From Spirosoma rhododendri (GTDB taxonomy: Bacteria > Bacteroidota > Bacteroidia > Cytophagales > Spirosomataceae), in assembly GCF_012849055.1 (NCBI RefSeq), contig NZ_CP051677.1, positions 558,001 to 622,000 on the forward strand: 64,000 nucleotides of DNA, read 5' to 3'. This document shows, piece after piece, positions 1 through 64,000 of the stretch. Below the pieces are notes generated by a model. That model did no database searches. It worked only from the letters and a program-made list of their open reading frames with translations, and had not been told where the DNA came from. The first letter of the stretch is position 1. Every line of letters begins with the position of its first letter. Position numbers and translations under genes: made by a program.

Positions 1-54
1 CGTCATTGGCTGGCATCAGCGTCCGTTTTGCAGCCCGTTCCCACCGACGTTTAG
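1..54 (+). CDS. C-terminal tail of a gene entering from the left (partial)
   Basis: The frame starting at base 1 stays open for 17 codons, ends in residues PVPTDV and stops at TAG (52-54). A strong terminator follows 17 bases later, as expected after a real gene end. Too little is visible to name a product. It could also be chance, since 17 open codons are weak evidence; the position of the terminator is the main support. Confidence 0.35.
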   Translation, partial: RHWLASASVLQPVPTDV

Positions 55-71
55 CCGTTTCTGTTGCCCAT

Positions 72-111
72 AAAAAATGCCGACAGCCTGACGTGGCTGT
101 CGGCATTTTTT
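72..111. terminator. Bidirectional intrinsic terminator
   Basis: A perfect 17-bp inverted repeat (72-88 with 95-111) surrounds a 6-nt loop, with a GC-rich core and A6/T6 ends. It can therefore end transcription both of the gene entering from the left and of the thioredoxin-like gene on the minus strand, which stops at 128. Confidence 0.88.
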
Positions 112-127
112 ATGCGTTATACTGCGC

Positions 128-601
128 TTACCGGATGCTGCGGCCTACGGCAATCAGTTCTTCGGCCGGAATGGCACCAACCACTTTCCGGATGACACGG
201 CCATCGGCATTGATATACAGCAGGGTAGGATAAGCCTCCAGCGGGTACACTTCCGACAGGGCCGGGCCTTCGCCCTTCTCCATGTCCATCTTTACATTGA
301 TGAATTTACTGTTGTACAGATCGCCCACGGCACGCTGCGTAAATACTTTCTTCTGCAACATCTTGCAGGGACCGCACCAGCTCGCGTACGCGTCTAGGAA
401 GATGATTTTCTTCTCGGCCTTCGCCTTTTTCAGCACGTCTTTCCACGACGCTTCTGTAAACTGAATCCCTTCTTCTTTAGCGCTTGCCGGTTTGCCGGTT
501 GACGACTTGCCGGGCGATGATTTACCGGGCGATGCGGCCCAGGTTCCTGCGAGCGTAGCGCCAACGAGCAACATTACCAGCAGCCAAGTTACTTTTCTCA
601 T
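128..601 (-). CDS. Thioredoxin-family protein, exported
   Basis: This 157-residue protein has an N-terminal signal-like hydrophobic segment (about residues 5-22), then a Ser/Gly/Lys/Pro-rich low-complexity linker (24-42), then a thioredoxin fold with the redox motif WCGPC at 75-79 and a cis-proline at P125 in YPT. It probably acts as a periplasmic or envelope-anchored thiol-disulfide reductase; the partner is unknown. The ATG at 601 was chosen over the further upstream start because the signal sequence begins there. It is divergent from engB and ends in a bidirectional terminator. The linker's repeated SPGKS/STGK units look like a spacer between membrane anchor and domain. Confidence 0.85.
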   Translation of the reverse strand: MRKVTWLLVMLLVGATLAGTWAASPGKSSPGKSSTGKPASAKEEGIQFTEASWKDVLKKAKAEKKIIFLDAYASWCGPCKMLQKKVFTQRAVGDLYNSKFINVKMDMEKGEGPALSEVYPLEAYPTLLYINADGRVIRKVVGAIPAEELIAVGRSIR

Positions 602-774
602 AGATCGACCGGCGAACCGGTATGTTTGATAGTTTCGGATGGATAACGAATCAACGGATCGCTTTCGTTTCTGCGCCGTTCGGAATCCAAAGTAAGCAAG
701 TCGCCCGGCAAAACGCAACCGTGGCTTTTTGGCGATTCTTTCCGACCTTTGTCCCTTGTTCTTCCGCCTTCGTT

Positions 775-1386
775 ATGCCCGTTAAGCAAGCCGAATTTTT
801 CGTCAGTAACTCCGACCCGGCTAAGTGCCCCCCACCCGACCGACCCGAATACGCGTTTATCGGGCGCTCCAACGTGGGCAAATCGTCGCTGATAAACATG
901 CTGACGGGGCGTTCGTCGTTAGCCAAAACATCGGGCAAGCCGGGCAAAACGCAGCTCATCAACCATTTCATCATCGATAATGAATGGTACCTGGTCGATT
1001 TACCGGGTTATGGCTACGCGCAGGTGGGTAAGGCCGAACGCGAGAAGTTTGCAGCCCTGATCGATGGTTACCTCACCAGCCGCCCTAACCTGCTGTGCAT
1101 TTTCGTACTTGTCGACTCGCGCATCGACCCGCAGCGCATTGACCTCGACTTCATGACGAATCTTGGCGAGCGTGGTCTGCCGTTTGTCATCGTGTTTACC
1201 AAAACCGAAAAACTAAGTCAGCTTAAATTGCAGGCGGCACTCGATCAGTACCGGGCGACGCTGCTTCAGACCTGGGAAGAAACCCCGACCATGTTTGTAA
1301 CCTCGGCGGTGACGGCAGCCGGGCGCGAGGATATCCTGGGCTTTATCCGCCCCCTCAACGTCGACTACCGGGCCGCGAAGAAGTAG
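775..1386 (+). CDS. engB: Ribosome biogenesis GTPase EngB (YihA/YsxC)
   Basis: EngB GTPases assist assembly of the large ribosomal subunit. The 203-residue protein has the P-loop GRSNVGKSS at 30-38, the G3 motif DLPGYG at 75-80, a G4 motif at 142-145 and G5 TSA at 176-178, and its length is normal for the family. G4 reads TKTE rather than TKAD, with the guanine-contacting aspartate replaced by glutamate; I would not read loss of function from this alone. An open frame extends upstream to 622, but conserved EngB sequence starts close to the ATG at 775 and nothing upstream looks conserved. It is divergent from the thioredoxin-like gene. Confidence 0.93.
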   Translation: MPVKQAEFFVSNSDPAKCPPPDRPEYAFIGRSNVGKSSLINMLTGRSSLAKTSGKPGKTQLINHFIIDNEWYLVDLPGYGYAQVGKAEREKFAALIDGYLTSRPNLLCIFVLVDSRIDPQRIDLDFMTNLGERGLPFVIVFTKTEKLSQLKLQAALDQYRATLLQTWEETPTMFVTSAVTAAGREDILGFIRPLNVDYRAAKK

Positions 1387-1499
1387 GCCCGGCGGGGTCG
1401 CAGCAGCCGGGTTGTTAATTCGTCTTAATTCATCAGTCCTTCATTAGAAAAAGGCAATACGCCGGCCGAAACAGGCGTTAGTCAGTTACTACAGTATTT

Positions 1500-1982
1500 A
1501 TGGAAGCCCTAAAACAGATTGCCAACATTGCCGGTCAGAGCGGCCTGTATCGTATCCTGAAACCCAGCCGCAACGGGGTCATTGTTGAAACGCTCGACGA
1601 TAAGAAAACCAAAACCATGATGGGCCCAACTGCCCGCGTTTCGGTTCTGAATGATATTTCAATTTACGTAGACACCGAAGAGCAGTCGGTGCCGCTGGCT
1701 GATGTGCTGCTGGCCGTCAACGAAAAGTACGGCGAGAACCTGACCGCTGATCCAAAAGGGTCGAACGACGAGCTGGCCGACTTCATGGCAACTGTCGTAC
1801 CCGATTACGACCGGGACCGCGTTCGCCCAGCCGACATCAAGAAGTTAATCGTGTGGTATGGCCTGCTCCGGCAACATGCCCCCGAGATTTTCGAGGCTCA
1901 GCCCGTAGCAGAACCAACCACCGACGAGGCACCGGCTGAAGAAGCACCAGCCACCGAGACTGAGTCGGACGAGAAAGCATAA
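1500..1982 (+). CDS. DUF5606 domain protein (Bacteroidota-specific)
   Basis: This 160-residue cytosolic protein is recognised by its N-terminal pattern (LKQIANIAGQSGLY...) as the DUF5606 family, widespread in Bacteroidota and without an assigned function. The folded part covers about residues 1-135. The last 25 residues are a Pro/Ala/Glu-rich acidic tail (repeats of EAPAEEAPATE type) that is probably disordered. It sits 113 bases after engB with no terminator between, so partial co-transcription is possible. A strong terminator follows at 2038. Confidence 0.8.
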   Translation: MEALKQIANIAGQSGLYRILKPSRNGVIVETLDDKKTKTMMGPTARVSVLNDISIYVDTEEQSVPLADVLLAVNEKYGENLTADPKGSNDELADFMATVVPDYDRDRVRPADIKKLIVWYGLLRQHAPEIFEAQPVAEPTTDEAPAEEAPATETESDEKA

Positions 1983-2037
1983 GCAGAACGAGCCTACGGG
2001 CTGATCTGCAACCAGTTTCATTTTTCAGTGAGAACGG

Positions 2038-2075
2038 AAAAGCCGCGATGACCCTTGGTTTCGCGGCTTTTTTTT
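2038..2075 (+). terminator. Intrinsic terminator after the DUF5606 gene
   Basis: An 11-bp stem (2038-2048 with 2061-2071, core AAGCCGCGA) with a 12-nt loop is followed by a run of T residues to 2075. It is 55 bases after the stop codon at 1982. Confidence 0.85.
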
Positions 2076-2250
2076 ATGATACCCGTTCAAAATAATTTAA
2101 GCATTCGTGTTTCCTGCCAGCTCATTTGACCGACTAATCTCCCGCGACAGCACAGCCGTAGCCAGTTGTCTGTCGCTGCGTTACTTTTTTTAGGTGCAAA
2201 GCCGTACAATCCTATCTCTACACACGCTACTGCCTAAGCAAGTTGTTGCC

Positions 2251-3216
2251 ATGAAGCATTCTGCCACGGAGATCCACGAAGACACAGCAAAGGAACTGTC
2301 GGATAAACTGCTGATAAAGAACATACCGCAGTCACTGCTCAACGCTGTGGTCGGAACTGTCGAAAGCTACCAGCGGGTAGTTCGGGCACTCGTTATGTTA
2401 GTAATCCTGCTGACATTAGCCATCGTACTTCTTGAATATTTCCGACGGTGGTGGAAAGATGATTTTGAACTGCATTTTCCGCTGGGCGGAACCGCTATTG
2501 TTTTGCACTCGTCGACCGATAGCAAGGAGTTTAAGAGCGCAGTTTTTATCGTACCGGCTTCCAAATGCTGGGTAAATACCGGCTTGGAAATTAAAAATGG
2601 GGATCGTGTCACGATTCGGGCATCTGGTCAGATCCATTTGGCGATGGGTCAGATCAAGCCGGAGCGGATTCCATTGGTACCGTGGTCAGAACCAGACGGT
2701 TCTCCGTTTGTAAAGCTGGACAGCATCGACCGCAGCGACTTACTGATTCACAAACACTACGACCAGAATCATCAGCTACTGATAGGGAATTTAGTAGGCT
2801 ACCTTCTACCAGTCGGCGAGAGCGACAATGATGAACTCATCCCTTCGTTTAAAACACCTCATCCCACCAAATATGGGGGTATATTTCACATCGGCAGTAA
2901 ACTGGACGGCAAACTCAATGATACAGGCAAAACGGTAAATCTCTGGCTCAGTATAAATGATATTGTGCTGGAAGAGAGTGCCAAAGCCGAGAGTGCGTAC
3001 ATGGGCCATCATGATGCATTTATCAACAATTTTATCAGTCAGGCCAAAGGGGAAGATAGTCTCGATAACGATGAACTTCGCAACGTAAAATTAGCCGCTC
3101 AGAAATCGTGGATAAACCGACAGAAAGAGTGGCCTGTTGTCAAGAAAAATAAAGCGTGGGATCTGTACTATTACGATAGCATCGGCCATTATCTGGTGAC
3201 CATCGAGAAACAATAA
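2251..3216 (+). CDS. Hypothetical single-pass membrane protein
   Basis: I do not recognise this 321-residue protein. It has a soluble N-terminal region (1-43), one transmembrane helix (about 44-64) followed by the basic stretch FRRWWK, and a large C-terminal domain. The segment around CWVNTGLEIKNGDRVTIRASG (roughly 105-125) resembles the beta-sandwich of LecA/PA-IL-type carbohydrate-binding domains (W, TG, GD, I..G spacing), but this is a weak pattern match. The ATG at 2251 is preferred to a GTG at 2194 because the extra 19 residues look non-coding. It is convergent with pyk, with a shared terminator. Confidence 0.7.
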   Translation: MKHSATEIHEDTAKELSDKLLIKNIPQSLLNAVVGTVESYQRVVRALVMLVILLTLAIVLLEYFRRWWKDDFELHFPLGGTAIVLHSSTDSKEFKSAVFIVPASKCWVNTGLEIKNGDRVTIRASGQIHLAMGQIKPERIPLVPWSEPDGSPFVKLDSIDRSDLLIHKHYDQNHQLLIGNLVGYLLPVGESDNDELIPSFKTPHPTKYGGIFHIGSKLDGKLNDTGKTVNLWLSINDIVLEESAKAESAYMGHHDAFINNFISQAKGEDSLDNDELRNVKLAAQKSWINRQKEWPVVKKNKAWDLYYYDSIGHYLVTIEKQ

Positions 3217-3299
3217 ACATCGGTACTGAGGGTCATTTTTATAGCTGTATTGAATTTCCCGACCGCAGCTACAGCTCAGTACTTATTGGTTGTGCAACG

Positions 3300-3346
3300 A
3301 AAATGCCTTACTCTACAAGAACGACTCTCGTAGGGTAAGGCATTTT
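3300..3346. terminator. Bidirectional terminator between the membrane protein gene and pyk
   Basis: A 12-bp stem (3300-3311 with 3335-3346, AAAATGCCTTAC and its complement) has A-rich and T-rich outer ends and an inner smaller stem. It lies between two convergent genes stopping at 3216 and 3374. Confidence 0.82.
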
Positions 3347-3373
3347 GCGAAACTGGTAATCCTGTCGAAAAAA

Positions 3374-4810
3374 TTAATCGACCGTGCTGAGTTTAACGGT
3401 GTTGGTCCGGCGGGCCTGCGTCAGCGGCATGCTGAGCGTGTTGATGAAAATATCGCCCGATACCAGCCGCTTCTGACTAATCAGCGTCTGCTTGATACCT
3501 TCAACCGTTTCATCGACAGTTTGGTCTAGGTTGGCTTCGTACGGCATCACCTGCACACCCCAGTACAGACCGAGCGTGTTGCGCAGTTGCGCGTCGGGCG
3601 AGAACACCAGCAGGTCGGCTTTGGGCCGGTGGTGCGAAAGCCGCACGGCCGTGTAGCCGGAATTTGTGATACCGATCAGGGCTTTCGCGTGCGTGTCGCG
3701 GGCCAGGCGGCAGGCGCTCATCACTACGTTGTCGTTGATGGCGTTTTCACTCGGCTGCTCGTTGACCTGCGCGTGGTAGCGGTAATAAATCTTGTCAGAC
3801 GTGGTCTCTACCTGAAGAATGGTGTTGGCCATCGCTTCAACCGCCAGAATTGGGTACTTACCCGATGCGGTTTCGGCGCTCAGCATCACGGCGTCGGCAC
3901 CATCCATCACCGAGTTGGCGATGTCGTTGATTTCGGCGCGGGTCGGGCGGGGCGCGTCGATCATGCTCTCAAGCATCTGCGTCGCTACGATGACCGGCTT
4001 GGCGGCACGGTTACACTTCTCGACCAGCATCTTCTGAATCATCGGCACTTCTTCGGCGGGCAGTTCCACGCCGAGGTCACCCCGGGCTACCATCAAACCG
4101 TCGGTAGCGGCAATGATTTCGTCGATGTTCTGAATCGCTTCCGGCTTTTCGATCTTGGCAATCACGCGGCTTTTCTTGCCCCGCGACCGGATATATTCTT
4201 TGATTTCGATGATTTCCGAAGCTTCCCGAACAAACGACAGGGCGATCCACTCGGCGTCGTGCTCCAGACCAAACTCCAGGTCGGCCCAGTCTTTCTCGGT
4301 CACGGCTGGCATCGACACTTTCGTGTTGGGCAGGTTAACACCCTTCTTCGACTTCATCGGACCACCGTATACGACTTCCGTAACAACATCGGTTCCTTCG
4401 GTCCGCAGCACGCGTACTTCCAGCTTACCGTCGTCCATCAGAATACGCTCGCCGGTGTGCACGTCTTTGTACATGTCTTTGTACGGCGTACTGACACGCT
4501 CAGACGTACCGATGATATCGTCGTTGGTAAACGTTAGTTCGTTACCTGCTTCGATCAGTACACCGTCTTTACTCTCGACGTTACCGATACGAATTTTGGG
4601 CCCCTGCAAATCCTGCAAAACGCAGAGGTTGAGGTTATGTTCAGCGTTGATTTCGCGGATGCGGTTGAGCCGCATCAGGTGATCTTCGTGGGTACCGTGG
4701 GAGAAGTTGAGCCGAAAGACGTTTACTCCGGCCTGAGCCAATGCCAGCAATTGTTCTTTCGTTTCGGAAGCCGGGCCTATCGTGGCCACGATCTTGGTTT
4801 TCTTAGACAT
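3374..4810 (-). CDS. pyk: Pyruvate kinase
   Basis: The enzyme converts phosphoenolpyruvate and ADP to pyruvate and ATP in the last step of glycolysis. The 478-residue protein starts MSKKTKIVATIGPAS, with the phosphate-binding R33/N35/S37/H38 region (RLNFSHGT). The catalytic-lysine motif IAKIEKPEA, the metal-binding segment MVARGDLGVELP and the ATQMLESM signature are all intact. Its length is typical of bacterial PykF/PykA. The ATG at 4810 is chosen because the conserved sequence starts at once and a -7 box lies 40 bases upstream; the open frame to 5077 runs into the divergent SDR gene. It ends in a bidirectional terminator. Confidence 0.96.
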   Translation of the reverse strand: MSKKTKIVATIGPASETKEQLLALAQAGVNVFRLNFSHGTHEDHLMRLNRIREINAEHNLNLCVLQDLQGPKIRIGNVESKDGVLIEAGNELTFTNDDIIGTSERVSTPYKDMYKDVHTGERILMDDGKLEVRVLRTEGTDVVTEVVYGGPMKSKKGVNLPNTKVSMPAVTEKDWADLEFGLEHDAEWIALSFVREASEIIEIKEYIRSRGKKSRVIAKIEKPEAIQNIDEIIAATDGLMVARGDLGVELPAEEVPMIQKMLVEKCNRAAKPVIVATQMLESMIDAPRPTRAEINDIANSVMDGADAVMLSAETASGKYPILAVEAMANTILQVETTSDKIYYRYHAQVNEQPSENAINDNVVMSACRLARDTHAKALIGITNSGYTAVRLSHHRPKADLLVFSPDAQLRNTLGLYWGVQVMPYEANLDQTVDETVEGIKQTLISQKRLVSGDIFINTLSMPLTQARRTNTVKLSTVD

Positions 4811-4850
4811 GAGGGACGGGAAAAATTGGGCAACATCGGCCAGAAGCCGG

Positions 4851-4860
4851 TGCAAAAATA
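4851..4860 (-). promoter_or_regulatory. Predicted -7 box for pyk
   Basis: On the minus strand this reads TATTTTTGCA, a full match to the Bacteroidota TAnnTTTG -7 element, about 40 bases ahead of the pyk start. No clear TTTG -33 element is visible. Confidence 0.6.
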
Positions 4861-4946
4861 ACCGGTGGGGTAAATAAACAGTGGTATTAACGGAAATTTT
4901 ACCCGCCGTCCTGCATTGCCTATCTTGCACCCCTATTCGTAAACTC

Positions 4947-5738
4947 ATGGATCTAGGACTGCAAAAAAAAGTGGTTATCGTCACTGGTGGCGCGCGCGGT
5001 ATCGGGGCAGGAATCGTCAAAAGTCTGGCCGCTGAAGGGGCAATTCCCGTCATCGTAGGCCGGAGTGAAGTACACAATCTGAACCTGGTTGCCGAGCTGG
5101 AAACCGCCGGGCAGCAGGCGTTTCAGGTCGTTGCCGAACTCACCGACCCGGAGGCTTCCCGGCGGGCTGTCGATGCTGTGCTGGCGCAGTTTGGCCGGAT
5201 CGACGGGCTGGTCAACAACGCGGGCGAGAACGACGGCGTCGGGCTGGAGTCGGGCGATTACGAACGGTTTATGCATTCGCTGCACAAAAACGTGGTGCAT
5301 TATTACCTGATGGCGCACCATGCACTGCCTGCCCTGAAAGCATCGAAAGGCAGCATCGTCAACATCACGTCGAAAACCGCCGACACCGGGCAGGGAAACA
5401 CGTCGGCCTATGCAGCCGCCAACGGGGGGCGCAACGCGCTGACCCGCGAGTGGGCCGTCGAACTGCTCAAATACGGTATCCGGGTCAATGCGGTGGTCGT
5501 GGCTGAATGCTGGACTCCGCTCTACGAACGCTGGATTAATTCGCTGCCGAATCCGGAAGAAAAGCTGGCGTCGATTACGGATCGTATTCCACTCGAAAAC
5601 CGCATGACGACCGCGCAGGAAATTGCCGACGCCGTCGTGTTTCTGCTATCGCCCCGGTCGAGCCACACCACTGGTCAGCTTGTCTACGTCGACGGTGGTT
5701 ACGTCCACCTCGACCGGTCGCTGGCAAACGCCGAGTAG
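4947..5738 (+). CDS. SDR-family oxidoreductase, fucose-dehydrogenase-like
   Basis: This 263-residue Rossmann-fold dehydrogenase has the cofactor motif TGGARGIG (13-20) and NNAG (90-93). Its C-terminal half ([36 protein letters not shown]) resembles SDRs found in L-fucose and related sugar-oxidation pathways. The catalytic motif is unusual: Ser142 and Tyr155 are present, but the usual YxxxK lysine is asparagine (YAAAN, N159), confirmed at codon AAC. I recall close Bacteroidota relatives with the same change, so it may define a subgroup rather than a dead enzyme; that is from memory. It is divergent from pyk; a TATCTTGC box at 4921 is a possible promoter. Confidence 0.82.
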
Positions 5739-5831
5739 TCAGCGTAGCCTGTCAATCTTTACCTTAGAAAGGCAGCGTCGATGGCGCTGCCTTTCTGCGT
5801 ATACACCCTTCTCGTTTAGCCGAATATATTT

Positions 5832-5839
5832 TACTTTTG
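5832..5839 (+). promoter_or_regulatory. Predicted -7 box for dinB
   Basis: TACTTTTG matches the TAnnTTTG consensus and lies about 30 bases ahead of the dinB start. This short leader supports initiation at the non-ATG codons at 5870 or 5876. Confidence 0.6.
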
Positions 5840-5869
5840 CTATATAGCTTGCACTAGTAACTCAACGAA

Positions 5870-6955
5870 TTGGTCGTGGTAACTCCGGCTCATCGCAAAA
5901 TCATTCACGTCGACATGGATGCTTTCTACGCATCCGTTGAGCAGCGCGACAATCCCGATCTGCGCGGAAAACCCCTTGCTGTGGGTGGTTCGCGTCAGCG
6001 CGGGGTTGTAGCAGCCGCGAGTTACGAAGCCCGGCAGTATGGCGTTTACTCGGCCATGGCTTCGTCGATTGCCATACGAAAGTGCCCTGATCTGATTTTC
6101 GTCAAACCCCGATTCGACGTTTACAAAGCCGTTTCTGCCCAGATTCGGGCCGTCTTCGCCGAACATACTGACCTGATCGAACCGTTATCGCTGGATGAAG
6201 CGTACCTCGACGTAACCGACGCCACCAGCAGCGAGCGCACAGCAACGCAACTGGCCCGCGTGCTGAAAGAGCGTATTCGGCAGGAAACGGGCCTGACGGC
6301 GTCGGCGGGGGTGTCGTACAACAAGTTTCTGGCCAAGCTGGCGTCGGACTACAACAAACCCGACGGGCTGTATGTCATCAAGCCGCATCAGGGGCTGGAC
6401 TTCGTGGCAAAGCTGGCGGTGGGACAATTTCACGGTATCGGCCGTGTAACGGCGGCCCGGCTCAACGAACTGGGCATCTTTACCGGTTTCGATCTTCGCC
6501 AGCAAAGCGAGGCCTACCTGACGCAGCAGTTCGGTAAAGTCGGCCATCACTACTACTGTATCGCCCGTGCCATCGACGAGCGCCCCGTTACCCCCAACCG
6601 CATCCGTAAATCGGTCGGTTCAGAAACGACGTTTGAGCAGGATTTGACCGACGAACCGGATTTGCTGGCGCAGTTGGGACCCCTGATCGACGATGTGTGG
6701 AGTTACTGCGAACGGACCGGCATTCGCGGGCGCACGGTTACGCTGAAAGTGAAATACGGCGATTTTCAGCAGATCACCCGCAGCCGGACTCTACTCAGCC
6801 CGGCGGGTAGTCGGGCCGTCATTGAGCAGACCATTACGCAGTTGCTCCAGTCGGTGCTACCCGTCGACAAGGGAATCCGGCTGCTGGGGGTATCGCTTTC
6901 GACCCTGCAAACTGCCAACGCGACGCCAACGGGTCAGCTCCGGCTGGATTTGTAG
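5870..6955 (+). CDS. dinB: DNA polymerase IV (Y-family)
   Basis: DinB carries out error-prone translesion synthesis. The protein (361 residues from TTG) has the palm metal site HVDMDAFYASVEQRDNP, the YAMASS-like finger region, the catalytic SLDEAYLDV motif, SAGVSYNKFLAKLASDYNKP, and the little-finger domain at the C-terminus. The start must be non-ATG: an in-frame TAA lies at 5858, and the first ATG falls inside the catalytic DMDAF motif. TTG at 5870 or GTG at 5876 are the only candidates that keep the conserved N-terminus. It is convergent with the next SDR, separated by a long inverted repeat. Confidence 0.94.
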   Translation: MVVVTPAHRKIIHVDMDAFYASVEQRDNPDLRGKPLAVGGSRQRGVVAAASYEARQYGVYSAMASSIAIRKCPDLIFVKPRFDVYKAVSAQIRAVFAEHTDLIEPLSLDEAYLDVTDATSSERTATQLARVLKERIRQETGLTASAGVSYNKFLAKLASDYNKPDGLYVIKPHQGLDFVAKLAVGQFHGIGRVTAARLNELGIFTGFDLRQQSEAYLTQQFGKVGHHYYCIARAIDERPVTPNRIRKSVGSETTFEQDLTDEPDLLAQLGPLIDDVWSYCERTGIRGRTVTLKVKYGDFQQITRSRTLLSPAGSRAVIEQTITQLLQSVLPVDKGIRLLGVSLSTLQTANATPTGQLRLDL

Positions 6956-7014
6956 ATTGGAGACAAAAAAGGCGGTGAGCTTCCCGTAGATTCTGAATCA
7001 ATACTGTTTTTGAG

Positions 7015-7062
7015 GAATCATTTTTGTCATCCCTCGCAGGCTCGGGATGACAAAAATGATTC
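7015..7062. repeat. 19-bp inverted repeat between convergent genes
   Basis: A perfect 19-bp inverted repeat (7015-7033 with 7044-7062) with a 10-nt loop; the arms contain GTCATCCC and an A5/T5 run. It may act as a bidirectional terminator for dinB and the SDR. Its T run is inside the stem rather than after it, so it could instead be one copy of a dispersed palindromic repeat. Confidence 0.7.
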
Positions 7063-7085
7063 ACCCCCCATCCCCCTCTTTCTTC

Positions 7086-7832
7086 CTATTTCCGATAAAT
7101 CGTCGAGGCAGCGGCCTGGGCACTGGCCAGTATCGTTACATCGGCAACGGTAACGTGGGCCGGGGCCGAAACGGCATACACGATCGTGTCGGCAATGTCT
7201 TTGGCGGTCAGCGGGTCGAAGCCTTCGTATACTTTGTCGGCACGGCTGGTATCACCTTTGAAGCGCGTCACCGAAAACTCCGTTTCGACGGCCCCCGGTG
7301 CGATGTTGGTCACTTTGATACCGTGCTGGGTCAGGTCGAGCCGCATACCGGTGCTGAGGGCTTCGACAGCCGCTTTGCTGGCGCAGTAAACCGCCCCGTT
7401 GGCGTAGGTCTGCTTACCAGCAATTGAACTCAGGTTGACGATGTGCCCCTTGCTCCGGCTAATCATACCCGGTATCACCGCTTTCGATACGTAGAGCAGC
7501 CCCTGCACATTGGCGTCGATCATCAGGTCCCAGTCGGCGGGGTCCCCATTCTGAATCGGGTCAAGACCGTGGGCATTTCCGGCACTGTTGACGAGCAAAT
7601 CGATAGCCTGCCACTCAGCGGGTAGATTCCCGATGGCGGTTTCAACAGCGTTTCGATCGCGGACGTCGAACGCCAGCGTATATACCTCTGTCGTTACCGA
7701 CAATTCGCGGCTGATTTCGTCCAGCCGGTCCTGCCGCCGTCCACACAGAATGAGTCGGTAGTTGAGTGGCGCGAGAGCTTCGGCGGTTGCCCGGCCAATA
7801 CCCGACGTAGCGCCAGTAATTAATGCTAACAT
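7086..7832 (-). CDS. SDR-family NAD(P)-dependent oxidoreductase, YdfG-like
   Basis: The 248-residue classical SDR has the cofactor motif TGATSGIG at 6-13, NSAG in place of NNAG, and the catalytic YCASK motif preceded by SSIAG. The overall pattern resembles the YdfG / serine 3-dehydrogenase group, which oxidises short-chain hydroxy acids; the true substrate is unknown. The start at 7832 places the Rossmann motif at its usual distance from the N-terminus. It stands alone and is divergent from the glycosyltransferase gene across a 216-bp gap. Confidence 0.85.
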   Translation of the reverse strand: MLALITGATSGIGRATAEALAPLNYRLILCGRRQDRLDEISRELSVTTEVYTLAFDVRDRNAVETAIGNLPAEWQAIDLLVNSAGNAHGLDPIQNGDPADWDLMIDANVQGLLYVSKAVIPGMISRSKGHIVNLSSIAGKQTYANGAVYCASKAAVEALSTGMRLDLTQHGIKVTNIAPGAVETEFSVTRFKGDTSRADKVYEGFDPLTAKDIADTIVYAVSAPAHVTVADVTILASAQAAASTIYRK

Positions 7833-8048
7833 ATACGTACCATTAGTTTAATGAAAAATCAACAAAGGCAGTTTGCTTAAAAATTAAGCTTCACTTAATG
7901 CATATCAGTCACAAAACGGCCAGATAGCCATAAACCCGGCCCCAAATTTGCTCATTTCGCAGGTAGCACACCGCTGTTACTTTACTGCTTTATCGACCAT
8001 AAAAACCAGCCTCCTTAATGCATACAACACCGTAACGTTGCCCAGACT

Positions 8049-9026
8049 ATGAATCCCGATCTTTCGGTAGTCATTACCACACACCATCAACCCGCTCATT
8101 TATTAAAATGCCTCGACGCACTGGGGCGTCAGTCTCTACCACGCCATCAGTTTGAGATTATCGTCGTCGATGATGGGGATTCGCCAGCTATGGCCGCAGC
8201 CGTTGCGCTGTTCACCCGGCAACTCAATCAGCAGCATGGCACGCTGGATATCCGGTACCTTCCCCAACCTATCAGCCGGGGAGCCGCCACCGCCCGCAAC
8301 CGGGGCTGGCAGGCCGCGCGGGGCCGGATTGTTGCCTTCACCAACGACGAATGTTTACCCCAGCCTACCTGGCTTGCCAATGCGCTCGCCTGTTTCAACG
8401 ATGCCACTGAGTTTGTCATCGGCCAGTTGTGGCTGCAACCTGCCTACATTGCTGATCCGGTCAGTCCTGACGTATTAAACATCGATCCGGTCAGTCTGTT
8501 ATCCGCAAACTGCTTTTGTCGCAAAACTACGCTTGAACGCGTGGGCGGATTTCTGGAAACCGCTTACAGCCGACAGGCCGACCTGTCGTTACTGGCCAAT
8601 CTGACCCGGCAGGGTGTCTCCATAAAAAACAGCAGAAATACGTCTGTTATTCATTGCCTGCGCGGCCAGCACGAGCTGCTCAGCCAGCGGCAGCACCCCT
8701 ACGGAGCCAATGCCGCAGATCACAATCAGCAGGAGCGGAAACCCTGGAAGCGGGCGGGTATTAACGACCAGTCGCTGCCCGTCTACTGGGCCGCTATCAG
8801 TGGGGCATTCACCGGCCTGACGGGGCTACTGACGGGTGAGGTACTGCTGACGGTAGTGGGGCTCGGCGTCTGGTTTTTGTTGCCAGCCCTGTTTGGCCGA
8901 CGGGAGCAACCGAAGGCCCAGCGGCAAACCGCCTTCATCCGCCTGGTGGGCATTCAGCTGGCCACCCCCTTCGTGTCTGTTTACTGGCAGCTACACAGCA
9001 AATTCAGACACAGCGTTACAGATTGA
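8049..9026 (+). CDS. Family 2 glycosyltransferase with C-terminal membrane segment
   Basis: This 325-residue protein has a GT-A fold N-terminus: LSVVITTHHQP start, FEIIVVDDGDSP nucleotide-binding segment, and RNRGWQAARGRIVAFTNDEC. The last segment is where GT2 enzymes normally carry a DDD or DxD metal site; here it reads NDE, so metal binding may be altered. A hydrophobic C-terminal segment (about residues 260-290) would anchor it in the inner membrane. It lies 176 bases before eboD on the same strand, so it may belong to that locus, but it is not a usual ebo gene. The acceptor is unknown. Confidence 0.8.
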   Translation: MNPDLSVVITTHHQPAHLLKCLDALGRQSLPRHQFEIIVVDDGDSPAMAAAVALFTRQLNQQHGTLDIRYLPQPISRGAATARNRGWQAARGRIVAFTNDECLPQPTWLANALACFNDATEFVIGQLWLQPAYIADPVSPDVLNIDPVSLLSANCFCRKTTLERVGGFLETAYSRQADLSLLANLTRQGVSIKNSRNTSVIHCLRGQHELLSQRQHPYGANAADHNQQERKPWKRAGINDQSLPVYWAAISGAFTGLTGLLTGEVLLTVVGLGVWFLLPALFGRREQPKAQRQTAFIRLVGIQLATPFVSVYWQLHSKFRHSVTD

Positions 9027-9202
9027 TGGCTACCGTGCGGGTATAAAGCGGCTACGGTTGGCTTCTACCGGCAGTATGTGTCTGGCCTGCCGGCCGACGC
9101 ACCAGTCCGGAACTACCGTTTATCAGAATAAGTTGTCTAAAGGCCTGACTGGTGATTTTTTGCCCTGACAGCCTTTCCAACAACGTTCCGTTTTATTCCT
9201 TC

Positions 9203-10360
9203 ATGGATCATCTGCAACAAGAGTTCAGCGTCCGTTTTTCATACCCGGTTTTTTTCACGGACGATCTGTTTAACCCAGCCAATCTACTTTTTGCCGACTT
9301 CTTCAACGCGTCAGCCAGTACCATTCGTCGGAAGTTGCTGTTTGTTATCGATTCAGGCGTTGTTGAGGCACACCCGCAGCTGGTCGATTCAATTCGTGCG
9401 TATGTCACCCAGCACCTGCCCGCGCTCGATTTGGTTGACGATCTCCTGCTGATACCGGGGGGCGAAGTGGCCAAGAATGAGCCCGACGCCGTCGAAACGA
9501 TCGTTGACGCCATCGACCGCTATGGTGTCGACCGGCACTCGTTTGTCGTTGGCATTGGCGGAGGATCGGTACTCGACATGGTCGGGTACGCAGCTGCTAT
9601 TTCGCACCGGGGCATCCGGCACGTTCGCGTGCCAACGACCGTGCTATCGCAGAACGACTCAGGCGTGGGTGTTAAAAACGGGGTCAACTATCGGGGCAAA
9701 AAGAATTTCCTCGGCACGTTTGTTCCGCCCGTAGCGGTGTTCAACGACAGCACTTTCCTCACCACGCTCGACGACCGCGACTGGCGGGCGGGCATGGCGG
9801 AAGCCATCAAAGTAGCCCTGATTAAAGACCGCCCTTTCTTCGACTGGCTCGACAGCAACGCGACAGCCCTCGCCCACCGCGACCTGCCCGCGATGCAGTA
9901 CCTGATTCACCGCTGCGCCGATCTGCACCTAAAGCACATTGCCGGCGGAGACCCCTTCGAAATGGGCTCGTCGCGACCACTGGATTTTGGCCACTGGAGC
10001 GCCCACAAACTCGAACAGCTTACCAACTTTGAACTGCGTCATGGCGAGGCCGTCGCCATCGGCATCGCGCTCGACACCATTTACTCGGCGCAGCTTGGCT
10101 GGCTCAGCCAGTCGGACGCCGACCGGGTGCTTGCCCTGTTGCGGACGCTGGGCTTCGCGCTTTACCAGCCCATGCTCGACGCCAACGATAGTGCCGACGT
10201 GCTGAAGGGACTGGCCGAATTCCGCGAACACCTCGGCGGGCAGCTCACGATTATGCTGCTGACCAGCCTTGGCACCGGCGTGGAAGTACACGAGATGGAC
10301 GACGAGCGGGTGCGGCAGGCAATTGTACAGTTGAAACGGACCGAACCGCAACCCGCATGA
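9203..10360 (+). CDS. eboD: 3-dehydroquinate synthase-like enzyme EboD
   Basis: The 385-residue protein belongs to the sugar-phosphate cyclase superfamily. It has the NAD-binding GGGSVLDMVGYAAA motif, the GMAEAIKVALIKD segment supplying a metal-binding glutamate and lysine, and metal-ligand histidines in LDFGHWSAHKLE and LRHGEAVAIG. The following EboE and EboF genes identify it as the ebo-cluster paralogue rather than shikimate-pathway AroB. The substrate of EboD is not established. The ATG at 9203 is chosen because the upstream open frame is not conserved-looking. It overlaps eboE by 4 bases (ATGA), which implies translational coupling. Confidence 0.85.
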   Translation: MDHLQQEFSVRFSYPVFFTDDLFNPANLLFADFFNASASTIRRKLLFVIDSGVVEAHPQLVDSIRAYVTQHLPALDLVDDLLLIPGGEVAKNEPDAVETIVDAIDRYGVDRHSFVVGIGGGSVLDMVGYAAAISHRGIRHVRVPTTVLSQNDSGVGVKNGVNYRGKKNFLGTFVPPVAVFNDSTFLTTLDDRDWRAGMAEAIKVALIKDRPFFDWLDSNATALAHRDLPAMQYLIHRCADLHLKHIAGGDPFEMGSSRPLDFGHWSAHKLEQLTNFELRHGEAVAIGIALDTIYSAQLGWLSQSDADRVLALLRTLGFALYQPMLDANDSADVLKGLAEFREHLGGQLTIMLLTSLGTGVEVHEMDDERVRQAIVQLKRTEPQPA

Positions 10361-11601
10361 AAACGGCTATTGGTCACCTCGGCTACTGCACCAACATTCA
10401 CCCCGGCGAAAGCTGGGCCGATCACTTCGCGGAACTTCAGCGGGCCATTCCAGTCCTGAAAACGCAGTTGACACCACCCGCCGACGGCGCGCCGACGGGT
10501 CCCTTTGGCATCGGCCTGCGGCTGTCGAATCAGGCAAGTGAAGAACTGGAGCAACCCGAAAATCTGATTGCTTTCCAGCACTGGCTGACCGACCACGACT
10601 GCTACGTGTTTACGATGAATGGCTTCCCGTATGGCGGCTTTCACCACACGGTCGTGAAGGATCAGGTGCACGCGCCCGACTGGACCACCGAAGCACGGGT
10701 CGAATACACGAAGCGCCTGTTCAGGCTGCTGGCGATTCTGCTGCCGGTCGATGAGCTGGGCAACGCCATTCAGGGCGGCATTTCGACCTCGCCCCTTTCC
10801 TACCGGCACTGGTTTGAGTGGAACCTGCCAGCGGCCCGCGACTATTTGTTTTCGCAGACGACGCAGAATATCCTTGAAGTCGTAGCCGAACTGATTACGC
10901 TCCGGCAACAGACGGACCGGCTGATGCACCTCGACATCGAACCCGAACCCGACGGGCTGCTCGAAACCACCGACGAATTTATTGCCTGGTATACCGACTA
11001 CCTGCTGCCAATGGGTATCGAACAGCTGACCGAACAGTTTGGCCTGACCGATGAAGCCGCCGAAGCCGCTATCTGCGAACACGTCCGGCTCTGCTACGAC
11101 GTTTGCCACGCGGCTGTCAGCTACGAACGCCCGGTCGATGTGCTCGACAAGCTGAAAGAATACGGCCTGCGGGTGGGTAAAGTCCAGATCAGCGCGGCCC
11201 TGAAAGCTGATTTCCCGGCTGGCGATGCCGTTGAACGCGACGCAGTAAAAGACACCTTCGCCAGATTCAACGAGCCAACGTACCTGCATCAGGTGGTGGC
11301 CCGCACAACCGACGGGCAGCTACTGCATTTCGCCGATCTGCCCGATGCGCTGACGGCCTTCGACGATACACATGTCGAATGGCGGGCGCACTTCCACGTA
11401 CCGCTGTTTGCCGACGGATACGGGCGTCTTCACTCAACCCGCGACGCGATAATCGAGGTTATCAACCTGCAAAAAGAACGCTCATTCACCAATCAGTTTG
11501 AGGTCGAAACCTACACCTGGGATGTGCTCCCGCCCGAGCTCAAAACCAACCTCGCCGACTCCATCGCGCGGGAGTTGAACTGGGTGGTGCAGTTGGTTTA
11601 A
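10357..11601 (+). CDS. eboE: Metabolite traffic protein EboE (TIM-barrel)
   Basis: This 414-residue protein starts MKTAIGHLGYCTNIHPGESW, the hallmark N-terminus of EboE, and has the xylose-isomerase-like TIM-barrel layout with likely metal ligands in HLDIEPEPDG and LCYDVCHAA. EboE belongs to the ebo/EDB cluster, reported to help move a scytonemin precursor to the periplasm in cyanobacteria and to affect nematode behaviour in Pseudomonas. The exact reaction is unknown. Its start codon overlaps the eboD stop. A repeat-rich 188-bp gap separates it from eboF. Confidence 0.85.
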   Translation: MKTAIGHLGYCTNIHPGESWADHFAELQRAIPVLKTQLTPPADGAPTGPFGIGLRLSNQASEELEQPENLIAFQHWLTDHDCYVFTMNGFPYGGFHHTVVKDQVHAPDWTTEARVEYTKRLFRLLAILLPVDELGNAIQGGISTSPLSYRHWFEWNLPAARDYLFSQTTQNILEVVAELITLRQQTDRLMHLDIEPEPDGLLETTDEFIAWYTDYLLPMGIEQLTEQFGLTDEAAEAAICEHVRLCYDVCHAAVSYERPVDVLDKLKEYGLRVGKVQISAALKADFPAGDAVERDAVKDTFARFNEPTYLHQVVARTTDGQLLHFADLPDALTAFDDTHVEWRAHFHVPLFADGYGRLHSTRDAIIEVINLQKERSFTNQFEVETYTWDVLPPELKTNLADSIARELNWVVQLV

Positions 11602-11787
11602 GGTTCAATGTTTAACGTTTAATGTTGGCGGTGTTTAGTTGGTCTGCCTGACACCACGGTCAGTGTAAGGTTGGACGTGTTGCGAAAATCGACCGAAACG
11701 TAATTATCCCAAACAGGTAGGTCAGCGATAGAGTAGACTGTCTTTTCGGGTCGACTTTAAACGTTGAACGACAAACCTTAAACTAAC
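11602..11787. repeat. Heptad-type inverted repeat, copy 1, between eboE and eboF
   Basis: The left part (11602-11626) reads GGTTCAATGTTTAACGTTTA... and the right part (about 11754-11783) contains its approximate reverse complement (TTTAAACGTTGAACGACAAA...). About 120 bases of unrelated sequence lie between. The same family recurs at 51949-52022 and 63108-63195. Here it lies inside an apparent operon. Confidence 0.6.
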
Positions 11788-11789
11788 TC

Positions 11790-13187
11790 ATGCAAAAGAC
11801 TGTAGTACTCGACGTTGTGGGGCTGTCGTATTCGCTCATTGGCGAGCATACTCCCTTTCTGAAACAGTGGATGGAAAGCCGCAACCGGGCCACCATCGAC
11901 CCGATGCTTCCCGCCCTTACCACGTCTGTACAGTCGACGTATGTGACGGGCAAATGGCCCAGCGAAACAGGCATCGTCGGCAACGGCTGGTACGACCGGA
12001 CGGATGCCGAAGTGAAGATGTGGAAGCAATCGAACAAACTGGTGTCTGGTGAGAAAATCTGGGAACGCGCCCGGCGCGAAGACCCGTCGTTCACCGTCTC
12101 GAAGATGTTCTGGTGGTACAACATGTACTCCTCGGCCGACTACTCCGCCACCCCCCGCCCGCAGTACCCTTCCGACGGCATCAAACTCCCCGACTGCTAC
12201 ACCCAGCCCGCCGACCTGCGCGACCGCCTTCAGCAGGAACTCGGCACGTTTCCGCTGTTTCATTTCTGGGGACCGCAGACAACCATCAAAAGTTCGCGCT
12301 GGATCGCCGACGCGTCGATGCTGGTCGATAAGTGGCACGACCCGACGCTCACGCTCATCTACCTGCCACACCTCGACTACTGCCTGCAAAAGTTTGGTGC
12401 TCCCACGGCCGGACAGACAATCCCGAACGTGGCCAGCGACCTGCGCGAGATCGACGATGTCTGCCGCGACCTGATTCAGTATTACGAACAAAAAGGGGCC
12501 GACGTAATCGTGTTGTCGGAATACGGCATCACCAACGTCAGTCGCCCTGTGCATTTAAACCGGATTCTGCGCGACGCCGGTATGATTCGCTACCGGGAAG
12601 AGCGCGGCCTTGAACTGTTCGACGCGGGCGCGTCACCCGCCTTTGCCCTGTCGGACCATCAGGTTGCCCATGTGTACATCAACGACCCTACGGTGTACGA
12701 GCAGGTACGGACCTTGCTGGAAAAGACGCCCGGCGTCGAGCGTGTGCTGGACCGTGAACAGCAGAAAGCCGAGCACATCGACCACGAGCGGGCCGGTGAT
12801 CTGGTTGTCGTGGCCGACGCAGACAGCTGGTTTACCTACTACTACTGGCTCGACGATGCCCGCGCACCCGATTTTGCCCGGCTGGTAGCCATTCACCAGA
12901 AACCCGGCTACGACCCCGCCGAGATGTTTATGGACCAGACGAATCCGCTTATCAAGCTCAAGGCAGGCTACAAACTGGGGCGTAAGATGCTCGGTTTCCG
13001 CTACCTGATGAACGTAATCTCGCTGGATGCCACACTGGTCAAAGGGTCGCACGGGCGTACCGGTACCCCGCCCGAGTACCATCCCGTATTCATCAGCAAC
13101 CACCCAACGGCAAAAAGCCTGTCGGCAGTCGAGGTATACGATCAGATCTGGGAAACACTCACGGCACCGGTTATCAGTCAGCCCTGA
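11790..13187 (+). CDS. Alkaline-phosphatase-superfamily protein (EboF-type nucleotide pyrophosphatase)
   Basis: This 465-residue protein has the type I phosphodiesterase/nucleotide pyrophosphatase fold. It shows the first metal Asp in VVLDVVG, the likely nucleophile threonine in MLPALTTSVQSTYVTG, a metal site in LPHLDY, SEYGI where most relatives have SDHG, and a final HGRTG. It follows EboE as the third gene of the set, which supports the EboF assignment. No signal peptide is visible, so it is probably cytoplasmic. The Glu-Tyr replacement of the usual Asp-His pair suggests altered metal coordination; I recall SEYG in related proteins, so it may be a family trait. Confidence 0.8.
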   Translation: MQKTVVLDVVGLSYSLIGEHTPFLKQWMESRNRATIDPMLPALTTSVQSTYVTGKWPSETGIVGNGWYDRTDAEVKMWKQSNKLVSGEKIWERARREDPSFTVSKMFWWYNMYSSADYSATPRPQYPSDGIKLPDCYTQPADLRDRLQQELGTFPLFHFWGPQTTIKSSRWIADASMLVDKWHDPTLTLIYLPHLDYCLQKFGAPTAGQTIPNVASDLREIDDVCRDLIQYYEQKGADVIVLSEYGITNVSRPVHLNRILRDAGMIRYREERGLELFDAGASPAFALSDHQVAHVYINDPTVYEQVRTLLEKTPGVERVLDREQQKAEHIDHERAGDLVVVADADSWFTYYYWLDDARAPDFARLVAIHQKPGYDPAEMFMDQTNPLIKLKAGYKLGRKMLGFRYLMNVISLDATLVKGSHGRTGTPPEYHPVFISNHPTAKSLSAVEVYDQIWETLTAPVISQP

Positions 13188-13376
13188 GTGGTTGTTTGGG
13201 GAACGAATTTTTGACCCGATTTATGCTTCCCCAAACAACCTCTGAGTTGTCTGACGGTGGCAGGCCGTGTGTTGACCGCTGCCGCAAAAAGATACGCGAA
13301 GGGTTGCGTCTCTACGGGGCTAATTGTACCTTAGAATACGGTTTGTGATGGCAACGAATGGCGCGCTGACCCGGCT

Positions 13377-13916
13377 ATGAAAGCAATCCTGTTTTTGTCC
13401 TGTCTGCTGGCGGTGGGGTGTGCCTCAAATCGGCCCGTAGCCAGCAACGCCCCCGTCGACGGCGCGGAATACTACCAGCTCGGTCAGTCGGCGCGGACCG
13501 CTTCGTCGCGGCTCTACCCCGACCCGCACGGTGGGCTCGGCCATTCGCAGGACCCCGACATTCGGGTGACCGATATCCGGCTGACGGCCAGCTACACAGT
13601 CGTTTACATGACCTTCGCCAAAGACCCCAACAACCGCGACGGCAGCTACTTCGGCACCAGCAGTATCTCGTTCAACCCGAAGGCAAAACTGGCATCGAGC
13701 GACGGCCGGAAAACCTACGCGCTGCTCAAAGCCGACGGTATTCCGATGACGCCCGACAGCCGCGAGATCAAAAATGATGATCACGTATCGTTTGTGCTGT
13801 ACTTCGAGCGGCTGGACGAAGGCGTTGAGAACTTTGATCTGTTTGAGTGCCAGAGCGATAACCAGAATTCCTGTTTCAATGTAGCGGGGCTGGCCGTTGA
13901 AAACCCCGCCCGATAG
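13377..13916 (+). CDS. Hypothetical lipoprotein
   Basis: A 179-residue secreted protein of unknown function. The signal peptide ends in the lipobox LAVGC (Cys15), so it should be lipid-anchored in the envelope. The mature part has no domain I recognise; it contains a hydrophobic-polar alternating region (VTDIRLTASYTVVYMTFA) suggesting a beta-sandwich. It starts 189 bases after eboF and is on the same strand but looks like a separate unit. Confidence 0.72.
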   Translation: MKAILFLSCLLAVGCASNRPVASNAPVDGAEYYQLGQSARTASSRLYPDPHGGLGHSQDPDIRVTDIRLTASYTVVYMTFAKDPNNRDGSYFGTSSISFNPKAKLASSDGRKTYALLKADGIPMTPDSREIKNDDHVSFVLYFERLDEGVENFDLFECQSDNQNSCFNVAGLAVENPAR

Positions 13917-14021
13917 CTTTGGGCAGATTCGTGTCGGCGCCTTTTTTACCTTCATACGTACACCGAACCCCTGCAACGGACGTTACTCAGTAGAGTATCC
14001 CTATGTAGTTCGTGTTTACGT

Positions 14022-14543
14022 ATGCCTTCCTCCTTTCATCCAAAGCGTCTGTTTCGTTCGTTTCGCTTTCCCCTTGTTTTCGTTCTCTGCCTGTCGATCA
14101 GCCTGCTGACCCTGGCCCAGACCAACCTCACCTTCCGGCTTTTTGGTGGCTATCTGCTCAGCACCGACGCCCCCGTCAACAAGGGTAAGGCAACGCTGTT
14201 TATCTTCAATGACGCCGACGCGTTCAGCGCGGTTTTTAAACCAGCCACCACCACCAATCGCCGTCCCGACGCGCCCAACTTCAAGCGCGACATGGTTGTT
14301 GGCATCGTCACCCCCGCCACGAGCAAGCCCCCCCGCCTGTCTGTTAGCCGGGTATTCGTGCAGGATTCGATACTGACCGTCCGCTACATTCGACTAGCCG
14401 ACACCGCCAAAACCGCGCAATCGTTCGTTGCACAGCCGCTTTTGCTGCTCAGCATTCCCAGACAAACCGTGTTACGTACCCGTTTAATAGAAAACGGCAA
14501 GGTGGTTCAGACGATAAAGCAAACAGAATCAGCGTCGAACTAG
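14022..14543 (+). CDS. Hypothetical secreted protein
   Basis: A 173-residue protein with a basic N-terminus (KRLFRSFRF), a hydrophobic core (about 16-33) and a likely signal-peptidase I site at LAQ/T. The rest has beta-strand character and no family I recognise. It follows the lipoprotein gene by 105 bases on the same strand. Confidence 0.65.
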   Translation: MPSSFHPKRLFRSFRFPLVFVLCLSISLLTLAQTNLTFRLFGGYLLSTDAPVNKGKATLFIFNDADAFSAVFKPATTTNRRPDAPNFKRDMVVGIVTPATSKPPRLSVSRVFVQDSILTVRYIRLADTAKTAQSFVAQPLLLLSIPRQTVLRTRLIENGKVVQTIKQTESASN

Positions 14544-14774
14544 CTTTATTTTAGCCGTTACACGGCCAACTTGCTTATTTTAGCCCCATCAAAAGCTGGC
14601 TGGAACCGTTTTTGCTGCCAAAAGCACCGATGGCCTCTGTAATGACGTCCGCATTGACTTGCCTTAACCGCTCAATTGCTGATTTAACGGTATGAACCGA
14701 CAACTGGTCAATTGCGTACATACGCGCAGGACCGGCCATATAGTACGGGTGGCTTCCTCTCCCCCGTTGACTGA

Positions 14775-14951
14775 ATGAAAACTGTATTTGTGTGTCTTTC
14801 CCTGGTGCTGGAGTTGACGTGCGCATACGTGTATATGCGTGATGCGGTTGACACGCAGCACAGCAAGCTATCGCGGATAGTGGCCCTGCTATGGAGCCTT
14901 GCATTTGGTAGTATAGGGTTGCTGCTGTTGTACTACATGCTGTTTGAGTAG
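14775..14951 (+). CDS. Small two-helix membrane protein (58 aa)
   Basis: An ATG at 14775 opens a 58-codon frame ending at TAG 14949-14951. The product has two hydrophobic helices (about residues 3-20 and 35-56) joined by a polar loop containing RDAVDTQHSK. This helix-loop-helix arrangement is what makes the call credible, in preference to a longer minus-strand frame (14575-14904) that has no coherent features. Function unknown; it lies 147 bases upstream of ileS. Confidence 0.5.
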   Translation: MKTVFVCLSLVLELTCAYVYMRDAVDTQHSKLSRIVALLWSLAFGSIGLLLLYYMLFE

Positions 14952-15016
14952 CGTGCCGAACCCATCGCCCATCCGCTGGTGTTTCCCCGATACGCAGTGG
15001 CCCCGTCCATTTTCCG

Positions 15017-15025
15017 TATCTTTGC
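15017..15025 (+). promoter_or_regulatory. Predicted -7 box for ileS
   Basis: TATCTTTGC matches TAnnTTTG exactly and lies 73 bases upstream of the GTG start of ileS. Confidence 0.55.
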
Positions 15026-15097
15026 CCTTATTTTTCCCGTATCATACACCGACCGGACAGCTCAGGGCAGCCCGTCCGTCGATTAATTATAGCAGGC

Positions 15098-18000
15098 GTG
15101 ACTTACCAGCAATACGACACCCTCGATTACGCCAAACTCGCAGCCGAGGTACTTACCTATTGGAATCAGAATCAGGTCTTCGAACAGTCGGTCGCTACCC
15201 GTGCCGGGAAACCGTCGTTTACGTTCTACGAAGGGCCGCCCTCGGCCAACGGAGCACCGGGGATTCACCACGTCATGGCCCGGACGATCAAGGATATCTT
15301 CTGCCGGTACAAGACGTTGCAGGGCTTTCAGGTCAACCGGAAGGGGGGCTGGGATACCCACGGCCTGCCCATCGAACTACAGGTTGAAAAAGAACTGGGT
15401 ATCACCAAAGACGACATCGGCAAAACGATCAGCGTCGAAGAATACAACCGCCGGTGCCGCGAAACGGTGATGCGCTTCACGGATCAGTGGAACGACCTGA
15501 CCCAGAAAATGGGCTATTGGGTCGATCTGGACAATCCGTACGTCACCTACAAAAACGAATATATCGAGTCGGTCTGGTGGCTGCTGAAACAGCTGTACGA
15601 TCAGAACCTGCTCTACAAAGGCTACACGATTCAGCCCTTCTCGCCCAAAGCCGGAACGGGCCTGAGTTCGCACGAGCTGAACCAGCCGGGTACCTACAAA
15701 GACGTCCGCGACACGACAATCGTGGCTCAGTTTCGGGTGAAGCTGACCGGCAAATCGGGCTACCTCTTCGACAGTGCCGACTCCGACGATGTCTTTATCC
15801 TGGCCTGGACAACCACGCCCTGGACCTTGCCCGCCAACTCGGCCCTGACCGTTGGAAAGGACATCGACTATGTGCTTATCAAGACGTTCAACGCCTACAC
15901 CTTCCAGCCGATCAACGTCGTGCTGGCGAAGGCGCTGGTGAGCCGGTGGTTCAACGAGAAAGCCCGCGTCGATTCCCCCTCCGACCCGGCCTTCAACACG
16001 TATCAGCCCAACGACAACCGGAGCGCCGGACCGTCTATCCCCTGGGCGTACGTCGATATTCCCGGTATGAAAGGCGAACACCTGCTCGACGTCGAATACG
16101 AGCAGCTGATGCCGTATGTGCAGCCCGATGCACCTGCGTTCCGGGTTATCGCGGGCGATTTTGTCACGACCGAAGATGGTACGGGTATCGTGCACACCTC
16201 GCCGACGTTCGGTGCCGACGACTTCCGGGTAGCGCAGGCGGCTGGCATCCCGGCGATCATGGTGAAGGATGAAACCGGGAAAGATGTGCCCGTTGTCGAT
16301 CGGCAGGGCCGCTTCGTGTCCGAAATCACCGACTTCGCGGGGCGGTACGTCAAAGAAGAATATTACAGCGACGAGGAACGCGCCGAACCGGAGTTCAAAC
16401 CGACCGACGTGCTGATTTCGATCAAGCTGAAGCAGGAGAACAAGGCGTTTCGGGTGGAGAAGTACGAACACCCGTACCCGCACTGCTGGCGCACCGACAA
16501 GCCGATTCTGTACTACCCGCTCGACAGTTGGTTTATCCGTACGACGGCGAGAAAAGACCGGCTCGTTGCGCTGAACAAGACCATCAACTGGCAGCCCGAA
16601 AGCACCGGTACCGGCCGCTTCGGCAACTGGCTCGAAAACCTCGTCGACTGGAACCTCAGCCGTAGCCGCTACTGGGGTACGCCCCTGCCGATCTGGCGCA
16701 GCGAGTCGGGCGAAGAAGTGTGTATCGGGTCGATAGACGAGCTGGTGTCAATGAGCGAAAGAGCGAATGAGCGAATGAGCGAATTGATCGCGCAAGGTCA
16801 TTCGGACTATCAGCCTTACGTCGAGAAAAACAGTGCATTCCTTCAATCAGTCAACGACTCGACCTACGATCTGCACCGGCCTTACTCAGACGAAATTTAT
16901 TTCGTTTCCGAATCGGGTAAACTGATGCAGCGCGAGCCGGACCTGATCGACGTGTGGTTCGATTCGGGCGCGATGCCGTACGCGCAGTGGCACTACCCAT
17001 TCGAGAACAAAGACAAGATCGACAACGGCACCGCCTTCCCGGCTGATTTTATCTCGGAAGGCGTCGACCAGACGCGGGGCTGGTTCTTTACGCTCCATGC
17101 CATCGCCGGTATGCTGTTCGATTCGGTCGCGTTCAAAAACGTGGTATCGACGGGGCTGGTGCTCGACAAAAACGGCAACAAAATGTCGAAGCGGCTGGGC
17201 AACGCCGTCGACCCGTTCAAGACGCTGGCCCAGTACGGCCCCGACGCCACGCGCTGGTACATGATTACCAACGCCGAACCGTGGGACAACCTGAAATTCA
17301 ACCTCGACGGGGTGGGTGAAGTGCAGCGCAAGCTGTTCGGCACGCTGTCGAACACGTATAATTTCTTCGCGCTCTACGCCAATCTCGACAAGTTCACGGT
17401 TGGCAGTACCAACTCGGTACCCGTTGCTGAGCGACCTGAACTCGACCGGTGGATTCTATCGAAACTGCAATCGCTGGTGCTGGAGGTAGAAGGGCAGTTT
17501 GATAGTTACAACCCTACCAAAGCGGGCCGGGCGGTGCAGGACTTCGTCAACGATCAGTTGTCGAACTGGTACGTGCGGCTGTCGCGTCGGCGGTTCTGGG
17601 CAGGTTCGGCCCACGATGGAGCCGCAATGACAACCGACAAGCAGGCGGCTTACGAAACGCTTTACACCTGTCTGACAACCGTAGCTCAGCTGATGTCGCC
17701 CATCGCGCCGTTCTACGCCGACTGGCTGTACCGCAACCTGGTAGATGGAGAAACGTCGGTACACCTGACTGATTTCCCCAAAGCCGATCAATCGCAGATC
17801 GACGCCGATCTGGAAACATCGATGGAATTGGCGCAGCAGGTATCGTCGCTGGTGCACTCGCTGCGGAAAGGGCACAAGCTGAAGGTGCGTCAACCGCTGA
17901 GCCGCGTGCTGATTCCGGTGCTGAACGCCACTACCCGCCGACAGATCGAACACGTCGCGCCGATCATCCAGTCGGAGGTGAACGTGAAGGAAGTTGAGTT

Positions 18001-18541
18001 TATCGACGATGCGAGTGGTATCCTCAAAAAGAAGGTGAAGCCAAATTTCAAAGCCCTCGGCCCGCGTTTTGGCAAGCAGATGAAAGACGTTGCGGCTGCG
18101 ATTACGGCCCTGACCGAATCGCAGCTGGCTCAGCTGGAGCAGCAGGGTACTATCGACCTGGCCCCGTTCACGATTCAGTTGAGCGACGTTGAGATTCTGA
18201 CGGAAGACATCCCCGGCTGGCTGGTTGCCAGTGAAGGCGGTCTGACCGTTGCGCTTGACGTAACCGTAACCGACGAGCTGCGCCGGGAAGGTATCGCCCG
18301 CGATTTTGTGAACCGGATTCAGAACCTGCGCAAAGATCTCCAGTTCGACGTGACCGATAAGATCACCATCGAAATTGGCCAGACTGACGCGCAGCTGATC
18401 GACGCGATCGAAGCCAACCGGCCCTATATTCAGCAGGAGGTACAGGCCGTGTCGCTGCAAGTCGTACCCGATCTGAACGGGGCTTCGACCGAAGTAGAGA
18501 TTGACGAATTCCGCCTGCGGGTGTTGATCGGCAAAAGCTAA
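15098..18541 (+). CDS. ileS: Isoleucyl-tRNA synthetase, type 2, with GIHH signature
   Basis: The enzyme charges tRNA-Ile with isoleucine. The 1147-residue protein is long, as expected for the eukaryote-like IleRS2 type. The class I signature that is normally HxGH reads GIHH here (residues 55-58, bases 15260-15271); KMSK is intact at 695-698. The central CP1 editing domain and C-terminal anticodon-binding domain are present by length and pattern. The start is GTG at 15098; the next in-frame ATG is inside the catalytic domain. IleRS2 proteins are associated with mupirocin resistance, and the GXHH form with hyper-resistance. An 8-nt tandem repeat at 16753-16784 is translated in frame. A terminator follows at 18563. 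Confidence 0.95.
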   Translation: MTYQQYDTLDYAKLAAEVLTYWNQNQVFEQSVATRAGKPSFTFYEGPPSANGAPGIHHVMARTIKDIFCRYKTLQGFQVNRKGGWDTHGLPIELQVEKELGITKDDIGKTISVEEYNRRCRETVMRFTDQWNDLTQKMGYWVDLDNPYVTYKNEYIESVWWLLKQLYDQNLLYKGYTIQPFSPKAGTGLSSHELNQPGTYKDVRDTTIVAQFRVKLTGKSGYLFDSADSDDVFILAWTTTPWTLPANSALTVGKDIDYVLIKTFNAYTFQPINVVLAKALVSRWFNEKARVDSPSDPAFNTYQPNDNRSAGPSIPWAYVDIPGMKGEHLLDVEYEQLMPYVQPDAPAFRVIAGDFVTTEDGTGIVHTSPTFGADDFRVAQAAGIPAIMVKDETGKDVPVVDRQGRFVSEITDFAGRYVKEEYYSDEERAEPEFKPTDVLISIKLKQENKAFRVEKYEHPYPHCWRTDKPILYYPLDSWFIRTTARKDRLVALNKTINWQPESTGTGRFGNWLENLVDWNLSRSRYWGTPLPIWRSESGEEVCIGSIDELVSMSERANERMSELIAQGHSDYQPYVEKNSAFLQSVNDSTYDLHRPYSDEIYFVSESGKLMQREPDLIDVWFDSGAMPYAQWHYPFENKDKIDNGTAFPADFISEGVDQTRGWFFTLHAIAGMLFDSVAFKNVVSTGLVLDKNGNKMSKRLGNAVDPFKTLAQYGPDATRWYMITNAEPWDNLKFNLDGVGEVQRKLFGTLSNTYNFFALYANLDKFTVGSTNSVPVAERPELDRWILSKLQSLVLEVEGQFDSYNPTKAGRAVQDFVNDQLSNWYVRLSRRRFWAGSAHDGAAMTTDKQAAYETLYTCLTTVAQLMSPIAPFYADWLYRNLVDGETSVHLTDFPKADQSQIDADLETSMELAQQVSSLVHSLRKGHKLKVRQPLSRVLIPVLNATTRRQIEHVAPIIQSEVNVKEVEFIDDASGILKKKVKPNFKALGPRFGKQMKDVAAAITALTESQLAQLEQQGTIDLAPFTIQLSDVEILTEDIPGWLVASEGGLTVALDVTVTDELRREGIARDFVNRIQNLRKDLQFDVTDKITIEIGQTDAQLIDAIEANRPYIQQEVQAVSLQVVPDLNGASTEVEIDEFRLRVLIGKS
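16753..16784 (+). repeat. 8-nt tandem repeat inside ileS
   Basis: Four consecutive 8-mers (GAGCGAAA then three GAGCGAAT) encode part of a polar stretch around residues 552-563 (MSERANERMSEL). Since 8 is not a multiple of 3, gain or loss of one unit would shift the frame of an essential gene. Confidence 0.85.
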
Positions 18542-18562
18542 TTTTTTTCGTGACGCTCAACG

Positions 18563-18600
18563 AAGGCCCCGGCTGTGCTCTGACGCAGCCGGGGCCTTTT
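18563..18600 (+). terminator. Intrinsic terminator of ileS
   Basis: A perfect 13-bp GC-rich stem (18563-18575 with 18586-18598, core GGCCCCGGCTG) and 10-nt loop, ending in T4. It begins 22 bases after the ileS stop. Confidence 0.88.
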
Positions 18601-18835
18601 ACTTATATACATATCTACAACCATATTGTTACCTTATTTAAAATTTTGTATATCTATTGTAAATAATAACCACCGAGCGGCACAGGATTTGTAAGTCGAT
18701 AAATGGTGTGTAACCAGAGAGCAGTTAAACTGTCTCAATACGCACTGAGCGGCATTCACATACCGCCTTATCCAACTTAAACGTGCAATCGTCGTGTGGC
18801 TCTGGCTACACGGCGTCATTGCGAACCGCTCTGTC

Positions 18836-19249
18836 ATGATTGAACCATTACGTACCTCCCTACAATCATTTGTAAACAGTTACAAAGCCGTTATGTGGCG
18901 GCTGCGTGAATGTGCGCTCAACGATGAGCAACTGGCAGCGGCCATTGGTGTCAGCAGCAGCGTTATCCGTAGTCGCCGGGCCAAACCCGACCTGTGGAAA
19001 CTGTCGGACATTAATCGGCTGTCGTCGTATTTCAATATGCCAACAACGGCCTGTGTGCAGCTCGACCAACTCCTAAAGGAAATACCGCAGCAATGGATGA
19101 CCCTGCCCCTGCGCGAACGCCGACGCTACGAACGATTGGTCCCCATCAAGAAATCCCAGTTTCACGCCTATAACGTAAGCGACTGGCCGGTACACCATCT
19201 ACTGAAAATGCACCAGAATCTGATTCTGAACGAAGAGCTTGCCTCCTGA
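18836..19249 (+). CDS. Small helix-turn-helix-like protein
   Basis: A 137-residue protein. Residues about 26-55 (LNDEQLAAAIGVSSSVIRSRRAKP) have the layout of a helix-turn-helix of the XRE/Cro type, with a following SDINRLSSYFNM segment that also recalls XRE repressors. It may regulate transcription, but the match is by eye and no partner gene is apparent. The C-terminal half is basic. The ATG at 18836 is chosen over an upstream frame to 18794. The upstream 235 bases are AT-rich and could hold its promoter. Confidence 0.6.
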   Translation: MIEPLRTSLQSFVNSYKAVMWRLRECALNDEQLAAAIGVSSSVIRSRRAKPDLWKLSDINRLSSYFNMPTTACVQLDQLLKEIPQQWMTLPLRERRRYERLVPIKKSQFHAYNVSDWPVHHLLKMHQNLILNEELAS

Positions 19250-19278
19250 TCCGGTACCCATCCCTTACGGGGTGGTCG

Positions 19279-19317
19279 AGCCGGGGCGCTGGTAATTCCA
19301 GCCCCCGGCTTATTTTT
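19279..19317 (+). terminator. Terminator after the HTH-like gene
   Basis: A 14-bp stem with one mismatch (19279-19292 with 19298-19311) and a 5-nt loop is followed by a T run to 19317. The T run is shared with the next gene's predicted -7 box. Confidence 0.8.
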
Positions 19318-19318
19318 G
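19311..19318 (+). promoter_or_regulatory. Predicted -7 box for the T9SS phosphatase gene, within a terminator tail
   Basis: TATTTTTG fits TAnnTTTG exactly, 22 bases before the start at 19341. It overlaps the U-tract of the preceding terminator, so the same bases may end one transcript and start the next. Confidence 0.5.
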
Positions 19319-19340
19319 TCATGTAGTTAATGACCGTAAC

Positions 19341-21683
19341 ATGACAAAACTGTACACCTGCTTTCTGCTGACCCTGCTCATCAGCTATTCTTCAGCCATA
19401 GCGCAAACGGTTCAGCTGGTACGGGGGCCCTATATTCAGGTCGTTACACCTACCTCGGCCGTCATTCGCTGGCGCACCAGCCAGCCAACAGTCGGGCGGG
19501 TGTGGTACGGCGCATCGGCCACGTCGCTCACCAGCGATCAGCGCGAAACGCAGGCCACGCAGGAACACGTTCTCACGGTCAGCGGTTTGCAGCCAGCCAC
19601 CCGGTACGCTTACGCCATCGGTTACGACGACACCAAACTAACGTCGGGCACTGATTACTACATTCCGACGGCCCCCACTACTGGCAGCACACGCCCGTTT
19701 CGCATCTGGGCGCTGGGCGACTTTGGCATCGGCAGCGACAATCAGAAGCAGGTGTATCAGGCCTGGCGCAACGCAACGACCACTCACCCCGCCGACTTAT
19801 GGCTGTGGCTCGGCGATAACGCCTATTGCTGCGGCACGGAGGATCAGTTTCAGCAGTATGTTTTCGACCTTTACGGCCCGACGCTGCGCAACACGCCGAT
19901 ATTCCCGACGCCCGGCAACCACGACTACGCCGACAGCCGCACCAATTTCGACATTGCCTATTATAAGCTGTTTTCGTTTCCGACGAAGGGCGAAGCAGGT
20001 GGTGTACCGTCTGGCTCAAAATCGTACTTCTCGGCCGACTACGGCAATGTGCACCTGATTTCGCTCGACTCCCAGGCGCAGGAAGACGGGATTTACCGGC
20101 TCTACGACACCACCGGACGGCAGGTTCAATGGCTCAAACGCGACCTTGCCGCCAATAAACTCCCGTGGACGATCGTCATTTTTCACCACCCACCCTACAG
20201 CAAAGGCGGCCACGACTCCGACACGGAAGATCAGATGATGATGATTCGCCGGAATCTGACGCCAATTCTGGAACGCTACGGCGTCGATCTGGTGCTGAAC
20301 GGCCATAGCCACGGCTACGAACGCTACTACCGCCTGAAAAATCTGACGGGTTTCGCGGAAAGCTACAAAGCCGATGTGAACCGGGCCGAGACCACAACGG
20401 GGCGCTACGATGGGTCGACGAACTCCTGCCCGATTCTGATGAAGGGGCAGGGCACGGTTTACGTCGTCAGTGGGTCGGGCGGGGCGCTGGGCGGGCAGTC
20501 ACCTGGCTTTCCGCACCCGGCCACCATCTACGCCAACACCTTTGTAGGCGGCTCGATGGCTATCGACGTGACCGACAACCGGCTCGACGCGCAGCTGATT
20601 CTAGCCGACGGCTCATCCCCCGACCGGTTTACGATCATCAAAAACGCGAACAAAACCACCTCGCTGACGGCTGAATTTGCCGATACGCTGGCGTTGCAGG
20701 CATCGTGGCCCGTTGCATCCACAACCGGCGCAACCGATAACATCTACCGCTGGCCCACCGGCGCAACGACCCGCGCCATCCGCTACCCGGCCAGTAAGTC
20801 AGGCACGTACAGCGTCGACGTTACCGACGACAAGCAGTGCCTTGTCGACAAATTCAACCTGACGGTTTCGGCGCAGCCCCGCCTGACGACCCGCACCGCC
20901 ACGACCGCCTGCGCAGGCAGCACGATTCCAGTGACGGCGTCCCCCGAAAACACGACCAAAGCCGCTGGCTGGCAGTACGACGTCCTGCTGTCGGACGCGT
21001 CGGGTAGTTTCAGCACCGAACGAATCGTTGGTAGTGGGTCAATCAACACGCTACAGGCTACGCTACCGGCCAGCGTATCGGGCAGCGGCTACCGGCTGCG
21101 CGTCAGGGCGCGGGGCATCAGCTACGCCGAGTTGGTAGCCAGCGACGCCATCACGATCCGCCCCGCCCCGACGGCTACGCTGGCCGGTTCCGGCACAATT
21201 GCGCAGGGCGTTCCCGCTTCGCTGACGCTAACCTTTACCGGCGACGGCCCCTGGCAGGGTACACTGACCGACGGGACGGCATTTTCGGCCACTACGTCGC
21301 CCACGCTGCTATCGGTTTCGCCCACCCGCACAACGACCTACGGCCTGTCGTCGCTGCGCAACGGCTGCGGCACTGGCACCGTAGCGGGGCAGGCCACCAT
21401 AACTGTATTGGTGCTGACGGAGACGGAAACCTTCACGGGCGGGCAGTTGCGGCTATTTCCCAACCCCACCAAAGACAACGTCCAACTCGATTTGACGACT
21501 ACGCAGCCTAATGCGGTCGGCCTGTCGGTGCGCGACGTGCAGGGGAAAACCGTTTACCAGCAGCAGTTCAGCCCAACGAGTACACTGAATACGACCGTTC
21601 CGCTACCAGCAACGGCTGGCACCTACCTGCTCTCCGTTACCATCGGCACGCAGACCATCACCCGAAAAGTGGTGAAAGAGTAG
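19341..21683 (+). CDS. Secreted metallophosphoesterase (purple acid phosphatase-like) with T9SS sorting domain
   Basis: A 780-residue exported protein. It has a signal peptide (1-21, ending IAQ), then a fibronectin-III-like purple acid phosphatase N-terminal domain (about 23-105). A calcineurin-type phosphoesterase domain (about 115-390) carries the motifs LGDFGIGSDN, WLGDNAYCC, PGNHDY, HHPPY and NGHSHGYER. A serine/threonine-rich region with Ig-like segments follows. The C-terminal domain (about 700-780: LRLFPNPTKDN to TITRKVVKE) is a type A type IX secretion sorting domain, so the protein should cross the outer membrane. The likely role is extracellular phosphate release. Confidence 0.92.
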   Translation: MTKLYTCFLLTLLISYSSAIAQTVQLVRGPYIQVVTPTSAVIRWRTSQPTVGRVWYGASATSLTSDQRETQATQEHVLTVSGLQPATRYAYAIGYDDTKLTSGTDYYIPTAPTTGSTRPFRIWALGDFGIGSDNQKQVYQAWRNATTTHPADLWLWLGDNAYCCGTEDQFQQYVFDLYGPTLRNTPIFPTPGNHDYADSRTNFDIAYYKLFSFPTKGEAGGVPSGSKSYFSADYGNVHLISLDSQAQEDGIYRLYDTTGRQVQWLKRDLAANKLPWTIVIFHHPPYSKGGHDSDTEDQMMMIRRNLTPILERYGVDLVLNGHSHGYERYYRLKNLTGFAESYKADVNRAETTTGRYDGSTNSCPILMKGQGTVYVVSGSGGALGGQSPGFPHPATIYANTFVGGSMAIDVTDNRLDAQLILADGSSPDRFTIIKNANKTTSLTAEFADTLALQASWPVASTTGATDNIYRWPTGATTRAIRYPASKSGTYSVDVTDDKQCLVDKFNLTVSAQPRLTTRTATTACAGSTIPVTASPENTTKAAGWQYDVLLSDASGSFSTERIVGSGSINTLQATLPASVSGSGYRLRVRARGISYAELVASDAITIRPAPTATLAGSGTIAQGVPASLTLTFTGDGPWQGTLTDGTAFSATTSPTLLSVSPTRTTTYGLSSLRNGCGTGTVAGQATITVLVLTETETFTGGQLRLFPNPTKDNVQLDLTTTQPNAVGLSVRDVQGKTVYQQQFSPTSTLNTTVPLPATAGTYLLSVTIGTQTITRKVVKE

Positions 21684-21797
21684 GCGTTACGGTAGTTCGT
21701 CAGAAAAATCCGGCACTGGTCGCCCGGCTAATTCGCCGGTTGGCCTCAGGTAGTACCGGCAACCGCCGTGCGATAAGAAGCCTATTGATGTCAGTCG

Positions 21798-23261
21798 TTA
21801 TGGTAACGACGGTTGCTTGTAAATACCGAACGTGTGGATAGCAACACCAGCCTTACCAGACGTAACCCGCAACCGGACGCGTGAGGCAGTTACCGGCTTA
21901 AACTTGATGAGCCACTTGTAGCCAATCGACTCTTTACCGGTAGCTTCTGGAATAGGCATCCAGTTTTTCCCATCGGCGGAATAATCAACCGACCAGCCGG
22001 TGGTCCGATGGCCCAGTTCAATCACCTCCTGTAGCATCAGTACGTCAAATGTTTTCTTCTTGCCCAGATCGACCGTGATGGTATCTGTAACGTAGTTATC
22101 ACTCGTAGCGTAATACGTCTGCTCGCTGTTATCGACCAGATTGGCCGGTTTATAAGTACCCCCCCGTGGATGGAGCGATTTGACGACCGCACCAGCTGCC
22201 AGATTGGTCTTAAACGTACCCTTGATCAGATACTGTAGACCTGCCGCCCTGGCCGAATCGATGGTAGAGACCAGCCCACGCTTATCGGGTGGAAAATTCA
22301 ACAACAGTACACTATTACGGCCAACCGAATTGAAATAAAGATCCCACAAAGCGGCCACGCTTTTTACCTGTGCGTCTTCCTCCCGGTGATAAAACCAGCT
22401 GGGCCGAATTGACACATCGACCTCGGCCGGTACATACGCGGTGCCCGCCACTTCGCCGTGATTCAGTTGGGCAATGTGCGTTTCTTCGTCCCGAATTGAC
22501 CCCGGGTTGATCGTTGACCAGCATGGATCGCCGGACAAGCCCGATTCATTACCCATCCAGCGGCAGTCGGCATAGCGGTAGGAATTTTTGGTACCAAAAA
22601 CGACACAGTTGGGTTGCAGCGTGCGGACTGTATCAGCCCAGCGGTCGTAAAAAGACGACGTAATCTGATCGGCACCGGCACCATCCCACCATATTTCCCA
22701 GATGGGGCCATAGTTACGCAGCAATTCCGATAACTGGCTGGCGTAATAATCGCTGTAATCAGGTGTGCCGTAGCGTGAATCATGCCGGTCGTGAGGCCCC
22801 AGATAGATGCCTGCTTTTATCCCTGAGTCTTTACAGGCATCAGCAAACTCCCGGACAACATCCCCCTTCCCATTTTTCCACGGGCTATTTTTTACCGAGT
22901 AATTGGTATGGGCGGTAGGCCAGTTACAAAAGCCGTCTGCATGCTTGGCAACCAGAATAGCGGTCGAGATACCGGCACTCTTCAATACACTTGTCCACTG
23001 ATTACAATTTAGCGCGGTGGGGTTAAACAGCTGCGGGCTCGCGCTACCATCGCCTTCATTGACCTCGGCAAATGTGTTCATCCCGAAATGAAAAAAAGCA
23101 ATCATCTCCCGGTGATACCATTCGATTTGTCTGGCATTGGGTACCGGACCAACGGGCACTGGTGCAGGTTGTGCCGTCGCGGTAGTAGCCATCAACGCGC
23201 AGGCTACTGCAATTAATCCAAGTTGCGTTTTCAATTGAATCAGGGCTTGTTTTACCGGCAT
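21798..23261 (-). CDS. Alpha-L-fucosidase, GH29
   Basis: This 487-residue exported glycoside hydrolase cleaves terminal alpha-L-fucose. It has a signal peptide (about 1-30, ending TAQP), the GH29 N-terminal signature WYHREMIAFFHFGMNTF, the HADGFCNWPT segment and the likely catalytic nucleophile aspartate in WEIWWDGAGAD. The last 130 residues, with VTDTITVDLGKKKTFDVLMLQE and RVRLRVTSGKAG, form an F5/8 type C (CBM32-like) domain. No SusC/SusD pair is nearby, so it is not part of a visible polysaccharide utilisation locus. A FucP-like transporter lies 14 kb away. Confidence 0.92.
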   Translation of the reverse strand: MPVKQALIQLKTQLGLIAVACALMATTATAQPAPVPVGPVPNARQIEWYHREMIAFFHFGMNTFAEVNEGDGSASPQLFNPTALNCNQWTSVLKSAGISTAILVAKHADGFCNWPTAHTNYSVKNSPWKNGKGDVVREFADACKDSGIKAGIYLGPHDRHDSRYGTPDYSDYYASQLSELLRNYGPIWEIWWDGAGADQITSSFYDRWADTVRTLQPNCVVFGTKNSYRYADCRWMGNESGLSGDPCWSTINPGSIRDEETHIAQLNHGEVAGTAYVPAEVDVSIRPSWFYHREEDAQVKSVAALWDLYFNSVGRNSVLLLNFPPDKRGLVSTIDSARAAGLQYLIKGTFKTNLAAGAVVKSLHPRGGTYKPANLVDNSEQTYYATSDNYVTDTITVDLGKKKTFDVLMLQEVIELGHRTTGWSVDYSADGKNWMPIPEATGKESIGYKWLIKFKPVTASRVRLRVTSGKAGVAIHTFGIYKQPSLP

Positions 23262-23682
23262 ACGGGTGGCTAGTTGTAAGAAAGTAAGTTAGGGCAAGGC
23301 TATCGTTGGCGAATCGTTCGTTATCGTAGTGCAGTGTCTGTCTCGCCATCGACCAGACAGCATAACTGTCTCACTGTCAGCAATTTTAGATTATTAAGAA
23401 GGCAACATTAACAGATCGGTATCTCTGAGCGGCAGGGGGACGAACGGGGTAAGCCGGGCACGCCAAACCCAACTACTAAAATTGGGACAAGCCGCCGGTC
23501 TCCGACCGGAAGCGAATGGTCCTGCTGCCTACCTGCGCACCGTGATCAGCCAGTTACAGCCTGACAATTCTGGTTTCAGAATGGCAATGGCAGCGTTGCC
23601 TTTATTTTACCGGCTCCCGGATCAGATTTTCTAAAAAATTGCATTCGCTGTACTACGCCGGAGATGAGCAACAGCCGATGGG
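23262..23682. other. 421-bp gap between the fucosidase and histidine kinase genes
   Basis: I see no RNA gene, no strong hairpin and no repeat family here. A plus-strand frame is open from 23398 to the stop at 23634 and reads like protein in its second half (from a TTG at 23482: LGQAAGLRPEANGPAAYLRT, then more), but it has no ATG before the body. It may be a short gene remnant or chance. The left part should contain the fucosidase promoter. Confidence 0.4.
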
Positions 23683-24222
23683 CTATGTCAAAAGCGTACT
23701 GGTCTGGTCGAACAGGTCAGTGAGCAGATTGAGTAGTTCGGGCAAATCCACCGGCTTGACCAGATGGCTATTGAAACCCGCTTCCCGGGTTCGCTGCCGG
23801 TCTTCTTCCTGACCGTATCCCGTTAAGGCAATAACCAGCATCGTCTGCCCCCAGGATTGCTGACGGATCAGTTGACAAGTGGCATAGCCATCGAGTTCGG
23901 GCATCCCGATATCCAGCAGAATAGCTGATGGGCGCAGGCTTTCTGCCGCTTCGATTCCCGCCCGACCACTGTGGCGGGTATGGGTTTCGTAGCCCTTTAC
24001 CTTGAGCAGCATGGCTAACGTAAAAGCGGCATCTACGTTATCGTCGATGACTAAAATACGGCGGGCTCCGGCGGAGTTCAGCGCCTGGGGAGCAGGCTCG
24101 GGGGTTGGTGGAGCAGCCGGTGTCAGGACCGGCAGATGAACCGTGAACGTACTGCCTTTTCCCGGCCCTTCGCTCTGGGCCTCCACCCGTCCGCCGTGCA
24201 GTTCTACCAACCGCCTGACCAA
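23683..24222 (-). CDS. Hybrid histidine kinase, C-terminal part (end of ATPase domain plus receiver), frameshifted off
   Basis: This frame continues the kinase encoded at 24225-26903. It opens with the last part of the HATPase_c domain ([25 protein letters not shown]), passes through a Pro/Ala linker, and ends with a complete response-regulator receiver domain: DDN acidic pocket, phospho-accepting Asp in [12 protein letters not shown], the T in IALTGYG and K in HLVKPVD. No ATG is available; the apparent start is a TTG inside the ATPase domain, so independent translation is unlikely. The join to the upstream part fails by one base at the C7 run at 24241-24247. Confidence 0.85.
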
Positions 24223-24224
24223 CG

Positions 24225-26903
24225 TCAGGCCCAGGCCCAGCCCCCCCGCGAACGGGCAGTCGAGTTGTCGACCTGCACAAACAATTCAAAAATAGCCGAC
24301 AGATGATCCGCTGCTATGCCAATACCATTGTCGCGTACCCGAAGGATGGCTTCCGGGTGGTCCGGCCTGCCGGCATTGTGCTCCAGACTCAGCCAGATCT
24401 GCCCCTGCTCACCCGTGTAACGAGCGCTGTTGGTTAACAGATTGGTGACGATTTGGGTCAGCCGGGTTGCGTCGCCATCCAGTTCGATAGGTGCCGGGGG
24501 TACTTGCAGGTGAAGTTTCTTTCCCTGTGCAAACAACGGCTGACAACTCGCCACCGCCTGTTGAACCAACTCCACGAAATTCACCCGCTCTTTATGCAGC
24601 TCAATCTTACCCCGGCTGATGCGGCCTACGTCCAGCAGATCATCCACCATCCTCACCAGGTGATCGATCTGCCGCTCCATCATCGCTACCGTGGGGCGAG
24701 TTGTCTCGTCGGTGGTGGTTAAGTCCAGGAGCGTCAGACCGGAACGAAGGGTGGCCATCGGGTTGCGCAACTCGTGGGCCAGCATGGCCAGAAACTCGTC
24801 TTTGCGCCGATCCGTTTCCCGCAACGTCGCTTCCAGGCGTTTACTCTCGTGGATGTCGGTGGCCGCTCCGTACATGCTGACCACCTGCCCGGTTTCGTCC
24901 TTAAGCGGTGTCGCGTTGACGGCAAACCAGCGATACGACCCGTCGTGGCGCCGTATCCGGTGCTCCTGCCGCAACGAGGTACTGGCGGCCACGGCCTGTG
25001 CGTAACGCTGGGCCGAACCGTCCCGATCATCCGGGTGAATAGCGTCTGTCCAGCCATAGCCGATGGCCTCTTCCAGACGCTGTCCGGTATATTCCAGCCA
25101 ACGCTGGTTGTACCAGTTGGTTGACCCATCCGGCTGGCTATCCCAAAGCAGGTCGGGTACCAGGTTGGCAATCGACTCAAAGCGCTTTTGCGACTGGCGC
25201 AGGGCTTCTTCGGCCCGGACGCGTTCAATGCGCGGCAGCAACTGCCCGGCCACTTCCTGAACCAGTTCGATCTCGACGGCGGTCCACTCCCGTGGGCGAC
25301 TATCGGCGATAGCGAAGTACGCTTTCCACTTCCCCTCGTGGCTCAACCCAGTAGCGATAAAGGCGCTAATCTGCTGCGCTGCCGCACCGGCTTTCAGCAC
25401 GGCAGCTTCGGGCGTGCCATCGGGTACCTCGCGCTCGATGTCGTTGATAATGGTCGGCATTCCCGCCCGCCAGGCGGTCAGGGCTGCGGGGGAAACAAAG
25501 GCGCGGAGGGGGTGGGTACCCAGCAGCGGGGGCACCTCATTCGCATGCCAGAAATGGCGAACGGTAACCTGATCGCGGTCTTCATCGATATCCACGTAGT
25601 GATAACAGGTGATGCCAAGGTGCGCGGCCAGCCGGGTACCCACGGAGCGGATGATCTGGGCCTCGTCGGTAAGCTGCCCCAGATCCTGAGCAATATTCAT
25701 GAGCAGTTCCCGACCTGTCTCGCGCTGTTTGCGTTCGGTCATGTCTTCAAACAGGACGGCAACCTGGCGGTCCTGCCCGCCGACCCGGGAAATGTGGACG
25801 TTGTACCATCGGTTGGTGGCCTGGTTGTAGTCTTCGACCTGCTCGGGTATGCCGCTGCGCGCCACCCGGTCGAAGGTGTCGATCCAGAACTGCTCCAGAT
25901 TGTGCAGGAACTCGCTGGCACGCATGCCCACGGTGTCGGTCCCCAGCCCCGTCTGGCGGGTAAACGTCGGATTGACTTCCATCAACCGGAAGTCGATCGA
26001 CCGGCCGGACTCATCGCGGATCATCTCGTGGATGACGAAACCCGCATCGATGGAGTTGAAGATGGTGTAATACTTATCGGTTGCTTTACGGGCTATTTCA
26101 TCGTTCAGCCGGAGGATTTCTGCTTCTGCCTGTTTGCGTTCGGTAACGTCTTCCCAGGTATGCACCAGCCGGTCTTCACCCAGGGATGTATTGGTAATGG
26201 CAAACCAAACTTTCCGGCCCCGAAACTGGGCTTCTCTGACATACCCGTTTGCCTGCCCCGAGCAAATGACGTCGATGAACTGGGGCAATTGCACGACGGC
26301 GTTGTCGCCGTGGGCTGTAAATAACCGGCCGGTAAAGTCTTCGCCACCCAGCATCTGAATGCTGGCCCGGTTGATGTATTCGTGCAGAAAGTCAACGATG
26401 TCGCCCTCGTCGTTACGAACGGCCCTGTAGACGGCCATACCAATCCGGGGTGCGTCAATGACATCCTGCAAGAGCGTTTTGCTTTCCCGCAGTTGCTGCT
26501 CGGCTTTTTTGCGGCTCGTAATGTCGGTGGTAGTAGTAGCCACCCCATCGTTCAGCCTGACTACCGACTGGTGGAACCAGCCATCAAACTGCTCGTGTAC
26601 GTAATGCTTCTCGTACTGCTGAGGCTGACCGGTCTCCACCGCGTGTTTAAAAGCCTCAAAAATGCCTTCTTCCACCACGCCGGGCTGGTGCTGCAACAGG
26701 CTTTTACCCACCACATCACCGTATATTTTTTCGGCCGCGTGATTATTGAGTATCCAGGTAAAATCAACAATCTGTCCCTGTTGATTCCGAACGGCTTCAA
26801 AGACCTGGATCATGTCCATCGAGCTGTCGAGGGTAGCCCGGAGCAGCTTCTGAGCCGCCAGTAGGTCGTCGGCCTGTTTATTGGGTTGAGAGGAAGATGC
26901 CAT
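24225..26903 (-). CDS. Multi-PAS/GAF hybrid sensor histidine kinase, N-terminal part, frameshifted
   Basis: The 892-residue frame holds, in rough order, three PAS domains (1-130, 140-260, 275-390), a GAF domain (400-570), a fourth PAS with PAC (575-695), a HisKA domain with H-box [11 protein letters not shown] (about 705-765), and HATPase_c with N-box [10 protein letters not shown] and G1 RDNGIGI. It has no transmembrane segment, so it senses a cytosolic signal, perhaps a small molecule or light via PAS/GAF. It ends abnormally as GGWAWA where the G2 box should read GGLGLGL. One extra G in the G7 run (plus-strand C7, 24241-24247) would restore this and fuse it to the receiver at 23683-24222, giving a protein of about 1,070 residues. 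Confidence 0.88.
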
Positions 26904-27030
26904 ACCGTTGCGGTTAACTAGTTGGGCCGCAGTTTAAAGCTAAAGCATTGACTGAGGGAAACGGCTAGTACCGCTGAAATCTTTCACGAACGGGGCAACC
27001 AGCGGATAAGAACTGAGTATATCGTAAAAA

Positions 27031-27077
27031 GCGAAGGCCGTAAATCTAAAGTCCGACTTTAAATTTACGGCCTTCGC
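27031..27077 (-). terminator. Terminator downstream of menA
   Basis: A 15-bp perfect stem (27031-27045 with 27063-27077) contains a smaller inner stem (TAAAGT/ACTTTA). On the minus strand it is followed by T5, so it ends the menA transcript. Confidence 0.82.
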
Positions 27078-27096
27078 CATTCTCAACACCGTGTAA

Positions 27097-28005
27097 TCAC
27101 AGCACCGTGCCGATGCCAAACAGGATGACGAACAGGAGCGTCGACAGAGCCAGTTGACCCAAGCGGGGGTTCAGTTCAGACGCCTGTTTGTGGTTCGCAA
27201 TGGCGCGGCCGTTCAGGATGAACAGCGGAAACGACAGCAGGTACAGGTAGGCCGTTGCGGGTGCATCGGTAAACACCGAATAGGCCATCGCGCAGGCCAT
27301 GCCAGCATACAGCAGCAGCCAATGGTACTGCACCGCCCGGTCGCGGCCAATACGCGCCGGAATCGACTTTTTGCCGGTCATGGTATCGGTTTCGATGTCG
27401 CGGATGTTGTTGACGTTCAGCACACCCGTCGCAAACAGGCCAACGCTCGTAGCGGGCAGCAACAGCAAGGGGCTGAACGACAGCGTGTGCAGGAAGTAGG
27501 TACCCAACACACCGACCCAGCCGAAAAACAGTAGCACGGCCACGTCGCCAAAACCGGCGTAGCCGTAGGGCCGTTTACCGTTGGTGTAGCCAATCGCAGC
27601 CGCGATACACAGCAGGCCGATCACCAGAAACACCCAGAACACCGACGAATCGACGGCCCCATCGGCGCGGTTGTTGAACGCCAGATACAGCAGCGCAATA
27701 CCGCAAATCAGCGACAGCACCGACGTAATAATCACACCCCGCAGCATGGCTTCACGGCTGATGTCGCCGGTAGCCACGGCCCGGCGGGGACCCACGCGCA
27801 GTTCGGTATCTTTCCCCGATACCGCGTCGCCGTAGTCGTTGGCGAAGTTCGACAGGATTTGCAGCAGAATAGTCGTCAGTGCCGCCAGCCCCGCGATAGT
27901 CCAGCTAAACCGCTGATCGGCGCGAGCCAGAAAACTCCCCAGAATAATGCTGGCCAGCGCCAGCGGCAACGTACGCGGCCGGGCAGCCGCAAGCCAGGTT
28001 TTCAT
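27097..28005 (-). CDS. menA: 1,4-dihydroxy-2-naphthoate polyprenyltransferase
   Basis: MenA attaches the polyprenyl tail to DHNA to make demethylmenaquinone, the respiratory quinone precursor of this phylum. The 302-residue integral membrane protein has about eight to nine hydrophobic segments and the two UbiA-superfamily Asp motifs: NFANDYGDAVSGKDTE after the second helix and DIETDTMTGKKS later. MKTWLAAARPRTLPLALAS is a typical MenA N-terminus, fixing the start at 28005. It lies just downstream of the glutathione peroxidase gene on the same strand, with a repeat in the gap. Confidence 0.92.
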   Translation of the reverse strand: MKTWLAAARPRTLPLALASIILGSFLARADQRFSWTIAGLAALTTILLQILSNFANDYGDAVSGKDTELRVGPRRAVATGDISREAMLRGVIITSVLSLICGIALLYLAFNNRADGAVDSSVFWVFLVIGLLCIAAAIGYTNGKRPYGYAGFGDVAVLLFFGWVGVLGTYFLHTLSFSPLLLLPATSVGLFATGVLNVNNIRDIETDTMTGKKSIPARIGRDRAVQYHWLLLYAGMACAMAYSVFTDAPATAYLYLLSFPLFILNGRAIANHKQASELNPRLGQLALSTLLFVILFGIGTVL

Positions 28006-28010
28006 GGTAT

Positions 28011-28099
28011 TGAATGATAGAATGGTTGAGTGAATGAATGATTGAATAAGCTTACGCAGAAAATATTCAATCACTCAATCACTCAGTCATTCAACAATT
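28011..28099. repeat. 8-nt-unit quasi-tandem inverted repeat (GAATGATT type)
   Basis: The left half (28011-28050) is made of degenerate 8-mers close to GAATGATT/GAGTGAAT; the right half (28062-28099) is their approximate reverse complement (AATCACTC units). The right end overlaps the stop codon of the glutathione peroxidase gene. The repeat fills the whole gap to menA. Confidence 0.7.
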
Positions 28100-28718
28100 A
28101 AAGTCCTACGGCTTTCTTAAACTCTGCGTCTTCGGGTTTCACTTTCGACGCGAAGAAATGGGTCAGTTCACCTTTTTCGTTGACGACGTATTTGCAGAAG
28201 TTCCAGGTTGGCACCTTATCGTTCCAGCCGTTGAGATCTTTGCTCGTCAGCCACTTGTAAAGCGGAGCCTGACCGTCGTTTTTCAGCACGTCGACTTTCT
28301 CGAACATCGGGAACGACACGCCGTAGTTCTTCTGGCAGAAGCTGGCAATTTCGGCGTTGCTGCCCAGTTCCTGACCGGCGAAGTTGCCCGACGGGAAACC
28401 CAGCACCACGATTTTGTCTTTGTGGGTTTCGTAGAATTTCTCCCAGTCGGCGTATTGCGGGGTGAAGCCGCACTTCGAGGCCGTGTTGAGAATAACGACT
28501 TTCTTACCCTTGTAGCTGCTCAGCGCAACAGGCTTGCCGCTGAGCGAGGTTACCGTAAAATCGTACAGCGTTTTGGCGGGAGCCGCGTGGTCGGCGGGGG
28601 CTGTAGCGACTTCATTTTTGTCGCTGAACAAGCCTTTTACAACGTCTTTGAACATAAAACCGGAAGAAATAACGATCAGCGCGACGGCTGCCAGTGTGAG
28701 TGAAACCTGTTTTTTCAT
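28098..28718 (-). CDS. Glutathione peroxidase-family thiol peroxidase, exported
   Basis: This 206-residue protein has a signal-anchor (about 4-22) and a GPx domain. The peroxidatic cysteine is in NTASKCGFT. The second GPx motif reads GFPSGNFAGQE, so the usual GFPCNQF cysteine is absent. A cysteine in SFCQKNYGVSFPMF sits where E. coli BtuE has its resolving cysteine, and the catalytic Trp region WNF is present. It is likely a thioredoxin-dependent peroxidase in the periplasm. The ATG at 28718 begins the signal sequence. The promoter side faces argS, 1.9 kb from its start. Confidence 0.88.
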   Translation of the reverse strand: MKKQVSLTLAAVALIVISSGFMFKDVVKGLFSDKNEVATAPADHAAPAKTLYDFTVTSLSGKPVALSSYKGKKVVILNTASKCGFTPQYADWEKFYETHKDKIVVLGFPSGNFAGQELGSNAEIASFCQKNYGVSFPMFEKVDVLKNDGQAPLYKWLTSKDLNGWNDKVPTWNFCKYVVNEKGELTHFFASKVKPEDAEFKKAVGL

Positions 28719-28802
28719 GGCGAAAAGGAGAGTTAGAAAACTGCTGGCACCGCGCCCTTTCGTCAACGCGGTGCCTATTGAAATAGTTTTTTGGGCGTTA
28801 GT

Positions 28803-30587
28803 CTACATCTTGTTGGGCACGTCGACACCCAGCAATCCCATCGCCGACTTGATCGCTTTTCCTACAGCCTCGGCCAGCACAAGCCGGTTTTGCAGCTTAA
28901 CCGAATCCGTTTCTTTCAAAATCGACAGCCGGTCGTAAAACTGGTTGAACGTCCGGGCCAGTTCGTAGGCGTACTGACCAATGTACGACGGCGCATAATC
29001 GGCACCTGCCTCGGCCACACGCTGCGGATACTGACTAAGCTGAAACACAAGCTGCTGTTCCACATCGTCGAGTTCAGTCGCCATGGCCGCGCCGGTCGAT
29101 GTCAGGCCCATGTCCCCGGCCTTGCGCAATACCGACTGAATCCGGGCGTGGACGTACTGTATGTACGGCCCCGTGTTGCCGTGCAGATCGACCGATTCGG
29201 CGGGGTTGAACTGCATCCGTTTCTGCGGGTCGACTTTCAGCAGGTAGTACTTCAGCGCACCCAAACCCAGCATCTGAAACAGGGCCTGCTTTTCCTCGTC
29301 GCTGAACTCATCCATCTTGCCTTTGGCGGCCTCGTCGGCAGCTGTGGCAGCGGCTTCGGTCGTTTCGCGAATCAGATCATCAGCGTCGACAACGGTTCCT
29401 TCACGCGACTTCATCTTGCCCGTAGGCAGGTCGACCATGCCGTACGAGAGGTGGTACAGGTTCTGCGCGTAGGCCCGGCCCAAGCGACGCAGGATAGCAA
29501 ACAGCACGTTGAAATGGTAATCCTGCTCATTACCCACGACCCAAATCTGCCGGTCGGTATGGAAGTCGTGGTCTTTCAGTTCGGTCGTGCCGAGGTCCTG
29601 CGTGATGTAGACCGATGTACCATCGGCCCGCAGCACGAGCTTCTGATCGAGTCCTTCATCGGTCAGGTCGATCCAGACGGAGTTGTCGTCTTTGCGGTAG
29701 AAAACGCCTTTTTCCAGCCCCTCCTGCACGATTTCTTTACCCAGCAGGTAGGTGTTCGATTCGTAGTAGGTCTTATCGAAGCTAACGCCGATGGTTTTGT
29801 AGGTCACGGCGAAGCCTTCGTAGACCCAGTCGTTGAGCTTTTTCCAGAGGGCCACCGTTTCGGGGTCGCCCTGCTCCCACCGGCGCAGCATGGCCTGTAC
29901 TTCCTGCATGAGCGGGGCCGTTTTTTCGGCTTCTTCTTTCGGGGTTCCCTGCGCCACCATCTGCTCGACCTCACCTTTGTATGCCCGGTCGAACAGCACG
30001 TAGTATTTACCGATCAGGTGATCGCCTTTCATATCGGCTGATTCGGGGGTTTCGCCGTTGCCATACAGCTTATACGCCAGCATCGACTTACAGATGTGAA
30101 CGCCCCGGTCGTTGACGATACAGGTTTTCTTCACATCGTAGCCGTTGGCTTTCAGAATCCGGCTGACCGAATCGCCGAGGAAGTTGTTCCGCAAATGGCC
30201 CAGGTGCAGGGGCTTGTTGGTGTTCGGCGACGAAAACTCGACCATCACCGATTCGCCTTTGGCGGGTAGCTGCCCGAAGTTTTCATGCGCGGCAATGTCG
30301 TTGAGCGTGTCGATCCAGGCACTGTCGGCCACGCTCAGGTTCAGGAAGCCCTGCACGACGTTAAACGCGCTGACGACGGGGCTGTTCGCCTTCAGCCACT
30401 CCCCGATAGCCTGCCCGATCTGCGCGGGGGGCTGCCGGAGGGCTTTGGTCAGCGGGAAGGTGACGAACGTGTATAGCCCCTCGAATTCTTTTTTGGTCGG
30501 TTGCAGCACAACCTCACCAATCGACTGCTGGTATAATTCGCTGACGGCCTGTTGGATGGCCTGTTGTATGGTGTCCTGAATGGTCAT
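28803..30587 (-). CDS. argS: Arginyl-tRNA synthetase
   Basis: ArgRS charges tRNA-Arg. The 594-residue protein has the N-terminal tRNA D-loop-binding Add-1 domain (about 1-105), the class I HIGH motif as HLGH in NKPLHLGHLRNN, the conserved GDHLIGK segment, and the C-terminal DALR anticodon-binding domain ending in LLGVDVPNKM. A canonical KMSKS is replaced by the MKSREGTVV form common in ArgRS. The length is normal. A -7 box lies 40 bases upstream. Confidence 0.96.
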   Translation of the reverse strand: MTIQDTIQQAIQQAVSELYQQSIGEVVLQPTKKEFEGLYTFVTFPLTKALRQPPAQIGQAIGEWLKANSPVVSAFNVVQGFLNLSVADSAWIDTLNDIAAHENFGQLPAKGESVMVEFSSPNTNKPLHLGHLRNNFLGDSVSRILKANGYDVKKTCIVNDRGVHICKSMLAYKLYGNGETPESADMKGDHLIGKYYVLFDRAYKGEVEQMVAQGTPKEEAEKTAPLMQEVQAMLRRWEQGDPETVALWKKLNDWVYEGFAVTYKTIGVSFDKTYYESNTYLLGKEIVQEGLEKGVFYRKDDNSVWIDLTDEGLDQKLVLRADGTSVYITQDLGTTELKDHDFHTDRQIWVVGNEQDYHFNVLFAILRRLGRAYAQNLYHLSYGMVDLPTGKMKSREGTVVDADDLIRETTEAAATAADEAAKGKMDEFSDEEKQALFQMLGLGALKYYLLKVDPQKRMQFNPAESVDLHGNTGPYIQYVHARIQSVLRKAGDMGLTSTGAAMATELDDVEQQLVFQLSQYPQRVAEAGADYAPSYIGQYAYELARTFNQFYDRLSILKETDSVKLQNRLVLAEAVGKAIKSAMGLLGVDVPNKM

Positions 30588-30626
30588 TGTTTACGGGTGG
30601 GGCCACAGGTTGACGGCCTTCATCCG

Positions 30627-30634
30627 CAAAAGTA
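30627..30634 (-). promoter_or_regulatory. Predicted -7 box for argS
   Basis: On the minus strand TACTTTTG, an exact TAnnTTTG match, 40 bases ahead of the argS ATG. No distinct -33 box is seen. Confidence 0.6.
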
Positions 30635-30650
30635 CAGGATATAGCCGGAT

Positions 30651-30684
30651 GTGTATAGCCCAGACTTCCCCGTCTGGGATACAC
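30651..30684. repeat. Short inverted repeat between penicillin acylase and argS
   Basis: Arms GTGTAT..CCCAGAC and GTCTGGG.ATACAC pair over 13 bp with a 2-nt bulge and a 6-nt loop. It starts 2 bases after the acylase stop. Without a clear T run it is either a weak terminator or a dispersed palindrome. Confidence 0.55.
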
Positions 30685-30685
30685 A

Positions 30686-33223
30686 TTACTTCAGCACGGT
30701 CGTTTGTTCGGCGACGGACTTGATTTTGTCTTTCGAGAAGAAGACGGGGAAATAGCCGTTTTCGGCCCAGATCGGGAACAGGTCGCGGTAGTGCGGGCTG
30801 GCGGGATCGCCGGATTGGCCGGGGCTGTTGATGCCCAGCGTTTTGTCCCAGTCCTCGGTGTCGACCAGTATGCGAAAGGTGGCCCCGTGGGTTTGGTTGA
30901 GGTCGTTGCCCGTCGCGTTAACGGTTTCGCCGTACCCACCCCGCGCCACCGGACCCAGGTTAATTTTTTCGCGCATCGCCTTGTCGACCATGTCGCTCAG
31001 TGGGTGCGTAATCGTGATGTGCTTGTTGTTGCGTTGGCCGTACTGCCATTCGTCCGTGTCGCTGCCCAGCCGGTCGGTTAGTTCGGCGACGGCCTTGTCG
31101 AGGCAGGTAAGCAGCAGACTATCGCGGTAGGCAACGGGATCGCCAGACGCGCCGGGCATCAGGCCGGGCGTAACGAGCCAGTCGATCACGCGTTTGGTAG
31201 GCAGTGTGGTTAAATAAGGCCGGGCTTTTTCGGGGATGGTTCGCTGCGCGATTGCTTTTTTCAACTGCCCCTCCCACGCTACGTAGATCGACGCGGCAAC
31301 CGAACTCGGATCAAGGCGAAAGTCCCACTTGCGTAGGTAACCGATGGCCTGCTCCGTGCGCCCCTCCGGCGACGACAGGTTTTGCAACAGTGGTACCAGC
31401 GTCCGGGCGGTCAGCGACAGGTAATCGGCCTGCAACGCCATAAAGTCGACTAGATTTTTGCGTTTTCCGTCGTTCAGCACTTCCTCGATCCGATCAGCCC
31501 GGTTGGGTGACGCCCATGTCCAGCCGATGGCGTCGCGATGCGGAAAGTTGACCGGCGTCAGGTTATTGTTCGCCGTCACGACATAGCCTTCCGTTGGATT
31601 GAGTTTGTTGGGCAGTTGCTGAATGGGCAGGTAGCCACCCCACTCGTAGCGCCCGTCGCCCGGCACCGGCACCAGCCCGGAGAAGTTTTTGCGAATCGGC
31701 GAGAGCCCCACCGCCTGCCAGCCGATGGTACCGGGATTGGTGGCCGTAGGTCGCTCAGCCCATATCATGTTCTCGCCCGGAATGCGGCTATACGAACACG
31801 CCTGCCGAAACTCCGCCCAGCTCCGTGCCTGACTCATCCGCAAACTCGCCAGATACGGCGCACAGCCTCGTTCGAGCCAGGCCGCCCGGATGGCGTAGGC
31901 CCGGTGATTTTTCGTGTCTTCGTAGACAACGGGGCCGTGGCGGGTGTATTTGAGCGTCGCCGTTGTAGCCTGAGCGCCTTTGACCGGTATCGTTTCGGTC
32001 AGCACCCGCATTGACACCCACTGCCCTTTGTACCGGTACTGATTCGGGTTAGCGGGGTTGGTGTCGTAGACGTACAGGTCTTCGTTGTCGGTTTCGAAGA
32101 TGGTCAGGCCCCACGCGCCGTAGTCGTTATGCCCAATCGAAATGCCGGGCAGCGTCGGCTCCCCCGCCCCGATCACGTTCCAGCCGGGCGCACTCAAATG
32201 TGCCCAGTACCGCAGCGACGGCGTCGATTGCGAGCGATGGGGATCGTTGGCCAGCATGGGATAACCACTGACGGATTTATCGCCCGAAATAACCCAGTTA
32301 TTGGAGCCAGTATACTGCTTTTCCGTCTCGAACCAGCGGTCGATTTCGTTGGCGTTACCCTCACCCCCGGCCCCTCTCCCGCTTCGGGAGAGGGGAGCAA
32401 AATCGGCAGTACTACTCCCCTCTCCCGTTTTGGGCGGTCCGCCGTCGCGAGAGGGGCCGGGGGTGAGGGCCGCTTCATCCTCATCGGCTTTGGCCAGACG
32501 ACCTTGGTATTTCAGCGGTAGCCGGAAGGCTTCGTAGAGTTCGAGGATGGGTTGAAACAGCTCGTCGCCGTTGACGTGCAGGGTTAGGTCGGGTTGGGTG
32601 GGGTTGCTGGCCGGGTGAAACCAGTTGAGTTCGCGTAATTTATCGGCTCCGATCAGGCTCACAAGCCGACCGTATTTCAATTCATCACGTACGTTACCCA
32701 GTAAACCCTGATGCCGACTGACGACGACATCCGGCGTCCAGAATCCGGGCTTCATATTCAGCACCTGAAATTCGAAGGGCAGTTTTTCAGGCGTTTTCAG
32801 GATATCAGCCACGTAAGCATTGATACCCTCGACAAACGCCCCAACAATCTGCGGACCGTGCGGGTGATAGTGAAGCAGTTCCTGATTGATATCGCCCCGA
32901 AAGCGAAACAGCCGCGTGCCGATGTCGCGCTTCAACTCCTGCGGCCCCAGCAGCTCAGCTACCGTTCCGGTCGCCTGCCGACGCCACATTTCGAACTGGA
33001 ACAACCGGTCTTTGGCCGCCGAATAGCCCTGCGCGTAGAACAGATCGTGCTCGTTTTTAGCGTATATATGATTTACCCCCCAGCGGTCGCGGATGACTTC
33101 GACGGGTTGCTGTAAGCCCTTGCGAGGGGGTAGCACTGCCCGCTTCGCAGCAGACCGGGATTGGCCAAACAGCGGGCCCGACAGGAGAAACAGGCAGACG
33201 GTAAGATAACGCAGAGCGAGCAT
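30686..33223 (-). CDS. Penicillin acylase-family Ntn-hydrolase, with repeat-derived insertion
   Basis: Members of this family (penicillin G acylase, acyl-homoserine lactone acylases) cut amide bonds and are processed into alpha and beta chains. The 845-residue protein has a signal peptide from the ATG at 33223 (MLALRYLTVCLFLLSGPLFG). The alpha-chain region begins near VEVIRDRWGVNHIYAKNE, and the nucleophile Ser307 lies in TGSNNWVISG, followed by LANDPHRS and PGISIGHNDYGAWGLT. Residues about 252-289 are rich in Gly/Pro/Ser and are translated from a 112-bp palindromic repeat (32358-32469). They lie in the spacer just before the beta chain. The substrate is unknown. Confidence 0.9.
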   Translation of the reverse strand: MLALRYLTVCLFLLSGPLFGQSRSAAKRAVLPPRKGLQQPVEVIRDRWGVNHIYAKNEHDLFYAQGYSAAKDRLFQFEMWRRQATGTVAELLGPQELKRDIGTRLFRFRGDINQELLHYHPHGPQIVGAFVEGINAYVADILKTPEKLPFEFQVLNMKPGFWTPDVVVSRHQGLLGNVRDELKYGRLVSLIGADKLRELNWFHPASNPTQPDLTLHVNGDELFQPILELYEAFRLPLKYQGRLAKADEDEAALTPGPSRDGGPPKTGEGSSTADFAPLSRSGRGAGGEGNANEIDRWFETEKQYTGSNNWVISGDKSVSGYPMLANDPHRSQSTPSLRYWAHLSAPGWNVIGAGEPTLPGISIGHNDYGAWGLTIFETDNEDLYVYDTNPANPNQYRYKGQWVSMRVLTETIPVKGAQATTATLKYTRHGPVVYEDTKNHRAYAIRAAWLERGCAPYLASLRMSQARSWAEFRQACSYSRIPGENMIWAERPTATNPGTIGWQAVGLSPIRKNFSGLVPVPGDGRYEWGGYLPIQQLPNKLNPTEGYVVTANNNLTPVNFPHRDAIGWTWASPNRADRIEEVLNDGKRKNLVDFMALQADYLSLTARTLVPLLQNLSSPEGRTEQAIGYLRKWDFRLDPSSVAASIYVAWEGQLKKAIAQRTIPEKARPYLTTLPTKRVIDWLVTPGLMPGASGDPVAYRDSLLLTCLDKAVAELTDRLGSDTDEWQYGQRNNKHITITHPLSDMVDKAMREKINLGPVARGGYGETVNATGNDLNQTHGATFRILVDTEDWDKTLGINSPGQSGDPASPHYRDLFPIWAENGYFPVFFSKDKIKSVAEQTTVLK
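32358..32469. repeat. 112-bp palindromic element inside the acylase gene
   Basis: The ends are perfect 21-bp inverted repeats (32358-32378 with 32449-32469, CCCTCACCCCCGGCCCCTCT...). Inside are two further hairpins (32371-32395 and 32417-32456) built on the same CCCCTCTC arms. The unit resembles CCCTCACCCCCGGCCCCTCT-type intergenic repeats that I recall from other bacterial genomes. Here it is in frame in a coding sequence. Confidence 0.85.
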
Positions 33224-33341
33224 AACAACGAGGCTTTGCCGGAAAGTACGCAAAACCCGACTGCAACCGGCACTTTACCCCAAAACAGTACGACCGAGCT
33301 GCCGAAAAAAATAGTTACTTTACTGATAATCAGATCGACCT

Positions 33342-34115
33342 ATGCGCATGGCTTCTTCTTCCGTCAGACTGACAATCCCCAGCCCCTGCACGCAGCCGTG
33401 GCAGGCGATGACACCCGATCAGCAAGGGCGATTTTGTGCGCATTGCCAAAAAACTGTCGTAGATTTTACGGGTATGACCGATGCGCAGCTGGTAGCGTTT
33501 CTGAGCACACCATCGAGGGCTTCCGGCTGCGGCCGACTCCGCGCCGATCAGCTAAACCGCGCATTGGCGACCCCTACGGCCGGAAAACCGGGGCGGTGGC
33601 AGTGGTTGAGTGTGTTGTTGTCGGGATGGCTTAGTTCGCAGATGGTGCAGGCGCAGACGGAAGCAGTTACTGACAGGCACGTAGGCAGCACCTTCATACC
33701 TGCATTGACAACAAAAAAGACCGGGACGATATCACCTGATACAGCCTCACAAGGCCTGATGATAGATGGTACGATGATCCTGAAAGGTAGAATTATCGAC
33801 GCTACCAGCCGGGCCCCCGTTGCTGGTGCGACAGTTGTCATTAAAAACACTGTCTACGGAGCTACCACCGATTTGGCTGGCAGATTTCGGTTGACAGGAC
33901 CGGCTGTTAACCTCGACAGTACGGTACAGCTAGTTGCCAGTTCTATTGCATACATCAACCAAGAACTGACGCTAACCGCCTACATGGCTGGTCAGCCACT
34001 GCTGTTTGCGCTCCGCGAAGACACCGAAGCCCTGAATCAAGTCATCTACGCTGGTGAATACGTCGTGAAGAAACCTACGATCTGGCGACGCATTCGCAAC
34101 TTGTTCAGGCGGTGA
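33342..34115 (+). CDS. CarboxypepD-reg-like domain protein with N-terminal Cys motif
   Basis: A 257-residue protein of a type common in Cytophagales. The N-terminal part has paired cysteines in FCAHCQKTVVDFTGMTDAQL and a later CGRL, possibly metal-binding. One hydrophobic segment follows (about 86-105, WLSVLLSGWLSSQMVQAQ), then a carboxypeptidase-regulatory-like beta-sandwich (about 148-235: LKGRIIDATSRAPVAGATVVI, TTDLAGRF). This recalls the N-terminal extension of TonB-linked receptors and some anti-sigma-like proteins. Function unknown. A long nested palindrome follows the stop. Confidence 0.72.
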   Translation: MRMASSSVRLTIPSPCTQPWQAMTPDQQGRFCAHCQKTVVDFTGMTDAQLVAFLSTPSRASGCGRLRADQLNRALATPTAGKPGRWQWLSVLLSGWLSSQMVQAQTEAVTDRHVGSTFIPALTTKKTGTISPDTASQGLMIDGTMILKGRIIDATSRAPVAGATVVIKNTVYGATTDLAGRFRLTGPAVNLDSTVQLVASSIAYINQELTLTAYMAGQPLLFALREDTEALNQVIYAGEYVVKKPTIWRRIRNLFRR

Positions 34116-34121
34116 CAATAT

Positions 34122-34185
34122 GTCTCAAACAGCATCCTGCTGTTTGTATTGCATTTAGTACAAACAGCAGGATGCTGTTTGAGAC
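34122..34185. repeat. 64-nt perfect nested palindrome
   Basis: A perfect 27-bp inverted repeat (34122-34148 with 34159-34185) surrounds a 10-nt loop. Each arm is itself a hairpin: CAAACAGCA-3 nt-TGCTGTTTG. The sequence can thus form one long stem or two short ones. It starts 6 bases after a stop codon; no T run follows it. Confidence 0.9.
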
Positions 34186-34202
34186 GAAAACTTTTCAATA
34201 CC

Positions 34203-34715
34203 ATGCGACTTTATCTTCCTGTTTGCCTGCTACCGTCGGTGCTGCTCACTGGCTGCGTGACGATTCTTGATATTCAGTCGAATGTCAGGGTGGCGGATAA
34301 ACCGCCGTTCGAGCGTATTCTGATCGTATCGCGGCTGCCTAACGTGCCGCCGGGCTACGCGTCTACGTTTGTTGGCGCGTTTCCGTCGCAGTACACGGTC
34401 TGCTCGGTCGATGTGTCGCCTATTGATTTCGAAACGCCGGACGAACTCGTCAGTCGGCAACTCAACGAGTGTAAGAGTCAGGTCATGCTCACGCTCGACC
34501 TTAACCGAAGTTTCAGCGGCAACAGTGGCAAGTACATCGCAGGCTACAACAATATTTACCTCGAAATGAGCAGTGTTGCCACCGGCAAGCCGTTCTGGAA
34601 AGCCATCACGTTGTCGACAACTACTGCCCTCAGCCCCCGCGAAATTGTCCAGCGGCTTATCAGCGACGGCGTACTGAGTGGCAAAGTAGCTGTCGCCGAT
34701 TCACGTTACCGGTGA
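34203..34715 (+). CDS. Hypothetical lipoprotein
   Basis: A 170-residue envelope protein with a signal peptide ending in the lipobox LLTGC. The mature part begins VTILDIQSNVRVADKPPFERILIVSR and alternates beta-strands and helices (a Rossmann-like or TolB-like pattern), ending in a region with EIVQRLISDG. I do not recognise the family. The ATG at 34203 is chosen because it starts the signal sequence; the open frame extends into the upstream palindrome. Confidence 0.7.
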   Translation: MRLYLPVCLLPSVLLTGCVTILDIQSNVRVADKPPFERILIVSRLPNVPPGYASTFVGAFPSQYTVCSVDVSPIDFETPDELVSRQLNECKSQVMLTLDLNRSFSGNSGKYIAGYNNIYLEMSSVATGKPFWKAITLSTTTALSPREIVQRLISDGVLSGKVAVADSRYR

Positions 34716-34758
34716 GGGGGTTATGAAGATGTAAATCGTGGTGTGGCCTACAGGAAAA

Positions 34759-34782
34759 GAGGGCTGTGAAGACACAGCCCTC
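34759..34782 (-). terminator. Terminator of the beta-propeller/phosphoesterase gene
   Basis: A perfect 10-bp stem (GAGGGCTGTG and its complement) with a 4-nt loop; on the minus strand it is followed by TTTTCC. It lies 99 bases beyond the stop at 34881. Confidence 0.7.
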
Positions 34783-34880
34783 GGAGAGGAGATTAGACCA
34801 CTCTATCAACTCACCACCCAGTGCGAAGGACCGCGCCACGGTAGTCGCTGTAAACCGTATACTGGATACCGTAAACCGAT

Positions 34881-37306
34881 CTAATCGTCATCATCGTCGT
34901 CCTTGCGGCTGACGGTCAGGAAGGCACCGCGCCGGGGGGCGGGCATCACGGCGTGTTCACCCCGGACAGCTTTCCAGATGATTTCGTTGAATAGCCGGTC
35001 GTCGATTTTGTCGGCGTAGCGCAGGTCCAGCTTTTCCGACTGCCGGGCGGGTTCGGTCATCGCCGTGTTTTTGGCGTCGAGGTCGATCTGCGCGGGGCGG
35101 TGGTCGTAGGTAGTCAGGTCCGCTTTATCCGTGAATAGGGCGTACATCGGCCGGGCACCCGCGTCGTACTGACTCATCGGTGGTAAGCCCAGAATCAGCT
35201 CGATAGTCCGCAGCATTCCCGACGTGGTGTACGATGTATGCTCGACGTGGTGCCGTTTCGTATAGGGACTGATGACCAGCGCGGGCGAGCGGTGCGCGTC
35301 GACGTGGTCGGAGCCGTTCTGGGCGTCGTCTTCCAGCACAAACACCGCGGATTCATTCCAGATCGGGCTTTTCGACAGGTACTCGACAAAACGACCCACG
35401 GCCAGATCGTTGTCGGCGACGAAAGCGGCTGGCGTACGCGCCCCGATCCGGGCACCGCTCGTGTGGTCGTTGCCAAGCCGGATGCTGCTGAAGTTCGGCA
35501 CAGCATTGATTTTTATCAGCGAATCCAGATCGTGCTTCCAAACCTCCACCCGATCGATGTCTTTCACGCCAAGATCGTAATCGGGGTAGTTGGGCGCGAA
35601 CAGCCCGGCTAAGGCCGAATTTTTACGCTTTGAATACGCTTCAAACTCACCGTACGACCGGTAGCGAATGCCCGCCCGTTTGCAGTAATCCCAGATAAAA
35701 CCGCGCTTCGGAAACGCCACCGGCCGCGACCCTTCGTAGTCGTAGGTGCCGCCCCGACCGCCGTAGCTCGTCGGCCACGTTTTTTCCACGTAGTCGGTGG
35801 CGTAGGCGGCCGTGCTCCAGTTGTGGCCGTCGGCACTCACTTCGGCGTCGACGTAGAAGTTGTCGAGCAGCACAAATTCGCGGGCCAGTGCGTGTTGATT
35901 CGGCGTTACGTTTTCAGGAAACAGGCACAGCGACGTATCGCCATTGCCTTCTTTCATATCGCCGAATACCTGATCGTAGGTTCGGTTTTCCTTAATGATG
36001 TAAAAGACGTGTTTGATGGGCGACGTTTTCGCGCCAACCTGCTTCGGAATGGGCGAGTTGGCGGGCCAGTTTGCACCCACGGCCGTTTTTTCGCGCTCCT
36101 TCGTGTACGGCGTGTTGGCGTACACCTGCCGGGTCAGGCCGGTAAGCTGCGTAGGCGTTGGCATGGCAAATAGCGACAGCGTGCCTTTGAACAACCCACC
36201 GATGTACTGCGTGTCAGACTCGCGCCGTTTGTAAGGGTTCGGCCCGGCGGGGTTGGCCTGCGACGAAAACCCTTTACCGTTGGCAACTAACACTTTTTTA
36301 CCGACCACCTGCACACTCGTGGGGTACCAGCCCGTCGGGATGAAGCCCAGCGACCGGCTTCGGCCCGGCTGCGAGACGTCGAAAGTAGCCAGACAGTTGT
36401 TATCCGCGTTGGCGACAAGCAGCGTTTTACCGTCGGCAGACAGGGCCAGGCCGTTGGGCGTACTGCCAGCGGGCGCGTCGGGGTAGAGGGCTGTGTTGAG
36501 CGATTCGAGTACGCGCCGGGCTTTCACGTCGATCACCGTCACGGTATTGTCGTTGGCATTGGCGACGTACAGGTACTTACCGTTATTACTGAACGCCAGA
36601 TCGTTCGGGTGGCTACCGGTGGCGATTTCACCCGTCAGCTTGTTCGTCTTCGGGTCAAACACAACCACTTTATCGGCTCCCCAAACGGTAATGTACAATT
36701 CATCCGACACCGGCGACCGGCGGCAGGTGTAGGCTTCGGCGGGCAGTTTGATGCGCTCGCGAATCTGCCGGGTACCGAGGTCACAGACGTAAAGCGAACT
36801 GTCGTCTTTGGTGACGGCGTAGAACGTCTGCCCGGTTTTGTCGGTGGCCAGCCCGGCGACGGAGATGCGGTTGGGCCACGGCTTACCCAGCACCACCGAA
36901 TCGGTTTTCACCAGCTTGTCGCCCGACACGTCGTAGATCAGCACGCGGTTGTCGTTGCCGCCCGATGCCAGCAATCGTTTGCCATCGGGCGTGAAGCAGA
37001 GCCCCACCCACGACTTGCTGATGACGGTTTCACTCAGCACTTTTTCGCCCGTAATGTCGACAAGCTGTAGCGTCTGCGTGCTCTGCCCATTGTTGGTCAC
37101 GGCCAGTCGTTTGCCGTTGGGCGAGACGACTGTCGTCAACGGCAGGTCGCCGAGCGGCAGCGATTTACCAATGGGCGACAGGCTCCAGCCGTTGGGCAGG
37201 GTTAGCCGTTGTTGGGGGGCGGTAGTCTGTGAGCGGGGGCCGTGGTTTGTGCCAGCCCCGACAGGGCAAGTAGACTTAGCAGCAGCGATACGTAGCAGCG
37301 ACGCAT
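34881..37306 (-). CDS. Secreted beta-propeller/phosphoesterase fusion, probable frameshift in signal region
   Basis: About 808 residues. The first half (to about 390) is a YncE-like beta-propeller with repeated YVANANDNTVTVIDV-type blades. The second half is an alkaline-phosphatase-superfamily phosphoesterase of the phospholipase C/acid phosphatase group (HVFYIIKENRTYDQVFGDM, DGHNWSTAAYATDY, FVLEDDAQNGSDHVDAHRSPALVISPYT). It ends in a run of aspartates. A clear signal peptide (MRRCYVSLLLSLLALSGLAQ) starts at the ATG at 37306, but in another frame; one extra G in the G6 run at 37214-37219 would join it to the mature protein. Without it the only start is a TTG at 37313 giving no signal peptide. 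Confidence 0.85.
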
Positions 37307-37328
37307 AAGGCAAAGCAGGTTAGTTGCC

Positions 37329-37336
37329 CAAAAGTA
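37329..37336 (-). promoter_or_regulatory. Predicted -7 box for the propeller/phosphoesterase gene
   Basis: Minus-strand TACTTTTG, an exact TAnnTTTG match, 23 bases ahead of the ATG at 37306. This supports that ATG, and hence the signal-peptide frame, as the true start. Confidence 0.58.
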
Positions 37337-37480
37337 AAGCATTAGCCGTTTTCACCGCTATTAAGCAATTGTGAAGCAGGACTTGTCGGCTGATTATCAA
37401 ACCAAATAGCCGTAAATCGGCAAACTTCAACCCAGCACAAGCCGTTACCTCCCTGACTACAACAACCTGACCCCATCCTG

Positions 37481-38737
37481 ATGCAACCTGCCCTTACGCC
37501 AGCCGTAGACCGGCCCGCGTTTACCCAGTCCAAATACCTCGTTACGCTGGGTTTCGTCACCTCGCTGTTTATGCTCTGGGGCGTCGGTATCACGCTCGGC
37601 GACGTGCTGAACCGCCATTTCCAGCAGGTGCTGCACGTGTCGAAAGCCGATTCGGCACTCGTCCAGTTTTCTATTTTCGGTGCTTATTTCGTGATGGGCC
37701 TGCCAGCGGGCTGGTTTATGAATCGCTTCGGCTACCAGCGGGGCGTGTTGCTGGGGCTGGGGCTTTACGCAGCCGGAGCGTTTCTGATGCTGCCAGCCGC
37801 CAGTGCCGCGTCGTTTGGGGGACTACGGATTGCGCTGTTCATCCTCGCCTGCGGACTGGCGACGCTGGAAGCCGTTGCGCACCCCTTCCTCGACGGCCTC
37901 GGCGACGCCCGTAGCAGCGACCGGCGCATCACGTTTGCCCACGCCATCAACGGCATCGGTGCGATTTCGGGGCCGCTGATCGGTGGCTATTTCATCCTGC
38001 GCAGCGGCACCAATGACACAGACCTGACATCGGTAAAAACGCTGTATCTCATCATCGGTCTGGTTGTCGCGAGCGTCGGCATTGTGTTTTCGTTCGTGAA
38101 AGTTCCCCCGCTGGTCGTCGACCACGAAGCCGTTCCAGAATCTCCAACCGATACCACGGCCGATAAAAAGCTGTTTCAGCACAGGCATTTTGTCTGGGCC
38201 TGCGTGGCGCAACTGTTCAACGTAGCGGCTCAGGGTGGCACGTGGGCGTTTTTTATCAACTACGGCGTAGCTTATATGCCCGGCATGAGTGACGCGCAGG
38301 CATCGTACTTTTTCTCGCTGAGTCTGGGGCTGATGATGCTCGGCCGTTTTCTGGGTACGTACCTGATGCAGTTCATCGCGCCCAATCGATTGCTGGCCGT
38401 CGCGGCTTTCGCAAATCTGTGCCTGTGCTTCATCATCGCGCAGCATTGGGGCTGTGTATCATTCGTGGCGTTGATGGGGCTAAACCTGTTTTTCAGCATC
38501 ATGTTCCCGACCATCTACAGCCTGGGACTGAAAGATCTGGGCCGTCACAAAGGGCTGGGCTCGTCGTTTATCGTGATGGGCGTAGTCGGTGGCGCGCTGT
38601 TCCCCCGGCTAATGGGTATCGTGGCCAACCGCAGCGTCGCCGAAGCCTATTACCTGCCCATCATCTGTTACGCCGTCGTTTTTCTGTTCGCCATCCGGCT
38701 CTACCGAGTCCGGTCGGCGCAGCCCGCTGCTAAGTAG
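37481..38737 (+). CDS. MFS sugar transporter, FucP-like
   Basis: A 418-residue 12-helix major facilitator. The N-terminal helices read TLGFVTSLFMLWGVGITLGDVLNRHFQQVL, matching the FucP / glucose-galactose permease group in which the first helix is followed by a conserved NDxLxxxF-type element. It probably imports a hexose with protons. L-fucose is suggested by the fucosidase at 21.8 kb and the fucose-dehydrogenase-like SDR at 4.9 kb, but these are far apart and specificity cannot be read from sequence. It is divergent from the propeller/phosphoesterase gene. Confidence 0.88.
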   Translation: MQPALTPAVDRPAFTQSKYLVTLGFVTSLFMLWGVGITLGDVLNRHFQQVLHVSKADSALVQFSIFGAYFVMGLPAGWFMNRFGYQRGVLLGLGLYAAGAFLMLPAASAASFGGLRIALFILACGLATLEAVAHPFLDGLGDARSSDRRITFAHAINGIGAISGPLIGGYFILRSGTNDTDLTSVKTLYLIIGLVVASVGIVFSFVKVPPLVVDHEAVPESPTDTTADKKLFQHRHFVWACVAQLFNVAAQGGTWAFFINYGVAYMPGMSDAQASYFFSLSLGLMMLGRFLGTYLMQFIAPNRLLAVAAFANLCLCFIIAQHWGCVSFVALMGLNLFFSIMFPTIYSLGLKDLGRHKGLGSSFIVMGVVGGALFPRLMGIVANRSVAEAYYLPIICYAVVFLFAIRLYRVRSAQPAAK

Positions 38738-38774
38738 CGTCAATATTCGGCAGACAAACTTTCGGGCCGGTTAA

Positions 38775-39671
38775 CTACAACCCCGACTTGAAAAACCGCA
38801 GGGCTTTTTCGCCCGATTCGCTGATCTGATCGAGCCGGGCGCGGTTGGCTTCCCGACGACTACGGCTGTGGTCAAGGTCGTTGGCGATGGTGCGGAGCAG
38901 GCGGTTGTACTCGCTTTCGAGCAGACATAATTCGTCGTAGAGCCGCTCCAGACTTTCGTAGGAATACACGTGATGTTCGTCGTATTCGACCGGGTTTTTG
39001 GCGTGCATCACCCGGTTACGCAACCCGACGAGGTCTTTGATCTGGTCGAATCGCATCAGCGGTCCCGATGCATCGGAGTTGGCAAAGTAAAGCAGATCGC
39101 TGAACTCGAATGTCTGGAACGGGTCGAGCAGCCGGCGTTCGTTTTGTCGACGGGGCTGCGTGGCATCGCGGAGTTTGTCTCGGTAGAACGCACGTAGTCC
39201 ATCCGCATTAGCGTGTTGCGATTGGTACTCGAAAAAATGAAGCATGTCGGCGTCCGACCGACCACGCAGAATGAAGAACCGGCGCAGGTCGCGCTCGAAC
39301 AGGATGATGTCGTCCTGCACGATTTGCAGCACACTGTTGTGGTTGAAGTCGGAGACGTGCGCCACGCCCACCAGCACCCGCCCTTCGTAGACGAACAGCA
39401 CGTTGGGGTCAGTCTGCGCGAAACGCTCTTTTACGGTGTCGGTAAACAACCGGTCGTGACGCTGTGCCCGGTGGTGGTCAGCCATCGGCCGGGGTTCGCC
39501 AAACTGGTTGGTTTCTTCGTCAAACGGGTAGTACGTTTCCCCGTCCAGACCGGGCAGGGCGTTGATGTTCAGTCGCTGGCAGATAAATGCACAAGCGTCG
39601 GGCGCGTCGGCATCGTAATAGAGTACGTGCCGCTCCATGATATGAGCAAAGGTGAGCTGGTGGAATTGCAT
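38775..39671 (-). CDS. Hypothetical protein with HEPN-like RX4H motif
   Basis: A 298-residue cytosolic protein that I cannot assign to a named family. The N-terminal half (about 10-130: HVLYYDADAPDACAFICQRL, VLFVYEGRVLVGVAHVSDFN) resembles a CBS-domain pair. The C-terminal half is helical and contains LVGLRNRVMHAKN at 214-226, an RX4H motif (R218-H223) typical of HEPN ribonuclease domains. This pairing would suggest ligand-controlled RNase activity, but both domain calls are by eye. It stands alone, convergent with the transporter gene, with no obvious antitoxin beside it. Confidence 0.65.
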   Translation of the reverse strand: MQFHQLTFAHIMERHVLYYDADAPDACAFICQRLNINALPGLDGETYYPFDEETNQFGEPRPMADHHRAQRHDRLFTDTVKERFAQTDPNVLFVYEGRVLVGVAHVSDFNHNSVLQIVQDDIILFERDLRRFFILRGRSDADMLHFFEYQSQHANADGLRAFYRDKLRDATQPRRQNERRLLDPFQTFEFSDLLYFANSDASGPLMRFDQIKDLVGLRNRVMHAKNPVEYDEHHVYSYESLERLYDELCLLESEYNRLLRTIANDLDHSRSRREANRARLDQISESGEKALRFFKSGL

Positions 39672-39705
39672 GCACGGGTAACTCGCTGAGTAAGCCAGCG
39701 GTTAC

Positions 39706-40512
39706 TTACCGCGTTAAAAACTGGACGACGGCATTGGCAAATTCGGGCGTACGCATGGCCCCGCCGTGGTCGCCGGGGACGACGATGAGTTTGCTGCCGG
39801 GAATCATGTCGACCAGTTTTTGCGGGTCGCCGTTATCGCGGTCCTGATCGCCGTTGACGATGAGCACCGGAATCTTTACCTTCTTTAGTTTGGTCGGGCT
39901 GGCAGCTGGCTGAAACTCCTGCAACCGCGCCATCACGATCGTATCGGCTCCGGCGCGTTTGGCATTTTCGACGGCGGGGCGTAGGTCGGGATGCGTGCCG
40001 GGTTTGGCGAACGCTTCCTGAAAATTACGGCGTCGCTCCCAGTTCGGATCGGTGAAATCAGCCCCGACACCGCCCAGCACAACCCGGCGGATGGGGGCTT
40101 TCAGCGTGAGCAGTTCGGCTGCCAGAATAGCCCCGCGCGAATAGCCGACGACATCGTAATTCGTCAGACCCAGGTGTTTCATCAGTGCCAGTACGTCGCG
40201 GAGTTCGGCGTCGTCTTTATACGCTTCGGCCGCGTGGGGGCGGTCAGACAGGCCATTACCGCGCAGATCGAGCGTCACGACTTTGAAACCGGCATCGGCC
40301 AGTGCCTGCCGAACGGCTGCCCGCTTCCAGCTGGTACTGTTCGAAATGAAGCCATGCAACAACACGACGGGACGGCCCCGACCGATGGTGTCATAGTGAA
40401 TTTTGGTACCGTCGAACGAGGTGAACAAGGGTTCGCGAGACGACGATTCCGACACCGCCTGCGCCCACAAACTACCGGGCAACAGACTTATCAACAACAG
40501 CAACGCTTTCAT
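39706..40512 (-). CDS. Alpha/beta hydrolase, exported
   Basis: A 268-residue protein with a signal peptide (MKALLLLISLLPGSLWAQA), oxyanion segment VVLLHGFISNSTSW, nucleophile elbow GYSRG, a catalytic Asp near IVNGDQDRDNGD and the final His in VPGDHGGAMR. It is a typical esterase/haloperoxidase-type fold of unknown substrate, likely periplasmic. Its stop lies 34 bases from the HEPN-like gene's start on the same strand, so the two may be co-transcribed. Confidence 0.86.
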   Translation of the reverse strand: MKALLLLISLLPGSLWAQAVSESSSREPLFTSFDGTKIHYDTIGRGRPVVLLHGFISNSTSWKRAAVRQALADAGFKVVTLDLRGNGLSDRPHAAEAYKDDAELRDVLALMKHLGLTNYDVVGYSRGAILAAELLTLKAPIRRVVLGGVGADFTDPNWERRRNFQEAFAKPGTHPDLRPAVENAKRAGADTIVMARLQEFQPAASPTKLKKVKIPVLIVNGDQDRDNGDPQKLVDMIPGSKLIVVPGDHGGAMRTPEFANAVVQFLTR

Positions 40513-40601
40513 GTGGAAAAGTGGCTAACTAATCAATTGGTAAGCCTAACCTTTCCGTATTCTACCGGGTTTAGTAGCGTACAACTAAACCGCGAAAGCT
40601 G

Positions 40602-40787
40602 ATGAACCCGATCCTGACACAAACCGCCCCCGACGGCAACGGCGACGACCTCGACAACGAACCCGATAACGACACCGGCCTGGTCGATGAACCGGCCGAC
40701 GAAGACGGTGACCCCACTGGCGAGCATGACCACCAGCAAGACGACAATTATGCCCTGGGTGGTCACGTCACGCGATCAAGTGAGTAG
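40602..40787 (+). CDS. Very acidic small protein (61 aa)
   Basis: Of 61 residues, 18 are Asp or Glu and only one is Arg, with no Lys. There is no hydrophobic segment, so it is probably disordered and cytosolic. The MNP start is shared with the next acidic protein. The opposite strand also has an open frame here (40533-40766), but it is a hydrophobic mirror of this one. Function unknown. Confidence 0.5.
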   Translation: MNPILTQTAPDGNGDDLDNEPDNDTGLVDEPADEDGDPTGEHDHQQDDNYALGGHVTRSSE

Positions 40788-40826
40788 CCATAACAATTTC
40801 CTGCTGAACACTAAACAACTAATCGT

Positions 40827-41105
40827 ATGAATCCCAACGACAACACCAGCTACAACCCCGCCGACGACGATAATCAGGGCGTGGCGCAACTCATGGCACA
40901 GGGTGCCGATGCCGAACCCGGCGTTTCGCAGGTCGAGCGCATGAATCCCGTCGTGGACTCGACCGTAACCAATTCGGGGCCGGAACCCGTCAAGGAAGAA
41001 GTCAACGACGACGCGGAGGAAGATGGTGATTCGAGCATAAATACCGACGAACTGACCGAGGAAGACGTAGAAACTAACTCGCTGACCGTGAATGGCGTCC
41101 TTTGA
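40827..41105 (+). CDS. Acidic hypothetical protein (92 aa)
   Basis: About 23 of 92 residues are acidic, with one Lys and one Arg. It opens MNPNDNTSYNPADDD, similar in style to the protein 39 bases upstream. The C-terminal part (DELTEEDVETNSLTVNG) has a short helix-like stretch. It overlaps the DoxX gene start by 14 bases, implying co-translation. Function unknown. Confidence 0.65.
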   Translation: MNPNDNTSYNPADDDNQGVAQLMAQGADAEPGVSQVERMNPVVDSTVTNSGPEPVKEEVNDDAEEDGDSSINTDELTEEDVETNSLTVNGVL

Positions 41106-41490
41106 TGAGCCGTCGGCCAGTCAGTTGTCGCGGCTGGTGCTGCGGCTTGGGCTGGGCGTCAATATGCTGATGCATGGGCTGGTGCGTATTCCCAAACTAG
41201 GCGAGTTTGTGGCTAAAACCAGCGCGGGCTTTTCACAAACGGTATTGCCCTCGGCTCTGACGACCAGCTTTCTGTACGCACTCCCATTTGCTGAGCTGGC
41301 TTGTGGCCTGCTGATTCTACTGGGTGGTCAGCTCAGCAAATGGGGATACGCGCTGGGTGGGCTTATCATCGCGATCCTGCTGTTTGGCACCACGTTGAAA
41401 GAAGACTGGACCGGAGCGGGCAACCAAACCATCTACGTAATCGCCTTTGCCTACGCGCTCCGCACCCTCGACAGTAACCGACGTCAATAG
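41092..41490 (+). CDS. DoxX-family membrane protein
   Basis: A 132-residue protein with four hydrophobic helices of the DoxX type (LVLRLGLGVNMLMHGLVRI first helix, FAELACGLLILLGG later). DoxX proteins are small inner membrane proteins, some linked to terminal oxidases or thiosulfate oxidation, most uncharacterised. The start at 41092 overlaps the preceding acidic gene by 14 bases. It is convergent with the next gene, with only 11 bases between stops. Confidence 0.82.
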   Translation: MASFDEPSASQLSRLVLRLGLGVNMLMHGLVRIPKLGEFVAKTSAGFSQTVLPSALTTSFLYALPFAELACGLLILLGGQLSKWGYALGGLIIAILLFGTTLKEDWTGAGNQTIYVIAFAYALRTLDSNRRQ

Positions 41491-41501
41491 CAACGACGCT
41501 A

Positions 41502-42233
41502 TTACAGACCAGCGAATCGGTCCATCAGTTCGTGCCACCATTGCCAGTTACCCGCGTAGTTCATTTTCAGATGTAGCAGCCCAAACAGCAATAGTGCCAG
41601 TGGGTAGGGTTGCCAGATCCGGCCGTGGTTGCGCTTGTCGTCCGCGATCAGAACAAACAGAATAAGCTCGATAACTACGAAACTGCCATTTAGCGATTTG
41701 CCAAAGCTGTCGAACCAGGGAATGAAGAAGAGCAGGCGAGTGATGGCGGGCGGCAGCACGACCAATATAGTACACGCCATGTAGCGGGCGTGCAGCGGTA
41801 AACGACGGCCATACCGAAGGCTCAATCCCAAAAACAGCGGGAACAAGAAAAGCGATGTGGCATCGATGAACGACAACTGATACACAATCCCCGGCGGGTA
41901 GGTAGCCTGCCCCTGAATCATCATCTGCATCATCTTTGCGCCACCCAGCAGAATACCTGGCACCAGAATGATAGCGCCCGCCCAGCCTAATCGACGGTGA
42001 AGCTGTAGTTGCCTCCGCCTGTACAAAATCGGCTGGATGATAAGCAGGACCGTCCACGTGCCAACGAACGCGCCGTGCAGATGATGATAGATATCGTTTT
42101 CCCGTAGGTGGGCAAAATACGACCGCGAAAAACTAACCCAGGTCACGACCACGGCCAGCGCAAAGTACCAGGGCGCGTTTGGGTACAGCTCAACCTGGCG
42201 GTTAGCGGTCGGCGAAAGCATTGCCTGTTCCAT
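41502..42233 (-). CDS. Hypothetical multi-pass membrane protein
   Basis: A 243-residue protein with about seven hydrophobic helices. Histidine-rich loops (YHHLHGAF, LQLHRRLGWAG, LHARYM) recall haem-coordinating or DUF2306-like membrane proteins; that link is tentative. It is the last gene of a three-gene minus-strand unit with the globin at 42679-43107 and the gene at 42257-42643; gaps are 23 and 35 bases. Its His content and globin neighbour suggest a redox or haem context. Confidence 0.7.
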   Translation of the reverse strand: MEQAMLSPTANRQVELYPNAPWYFALAVVVTWVSFSRSYFAHLRENDIYHHLHGAFVGTWTVLLIIQPILYRRRQLQLHRRLGWAGAIILVPGILLGGAKMMQMMIQGQATYPPGIVYQLSFIDATSLFLFPLFLGLSLRYGRRLPLHARYMACTILVVLPPAITRLLFFIPWFDSFGKSLNGSFVVIELILFVLIADDKRNHGRIWQPYPLALLLFGLLHLKMNYAGNWQWWHELMDRFAGL

Positions 42234-42256
42234 CTGATTATTGGGCTATAAACTAA

Positions 42257-42643
42257 TCAGTTATCCTGTGGCCCTTCACCAACCGGCTTATCCACGTAAA
42301 GCATCGCAAACCGAATCGGGATAACCTGATTTGGGAGTAAGTCGCCGTCGAAAATGATCTGTGCACGTACTGGCTTTTCGGTTTGCAGCACGTTGTAGTA
42401 GACCGGAAATTCGTTGTAGGGCAGGTATACCCGCACGGCTACGTTACCGTCGGTCAGGCGTTGCACGTCGCCCACGATGGCGGGACCATTGTCGCGAAAG
42501 AGCAGGTTGATCTGATTGACTTTCTGATCGTTTGGCTTGGGCGTCAGTAGTAGTCGACGACTCCGGGCGATGGGTTGCCCAGCCGGTGTTTCGTTGATGA
42601 GCCGCAGCCCATACATGGTAATTTCAGCGCGTAGATCGGTCAT
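42257..42643 (-). CDS. Hypothetical protein in globin operon
   Basis: A 128-residue soluble protein, with beta-strand-rich sequence (GNVAVRVYLPYNEFPVYYNVL, RAQIIFDGDL) and no signal peptide. I do not recognise the family. The ATG at 42643 is used because the upstream frame overlaps the globin gene and looks non-coding. It lies between the globin and the His-rich membrane protein and is presumably made with them. Confidence 0.62.
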   Translation of the reverse strand: MTDLRAEITMYGLRLINETPAGQPIARSRRLLLTPKPNDQKVNQINLLFRDNGPAIVGDVQRLTDGNVAVRVYLPYNEFPVYYNVLQTEKPVRAQIIFDGDLLPNQVIPIRFAMLYVDKPVGEGPQDN

Positions 42644-42678
42644 GTGAGTCGGTATGGGTAGTAAGAGGTTTTGTTTCG

Positions 42679-43107
42679 TTAGGCCACAGCGGGCAAATCC
42701 TGTTCTTTCCCCAGCGCAATCATAGCCCCGGCCACGGTCTGGTACAACGCGCCCCACGCCAGCTGCACATCAGGTGTCCAACGGTCGCCCAGCCCATCGC
42801 GCAGCGTCTGAATCAGGGCCAGCCCAACCGTGTTAAACTGGTCGGGTTGTACGCCGTAGCGAGCGTGTCGGCGGGCCAGCCCGGTCAGTTCGCGGGTGAT
42901 GACATCGGCGTTTTCCAACTGCCCGATCAGCAGATTCAGCATCGCCATCAGTTTGTGCGCCTGCGGCTGTATATCATCGGGAAACAGCCGACGCAGGGCG
43001 GGGTCGATGGCAAACAGGTTCGCGTAAAATACCTGACCGGCAGCATCGGCATTAGGCGCTACGCAGGCCCACGAATCGCGGATGAGACTGAGTTGTACGG
43101 TGTTCAT
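42679..43107 (-). CDS. Single-domain globin
   Basis: A 142-residue haemoglobin-like protein. The proximal haem-ligand histidine is H81 (ARRHARYGV), the CD1 phenylalanine is F42 (RRLFP), B10 is probably Tyr28 (FYANLF) and E7 probably Gln49. TyrB10/GlnE7 is the pattern of flavohaemoglobins and single-domain globins that detoxify nitric oxide or bind oxygen tightly. No reductase domain is attached. It is the first gene of a three-gene unit. Confidence 0.85.
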   Translation of the reverse strand: MNTVQLSLIRDSWACVAPNADAAGQVFYANLFAIDPALRRLFPDDIQPQAHKLMAMLNLLIGQLENADVITRELTGLARRHARYGVQPDQFNTVGLALIQTLRDGLGDRWTPDVQLAWGALYQTVAGAMIALGKEQDLPAVA

Positions 43108-43310
43108 GGTTTGTTTGGGATAGCTAGTACTCGTTCAATTTAGCACCCAGGCGAATACCCATATCGCTGAAGACACAGACGCTTTATCGAATGGTATACC
43201 TGACTGATGCACAGTCACCTATGCGGACACAGACACAGAAAACTCTTTTATGATTTATGTTGGAAAAACGCGTACATTGGTCATCGTCGACGCGTTTTCG
43301 TGAGCGGGTG

Positions 43311-44453
43311 TCAGCGTAGCCGGGTTAGTTTCATGGCATACGTATCGCGGTGCAACTGCCCCTGAAGCGTCATGGCTTTGGCGGTCCGATTGGCCACGGT
43401 AGCCTGCATGGTATCGTACGACTGACCCTCTTTTCGTTCGAAGAAGATCTTCAGTTTGTTCGTTGTACTGTCGAATTCGTACTCGCCCCGCCAGCTTTCA
43501 GTGGGCTTGTATCGGTACGGGTTAGGGCTAAAGGCAACGCCCTGCCAGCCCGCGAAATAAACCCGGTTCCAGGCCGTCGTATCGGTCTGCCAGCTGTTCA
43601 TCGGAACCGCCTGCCCGTTTCGCATGAGCGATTCCACCTTCCAGGTACCGGCCAGTACCTTCTCGTTTGGGTGCGCTTTCAGCAACACCTGCATCGTGGC
43701 AAATGCCAGAATGATAGGCAACACGCGAGCGCCATTTTTCAGCCATTGTCCCCGTCCTGAGGCAATGGGTGGCAACCGTTCGATCAGGTCCCAGAACGCC
43801 CGTTTGAGCTTGTCGACATCCAGAAAAAGGAACAGCAGCAAACCCAGCGTAAACATCACGGAATTGAAAAAAGCGCCGACCGCGATGTTATAAAACACGT
43901 TGATAAAAACGATATTGACCATAACGGGCAGCAAAATCATCACGCCCAGCAAGGTTGTCCGGCGAAAGAGCAGCAGGCACGAACCGCCGATCTGAAACAG
44001 CGCAATAATCACGGCCAGCGTGTAGGAATAGCCATAGTAATACCACGTCAGCTGAAAGCCATTCAGGTCGCTCAAGGCCATATCGAGCCGGTAGTTGGGC
44101 GTGCTGAACTGGCTTTTCAGAATTTTGGCAAAGCCATACGTACTGATTTCAAACGCCAGCCAGTAGCGGATGATAGCCTGCAACCAGGCATGGCGTAACC
44201 CACTGTCCACAATGAGTCCCGCCCGTTCGCGTCGATGCCACACGATGCTGTAACCGACGCCACTCAGTAGCGCCAGCCCGCCCAGAACGGGCAGGATGTA
44301 CTGCGCGTATTGACCATATTTCACCCAAAACGACGTGGGCATCATTTCAAGCGGCATTGCTAGCACCGACAAAATACCGACGGCCGCCAGTACGCATTCG
44401 CAGAATTTGAGAAACCAACTGGTTTGGTGTGGATAGGAACGCACGTGTGTCAT
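43311..44453 (-). CDS. DoxX-like membrane protein with C-terminal soluble domain
   Basis: A 380-residue protein with about seven transmembrane helices (residues 10-270) and a C-terminal soluble domain (about 275-380: VLAGTWKVESLMRNGQAVP, lipocalin-like wording) likely in the periplasm. The membrane part resembles DoxX-family proteins (IIRYWLAFEISTYGFAKIL). Such proteins are frequent in Bacteroidota and uncharacterised. The ATG at 44453 is chosen, as the upstream frame lacks hydrophobic or conserved character. It is separated from the globin operon by 203 bases. Confidence 0.72.
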   Translation of the reverse strand: MTHVRSYPHQTSWFLKFCECVLAAVGILSVLAMPLEMMPTSFWVKYGQYAQYILPVLGGLALLSGVGYSIVWHRRERAGLIVDSGLRHAWLQAIIRYWLAFEISTYGFAKILKSQFSTPNYRLDMALSDLNGFQLTWYYYGYSYTLAVIIALFQIGGSCLLLFRRTTLLGVMILLPVMVNIVFINVFYNIAVGAFFNSVMFTLGLLLFLFLDVDKLKRAFWDLIERLPPIASGRGQWLKNGARVLPIILAFATMQVLLKAHPNEKVLAGTWKVESLMRNGQAVPMNSWQTDTTAWNRVYFAGWQGVAFSPNPYRYKPTESWRGEYEFDSTTNKLKIFFERKEGQSYDTMQATVANRTAKAMTLQGQLHRDTYAMKLTRLR

Positions 44454-44579
44454 GTTTGGGTGTTTATAGCAGGTATGGTTAGAAATCGTAGCCCGGACCA
44501 GCGCCGATTTGGAAATCAATGTTGAGGTAATCGTTTGTGAACAACGGCAGCACAAGTAGCGCAACGCCCCCACCATGCC

Positions 44580-45350
44580 TCATCGACTACAGGTTAGCAG
44601 CGACACACCGAAAGTGCCAATCAGAATTAGCCACAACAGCCAGAATCGGCGCAGTGCCCGTCGACGCTGCGGCAAAGGCCGTTCGCGAAGCGGTACAAAG
44701 GGGCTCTCTAAGGCCCGGCCCAGAAAGTAACCGCCCCCAGCCAGAAAGCCAAGCCCCAGCGACAACGTCAATGCTGCCAGCGCGCCATAGCCCGAACAGG
44801 CCATCGTACAGGCCAGCGCGATCGAGAAATACCATGTCGCGAAGCCCAGCAAAAACAGTAGAAAGAACCCGATCCGTTTGCCTACATATTGATTACGCTT
44901 TTCCGATTTCTGAGCCGCCTTCGCGTACACCACTGGTGGGCGAATGGTTGTGTCGGCGGGGTTAATCAGCGTATCCGACCGCACCACAACCCGCCGACTC
45001 CCCCAGGCCGTCCCGGAAGGTGCCGCCGTTTGTACAGAATAGCTCCAGTACGCGCCCAGCACTATCCACAGCAGCCAGTTACTGCCGAATGCCACTGCCA
45101 GCCGCCACCGTTGGGCAGCGTATGTGTGGCCCACGATCCGCGCTGCGGCTGGGCTGCGCACCCCAATTGCCAGCCCAGCAGCGAGTACACCCAGCAACAA
45201 GAGGGTCGCGCCTGGTAGGTTATTCAGTGCATTGGCCCCCAGCAGCACACCGCCAAATCCATTCGTCAGTTCGCACCCGATCAGCAGTGTAATAGCCAGC
45301 CGAGTGTGTTGGTTAGCCCAGCGGGAAACCGCTTTCGTCATAGTCCCCAT
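44580..45350 (-). CDS. Hypothetical membrane protein
   Basis: A 256-residue protein with about six hydrophobic segments and a polar loop (about 110-150) rich in Ser/Arg. I do not recognise a family. Its start overlaps the stop of the upstream lipoprotein hydrolase gene by one base (TAATG), showing translational coupling; an alternative ATG lies three codons later. It is the third gene of the 46883-to-44580 unit. Confidence 0.65.
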   Translation of the reverse strand: MGTMTKAVSRWANQHTRLAITLLIGCELTNGFGGVLLGANALNNLPGATLLLLGVLAAGLAIGVRSPAAARIVGHTYAAQRWRLAVAFGSNWLLWIVLGAYWSYSVQTAAPSGTAWGSRRVVVRSDTLINPADTTIRPPVVYAKAAQKSEKRNQYVGKRIGFFLLFLLGFATWYFSIALACTMACSGYGALAALTLSLGLGFLAGGGYFLGRALESPFVPLRERPLPQRRRALRRFWLLWLILIGTFGVSLLTCSR

Positions 45351-46282
45351 TAGCGCAGCACCCGACTGACGATGTCGGCAAACGTCGCCGTTTGATTCTG
45401 TCTATCGGCTGTCGAGACGTCGGTACGCAGGTTTAACCGCGTGTAGACGTGCAGCTTCGAGTCGATCAACTGCACCTCCGTCGGCTGGCCCGCTGCCGTT
45501 TTCGTACCGTTATAAATCAGCACGGCACTGACCGGATCGGCAGCCGGGTCCTGCTTCGATTTGTATACCTTCAGCGTCGTACCCGTCGGCAGGGTAACGC
45601 CTTTCTCCAGCTCTTTGCGTACGATATTGAGCAGAGTCTCCAGTTGCTGCAACGTTTCCTGCGGCCGGAAATGATAGTATACTTTGTCTTCCGTGGCAGG
45701 CTGATCGGTGTCGATGTACCCCAGCATCGGCCCCAGCACCCCAATCAACGACAGCGATTTTGCCGACGGTATGACTATGGGATCAACCAGCAACAGGTTG
45801 CGTGGGACCGTCCGGTTCGCGAAGTAGCCCGACGACACCAGTTCCAGCAGCAGTGGCCCACTCGTCGATGACGTTAGCAGACTGATGTTTGTGTAGCCCG
45901 CCTTTAGCAGTGCTTCGTACTCGATCGTGATAGCCGCCTGCCAGTCGCGCCAGGTCGACTGCTTGAAATCGGCGTAGCTGCGTCCATGGCCGCCCAGCAA
46001 TACCTGCGACAGATACACATCGGAGCGATTGCCCAGATACGCGCGAAACTCGTCCCATTCGAAGGTCGTAGCCGAGTAGCCGTGGCAGGCAATGATCACC
46101 GGCCGATTGGCCTGCGCAGCGTTTGGGTTGGGTATCGCTTTCGAGATCAGGTACTGCTCCGGCTTGTAGAGCGACGGGTCGAACAGTTTACCGCTGTCGA
46201 GCATAGCGTCAGTGATCGCCGGTTCTTTCGAGCAGCTTATCCCCAACAGCGCAACCAACAGTAGTGTAAAAAAAGATTTCAT
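45350..46282 (-). CDS. Alpha/beta-hydrolase lipoprotein
   Basis: A 310-residue protein with a lipobox LGISC (signal peptide 1-16) and an alpha/beta-hydrolase core: VIIACHGYSATTFEWDEF oxyanion region, LLGGHGRS, and a nucleophile elbow reading TSSTSG instead of the usual GxSxG. It is probably a lipid-anchored envelope esterase or a relative; activity is uncertain given the altered elbow. It starts 1 base after the upstream gene's stop and overlaps the downstream gene by 1 base. Confidence 0.72.
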   Translation of the reverse strand: MKSFFTLLLVALLGISCSKEPAITDAMLDSGKLFDPSLYKPEQYLISKAIPNPNAAQANRPVIIACHGYSATTFEWDEFRAYLGNRSDVYLSQVLLGGHGRSYADFKQSTWRDWQAAITIEYEALLKAGYTNISLLTSSTSGPLLLELVSSGYFANRTVPRNLLLVDPIVIPSAKSLSLIGVLGPMLGYIDTDQPATEDKVYYHFRPQETLQQLETLLNIVRKELEKGVTLPTGTTLKVYKSKQDPAADPVSAVLIYNGTKTAAGQPTEVQLIDSKLHVYTRLNLRTDVSTADRQNQTATFADIVSRVLR

Positions 46283-46283
46283 G

Positions 46284-46883
46284 TCAGCGGGCCGATGAGC
46301 GGTGAAATACATTCCAGGTCAGGCTGGTCTGCACGAAAACGGGGTAGAGCGTACCGGGGCCGGTAACGCCATCGCCCGTCAGCAGGTTGTATCCAACCGA
46401 CGCGTTGAGTTTGAGCGGAAAGCGGGGGCAAACGCATAGTCCCAGTTCAGGCGACGCCAGCAACGAGGTTTGCGGCAAATCGCGGAACAGCTCACTGCCG
46501 TAGTCGGCGCGGAAGTACCCAGCGTTGAGTCGTATCAGTGGTTGAACAAGCCAGTTGGGCCGGAACAGATACGTTGCCGATGCCAGGTAATTATCCTGTT
46601 TGATAGCGTTGGAGTTCAGGGCCGTACCCAGCCGCGACGTCACGTACGTCAGGCCCACGTACAGCCGCTGATTGGCAAGTTTTGAGTGGGCGAACTGCGC
46701 CGTAATTCCGTTTTCGGTGTAGAGTCCAATCGACTTCTGGGCGCGTATTCCAACGTCAAGCACGGCCCCTGTCGGCCGGTCCTGCGCAGACAGGGTAGTG
46801 AACCCGCTTAGTACCATGACAGTCAGCACCAGATTACGGTACAGACTGCCACGGCAAAACGGGGTGTGGATAGAAAAACGCAT
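46284..46883 (-). CDS. Hypothetical secreted beta-rich protein
   Basis: A 199-residue protein with a signal peptide (about 1-34, ending LSAQD). The mature part is made of amphipathic beta-strands (GITAQFAHSKLANQRLYVGLTYV, LIRLNAGYFRADYG, TSLTWNVF at the C-terminus), consistent with a small outer-membrane barrel. It heads the operon with the lipoprotein hydrolase and membrane protein genes. Confidence 0.66.
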   Translation of the reverse strand: MRFSIHTPFCRGSLYRNLVLTVMVLSGFTTLSAQDRPTGAVLDVGIRAQKSIGLYTENGITAQFAHSKLANQRLYVGLTYVTSRLGTALNSNAIKQDNYLASATYLFRPNWLVQPLIRLNAGYFRADYGSELFRDLPQTSLLASPELGLCVCPRFPLKLNASVGYNLLTGDGVTGPGTLYPVFVQTSLTWNVFHRSSAR

Positions 46884-47140
46884 ATGTAAAAGAGGAAGAC
46901 TCTATCGGATTGGTCGAAAAAATGAACAACCAGCAAACATGCCTTGAGCCAACGGTAATTTCGACAGAAGCACACGACTGATTGTCAACCAAATACCTGC
47001 CGCAACCTACGCACAATTGCACTCAGTATCAACCGGATAAATATATGATCTGTCGTCTGTGGAGCTACCGCTTAACGGCTCCCGTTGCAACGGTCTTGAC
47101 GGAAGCGGGGTCGTTAGAGCAGTATCAATCCTTTTTGACA

Positions 47141-47845
47141 ATGTCATTTACTCAACGTGTAAGCCTTCTCTTCTTTGTTCTGCTTGGTGCTGCCGCCTGT
47201 GACCCCGACGTCGCCCCTACCCTACCACTGACGGGCGTTCTCTACGAATCAAACTTCTCGGCGGGCACCGACGGCTGGAAAGCCGATTTCGCCGACTACA
47301 GCACGGCCAATGGCGACATGCAACTCCGCTCCGACTGGACGGTATTGCCCAAACCACTCGATTCTACCCGCCGGTCGATCATGCTGTCGGGTATGAACCG
47401 CAGCGATGACCTCTTTATGTACCTGACCCGTTCGCTCACCGGTCTGCAACCCAACCACGACTATAAGCTGGTATTCGGCATTGAACTGGCGTCGCCCTAC
47501 GCGACCAACTCGTTCGGTATCGGCGGATCACCCGGTAGCAGCGTTTACGTGAAGGCGGGTGCATCGGCCACCGAACCGAAACGGCAGCTCATCAATGACT
47601 TTTACGAAATCAACGTCGATAAAGGGAATCAGGCCCAGGGTGGCAAAGACGTACTTGTGCTGGGCAACATCGGCGCGGGCGAAGACGTCGAACAGTACAC
47701 GCTCATCAACCGCAACAACGCCGACGCCCCTCTCACCGTCCGCAGCGACAGCAACGGCCAACTCTGGCTGATCGTCGGCACCGATTCCGGCCACGAAGGA
47801 CTAACGACGCTGTACTACAGCCGCATCAGAGTCACGGCCTTATAA
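47141..47845 (+). CDS. Hypothetical lipoprotein with jelly-roll-like domain
   Basis: A 234-residue lipoprotein with lipobox GAAAC (signal 1-19). The mature part has a carbohydrate-binding-like beta-sandwich pattern: LYESNFSAGTDGWKADFADYS, RSIMLSGMNRSDDLFMYL, and a final SGHEGLTTLYYSRIRV. The sequence resembles secreted proteins that bind sugars, but no family can be named. The ATG at 47141 begins the signal peptide. A strong terminator follows 15 bases after the stop. Confidence 0.72.
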   Translation: MSFTQRVSLLFFVLLGAAACDPDVAPTLPLTGVLYESNFSAGTDGWKADFADYSTANGDMQLRSDWTVLPKPLDSTRRSIMLSGMNRSDDLFMYLTRSLTGLQPNHDYKLVFGIELASPYATNSFGIGGSPGSSVYVKAGASATEPKRQLINDFYEINVDKGNQAQGGKDVLVLGNIGAGEDVEQYTLINRNNADAPLTVRSDSNGQLWLIVGTDSGHEGLTTLYYSRIRVTAL

Positions 47846-47860
47846 TGCAAACAACACGCT

Positions 47861-47897
47861 ATCAAAAGGGGGCTGCACCGTGCAGCCCCCTTTTGAT
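47861..47897. terminator. Bidirectional terminator
   Basis: An 18-bp perfect inverted repeat (47861-47878 with 47880-47897, core GGGGGCTGCAC) with A4/T4 in the stem, lying between convergent genes. It abuts the stop codon of the minus-strand gene at 47898. Confidence 0.85.
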
Positions 47898-48432
47898 TTA
47901 TTCAGGACACGAACCTAGTTCTGTCACTTTTTCCTGATCGAGTAACCAGCAATTGCCATACACGTCCGCATAGCGAATTCGGATGTGAAAGGAGGAGTCA
48001 TTCAACATAGTGTTGACCTGATTTATGACCGAATCATCTTTCGTAACGAACAGTATATCAATATCATCACCTGATTTAAACACCGATCCTTTCGATATAG
48101 TACCAAATCCCTTGCCACCCGCCGTATCCTTACCGATTACATCATAGAACAAGGGGCGGATGTTTTTGTAATTCTTTCCCCGGTATGTAATCTCAAAATC
48201 ACGAATTATAGCTGGACCCACGCCCTTATTTTCTAATCCGTAGTGTAATTCACTGTCAAAGTTAAAAGTTACTAGCTAGTATTTGCAAATACGGCCATAC
48301 CGATGCGTGCTGCTGTTCGCGGGCTATTCTGGTTTGAACAATAGAAACGATCAGCGCAGCAAGGCTTAAAAACGTCGCTGAAATGCCCAACAGTAACTCG
48401 ATATTGATACGACGACGGGGCGGAGCAGGCAT
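47898..48432 (-). pseudogene. Membrane-anchored hypothetical protein, split by a 1-nt frameshift
   Basis: The N-terminal part (from ATG at 48432) has one transmembrane helix (INIELLLGISATFLSLAALIV) and reads QTRIAREQQHASVWPYLQIL before stopping at 48262. The C-terminal part continues in another frame (LENKGVGPAIIRDFEITYRG...) to the stop at 47898. Dropping one A from the A4 run at 48264-48267 joins them (LASNF-NFDSELHYGLENKG) into a protein of about 177 residues. I recall similar intact proteins in Bacteroidota; function unknown. Confidence 0.72.
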
Positions 48433-48531
48433 GGTGCGAGAAGGGCTGTTGAAGCCCGTAATAACGGAAAGTTTCCGATATTTGTCCACTATGGCCGGAA
48501 CGTACCCAACCGGCTGGTTGTTAAATTTGTA

Positions 48532-48539
48532 TCGCTACG
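48532..48539 (+). promoter_or_regulatory. Predicted -7 box for sufB
   Basis: TAAATTTG, an exact TAnnTTTG match, 31 bases upstream of the sufB ATG. Confidence 0.6.
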
Positions 48540-48570
48540 GATATAAACCCGTACGCTTAACCGACCGACG

Positions 48571-50064
48571 ATGAGTAAGGACGCTGACATCTTAGAAAGC
48601 ATCACTAACGCCGAATACAAATACGGATTCGAGACCCTGATCGAGGCCGACGAAGCCCCGGTCGGTCTGGATGAAGATATCATACGCTTTATTTCTGCCA
48701 AGAAAAACGAACCGGAGTGGCTGCTCGAAAAGCGGTTGCAGGCGTTTGCGCTCTGGCAGACCATGACCGAACCGAAGTGGCCCAACCTACAATACCCCAA
48801 GGTTGACTACCAGGCGATTAAGTATTATTCGGCTCCCAAGCAGAAGAAAACGGTGGGCTCGCTCGACGAGATCGATCCCGAACTGCTCGACACATTCAAC
48901 AAACTAGGCATTTCCCTCAGCGAACAGAAGCGGCTGGCGGGCGTAGTCGATGAGACTATCGGCGACAAGTCGATGGGTGAACGGCCACAGGTCGCGGTCG
49001 ATGCCGTTATGGACTCGGTTTCGGTTGCCACGACGTTCAAGAAAGATCTGGCCGAGCGGGGCATTATCTTCTGCTCGATGAGCGAAGCCGTACACGAGCA
49101 CCCCGAACTGGTGAAGAGCTACCTCGGCTCGGTAATTCCGGCGAAAGACAATTACTACGCAGCCCTCAACGCGGCCGTTTTCACCGACGGTTCGTTCTGC
49201 TACATTCCGAAAGGCGTGCGCTGTCCGATGGAACTATCGACGTACTTCCGCATCAACGCGGCCGGTACCGGTCAGTTTGAGCGGACGCTGATTATCGCCG
49301 ACGAAGGTTCGTACGTCAGCTATCTGGAAGGCTGTACGGCCCCCATGCGCGACGAGAATCAGCTACACGCGGCCGTTGTCGAACTGTTCGCCCACGCCGA
49401 CGCCGAGATCAAATACTCGACGGTGCAGAACTGGTACCCCGGCGACAAAGAAGGCAAAGGTGGTATTTACAACTTCGTGACCAAGCGCGGTATCTGCGAC
49501 GGTCCGAACGCCAAAATTTCGTGGACGCAGGTTGAAACCGGCTCGGCGATCACCTGGAAATACCCTTCGGTTATTCTGAAGGGCGACAACTCCATCGGTG
49601 AGTTTTATTCGGTAGCCGTTACCAACAATATGCAGCAGGCCGATACGGGTACCAAGATGGTCCACATCGGCAAGAACACGAAGAGCCGGATCGTATCGAA
49701 AGGTATTTCGGCGGGTAAGAGCCAAAACTCGTACCGTGGTCTGGTACAGGTGCTGAAGCGCGCCGAAAACGCCCGGAACTACTCGCAGTGCGATTCGCTG
49801 CTGCTGGGCGATAAGTGCGGAGCGCACACGTTCCCGTATCTGGAAGTCAGCAACCCATCGGCAACGGTGGAGCACGAAGCCACGACCTCGAAAATCGGTG
49901 AAGACCAGCTGTTCTACTGCAATCAGCGGGGTATCCCAACCGAGCAGGCCGTTGCTCTGATTATCAACGGATACGCTAAGGAAGTACTGAACCAACTGCC
50001 GATGGAATTCGCCGTTGAAGCCCAGAAGCTGCTGGCGATCAGTCTCGAAGGCAGCGTCGGGTAA
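48571..50064 (+). CDS. sufB: Fe-S cluster assembly protein SufB
   Basis: SufB is the scaffold of the SufBCD complex that builds iron-sulfur clusters. The 497-residue protein has the full-length SufB layout: a N-terminal helical part, then the beta-helix core with [51 protein letters not shown] and the C-terminal [20 protein letters not shown] block. Normally sufC and sufD follow in an operon; here a terminator follows directly and the next genes are SDRs, so sufCDS must lie elsewhere. Confidence 0.95.
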
Positions 50065-50087
50065 GCAACACACCGACTACACATAGC

Positions 50088-50120
50088 AAAAGCTCCTGCG
50101 GAAACGTGGGAGCTTTTTTT
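50088..50120 (+). terminator. Terminator of sufB
   Basis: A 9-bp stem (AAAAGCTCC and its complement) topped by a CG-GAAA-CG minihairpin, followed by T7. Confidence 0.82.
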
Positions 50121-50217
50121 GTTAGTGATAGCTCCAATCGAAACCCCACTATTTCAGTAGATTTTCGTAACAACCGCGTCGGTTTTGGGCTTATCCAGAC
50201 AAACCAACGACAACGTT

Positions 50218-51072
50218 ATGAACATACAGATTCCTCCGCAGCACCAGGACGTGCAGCCGGGTATCGAAGCGGAACTGACCCCACAACCGGAAGTCATCAA
50301 AGACAACTACGTCGGGTCGGAGAAGCTCAAAGGGAAAATTGCGCTGATCACCGGGGGCGACAGCGGTATCGGTCGGGCTGTTGCCGTACACTTTGCCCGC
50401 GAAGGGGCCAACGTCACCATTGCCTACACCGAGCGCGAGGAAGAAGACGCGCAGCGAACCAAAGAACTGGTCGAAGCCGAAGGGCAGCATTGCCTGCTGT
50501 TGGCGGGTAATCTGCGCCAGCCGACCTTCTGCGAAAAAATCGTTGCTGATACCGTCAGCCGGTTTGGTACGCTGAATATTCTGGTCAACAACGCCAGTGT
50601 GCAATACCAGAATAAAAACCTCGAAGACATTTCTGACGAGGAGTTGATCGAAACCTTCGAGACAAACATTTACGCCATGTTCCGAGTAGCGCGGGCGGCA
50701 GTCCCCCACTTCCACGAAGGCGACTGCATCATCAACACCACATCCGTGACGGCCTATCAGGGACGGGCCGACCTACTCGACTATTCGTCGACGAAAGGGG
50801 CGATCATGACGTTTACCCGCGCGCTGTCGAGCAATCTGGCGTCGAAGAAAATTCGGGTCAACGGTGTCGCACCCGGCCCAATCTGGACTCCGCTCAACCC
50901 GGCGTCGGTCAGTGCCGAAGAAGTCGCCGAATTTGGTCAGGATGTGCCGATGAAGCGACCCGGTCAGCCCAGCGAAGTAGCGCCGATTTACGTCTACCTG
51001 GCCTCGGAAGACGCGACCTACGTAACCGGACAAATGATTCACCCCAACGGCGGCACTATCGTCAACGCCTAA
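50218..51072 (+). CDS. SDR-family oxidoreductase, YghA/YhdF-like (paralogue 1)
   Basis: A 284-residue SDR with the N-terminal extension typical of YghA/YhdF-type stress dehydrogenases (PPQHQDVQPGIEAELTPQP), cofactor motif TGGDSGIG, NNAS in place of NNAG, and catalytic YSSTK. The family uses NAD(P) on aldehydes or sugars; the substrate here is unknown. The ATG at 50218 directly precedes the conserved extension. It is followed 12 bases after its stop by a close paralogue, so the pair forms an operon from tandem duplication. Confidence 0.88.
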   Translation: MNIQIPPQHQDVQPGIEAELTPQPEVIKDNYVGSEKLKGKIALITGGDSGIGRAVAVHFAREGANVTIAYTEREEEDAQRTKELVEAEGQHCLLLAGNLRQPTFCEKIVADTVSRFGTLNILVNNASVQYQNKNLEDISDEELIETFETNIYAMFRVARAAVPHFHEGDCIINTTSVTAYQGRADLLDYSSTKGAIMTFTRALSSNLASKKIRVNGVAPGPIWTPLNPASVSAEEVAEFGQDVPMKRPGQPSEVAPIYVYLASEDATYVTGQMIHPNGGTIVNA

Positions 51073-51084
51073 CCCTCAACGATC

Positions 51085-51948
51085 ATGGAAGAAATGGAAA
51101 TTGATATCCCGGCGCAGCATCAGGACGGTCAGCCGGGTCTTGAATCTGAAATGACGCCCCAGCCCATCTACATCCGCGACAACTACCGGGGTGCGGGTAA
51201 ACTGGCGGGTAAGAAAGCGCTGATTACGGGTGGCGACAGTGGTATTGGCCGGGCGGTAGCCATACATTTTGCCCGCGAAGGAGCAGACGTCGCTATTTTC
51301 TACCATCCTCGTGAGGAAGAAGACGCCCAGAAAACGAAGGAACTGATCGAAGCTGAAGGACAGCAAGCACTGCTGTTTCCCGGCAACCTGCGCGATACGG
51401 ACTACATTAAATCAGCCGTTGATCAGGTGGCTGCCGAGTTCGGGGCCATCAACGTACTGGTGAATAACGCGGCTAACCATGTCCCGCAGGAAGACTTCAC
51501 CGACATCACCGATGAGCAATTGATCGACACCTTCGAGATCAACATCATCGGTATTTTCCGGGTGACGAAAGCCGCCCTGCCCCACATGAAAGCGGGCGAC
51601 AACATCATCAATACCACATCGGTAACGTCGTATCGGGGTAGCGAAACGCTGGTTGATTATTCGTCTACCAAAGGAGCGGTTACGGCGTTCACCCGGTCGC
51701 TGTCGCAGAATCTGGTGGAGAAAGGTATTCGGGTCAACGGCGTGGCACCGGGCCCGATTTATACCCCCCTGATTGCGTCGTCGCTGACGCCCGAAAAGGT
51801 TGCCAAGTTCGGGCACGACACCCCGATGGAACGCCCCGGTCAACCTGCCGAACTGGCCCCGGCCTACGTCCTGCTGGCATCCGACAGCGGTTCGTACATC
51901 ACCGGTCAGGTCATCCACGTAAACGGCGGCTCGGTGGTCAATTCATGA
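51085..51948 (+). CDS. SDR-family oxidoreductase, YghA/YhdF-like (paralogue 2)
   Basis: A 287-residue SDR with the same architecture as its upstream neighbour: the PAQHQDGQPGLESEMTPQP extension, TGGDSGIG, NNAA and YSSTK. It differs enough from the neighbour to be an old duplication. A second ATG three codons in (MEIDIP) is an alternative start. Its stop touches the near-perfect inverted repeat at 51949. Confidence 0.88.
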   Translation: MEEMEIDIPAQHQDGQPGLESEMTPQPIYIRDNYRGAGKLAGKKALITGGDSGIGRAVAIHFAREGADVAIFYHPREEEDAQKTKELIEAEGQQALLFPGNLRDTDYIKSAVDQVAAEFGAINVLVNNAANHVPQEDFTDITDEQLIDTFEINIIGIFRVTKAALPHMKAGDNIINTTSVTSYRGSETLVDYSSTKGAVTAFTRSLSQNLVEKGIRVNGVAPGPIYTPLIASSLTPEKVAKFGHDTPMERPGQPAELAPAYVLLASDSGSYITGQVIHVNGGSVVNS

Positions 51949-52022
51949 GGTTTAAGGTTTGTGGTTCAAGGTTTAAAGTTTTCAGAAGTCAACATTAAAC
52001 CTTGAACTACAAACCTTAAACT
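51949..52022. repeat. Heptad-type inverted repeat, copy 2
   Basis: Two 32-nt arms (51949-51980 and 51991-52022) pair at 29 of 32 positions around a 10-nt loop. The left arm is built of degenerate 7-mers: TTTAAGG, TTTGTGG, TTCAAGG, TTTAAAG. It occupies the whole space between convergent stops and overlaps the methyltransferase stop codon. Confidence 0.82.
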
Positions 52023-52756
52023 AGTTTACCCGCCCGGCAGAAGACAGGGAAGCAGACGGTCTGTTCGCCGTCGCCCCACAGTGACTGAATGCGCTCGCCG
52101 AAAGCCGTGACGGGGTCTTCTTCGTTCTCGAATATGTATTGCCGCACTGCCGACCATGTTCGCAGGTAGTTCAGAAACCGTTCTAGCGTCCAGTTGTGGT
52201 TAACCATAAACGTAGCGGTACGAACGTCGGCAAACGGAAACGCCAGATCGGCGTAGCGATTGTCGATATGGCTGCGCTGGGGATCCCAGTACGGGCCGAT
52301 GCGGTTGCGATAAAAATCGAGCATAGGCGGGTTGAGTTCGTCACTTAGCTCGACAAGGCCGTAGCCCCATTCGGCCAGCACAGCACCCGGTTTTGCAACC
52401 CGCAGAACCTCCCGGTGAAACGCAGGCACGTCGAACCAGTGAATCGCCTGCCCAACCGTGACCAGGTCGAACGTATGATCGGCAAATGGTGTCTGTTCCG
52501 CCCGACTGATCTGGTAATGGATGTTAGGCCGCTGTACCGCCATTACGAGCTGCGTTTCGCTGATGTCAGTCGCTTCAACCTGCGCAAACCAGTCAGCCAG
52601 CGCGTTGGCCACCTGTCCGTTTCCCGTGGCGCAATCCCAGGCGATTTGGCGGTCGGGCATGTCGCCCAGGATAAACGTATACAACTCATCGGGGTAGTCG
52701 ATGCGGTACTGCGCGTACAGGCCAGCGTGGCCGGAAAAGCGATCAATTGGTTTCAT
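52016..52756 (-). CDS. Class I SAM-dependent methyltransferase
   Basis: A 246-residue soluble protein with SAM-binding motif I in WDCATGNGQVANALA, an acidic residue ending motif II (VEATDISETQL), and FDLVTVGQAIHWFD as motif IV. The HWFD segment is typical of the group related to UbiE/trans-aconitate methyltransferases; the substrate is not predictable. Its stop codon lies inside the preceding inverted repeat. It stands alone. Confidence 0.86.
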   Translation of the reverse strand: MKPIDRFSGHAGLYAQYRIDYPDELYTFILGDMPDRQIAWDCATGNGQVANALADWFAQVEATDISETQLVMAVQRPNIHYQISRAEQTPFADHTFDLVTVGQAIHWFDVPAFHREVLRVAKPGAVLAEWGYGLVELSDELNPPMLDFYRNRIGPYWDPQRSHIDNRYADLAFPFADVRTATFMVNHNWTLERFLNYLRTWSAVRQYIFENEEDPVTAFGERIQSLWGDGEQTVCFPVFCRAGKLV

Positions 52757-52961
52757 AAAAGAATATTGCCAAGGCAGGAATATGGTGGATAAACCTGTTT
52801 AGAGGGATAAACGGCTTCGATGGATGGCGATTCCAGCGGGGCAAATTATAGCTTCCTGTTCATGCCGCGACTTCATTTATCACTTTTTTTAACAAAGAAT
52901 TAAACGTTTGCCAGAAACTTTTGTCCAACAATCGTTTTACTTGTAAAATGGCGTGACGGCA

Positions 52962-52992
52962 TTGGCTTATAGGGCGGAACCGTCTATTTTTG
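52962..52992 (+). promoter_or_regulatory. Predicted promoter for the cytochrome c gene
   Basis: TTG at 52962 (-33 element) and TATTTTTG at 52985-52992 (-7 element) are spaced 20 bp apart, matching the Bacteroidota consensus TTTG-N19/20-TAnnTTTG. The ATG is 58 bases downstream. This is the best complete promoter in the window. Confidence 0.68.
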
Positions 52993-53049
52993 TGGGGGTT
53001 GGTTCGCCACAACCAGCCATTACTCTTACTTTTCGTTTACCCGATTCAC

Positions 53050-53447
53050 ATGAAAAAACTGCTCGGACTTCTTTTTGCCTCCGCAGCGCTGGCAACGGCT
53101 TCTGTCGACGCTAACGCCCAAGCCCCTGCTGGCGACATTCCAGCCGACATGAACGCGCTGATGACTAAGTACACCTGTATTGCCTGTCACCGGCCAAACC
53201 AACGTCTGGTTGGTCCAGCCTACGCCGACGTTGCGAAGAAGAACTATTCGAACGAAGAAATCGTCAACCTGATCTATAATCCAGTTCCTGCTCACTGGCC
53301 GGGTTACCCCCGATGGCTGCGATGAAGCAGGTACCGAAGGAAGACGCCATGAAACTGGCCGTCTGGATCAACTCGCTGGACGGTGACGCCAAAAAATCGT
53401 CGACCAAGAAAACGACCACGACCAAGAAGACCACGAAAAAAGCGTAG
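53050..53447 (+). pseudogene. c-type cytochrome, interrupted by a 1-nt frameshift
   Basis: A small periplasmic cytochrome c with a signal peptide (1-24, ending ANAQ), haem-binding CIACH motif, and LVGPAYADVAKK. The frame then derails after PAHWPGYP: the true continuation is MAAMKQVPKEDAMKLAVWINSL, supplying the axial methionine, and a Lys/Thr-rich tail ending KKTTKKA at 53447. Inserting one C in the C5 run at 53307-53311 restores a protein of about 132 residues. As written, the product stops at 53325 and lacks the methionine ligand. Confidence 0.86.
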
Positions 53448-53465
53448 TCAATCAGTCTCTTTGTT

Positions 53466-53503
53466 AACACCGAAGCCTTTCCGCAGGGAAAGGCTTCGGT
53501 GTT
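53466..53503 (+). terminator. Terminator after the cytochrome c gene
   Basis: A 17-bp perfect stem (53466-53482 with 53487-53503, AACACCGAAGCC...) and 4-nt loop ending in T4. Confidence 0.88.
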
Positions 53504-53544
53504 TTATAGCACGATATAGTACATCTATCTATTATATTCACTTA

Positions 53545-53973
53545 ATGACACCGGAAAAGCGACTCGACCAGATTGAACCTGTGATAGCAGACACTGCTCA
53601 GAAAGTAGACCGTCTGGTTGAAACAACGGGCCGTATCGCGGTCGAAGTATCAAAAATACCCGCTCAAGAGCGCTCCATTGCGCTCACAGCGAAAGGATTG
53701 GCTGATCTGACACAAATTACTGCCAGACGATTCGACAATGTTGATCAGCGATTTGACGGCATTGACCAACGTCTTGATGCTATGGACCAACGGTTTGACG
53801 GCATTGATCAGCGGTTCGAGGGCGTAAATCAGCAGTTAGATCAGCTTCAACAGGATACCGGCGACCTCAAACAAGGACAAAGCAGTCTTGAGCAGGGGCA
53901 GCAGCAGATTATCCAGCAGTTAAGCCAGCTTCAGCAAGTTATTATCCAGATGATGGGCAACCGGCCTTCCTGA
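53545..53973 (+). CDS. Coiled-coil protein with DQRFDGI heptad repeats
   Basis: A 142-residue soluble protein, coiled-coil over most of its length. Residues about 66-100 contain five consecutive 7-residue repeats (DQRFDGI, DQRLDAM, DQRFDGI, DQRFEGV, NQQLDQL), and the C-terminus is Gln-rich (LEQGQQQIIQQL). Such repeats occur in phage tail-related and chromosome/transport-associated coiled coils, but no function can be assigned. The ATG at 53545 is preferred since upstream codons overlap the cytochrome gene and terminator. Confidence 0.72.
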   Translation: MTPEKRLDQIEPVIADTAQKVDRLVETTGRIAVEVSKIPAQERSIALTAKGLADLTQITARRFDNVDQRFDGIDQRLDAMDQRFDGIDQRFEGVNQQLDQLQQDTGDLKQGQSSLEQGQQQIIQQLSQLQQVIIQMMGNRPS

Positions 53974-53977
53974 TTGA

Positions 53978-55576
53978 CTACGCTACGCGCTTTCCTTCCA
54001 GCACCGGCCGGTCATCTTTCGTCGATGGATTAATAATAGCCAAGCTCTTCTTGAAGTCAACCTGTACGCCGTCGTCACTAAACCGGCACGTCACGGTTTC
54101 GTAGTGGGCCGTTTCGATGAAGCGCCAGATCATCGAAAAGGTGTTGGCATCGGCCCAGGTACCGGTAGCGGCAATTGGCGTTATCGTTTCGCCGGGTACG
54201 CTGGTCGGCACCAGCTTAAGCGGAATCAGCGACAGCGTCGTTTGTCCTAGTCGCCACTCGCTCAGGCCGCACAGCACATCACGCTCCCCTTTTTCATCGA
54301 CCATCGTGAAGCGCGCTTCGTTGGGCCGGAATGCCAGCGACACCGACTTGATGCCCATACTGTTGCTGGCGACGTCGTATTTTTTACCACTAACCTCCGC
54401 CTGTCGGGGCGACGCCTGCCCCGTTGGCGGCATAAACGACAAACCCGCCAGTTGCTGCTTCAACTGCTGCTGGGTGGCTTTCGGTGTTTTGCTTAGCTCT
54501 TTGCCCTGTACGGCGGGGAGAATGTGGCTCCAGACCTGATTCAGAATCCCCTGCATATCGCCCGTTTCTGACGTGATCGCCACAACCGTGTCCTGCTCTG
54601 GCATCACGATGCAGAACTGACCGAACGCGCCGTCGCCCCGGTAGGCGTTGTGTCGGCACCGCCAGAACTGGTAGCCGTAGCCCTGTATCCAGTCGTTTAC
54701 ATCAGCACCGCCTTTGCCACCCGTCGACTGCGCGTGTGATGAGGTTGCGTCAGCAACCCAGGACTCCGACAGGAGTTGTTTGCCCTGCCACTTGCCTTTC
54801 TGCAAATACAGTTGCCCAAACTTGGCAATGTCTTCCGTATGAACGCGCAGGCCCCAGCCGCCCGTATCCACACCGGTCGGGTCGGTTTCCCAATCGGCCC
54901 CGCTGATACCTAGCGGATCGAACAGGCGCGGTTTCAGATAGTCGAGTACGGGCTGCCCCGTTTTGAGTTGAACGATATCCGACAGCATGTACGTTGCTCC
55001 GCTGTTATAGACGAAGTGCGTGCCGGACTTGTGATCGACCGGCTGCGCCAGAAACGCCTTTGCCCAATCCTTGTCGGCCGACGTCAGCATCTGTGGCGTC
55101 GTATCTTTATCGTGTCCAGTGCTCATCGTCAGCAGGTCGCGCACGCACATAGCCGCCAGATTCGGGCTAATGGCTACGGGTACTTTACCTGGAAAAAACG
55201 ACACGACCTTATCATCAAGCGACAGTTTTTTTTCCGCAACAGCCATACCGACCGCCGTCGACGTGAAGCTTTTGCTGAGCGAATACAGCGTATGTTTCAG
55301 CGGTGCCGCGTAGGGAGACCACCAGCCTTCGGCCACAACCTGTCCGTGCCGCACAACCATAAGACTGTGCAGGTTCAGGTTTGCTTTTTCAACGGCATTC
55401 ACAAAGTCGATCAGCCCCTGCGAGGTTACGCCCTGCGCTTCGGGCAGGCTACGGGGCAACCCCGCCGTACGGGTCGGTACGAGCGCCGTTGGAAAGGCGC
55501 TGGCGGTATTCGTTAGCGTAAAACCGGCTGCGCCGATGCCAAGCTGAAGGAGAAACTGTCTGCGGGTCGTGAACAT
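53978..55576 (-). CDS. Serine hydrolase of the beta-lactamase (class C) family, Tat-exported
   Basis: A 532-residue periplasmic protein. The N-terminus TTRRQFLLQLGIGAAGF is a twin-arginine signal. The beta-lactamase/transpeptidase core has the SxxK motif S99-L-S-K102 in LYSLSKSFTS and a YNS tyrosine motif (HFVYNSGATYML); a KTG-like third motif is not obvious. A C-terminal domain of about 140 residues follows. Members act as esterases, D-aminopeptidases or carboxypeptidases; the substrate is unknown. The ATG at 55576 begins the Tat signal. It is convergent with the coiled-coil gene, with 4 bases between stops. Confidence 0.86.
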   Translation of the reverse strand: MFTTRRQFLLQLGIGAAGFTLTNTASAFPTALVPTRTAGLPRSLPEAQGVTSQGLIDFVNAVEKANLNLHSLMVVRHGQVVAEGWWSPYAAPLKHTLYSLSKSFTSTAVGMAVAEKKLSLDDKVVSFFPGKVPVAISPNLAAMCVRDLLTMSTGHDKDTTPQMLTSADKDWAKAFLAQPVDHKSGTHFVYNSGATYMLSDIVQLKTGQPVLDYLKPRLFDPLGISGADWETDPTGVDTGGWGLRVHTEDIAKFGQLYLQKGKWQGKQLLSESWVADATSSHAQSTGGKGGADVNDWIQGYGYQFWRCRHNAYRGDGAFGQFCIVMPEQDTVVAITSETGDMQGILNQVWSHILPAVQGKELSKTPKATQQQLKQQLAGLSFMPPTGQASPRQAEVSGKKYDVASNSMGIKSVSLAFRPNEARFTMVDEKGERDVLCGLSEWRLGQTTLSLIPLKLVPTSVPGETITPIAATGTWADANTFSMIWRFIETAHYETVTCRFSDDGVQVDFKKSLAIINPSTKDDRPVLEGKRVA

Positions 55577-55748
55577 ACATGACAAAGGGGAAGCCCGGTG
55601 GTTTCTAACCGATTTATGTCCCACTAAACCAGTTATTCGATTTTGTACCCAAAAACCTGATACGGCTGATAACAAAAGGTCTTGACACAAGGATTACTCA
55701 ACGACACTCACGACGAGCGTCAAAACTCAACGTCAATTTTTGCAACCA

Positions 55749-56618
55749 ATGGCACAAGTAGAAGAACGGCCTACAGCCGACGAACTCAAAACCGCAGTAC
55801 AGGATTTTCCGGCCATTCAGGCCAAGATGACCCCCGAGCCACAGAGCGATCTGTCGGGTTATAATGCCGCCGGAAAACTAGCCGGTAAAGTGGCAATCGT
55901 TACGGGTGCAGACAGTGGTATCGGTCGGGCGGTAGCCGTAGCCTTCGCGAAAGAAGGCGCCAACGTCACCAACGTTTATCTGGCCGAAGAAGAGGAAGAC
56001 GCTGCCGAAACCAAGCGGATGGTTGAGCAATATGGTGTGACCTGTCTCAACATTCCATCGGACGTACGCAGCAAAGCGAAATGTCAGGAAATTGTTGATC
56101 AAACGATCAGCCAGTTTGGTAAAGTAAATATTCTGGTCAACAACGCAGCTTATCAGCACATTGTCGAGAAGATCACCGACATCACCGAAGAGCAGCTCCG
56201 CCGGACGTTCGACACCAACATCCTTGGGTATTTCTTCATGGTGCAGGCCGTTGTACCGCACCTGACCGAAGGCGACACGATCATCAACACAGGTAGCATC
56301 GTTGGTAAGCAGGGTGAGCCAAAACTGGTCGATTACGCGTCGACGAAGGGAGCCATTCACGCGTTCACGATGTCGCTGGCTACGCAGTTAGGGGAACAAA
56401 AAATCCGGGTGAATGCTGTACTGCCCGGACCGATCTATACGCCGTTCCTGCCGGGTGCGGGTATGGGCCCCGATGGTGTCAAGCAGGCGGCTTCCAAAAC
56501 GATCCTGCAACGCCCCGGCCAACCCGATGAACTGGCACCGGCTTATGTACTGCTGGCCTCGCAGGATGGTAGCTACATCACCGGCAGCCTCCTCGACGTC
56601 AACGGCGGCAACGCGTAA
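55749..56618 (+). CDS. SDR-family oxidoreductase, YghA/YhdF-like (paralogue 3)
   Basis: A 289-residue SDR related to the tandem pair at 50.2-51.9 kb: N-terminal extension with PAIQAKMTPEPQSDLSG, cofactor motif TGADSGIG, NNAA and YASTK. The ATG at 55749 is preferred to a TTG three codons earlier. It stands alone and is convergent with the Uma2 gene across a repeat-filled gap. Confidence 0.88.
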   Translation: MAQVEERPTADELKTAVQDFPAIQAKMTPEPQSDLSGYNAAGKLAGKVAIVTGADSGIGRAVAVAFAKEGANVTNVYLAEEEEDAAETKRMVEQYGVTCLNIPSDVRSKAKCQEIVDQTISQFGKVNILVNNAAYQHIVEKITDITEEQLRRTFDTNILGYFFMVQAVVPHLTEGDTIINTGSIVGKQGEPKLVDYASTKGAIHAFTMSLATQLGEQKIRVNAVLPGPIYTPFLPGAGMGPDGVKQAASKTILQRPGQPDELAPAYVLLASQDGSYITGSLLDVNGGNA

Positions 56619-56621
56619 CCG

Positions 56622-56818
56622 CTGATTGTTCTGAACTGTGATTGTCTTGAACTGTGATTTTTGTGATTACGTTGATGGACTATGATTCTGAAAAGAGAAA
56701 TCAGGGCAATCAATAAATCATAAAAATCACAGTTCAAGATTATCTGAACTGTAATTTTTATGATCACGCTGATGAACTGTGATTTGAAGAATCAGCGAAA
56801 TCACAAAAATCACACGGG
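56622..56818. repeat. Quasi-tandem and inverted repeat (AACTGTGATTTTTGTGATT type)
   Basis: About 200 bp built from variants of TGAACTGTGATTTTT(A/G)TGATCACG..TGATG in both orientations; the inverted copies read AATCA(T/C)AAAAATCACAGTTCA. It fills the space between convergent genes and could fold into several alternative hairpins. Confidence 0.75.
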
Positions 56819-56837
56819 GCCGCCCGGCGGCTCAAAA

Positions 56838-57404
56838 TTACTCAACCGTTATGCCGCGCTTCTGTAGATAAGCACCGACGTTGAACTGCTGACCGTCCAT
56901 GAGTTCAATGTTCCGCGACCAGTCAATCGTTTCGATAAGGTCATTCGTGGCCACGATGACGACGCGTGCGTCGGTCAGCACCCAGATCACTTTTTCAACA
57001 CCGAAGTCGAGAAGTTTGCGGGTTTTGCGGTAGATATAGCTCGTTTCACTGGTATCGGCCGCATCGATGTTGATATCGACTTCGATAGCAATGCGGGGTG
57101 GCACATCAGCGTACTTTTTTGAAATACTTGACGGCGGTAACACGGCCTGATCGTAGATAGCCACGTCGTTTACCAAATTACTCCGGTGATCGATATGCAC
57201 GCCCGGCTTGTTGACCAGCACAAAATACCGGTCTTCACTGGTGAACATAGAAATCATCTTTATCAGGTAATAGCTAATAACAGACTGAAGTGTGCTGGTG
57301 CCCTTGATCTCTTCCAACGTTTTTTTTTCGGCAACAACGTCCCGATACCCTTTCCGATAAAAGGGCTTTCCATCAATCGTCTCATAGATGAGAGACTCCA
57401 GCAT
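56838..57404 (-). CDS. Uma2-family (PD-(D/E)XK-like) protein
   Basis: A 188-residue protein of the Uma2/DUF820 family, which shares the restriction-endonuclease-like fold. The core motifs are NDVAIYD (first acid), PRIAIEVDI (second acid plus Glu) and a following YRKTRKLLDFGVEKVIWV. The family is abundant in Bacteroidota and cyanobacteria, and its nuclease role is unproven. The start at 57404 fits the conserved N-terminus. Genomic context gives no clue to its role. Confidence 0.83.
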   Translation of the reverse strand: MLESLIYETIDGKPFYRKGYRDVVAEKKTLEEIKGTSTLQSVISYYLIKMISMFTSEDRYFVLVNKPGVHIDHRSNLVNDVAIYDQAVLPPSSISKKYADVPPRIAIEVDINIDAADTSETSYIYRKTRKLLDFGVEKVIWVLTDARVVIVATNDLIETIDWSRNIELMDGQQFNVGAYLQKRGITVE

Positions 57405-57478
57405 CTTTTTCGCCTAGATTGACACTGACTGAGTTAATCGGCGGGTCGTTGCTGCTGTCGTTGCCATATCCGTACGCG

Positions 57479-58303
57479 CTAGGATTCAGTTTGAATAACT
57501 ATACTCCGCTGACGGACGGCTTCGTATAATACGACGCCCGTCGCGACGGATACGTTAAGCGAGCCGACACTGCCCAGCAGGGGAATCTTCACGTTGGTGT
57601 CGGCCATGCGCAGGAGTTCGGGCGAGATACCGTCTTCCTCCGAACCCATGATAATCGCCATTGGGCCGGTCAGGTCGGTGGTGCGCTCGTAGAGGTCACG
57701 GGCCGATTTTTCGGTACAGGCCACGATCGTGATGCCTGACTCCTGTAAGTATTTTACCGTTTCTGTCAGGTCGGGTTCGCGGCAGACGGATATGTGGTTC
57801 AGTGCCCCCGACGATGTTTTCATCGCGTCGGAGTTAATGGCAGCGGCACCCCGGCCCGGTATCACGATGCACTGCACCCCGGTACATTCGGCCGTACGGG
57901 CGATCGCTCCGAAATTACGGACGTCGGTAATACGGTCGAGGAGCAGGAAAAACGGGGTTTCACCGCGCTCGTACACGTCAGCAATGACGTTCGACAGCTT
58001 GACGTACTGCACCTGCGCAATCAGGCAGACGACGCCCTGGTGGTTCTTGCGCGTCAGGCGGTCGAGCCGTTCGGGTGGTACGCGCTGTATCGTCACCCGC
58101 TTTTGAAACGCCAGATTCTGAATATCAGGGTTGCTCAGCCCCTTCTCCATATATAGCTTGTCGATCTGCTGATCGGAGCGCAGTGTTTCCAGTACGGACT
58201 GAATACCGAATACCATCTCATCCGGGTTTGGGCCGGTCTGAGCGGGTTTGTTATACTGCTTATAGTTGGGGCGATTTACTCGCGAATTGCGCCGGTTCTC
58301 CAT
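57479..58303 (-). CDS. rlmB: 23S rRNA 2'-O-methyltransferase RlmB-like (SpoU/TrmH family)
   Basis: This methyltransferase is expected to modify G2251 of 23S rRNA. The 274-residue protein has an N-terminal substrate-binding domain (VFGIQSVLETLRS, DKLYMEKGLS) and a C-terminal SPOUT knot with motif 1 DRITDVRNFGAIARTAE, motif 2 IIMGSEEDGIS and motif 3 IPLLGSVGSLNVSVATGV. A basic N-terminal extension of about 25 residues precedes the family core. It overlaps the end of the GWxTD gene by 28 bases, so the two are probably translated together. Confidence 0.9.
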   Translation of the reverse strand: MENRRNSRVNRPNYKQYNKPAQTGPNPDEMVFGIQSVLETLRSDQQIDKLYMEKGLSNPDIQNLAFQKRVTIQRVPPERLDRLTRKNHQGVVCLIAQVQYVKLSNVIADVYERGETPFFLLLDRITDVRNFGAIARTAECTGVQCIVIPGRGAAAINSDAMKTSSGALNHISVCREPDLTETVKYLQESGITIVACTEKSARDLYERTTDLTGPMAIIMGSEEDGISPELLRMADTNVKIPLLGSVGSLNVSVATGVVLYEAVRQRSIVIQTES

Positions 58304-59664
58304 GCTTCGACAATCGGGTACCAGACGGGTTGGTACTCCATGAAGCGCACCAGTTCGTAATGATCCTCGACAAATTGATTCGATTTTTTGGTAAAGGTAA
58401 AGTTAATCTCCGACACGTTTGGCCGTCGATTGTATACCCATACTTCCCGTTCACGGTTGCGCTGAATGCGGTCGGGTGGGCCGAGCACGATATAGATCAT
58501 GCCTTTGTCGGTTTTCCAGCCTTCCTTGTACGTCGTAAACAAGCGGTTGGCGTCTTCCACCCGGTCGTAATACGCCTTGATCGTGCGCCGGGCCGTCTCT
58601 TCATTGCCCGACATCAGACTTAACCAGTACCGGTCGAGGGCTTTCTTGGTGTCCTGCGCCTGCGTCATCTCGTTGATTTCGCTGCTCGTGCTCATGTACA
58701 GCACGGGCCGGATCAGCTTCTCCGGCCGGGTCATTTTCGGAAAGCGATTGTCAGTCACTACCAGCCCGATACCGTTGTCGGCGGTCGTATCTTCAGTGAA
58801 GTAGTACAGTCCTTCTCTGGGTAGCGAAAACGGCTGATTGGTCGTAATCGTCAGCGTCGAATCAACCACGAGTGACTTGGGGGCCGGACGGGCGGAGGTG
58901 TTCATCGGCGAGGAAGCCGCTTCGAAATCGTGCCGGTAGCGAACACCGTACAACGTTTTCTTCGTATTCGCCAGATCGCTCAGCTGAATCATGTCGCCCG
59001 CGTTGACATAGTTGCGTAGCTCAACCTCCTGCCCCGTTGCGTTCGTCAGGGCGAAGCGGTCGCTAAGCCGGAAATTCCGGAACCGGAGCGGCAAATCATT
59101 GCGGGCCTTATTGCCGCTGGCAATTTCCGTAACCTCCGTCAGCAGTACAGCATTAGCCAGATCGGTGCGGTTGGCGGGGCGCTTTACGTCGAACGCAATA
59201 GTCAGGTGGTTACCCTGCTTTTTGACGGTCTGTCCGTCGAGCGGAATGTTGCCGTAGCCCAACCGTTCGCGGTTGTTATAATCCGGATACATCACGTAGG
59301 CTATCTGAAAATGCTCGGCAAACTGCGCAGGGTCAGCCTGCCCGCCTTCCGGCTTCTGCGCTGTCATATCAAGTATGACATGCAGCGTCGTGCTATCAAT
59401 AGCCAGAAACTTACCCTTGATCGAGGTGACCGACCAGCCCGACGAGCGATCAGCCACGGTCGGCGCGGCAGCCGGAGCGTCGACCGTACGCGGAGGAGCC
59501 GTTGACGGCGACGATAAGGTAGCCGCTCTGGGCTGGGTGCTGGTCGGACGCGACGCTTCGGTGCGGGCTTCATAGGCCGTATTGACGCGTTGCTGCTGCG
59601 TTTTTTTCATCGACCCACAGGCCGACAGGCTTAGTATAATCAGGCCGTAAAAGAGCGTTCGCAT
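58276..59664 (-). CDS. GWxTD domain-containing lipoprotein
   Basis: A 462-residue protein with lipobox LSAC (signal 1-16). A disordered Ser/Thr/Pro/Ala region (about 20-75) and a long beta-rich central part follow. The C-terminal GWxTD domain (about 360-460) contains LDRYWLSLMSGNEETARRTI and GWKTDKGMIYIVLGPPD. The domain is common in Bacteroidota and of unknown function; family members are outer-membrane-associated. The ATG at 59664 is fixed by the signal peptide. It is upstream of and overlaps rlmB. Confidence 0.88.
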   Translation of the reverse strand: MRTLFYGLIILSLSACGSMKKTQQQRVNTAYEARTEASRPTSTQPRAATLSSPSTAPPRTVDAPAAAPTVADRSSGWSVTSIKGKFLAIDSTTLHVILDMTAQKPEGGQADPAQFAEHFQIAYVMYPDYNNRERLGYGNIPLDGQTVKKQGNHLTIAFDVKRPANRTDLANAVLLTEVTEIASGNKARNDLPLRFRNFRLSDRFALTNATGQEVELRNYVNAGDMIQLSDLANTKKTLYGVRYRHDFEAASSPMNTSARPAPKSLVVDSTLTITTNQPFSLPREGLYYFTEDTTADNGIGLVVTDNRFPKMTRPEKLIRPVLYMSTSSEINEMTQAQDTKKALDRYWLSLMSGNEETARRTIKAYYDRVEDANRLFTTYKEGWKTDKGMIYIVLGPPDRIQRNREREVWVYNRRPNVSEINFTFTKKSNQFVEDHYELVRFMEYQPVWYPIVEAWRTGAIRE

Positions 59665-59840
59665 AACTGGTAGTGGGGAATCAACCTCAGTGAGCCGTCG
59701 ACCGGATAACGGTATCAACTCGTTGTCTATAACGAAAAAAGCAGGCGGTTCCGCTTATCGGGTGCCGCCATTTTTACGACTACCCGAGCCAGTCGAACCC
59801 CGTTTCGGCACTCACCGTTTTCTTTGCCCCTGCAAAAGAG

Positions 59841-59848
59841 TATTTTTG
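59841..59848 (+). promoter_or_regulatory. Predicted -7 box for the methyltransferase at 59914
   Basis: TATTTTTG, an exact TAnnTTTG match, 65 bases before the start. A TTTG at 59823 is too close (14 bp) to serve as a standard -33 element. Confidence 0.5.
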
Positions 59849-59913
59849 TCGCTTAATTACAAGCGCATCAGCAGGGAACGTCCTGCCACGCTGCGTTTTT
59901 CCGACTGTTAGCA

Positions 59914-60681
59914 ATGTACAAGACCACCGAGATTACCTCCGCCGAGATCGCTTCCGACAATCCCGTTCACCAGCGGCTGCTGTTTCCTTACGTTGAAGCG
60001 GCTCAGCTGGTTAGCGGTAATCTGCTCGAAATTGGCTGCGGCTGGGGTCGTGGTCTCGAACTACTGACCAAAGCGGCCGACCATTATACGGGCATCGACA
60101 AAAATGCGGATCTGATTGCGGCCCTCAGCGCCGAATACCCACAGTCGACGTTCATTGCGGCCAACATCCCGCCCCTGTCGAACCTGCCCGATAACACCTT
60201 CGATTTTATCGTGACCTTTCAGGTGATCGAGCACATCGAAAACGACGATCTGTTTGTAAAGGAAGCGCATCGCGTCCTGAAACCGGGTGGTAAGCTGCTG
60301 CTAACGACGGTCAACAAAACGTTTTCGCTCACGCGCAACCCCTGGCACGTACGGGAATACTACGCCGATGGACTGAAAACGCTGATGCGGAAGTACTTTC
60401 CGACGGTCGAAACGCGGGGCGTACACGGCAACGAGAAGGTGATGACCTACTACGAGCAGAACAAGGCATCGGTGAAGAAGCTGACCCGCTTCGACATTTT
60501 CAACCTGCAATACCGCCTGCCCCGCCGACTCCTGCAAGTACCTTACGACCTGATGAACCGCCTGAACCGCAACCGGCTGCACGAGGCCAGCGGTATTGCC
60601 GCCGAAATCGACTACACCGACTACCTCGTCAGCCGCGACCCCGCCGGTAGCCTCGACTTCTTCTACATCGCGACGAAGTAG
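59914..60681 (+). CDS. Class I SAM-dependent methyltransferase
   Basis: A 255-residue soluble methyltransferase with motif I LLEIGCGWGRGLELL, acidic motif II YTGIDKNADLI, and motif IV FDFIVTFQVIEHIEND, then the HRVLKPGGKLLLTTVN segment typical of the UbiE/Methyltransf_11 group. The C-terminal 70 residues are basic and helical. The substrate cannot be told. It is divergent from the GWxTD/rlmB unit. Confidence 0.86.
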   Translation: MYKTTEITSAEIASDNPVHQRLLFPYVEAAQLVSGNLLEIGCGWGRGLELLTKAADHYTGIDKNADLIAALSAEYPQSTFIAANIPPLSNLPDNTFDFIVTFQVIEHIENDDLFVKEAHRVLKPGGKLLLTTVNKTFSLTRNPWHVREYYADGLKTLMRKYFPTVETRGVHGNEKVMTYYEQNKASVKKLTRFDIFNLQYRLPRRLLQVPYDLMNRLNRNRLHEASGIAAEIDYTDYLVSRDPAGSLDFFYIATK

Positions 60682-60740
60682 ATTAACCGTCGCAATGAGT
60701 TTACTAGTAAGAGTATAGACTATCAAGTAAACTCAACGCC

Positions 60741-61322
60741 ATGAGACTGTTTTTGCTTACGCTGACGGCGATTCTGCTGTCGACTTTGTCGACATACGCT
60801 CAGTATTACCGGAACACGGGCCGGGTCGGTGTCGACTTTATGAGTCTTGATGCCCCCGACGACACGGGATTTCGCTACTGGGTCCGCTACGACCGCCACC
60901 TGGCACAGGACCGCATCGTTCTATCGGGTACGCTGGGCTACGCCAACGTAGCGAACCGCCGACAGTACACCCTGTCCACCCCCGTCATTTTCGACGGTCG
61001 CCCCCGGCAGCGGGTTACTGCCGATCTGACGCTCTCCTACGATTTCATCCGCAGCTATCGCCATGCACTACGGCTCGGCGGAGGGCTATCTGTCTGGTAC
61101 CGGCAGGACGACGTAGTTCGGCAAATCAGCCTGGTACCGGGCAACGCTCCGGCAATCGACCATGTCGAAATCAACGAAACAAACGTCGGCTATCACCTGA
61201 CTGCTGAGTACGAATACGCCCTGACAACCCGTGTTGTTGCCGCCGGCCGATTCGGGCTGGCTAACCTGGGCGAAGCTGGTATCAGCTCGCTAGTGGGCAT
61301 CAGCCTGGGCCGTCGCTTCTAA
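60741..61322 (+). CDS. Hypothetical secreted beta-barrel-like protein
   Basis: A 193-residue protein with a signal peptide (1-20, ending TYAQ). The mature part consists of alternating amphipathic strands (FRYWVRYDRHLAQDRIVLSGTLGYA, VTADLTLSYDFIRSYRHALRLGGGLSVWY, and a C-terminal GISLGRRF ending in Phe), as in small 8-strand outer membrane proteins. Function unknown. It is convergent with the next gene, with 3 bases between stops. Confidence 0.68.
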   Translation: MRLFLLTLTAILLSTLSTYAQYYRNTGRVGVDFMSLDAPDDTGFRYWVRYDRHLAQDRIVLSGTLGYANVANRRQYTLSTPVIFDGRPRQRVTADLTLSYDFIRSYRHALRLGGGLSVWYRQDDVVRQISLVPGNAPAIDHVEINETNVGYHLTAEYEYALTTRVVAAGRFGLANLGEAGISSLVGISLGRRF

Positions 61323-61325
61323 CGG

Positions 61326-62102
61326 TCAATAGGCCTCATACCAGTACGTTGTCACTTCGTCGATATAGACGCCGGTTTTGACGCGCCGGATGAGTAGTCC
61401 ACGGCTGTCGTGATAGTGAGTTGTGTTTTTCGTGATTACATTATTACGGTTAAACGAAGTGATGCCGGGGTAGACCGCGAAGAAATTTCGGTAGATGTTG
61501 AGCGCACCATCGAAGCGGGTGGTGTCCTGCGTGATGCGCGGCTCCGTCGTGTAAGCCGTCGTGCTCGTCAGACCGATCAGTGCGGCATTTCCATCGGTAA
61601 ACGTAAAGCTGTACATATCGCGGGCGTAGCGCGGTGCCGGGCCGGTGATGGTCAGCGTGGCAGGCAGGCCGTTGGCATCGTACACGTACTGATACACCTG
61701 CACCGGCTTGAGATGGTCGAAATCGGCCTGTGCTTTCGACTCGCTGACGGTCGAAAGCTGCCCGTTGGCATTGTAGGCGTATGTCCGGCGCGTGCCCGTC
61801 AACGGCCCATCGGCATCAATGGCAGGCTGCGTCAGTTGCCGGTCGACGTGGTCGATGTGAGTGGGTTGAGCGGGGTCGTAGTAGACAGTTGTCTGAGCGG
61901 TTGTCGGGCCGCTTGCCATCGTGTCGGGATAGTCGACAATGGAAGCCAGCCGCCCCTGCTCATCGTATCTGTACGTTATTGTCAGTTTAGACCCGTAGCC
62001 CGTTTGCGACGCCCGAACTACCCGATACTGCCGCAAGTCAGCGTCGTTGGCACAACAGCCAAACAGGGTGATTAGCAATAAGGCAGTTATGAGTTTAAAC
62101 AC
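61326..62102 (-). CDS. Lipoprotein with YD-like repeats
   Basis: A 258-residue lipoprotein (lipobox LFGCC in the signal 1-17) with three or more YD/RHS-like repeats: YRYDEQGRLASI, YAYNANGQLSTV and YVYDANGLPATL. Such repeats form beta-wrapped surfaces in RHS and toxin shell proteins, but here they are few and no toxin domain is present. The start is GTG at 62102, which lies inside the adjacent intergenic repeat. Confidence 0.7.
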   Translation of the reverse strand: MFKLITALLLITLFGCCANDADLRQYRVVRASQTGYGSKLTITYRYDEQGRLASIVDYPDTMASGPTTAQTTVYYDPAQPTHIDHVDRQLTQPAIDADGPLTGTRRTYAYNANGQLSTVSESKAQADFDHLKPVQVYQYVYDANGLPATLTITGPAPRYARDMYSFTFTDGNAALIGLTSTTAYTTEPRITQDTTRFDGALNIYRNFFAVYPGITSFNRNNVITKNTTHYHDSRGLLIRRVKTGVYIDEVTTYWYEAY

Positions 62103-62196
62103 GGAGGTATGGAGGTTTCACAGAGAACATAGAGAGGAGATAAGCACTGGATATTACTCTGTTATCTCCGTGAAATCTCCGTTTCTCTGTGTTTAA
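62095..62196. repeat. Quasi-inverted repeat (ACAGAGAAACGGAGATTTCACGGAG type)
   Basis: The right half, read on the minus strand, is AACACAGAGAAACGGAG followed by ATTTCACGGAGATAAC; the left half holds related GGAGGTTTCACAGAG and AGAGAGGAGAT units in the opposite sense. It fills the gap between the LD-carboxypeptidase stop and the lipoprotein start and supplies the latter's GTG. Confidence 0.62.
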
Positions 62197-62200
62197 AAAA

Positions 62201-63096
62201 TCACTTGCCCGCCCCCCCTGTCACATCGAGCCGGACAGTGCGCCCGATGGGCAGCGTCAGGTTATAATCGACGTGACCGGCTGGCAGGTCAAACAGCACC
62301 GGGTACTTATAATCGGCCACGACATCGGCGATGATTTCGTAGGCATCCTGCCCAAACGGCAGCGACGGATTCAGGCGCATATCGGTAAACTGTCCCACCA
62401 CCAGCCCCGCCAGCTTCGCCAGCCGACCCGACCGGTGTAGCTGCCGCATCATCCGGTCGAGCGAGAACAGCGTTTCGTCAATATCTTCGATAAACAGCAC
62501 CGTTCCGTCGTAGTCGATATCGGTCGGCGTACCGATGGAGTTAATCAGCATCGTCAGATTCCCCCCACGAGCGGCCCCGTTGCCTGACCCGTTCGGTTCA
62601 GCGAGTGTGACGCTATGGCATACTGATCCGGCAATTCACCAAACAGCCACTGCCGCAGCGATTCAAGCGAATCAGCCCGGTCGACATCGCCGAACTGCCG
62701 GGGCATGATACCGTGCAGACTGCCAACGCCATGCCGGTACAACAAACTCAAAAGGGCCGTAACATCGCTGAAGCCAACCAGCCATTTCGGGTGCCGGAGC
62801 AGGCCCGTCAGGTCGAGGTCGTCGGCGATGCGGTAGCAGCCGTAGCCCCCACGTGAGGCAAACACCGCCCGAACGGACGGGTCGTCGAACAGCCGTTGCA
62901 GGTCGGCACGGCGCAGGTCGTCGGAGCCCGCAAACGGCCCATCGGTCGCGTGCAGACTGTCGCCCTCGATCACGTTGAGTTGCCAGTCGTCGCGCAGGAT
63001 GCGCAGGCCTTCGGTTAGTTCAGCATACGGCACCCGGCTCGCGGGCGACACCACCCCGACCGTATCGCCGGGACGTAAAAATGAGGGAATGAGCAA
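62201..63096 (-). pseudogene. LD-carboxypeptidase (peptidase S66), split by a 1-nt frameshift
   Basis: LdcA-type enzymes remove the terminal D-Ala from murein tetrapeptides during cell-wall recycling. The first part (63096-62554) carries VGVVSPASRVPY, the nucleophile-serine region WLVGFSDVTALL and the HGIMP segment. The second (62551-62201) carries GTVLFIEDIDE (Glu of the Ser-Glu-His triad) and LPAGHVDYNLTLPIG (His). One extra G in the G6 run (plus-strand C6, 62561-62566) restores GPLVGGNLTMLINSIGTPT and a protein of about 298 residues, the normal length. Confidence 0.88.
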
Positions 63097-63107
63097 GGAA
63101 ATGGGCG

Positions 63108-63195
63108 TTTACTGTTTAAGGTTCAAAGTCTAATGTTTAAAGTCACTGGCAACATCAACGTTGAACGTTAAACCTTATACATCAAACCTTAAACC
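63108..63195. repeat. Heptad-type inverted repeat, copy 3
   Basis: The left part GTTTAAGGTTCAAAGTCTAA and the right part, ending CATCAAACCTTAAAC, form an imperfect inverted repeat of the same family as 11602-11787 and 51949-52022. It lies between the channel stop and the LD-carboxypeptidase start, both minus strand. Confidence 0.65.
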
Positions 63196-63197
63196 CA

Positions 63198-64000
63198 TCA
63201 ATTCAACTCCGCCGGGGCGGTATCGTCTAGTTTGTCGAGGTCCAGCGCGACCATGCCGTGCTGGGCACTATCGAACATGGGCACAAATTTATAGCCCCAC
63301 TGAATCTCGTCATATCGGTACGATGTCCGGCTGTGTACCTGCTGCGAAAAGGTGTCGTCCATAGCCCGGAACAGGATTAGAAACTCCGCGTCAGATTCAG
63401 CTAGTTCTTCTGGTGTACAACCGTAGAGCGGACTAGTCTCCGTTATTGGATGCACGAGCGTCCAGTTAGTGGGAAAAAACGCGACTTTATTCCGCTCCAG
63501 CTTCAGCCCATGATACCGCCGGTATCGGGTACCGTCGGGTTTGGTTTCCAGCCGCGACAATGACACTTCCATTTCGACGTCGATCAACTGGTTTGCCCGG
63601 TTATTGACCACCCGAAACATCCAGGCATTCACGTCAAGGTAAGGCGAGAAAACAGACTGTTTGGAGAAGCGTACGTGGGCCAGCGGACGGGAGAAACGTC
63701 CGTATAGCAGCCCCGTTACCAGGGCAAAGGATAGTAACCCGATCATCGACTCCATGGCCGCAACAATGCTGGATAGAAAATTGACCGGTGCAATGTGTCC
63801 GTAGCCTACCGTAGTCATGGTCTGCGAACTGAAAAAGAACGCTTTCCAGAACGAACCATAGGGCTCACCATTGACACTACTCTGTAGATTTTCGGCTCCT
63901 ACCAGCAGATAAGTACCGGCAAAAACCCCATTCACAACAAAGTAAAAAACCAGTACCCACCCCAGAAAATGCCACCACGACATTGTAATCAGGCGATTGT
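63198..64000 (-). CDS. Inward-rectifier (KirBac-type) potassium channel, N-terminus beyond the window
   Basis: The visible 267 residues hold TM1 (WWHFLGWVLVFYFVVNGVFAG), the pore helix and selectivity filter TVGYGH in FFFSSQTMTTVGYGHIAP, TM2, and the cytosolic beta-sandwich typical of Kir channels. An ATG at 63983 would give 261 residues, but the frame stays open to the window edge (NRLIT before the Met), and KirBac proteins carry a longer N-terminus with a slide helix ending in a LxxMSW-like stretch. The real start is therefore probably outside. Confidence 0.85.
   Translation of the reverse strand, partial: NRLITMSWWHFLGWVLVFYFVVNGVFAGTYLLVGAENLQSSVNGEPYGSFWKAFFFSSQTMTTVGYGHIAPVNFLSSIVAAMESMIGLLSFALVTGLLYGRFSRPLAHVRFSKQSVFSPYLDVNAWMFRVVNNRANQLIDVEMEVSLSRLETKPDGTRYRRYHGLKLERNKVAFFPTNWTLVHPITETSPLYGCTPEELAESDAEFLILFRAMDDTFSQQVHSRTSYRYDEIQWGYKFVPMFDSAQHGMVALDLDKLDDTAPAELN

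Follow-up and report, generated by a model that had tools for sequence, protein, structure and literature searches.

Probable undercalling of G/C homopolymers behind broken coding frames in a Spirosoma rhododendri assembly

Why should five genes within 64 kb of a bacterial genome each be interrupted by a small shift of frame? We addressed this question for a window of 64,000 nucleotides (C1:558001-622000) in the 6.05-Mb genome of Spirosoma rhododendri, which comprises 3 contigs and is 99.86% complete. Reading of all frames revealed that the five genes are indeed broken as written, as a preliminary description of this DNA had claimed, and that each of the five resumes in a second frame of the same strand; the C7, G6, C5 and C6 tracts listed in Table 1 and an A4 tract at 48264-48267 were also found as described. 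We assign a probability of about 0.93 to the explanation that G/C homopolymers were undercalled in the consensus, so that four of the five genes would be intact in the organism and the fifth would be a separate case.

Table 1. Positions in the window of the broken genes, their tracts and the dispersed repeats
Feature	Position	Strand	Basis or remark
Hybrid sensor kinase, upstream piece	24225..26903	-	Pfam: PAS, GAF, HisKA, HATPase_c to profile position 72/111
Kinase, downstream piece, other frame	23683..24222	-	Pfam: HATPase_c positions 79-109 (below cut-off), Response_reg; frames
C7 run, kinase	24241..24247	.	One base fewer than in 2/2 aligned relatives
Beta-propeller/phosphoesterase gene	34881..37313	-	Frames, Pfam, relatives
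G5 run, likely shortened tract of propeller gene	37235..37239	.	Alignment and protein reading
G6 run named in the preliminary description	37214..37219	.	Same length in 2/2 distinct relatives
Fifth gene, upstream piece, 57 codons including stop	48262..48432	-	Frames; coordinates counted by hand
Fifth gene, downstream open frame, from first start codon	47898..48221	-	Frames
Fifth gene, exact head-to-tail 7-mer repeat	48258..48271	.	Alignment, repeat check
Small haem-motif (CIACH) protein, cytochrome c-like, upstream piece	53050..53325	+	Frames; Pfam Cytochrom_C below cut-off only
Cytochrome c, downstream piece, other frame	53312..53447 (start approximate)	+	Frames
C5 run, cytochrome c	53307..53311	.	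One base fewer than in 12/12 distinct aligned records
LD-carboxypeptidase, N-terminal piece	62554..63096	-	Pfam Peptidase_S66
LD-carboxypeptidase, C-terminal piece	62201..62551	-	Pfam Peptidase_S66C
C6 run, LD-carboxypeptidase	62561..62566	.	One base fewer than in 2/2 aligned relatives
Dispersed repeat	28005-28105		31 matches in 1.004 Mb
Dispersed repeat	32410-32480		18 matches in 1.004 Mb
Dispersed repeat	51945-52025		32 matches in 1.004 Mb
Dispersed repeat	56600-56840		12 matches in 1.004 Mb
Dispersed repeat	62090-62205		6 matches in 1.004 Mb
Dispersed repeat	63110-63210		26 matches in 1.004 Mb

The nearest relatives among the genomes searched belong to the same genus, and S. oryzae showed ~83% nucleotide identity to the window over syntenic blocks. 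Alignment of relatives at each site, with rows from one contig counted once, provided the comparison with orthologues that the preliminary description had proposed, and revealed a one-base G/C shortfall in four genes and a different situation in the fifth. The earlier claim that four genes lack one G or C stands as far as the genes are concerned; the tracts it named were right for the kinase, cytochrome c and LD-carboxypeptidase and wrong for the propeller gene.

The kinase break falls inside HATPase_c: the profile is covered by the long piece over positions 1-72 and, below the cut-off, by the downstream piece over positions 79-109, which the receiver domain follows, and the LD-carboxypeptidase break separates the N-terminal from the C-terminal Pfam domain. 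Of the two relatives aligned to the kinase, one (61% identity) probably represents a paralogue. In the best 120 of 518 matches from a kinase protein search, 100% identity was found only to the kinase's own entry, no second assembly of the same species appeared, and the next two matches (62 and 61% identity; 1210 and 1202 aa) have the receiver domain. For cytochrome c, the 14 alignment rows represent 12 distinct records, each with one extra column at the C5, and a motif search recovered an in-frame protein from 11 of these records, missing L070. The window also encodes a serine hydrolase of the broad Pfam Beta-lactamase family (53978-55690).

In the beta-propeller/phosphoesterase gene, the main frame runs upstream beyond the start and the signal peptide lies in a different frame. 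The G6 at 37214, to which the break had been ascribed, is not the break site, because its columns are equal in both distinct relatives; the shortfall lies instead at the neighboring G5, and the signal peptide and next residues of S. oryzae agree with this placement. Relatives of the propeller gene in another assembly of the genus (G032, 9.1 Mb) occur in several pieces with intervening stops, as if that assembly has frame errors too.

The fifth gene reads as a separate kind of event from the G/C shortfalls. Its downstream frame has no Pfam match, and we know of no Pfam family for the upstream piece. The preliminary description had it carrying one A too many in the A4, which proved too simple: the site contains an exact 7-mer repeat, and the gene exceeds that of S. 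oryzae, the sole relative found among the loci fetched, by a net 7 bases. It would most simply be explained by a 7-base tandem duplication, either real or an assembly fault. A history in which 6 bases were duplicated in frame and the coding-strand T run gained one base corresponds to the A4 reading and yields the same letters; we consider this history possible and rather unlikely, given that it requires two events where one is enough and that no such insertion error occurs among the clean calls described below.

Apart from the broken genes, the window contains palindrome-like repeats (Table 1) that are dispersed in near-equal numbers on both strands over 1.004 Mb; the two closest relatives have comparable matches. 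A near-perfect inverted repeat at 69-114, which has a T run at its end on either strand and matches itself on the opposite strand, resembles a bidirectional transcription terminator.

An ab initio coding-frame model detected none of the known breaks and gave two calls in the window, each at a place where gene starts overlap; comparison with relatives was used in its stead. We scanned 1.004 Mb of the S. rhododendri genome (17% of the genome) with S. oryzae reference ORFs, keeping the 575 of 720 whose codon use resembled that of coding sequence and requiring both pieces of a broken gene to be at least 20 aa long and 60% identical. This filter eliminated weak matches, antisense ORFs and part of the 5' extensions, and with them the cytochrome site. 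The unfiltered scan found 28 sites in 591,515 bases, versus 8 in 590,141 bases when S. oryzae was the target; its list of nonsense changes consisted mostly of antisense ORFs and 5' extensions and was set aside. The filtered scan yielded 20 frame breaks in 558,095 testable coding bases, or ~3.6 per 100 kb, spread along the 1.004 Mb rather than confined to one locus. Eighteen of these calls are clean in-gene one-base shortfalls of the S. rhododendri genome, all 18 in the same direction. The other two are not clean and sit near the likely start or above it: that at 764752 (residue 39 of 185) probably precedes the true start, and that at 951278 (residue 17 of 518) has several small gaps on both sides.

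Controls gave a different picture. With S. oryzae as the target, 4 calls were obtained in 566,670 bases and none was a clean G/C-run loss on the S. oryzae side: two fell in many-gap regions, one was a shortfall of S. rhododendri, and in the fourth S. oryzae itself differed by one base, at residue 41 of 531 and away from a G/C run. A third genome, G019, gave no calls as the target in 76,964 and 77,881 bases, and S. oryzae gave none in 75,857 bases against G019 proteins, versus 3 in 78,671 bases for S. rhododendri against the same proteins; each of these zero controls is small, with ~2.8 calls expected at the S. rhododendri rate, and two of them share G019 as the target.

The calls were concentrated in one base class. 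The longest run within 3 bases of the gap consisted of G or C in 19 of the 20 calls, and 17 of the 20 touched G/C runs of at least 4, which make up 14,693 of the 558,095 coding bases (2.6%), or an estimated ~6% when the three-base tolerance is included. Assignment of a gap to a G/C run appears justified by the overall pattern rather than at each site, the relative having another base, such as T or C, at several gaps. For the same reason, it is an assumption that the true run length equals the written length plus one; when this was adopted, the shortfall rate climbed with run length: 1/2698 at length 4, 8/625 at 5, 5/119 at 6, 3/19 at 7, 0/3 at 8 and 1/1 at 9. The tracts as written are 2-8 bases long at the calls, with no long hypermutable tract.

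Long G/C runs were also depleted over the whole 1 Mb, coding and intergenic sequence pooled. Runs of at least 7 numbered 33 against 5929 runs of 4-5 in S. rhododendri, compared with 61 against 4517 in S. oryzae and 31 against 2269 in G019, an odds ratio of 0.41 in both comparisons (P = 4e-5 and 6e-4). For A/T runs, the corresponding numbers were 161 against 6786 here, 168 against 6177 in S. oryzae and 81 against 2682 in G019, a depletion that was not significant relative to either genome (odds ratios 0.87 and 0.79, P = 0.24 and 0.08). Within the coding set, A/T runs of at least 4 outnumbered G/C runs of at least 4 (3720 versus 3447).

Searches of ten intact S. oryzae references of broken genes against NCBIfam and Pfam identified metH, encoding methionine synthase, chorismate synthase and a sodium/solute symporter, together with a nucleotide-sugar dehydrogenase, an ABC transporter, a type IX secretion plug protein, an outer-membrane barrel and others. 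Across the whole genome, aroC had only two matches, which are adjacent, lie in different frames and correspond to one split gene; metH is broken at two places. As for loss of mismatch repair, the mutS and mutL frames (904 and 720 aa) are open, and no such loss would be predicted from these two genes.

Undercalling is favored because the shortfalls run in a single direction, concern a single base class, occur at a rate that depends on length, are widely spread, hit housekeeping genes, are accompanied by few nonsense changes and have intact counterparts in relatives, and the competing explanations are disfavored because each fails at least one of these traits. Real decay of genes in the lineage, possibly during a hypermutator phase, would leave frames broken as written, and the fifth gene may truly be mutated. 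Decay should, however, also produce nonsense changes, insertions and larger deletions, whereas every clean event is a one-base shortfall and the filtered scan found 1 in-frame nonsense change in S. rhododendri versus 4 in S. oryzae, indicating no decay load. The open mutS and mutL frames speak against a hypermutator, and a free-living prototroph, as we assume this organism to be, could ill afford the loss of its only aroC copy or of metH, which is broken twice. We therefore consider decay very unlikely, and the argument in the preliminary description against independent gene decay holds.

The same description had also raised the possibility that G/C tracts slip during replication and toggle genes on and off, with the assembly having caught the off state. 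The tracts are homopolymeric and control the frame, and the targets include a kinase and surface-type genes, but also aroC, metH and the symporter; moreover, the written tracts are short, the changes go one way only, A/T runs escape despite being more numerous, and the relatives' genes are in frame without a long tract. Such switching is not supported, and we regard it as even less probable than decay. Least probable of all is that the tracts really lack one base in the cell and that slippage at G/C runs during transcription or translation restores full-length products genome-wide, housekeeping proteins included. The G or C runs at the breaks could in principle slip, but the relatives carry these genes in frame, the shortfall grows with run length as basecalling predicts, and long G/C runs are depleted over the whole 1 Mb.

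The other reading offered at the outset, homopolymer errors in the consensus, is supported by recurrence over 1.004 Mb, the single direction, the location at G/C runs, the dependence on length and the housekeeping genes hit. We infer it from sequence comparison. On this undercalling explanation, the consensus would count short G/C runs too low, mostly by one base, with a chance of undercounting that rises steeply with run length, and coding frames would thereby break across the assembly, as seen over 1.004 Mb and extrapolated to the genome. The likely cause is a long-read consensus made without polishing, or without full polishing, by accurate reads, and any one single site may carry a real mutation. 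If the rate holds and an 88% coding share is assumed, a very rough projection from the 17% of the genome examined would give 190 affected coding frames in total.

The breaks in the window exceed chance, but as a property of the assembly, and the window is not special. At the measured rate ~2.1 events are expected in it versus 4 seen (P ~0.15). The comparison is loose, since of these four sites only that of LD-carboxypeptidase was counted in the 20 calls; the three other sites were lost to the filters through lack of an orthologue, too short a piece or masking by an antisense ORF.

Since the fault is seen across the examined part of the genome, it amounts to a warning about data quality rather than new biology. 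If our reading is right, gene counts and pseudogene calls from this assembly are untrustworthy until its G/C runs are checked, claims of lost pathways for aromatic amino acid or methionine synthesis are equally suspect, and derived protein sets contain truncated proteins. The case would then be a worked example of how assembly error can be told from switching or decay without reads.

Phase-variable contingency loci usually have longer tracts, located in surface or restriction genes. The genes studied here resemble them in that a homopolymer controls the frame, but differ in their short runs and in including housekeeping genes. A closer parallel is found in the PacBio-derived bacterial assemblies described in PMC11649196, in which all differences lay in G/C homopolymers of 4-10 bp that had come out 1 bp shorter, a one-base shortfall like that of S. 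rhododendri. Those differences numbered 3, 5 and 8 per 2.57-Mb genome and were proven by a second platform, whereas the shortfalls here are far denser, with ~3.6 calls in every 100 kb of coding DNA, and are deduced by comparison with relatives. In the nanopore example given for Kastor, deletions in A/T were more common than those in G/C (PMC12007338), in contrast to the preponderance of G/C as the longest nearby run in 19 of our 20 calls. Neither parallel thus singles out a sequencing platform, the PacBio case being far sparser and A/T deletions being the more numerous in the nanopore example. Residual homopolymer indels are described as still a challenge for both long-read platforms (PMC8495745), and gene-splitting homopolymer indels in long-read assemblies are addressed by Homopolish (PMC8011154) and Kastor (PMC12007338); like the systematic nanopore indels described there, those of S. 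rhododendri split genes at homopolymers and become visible against homologues.
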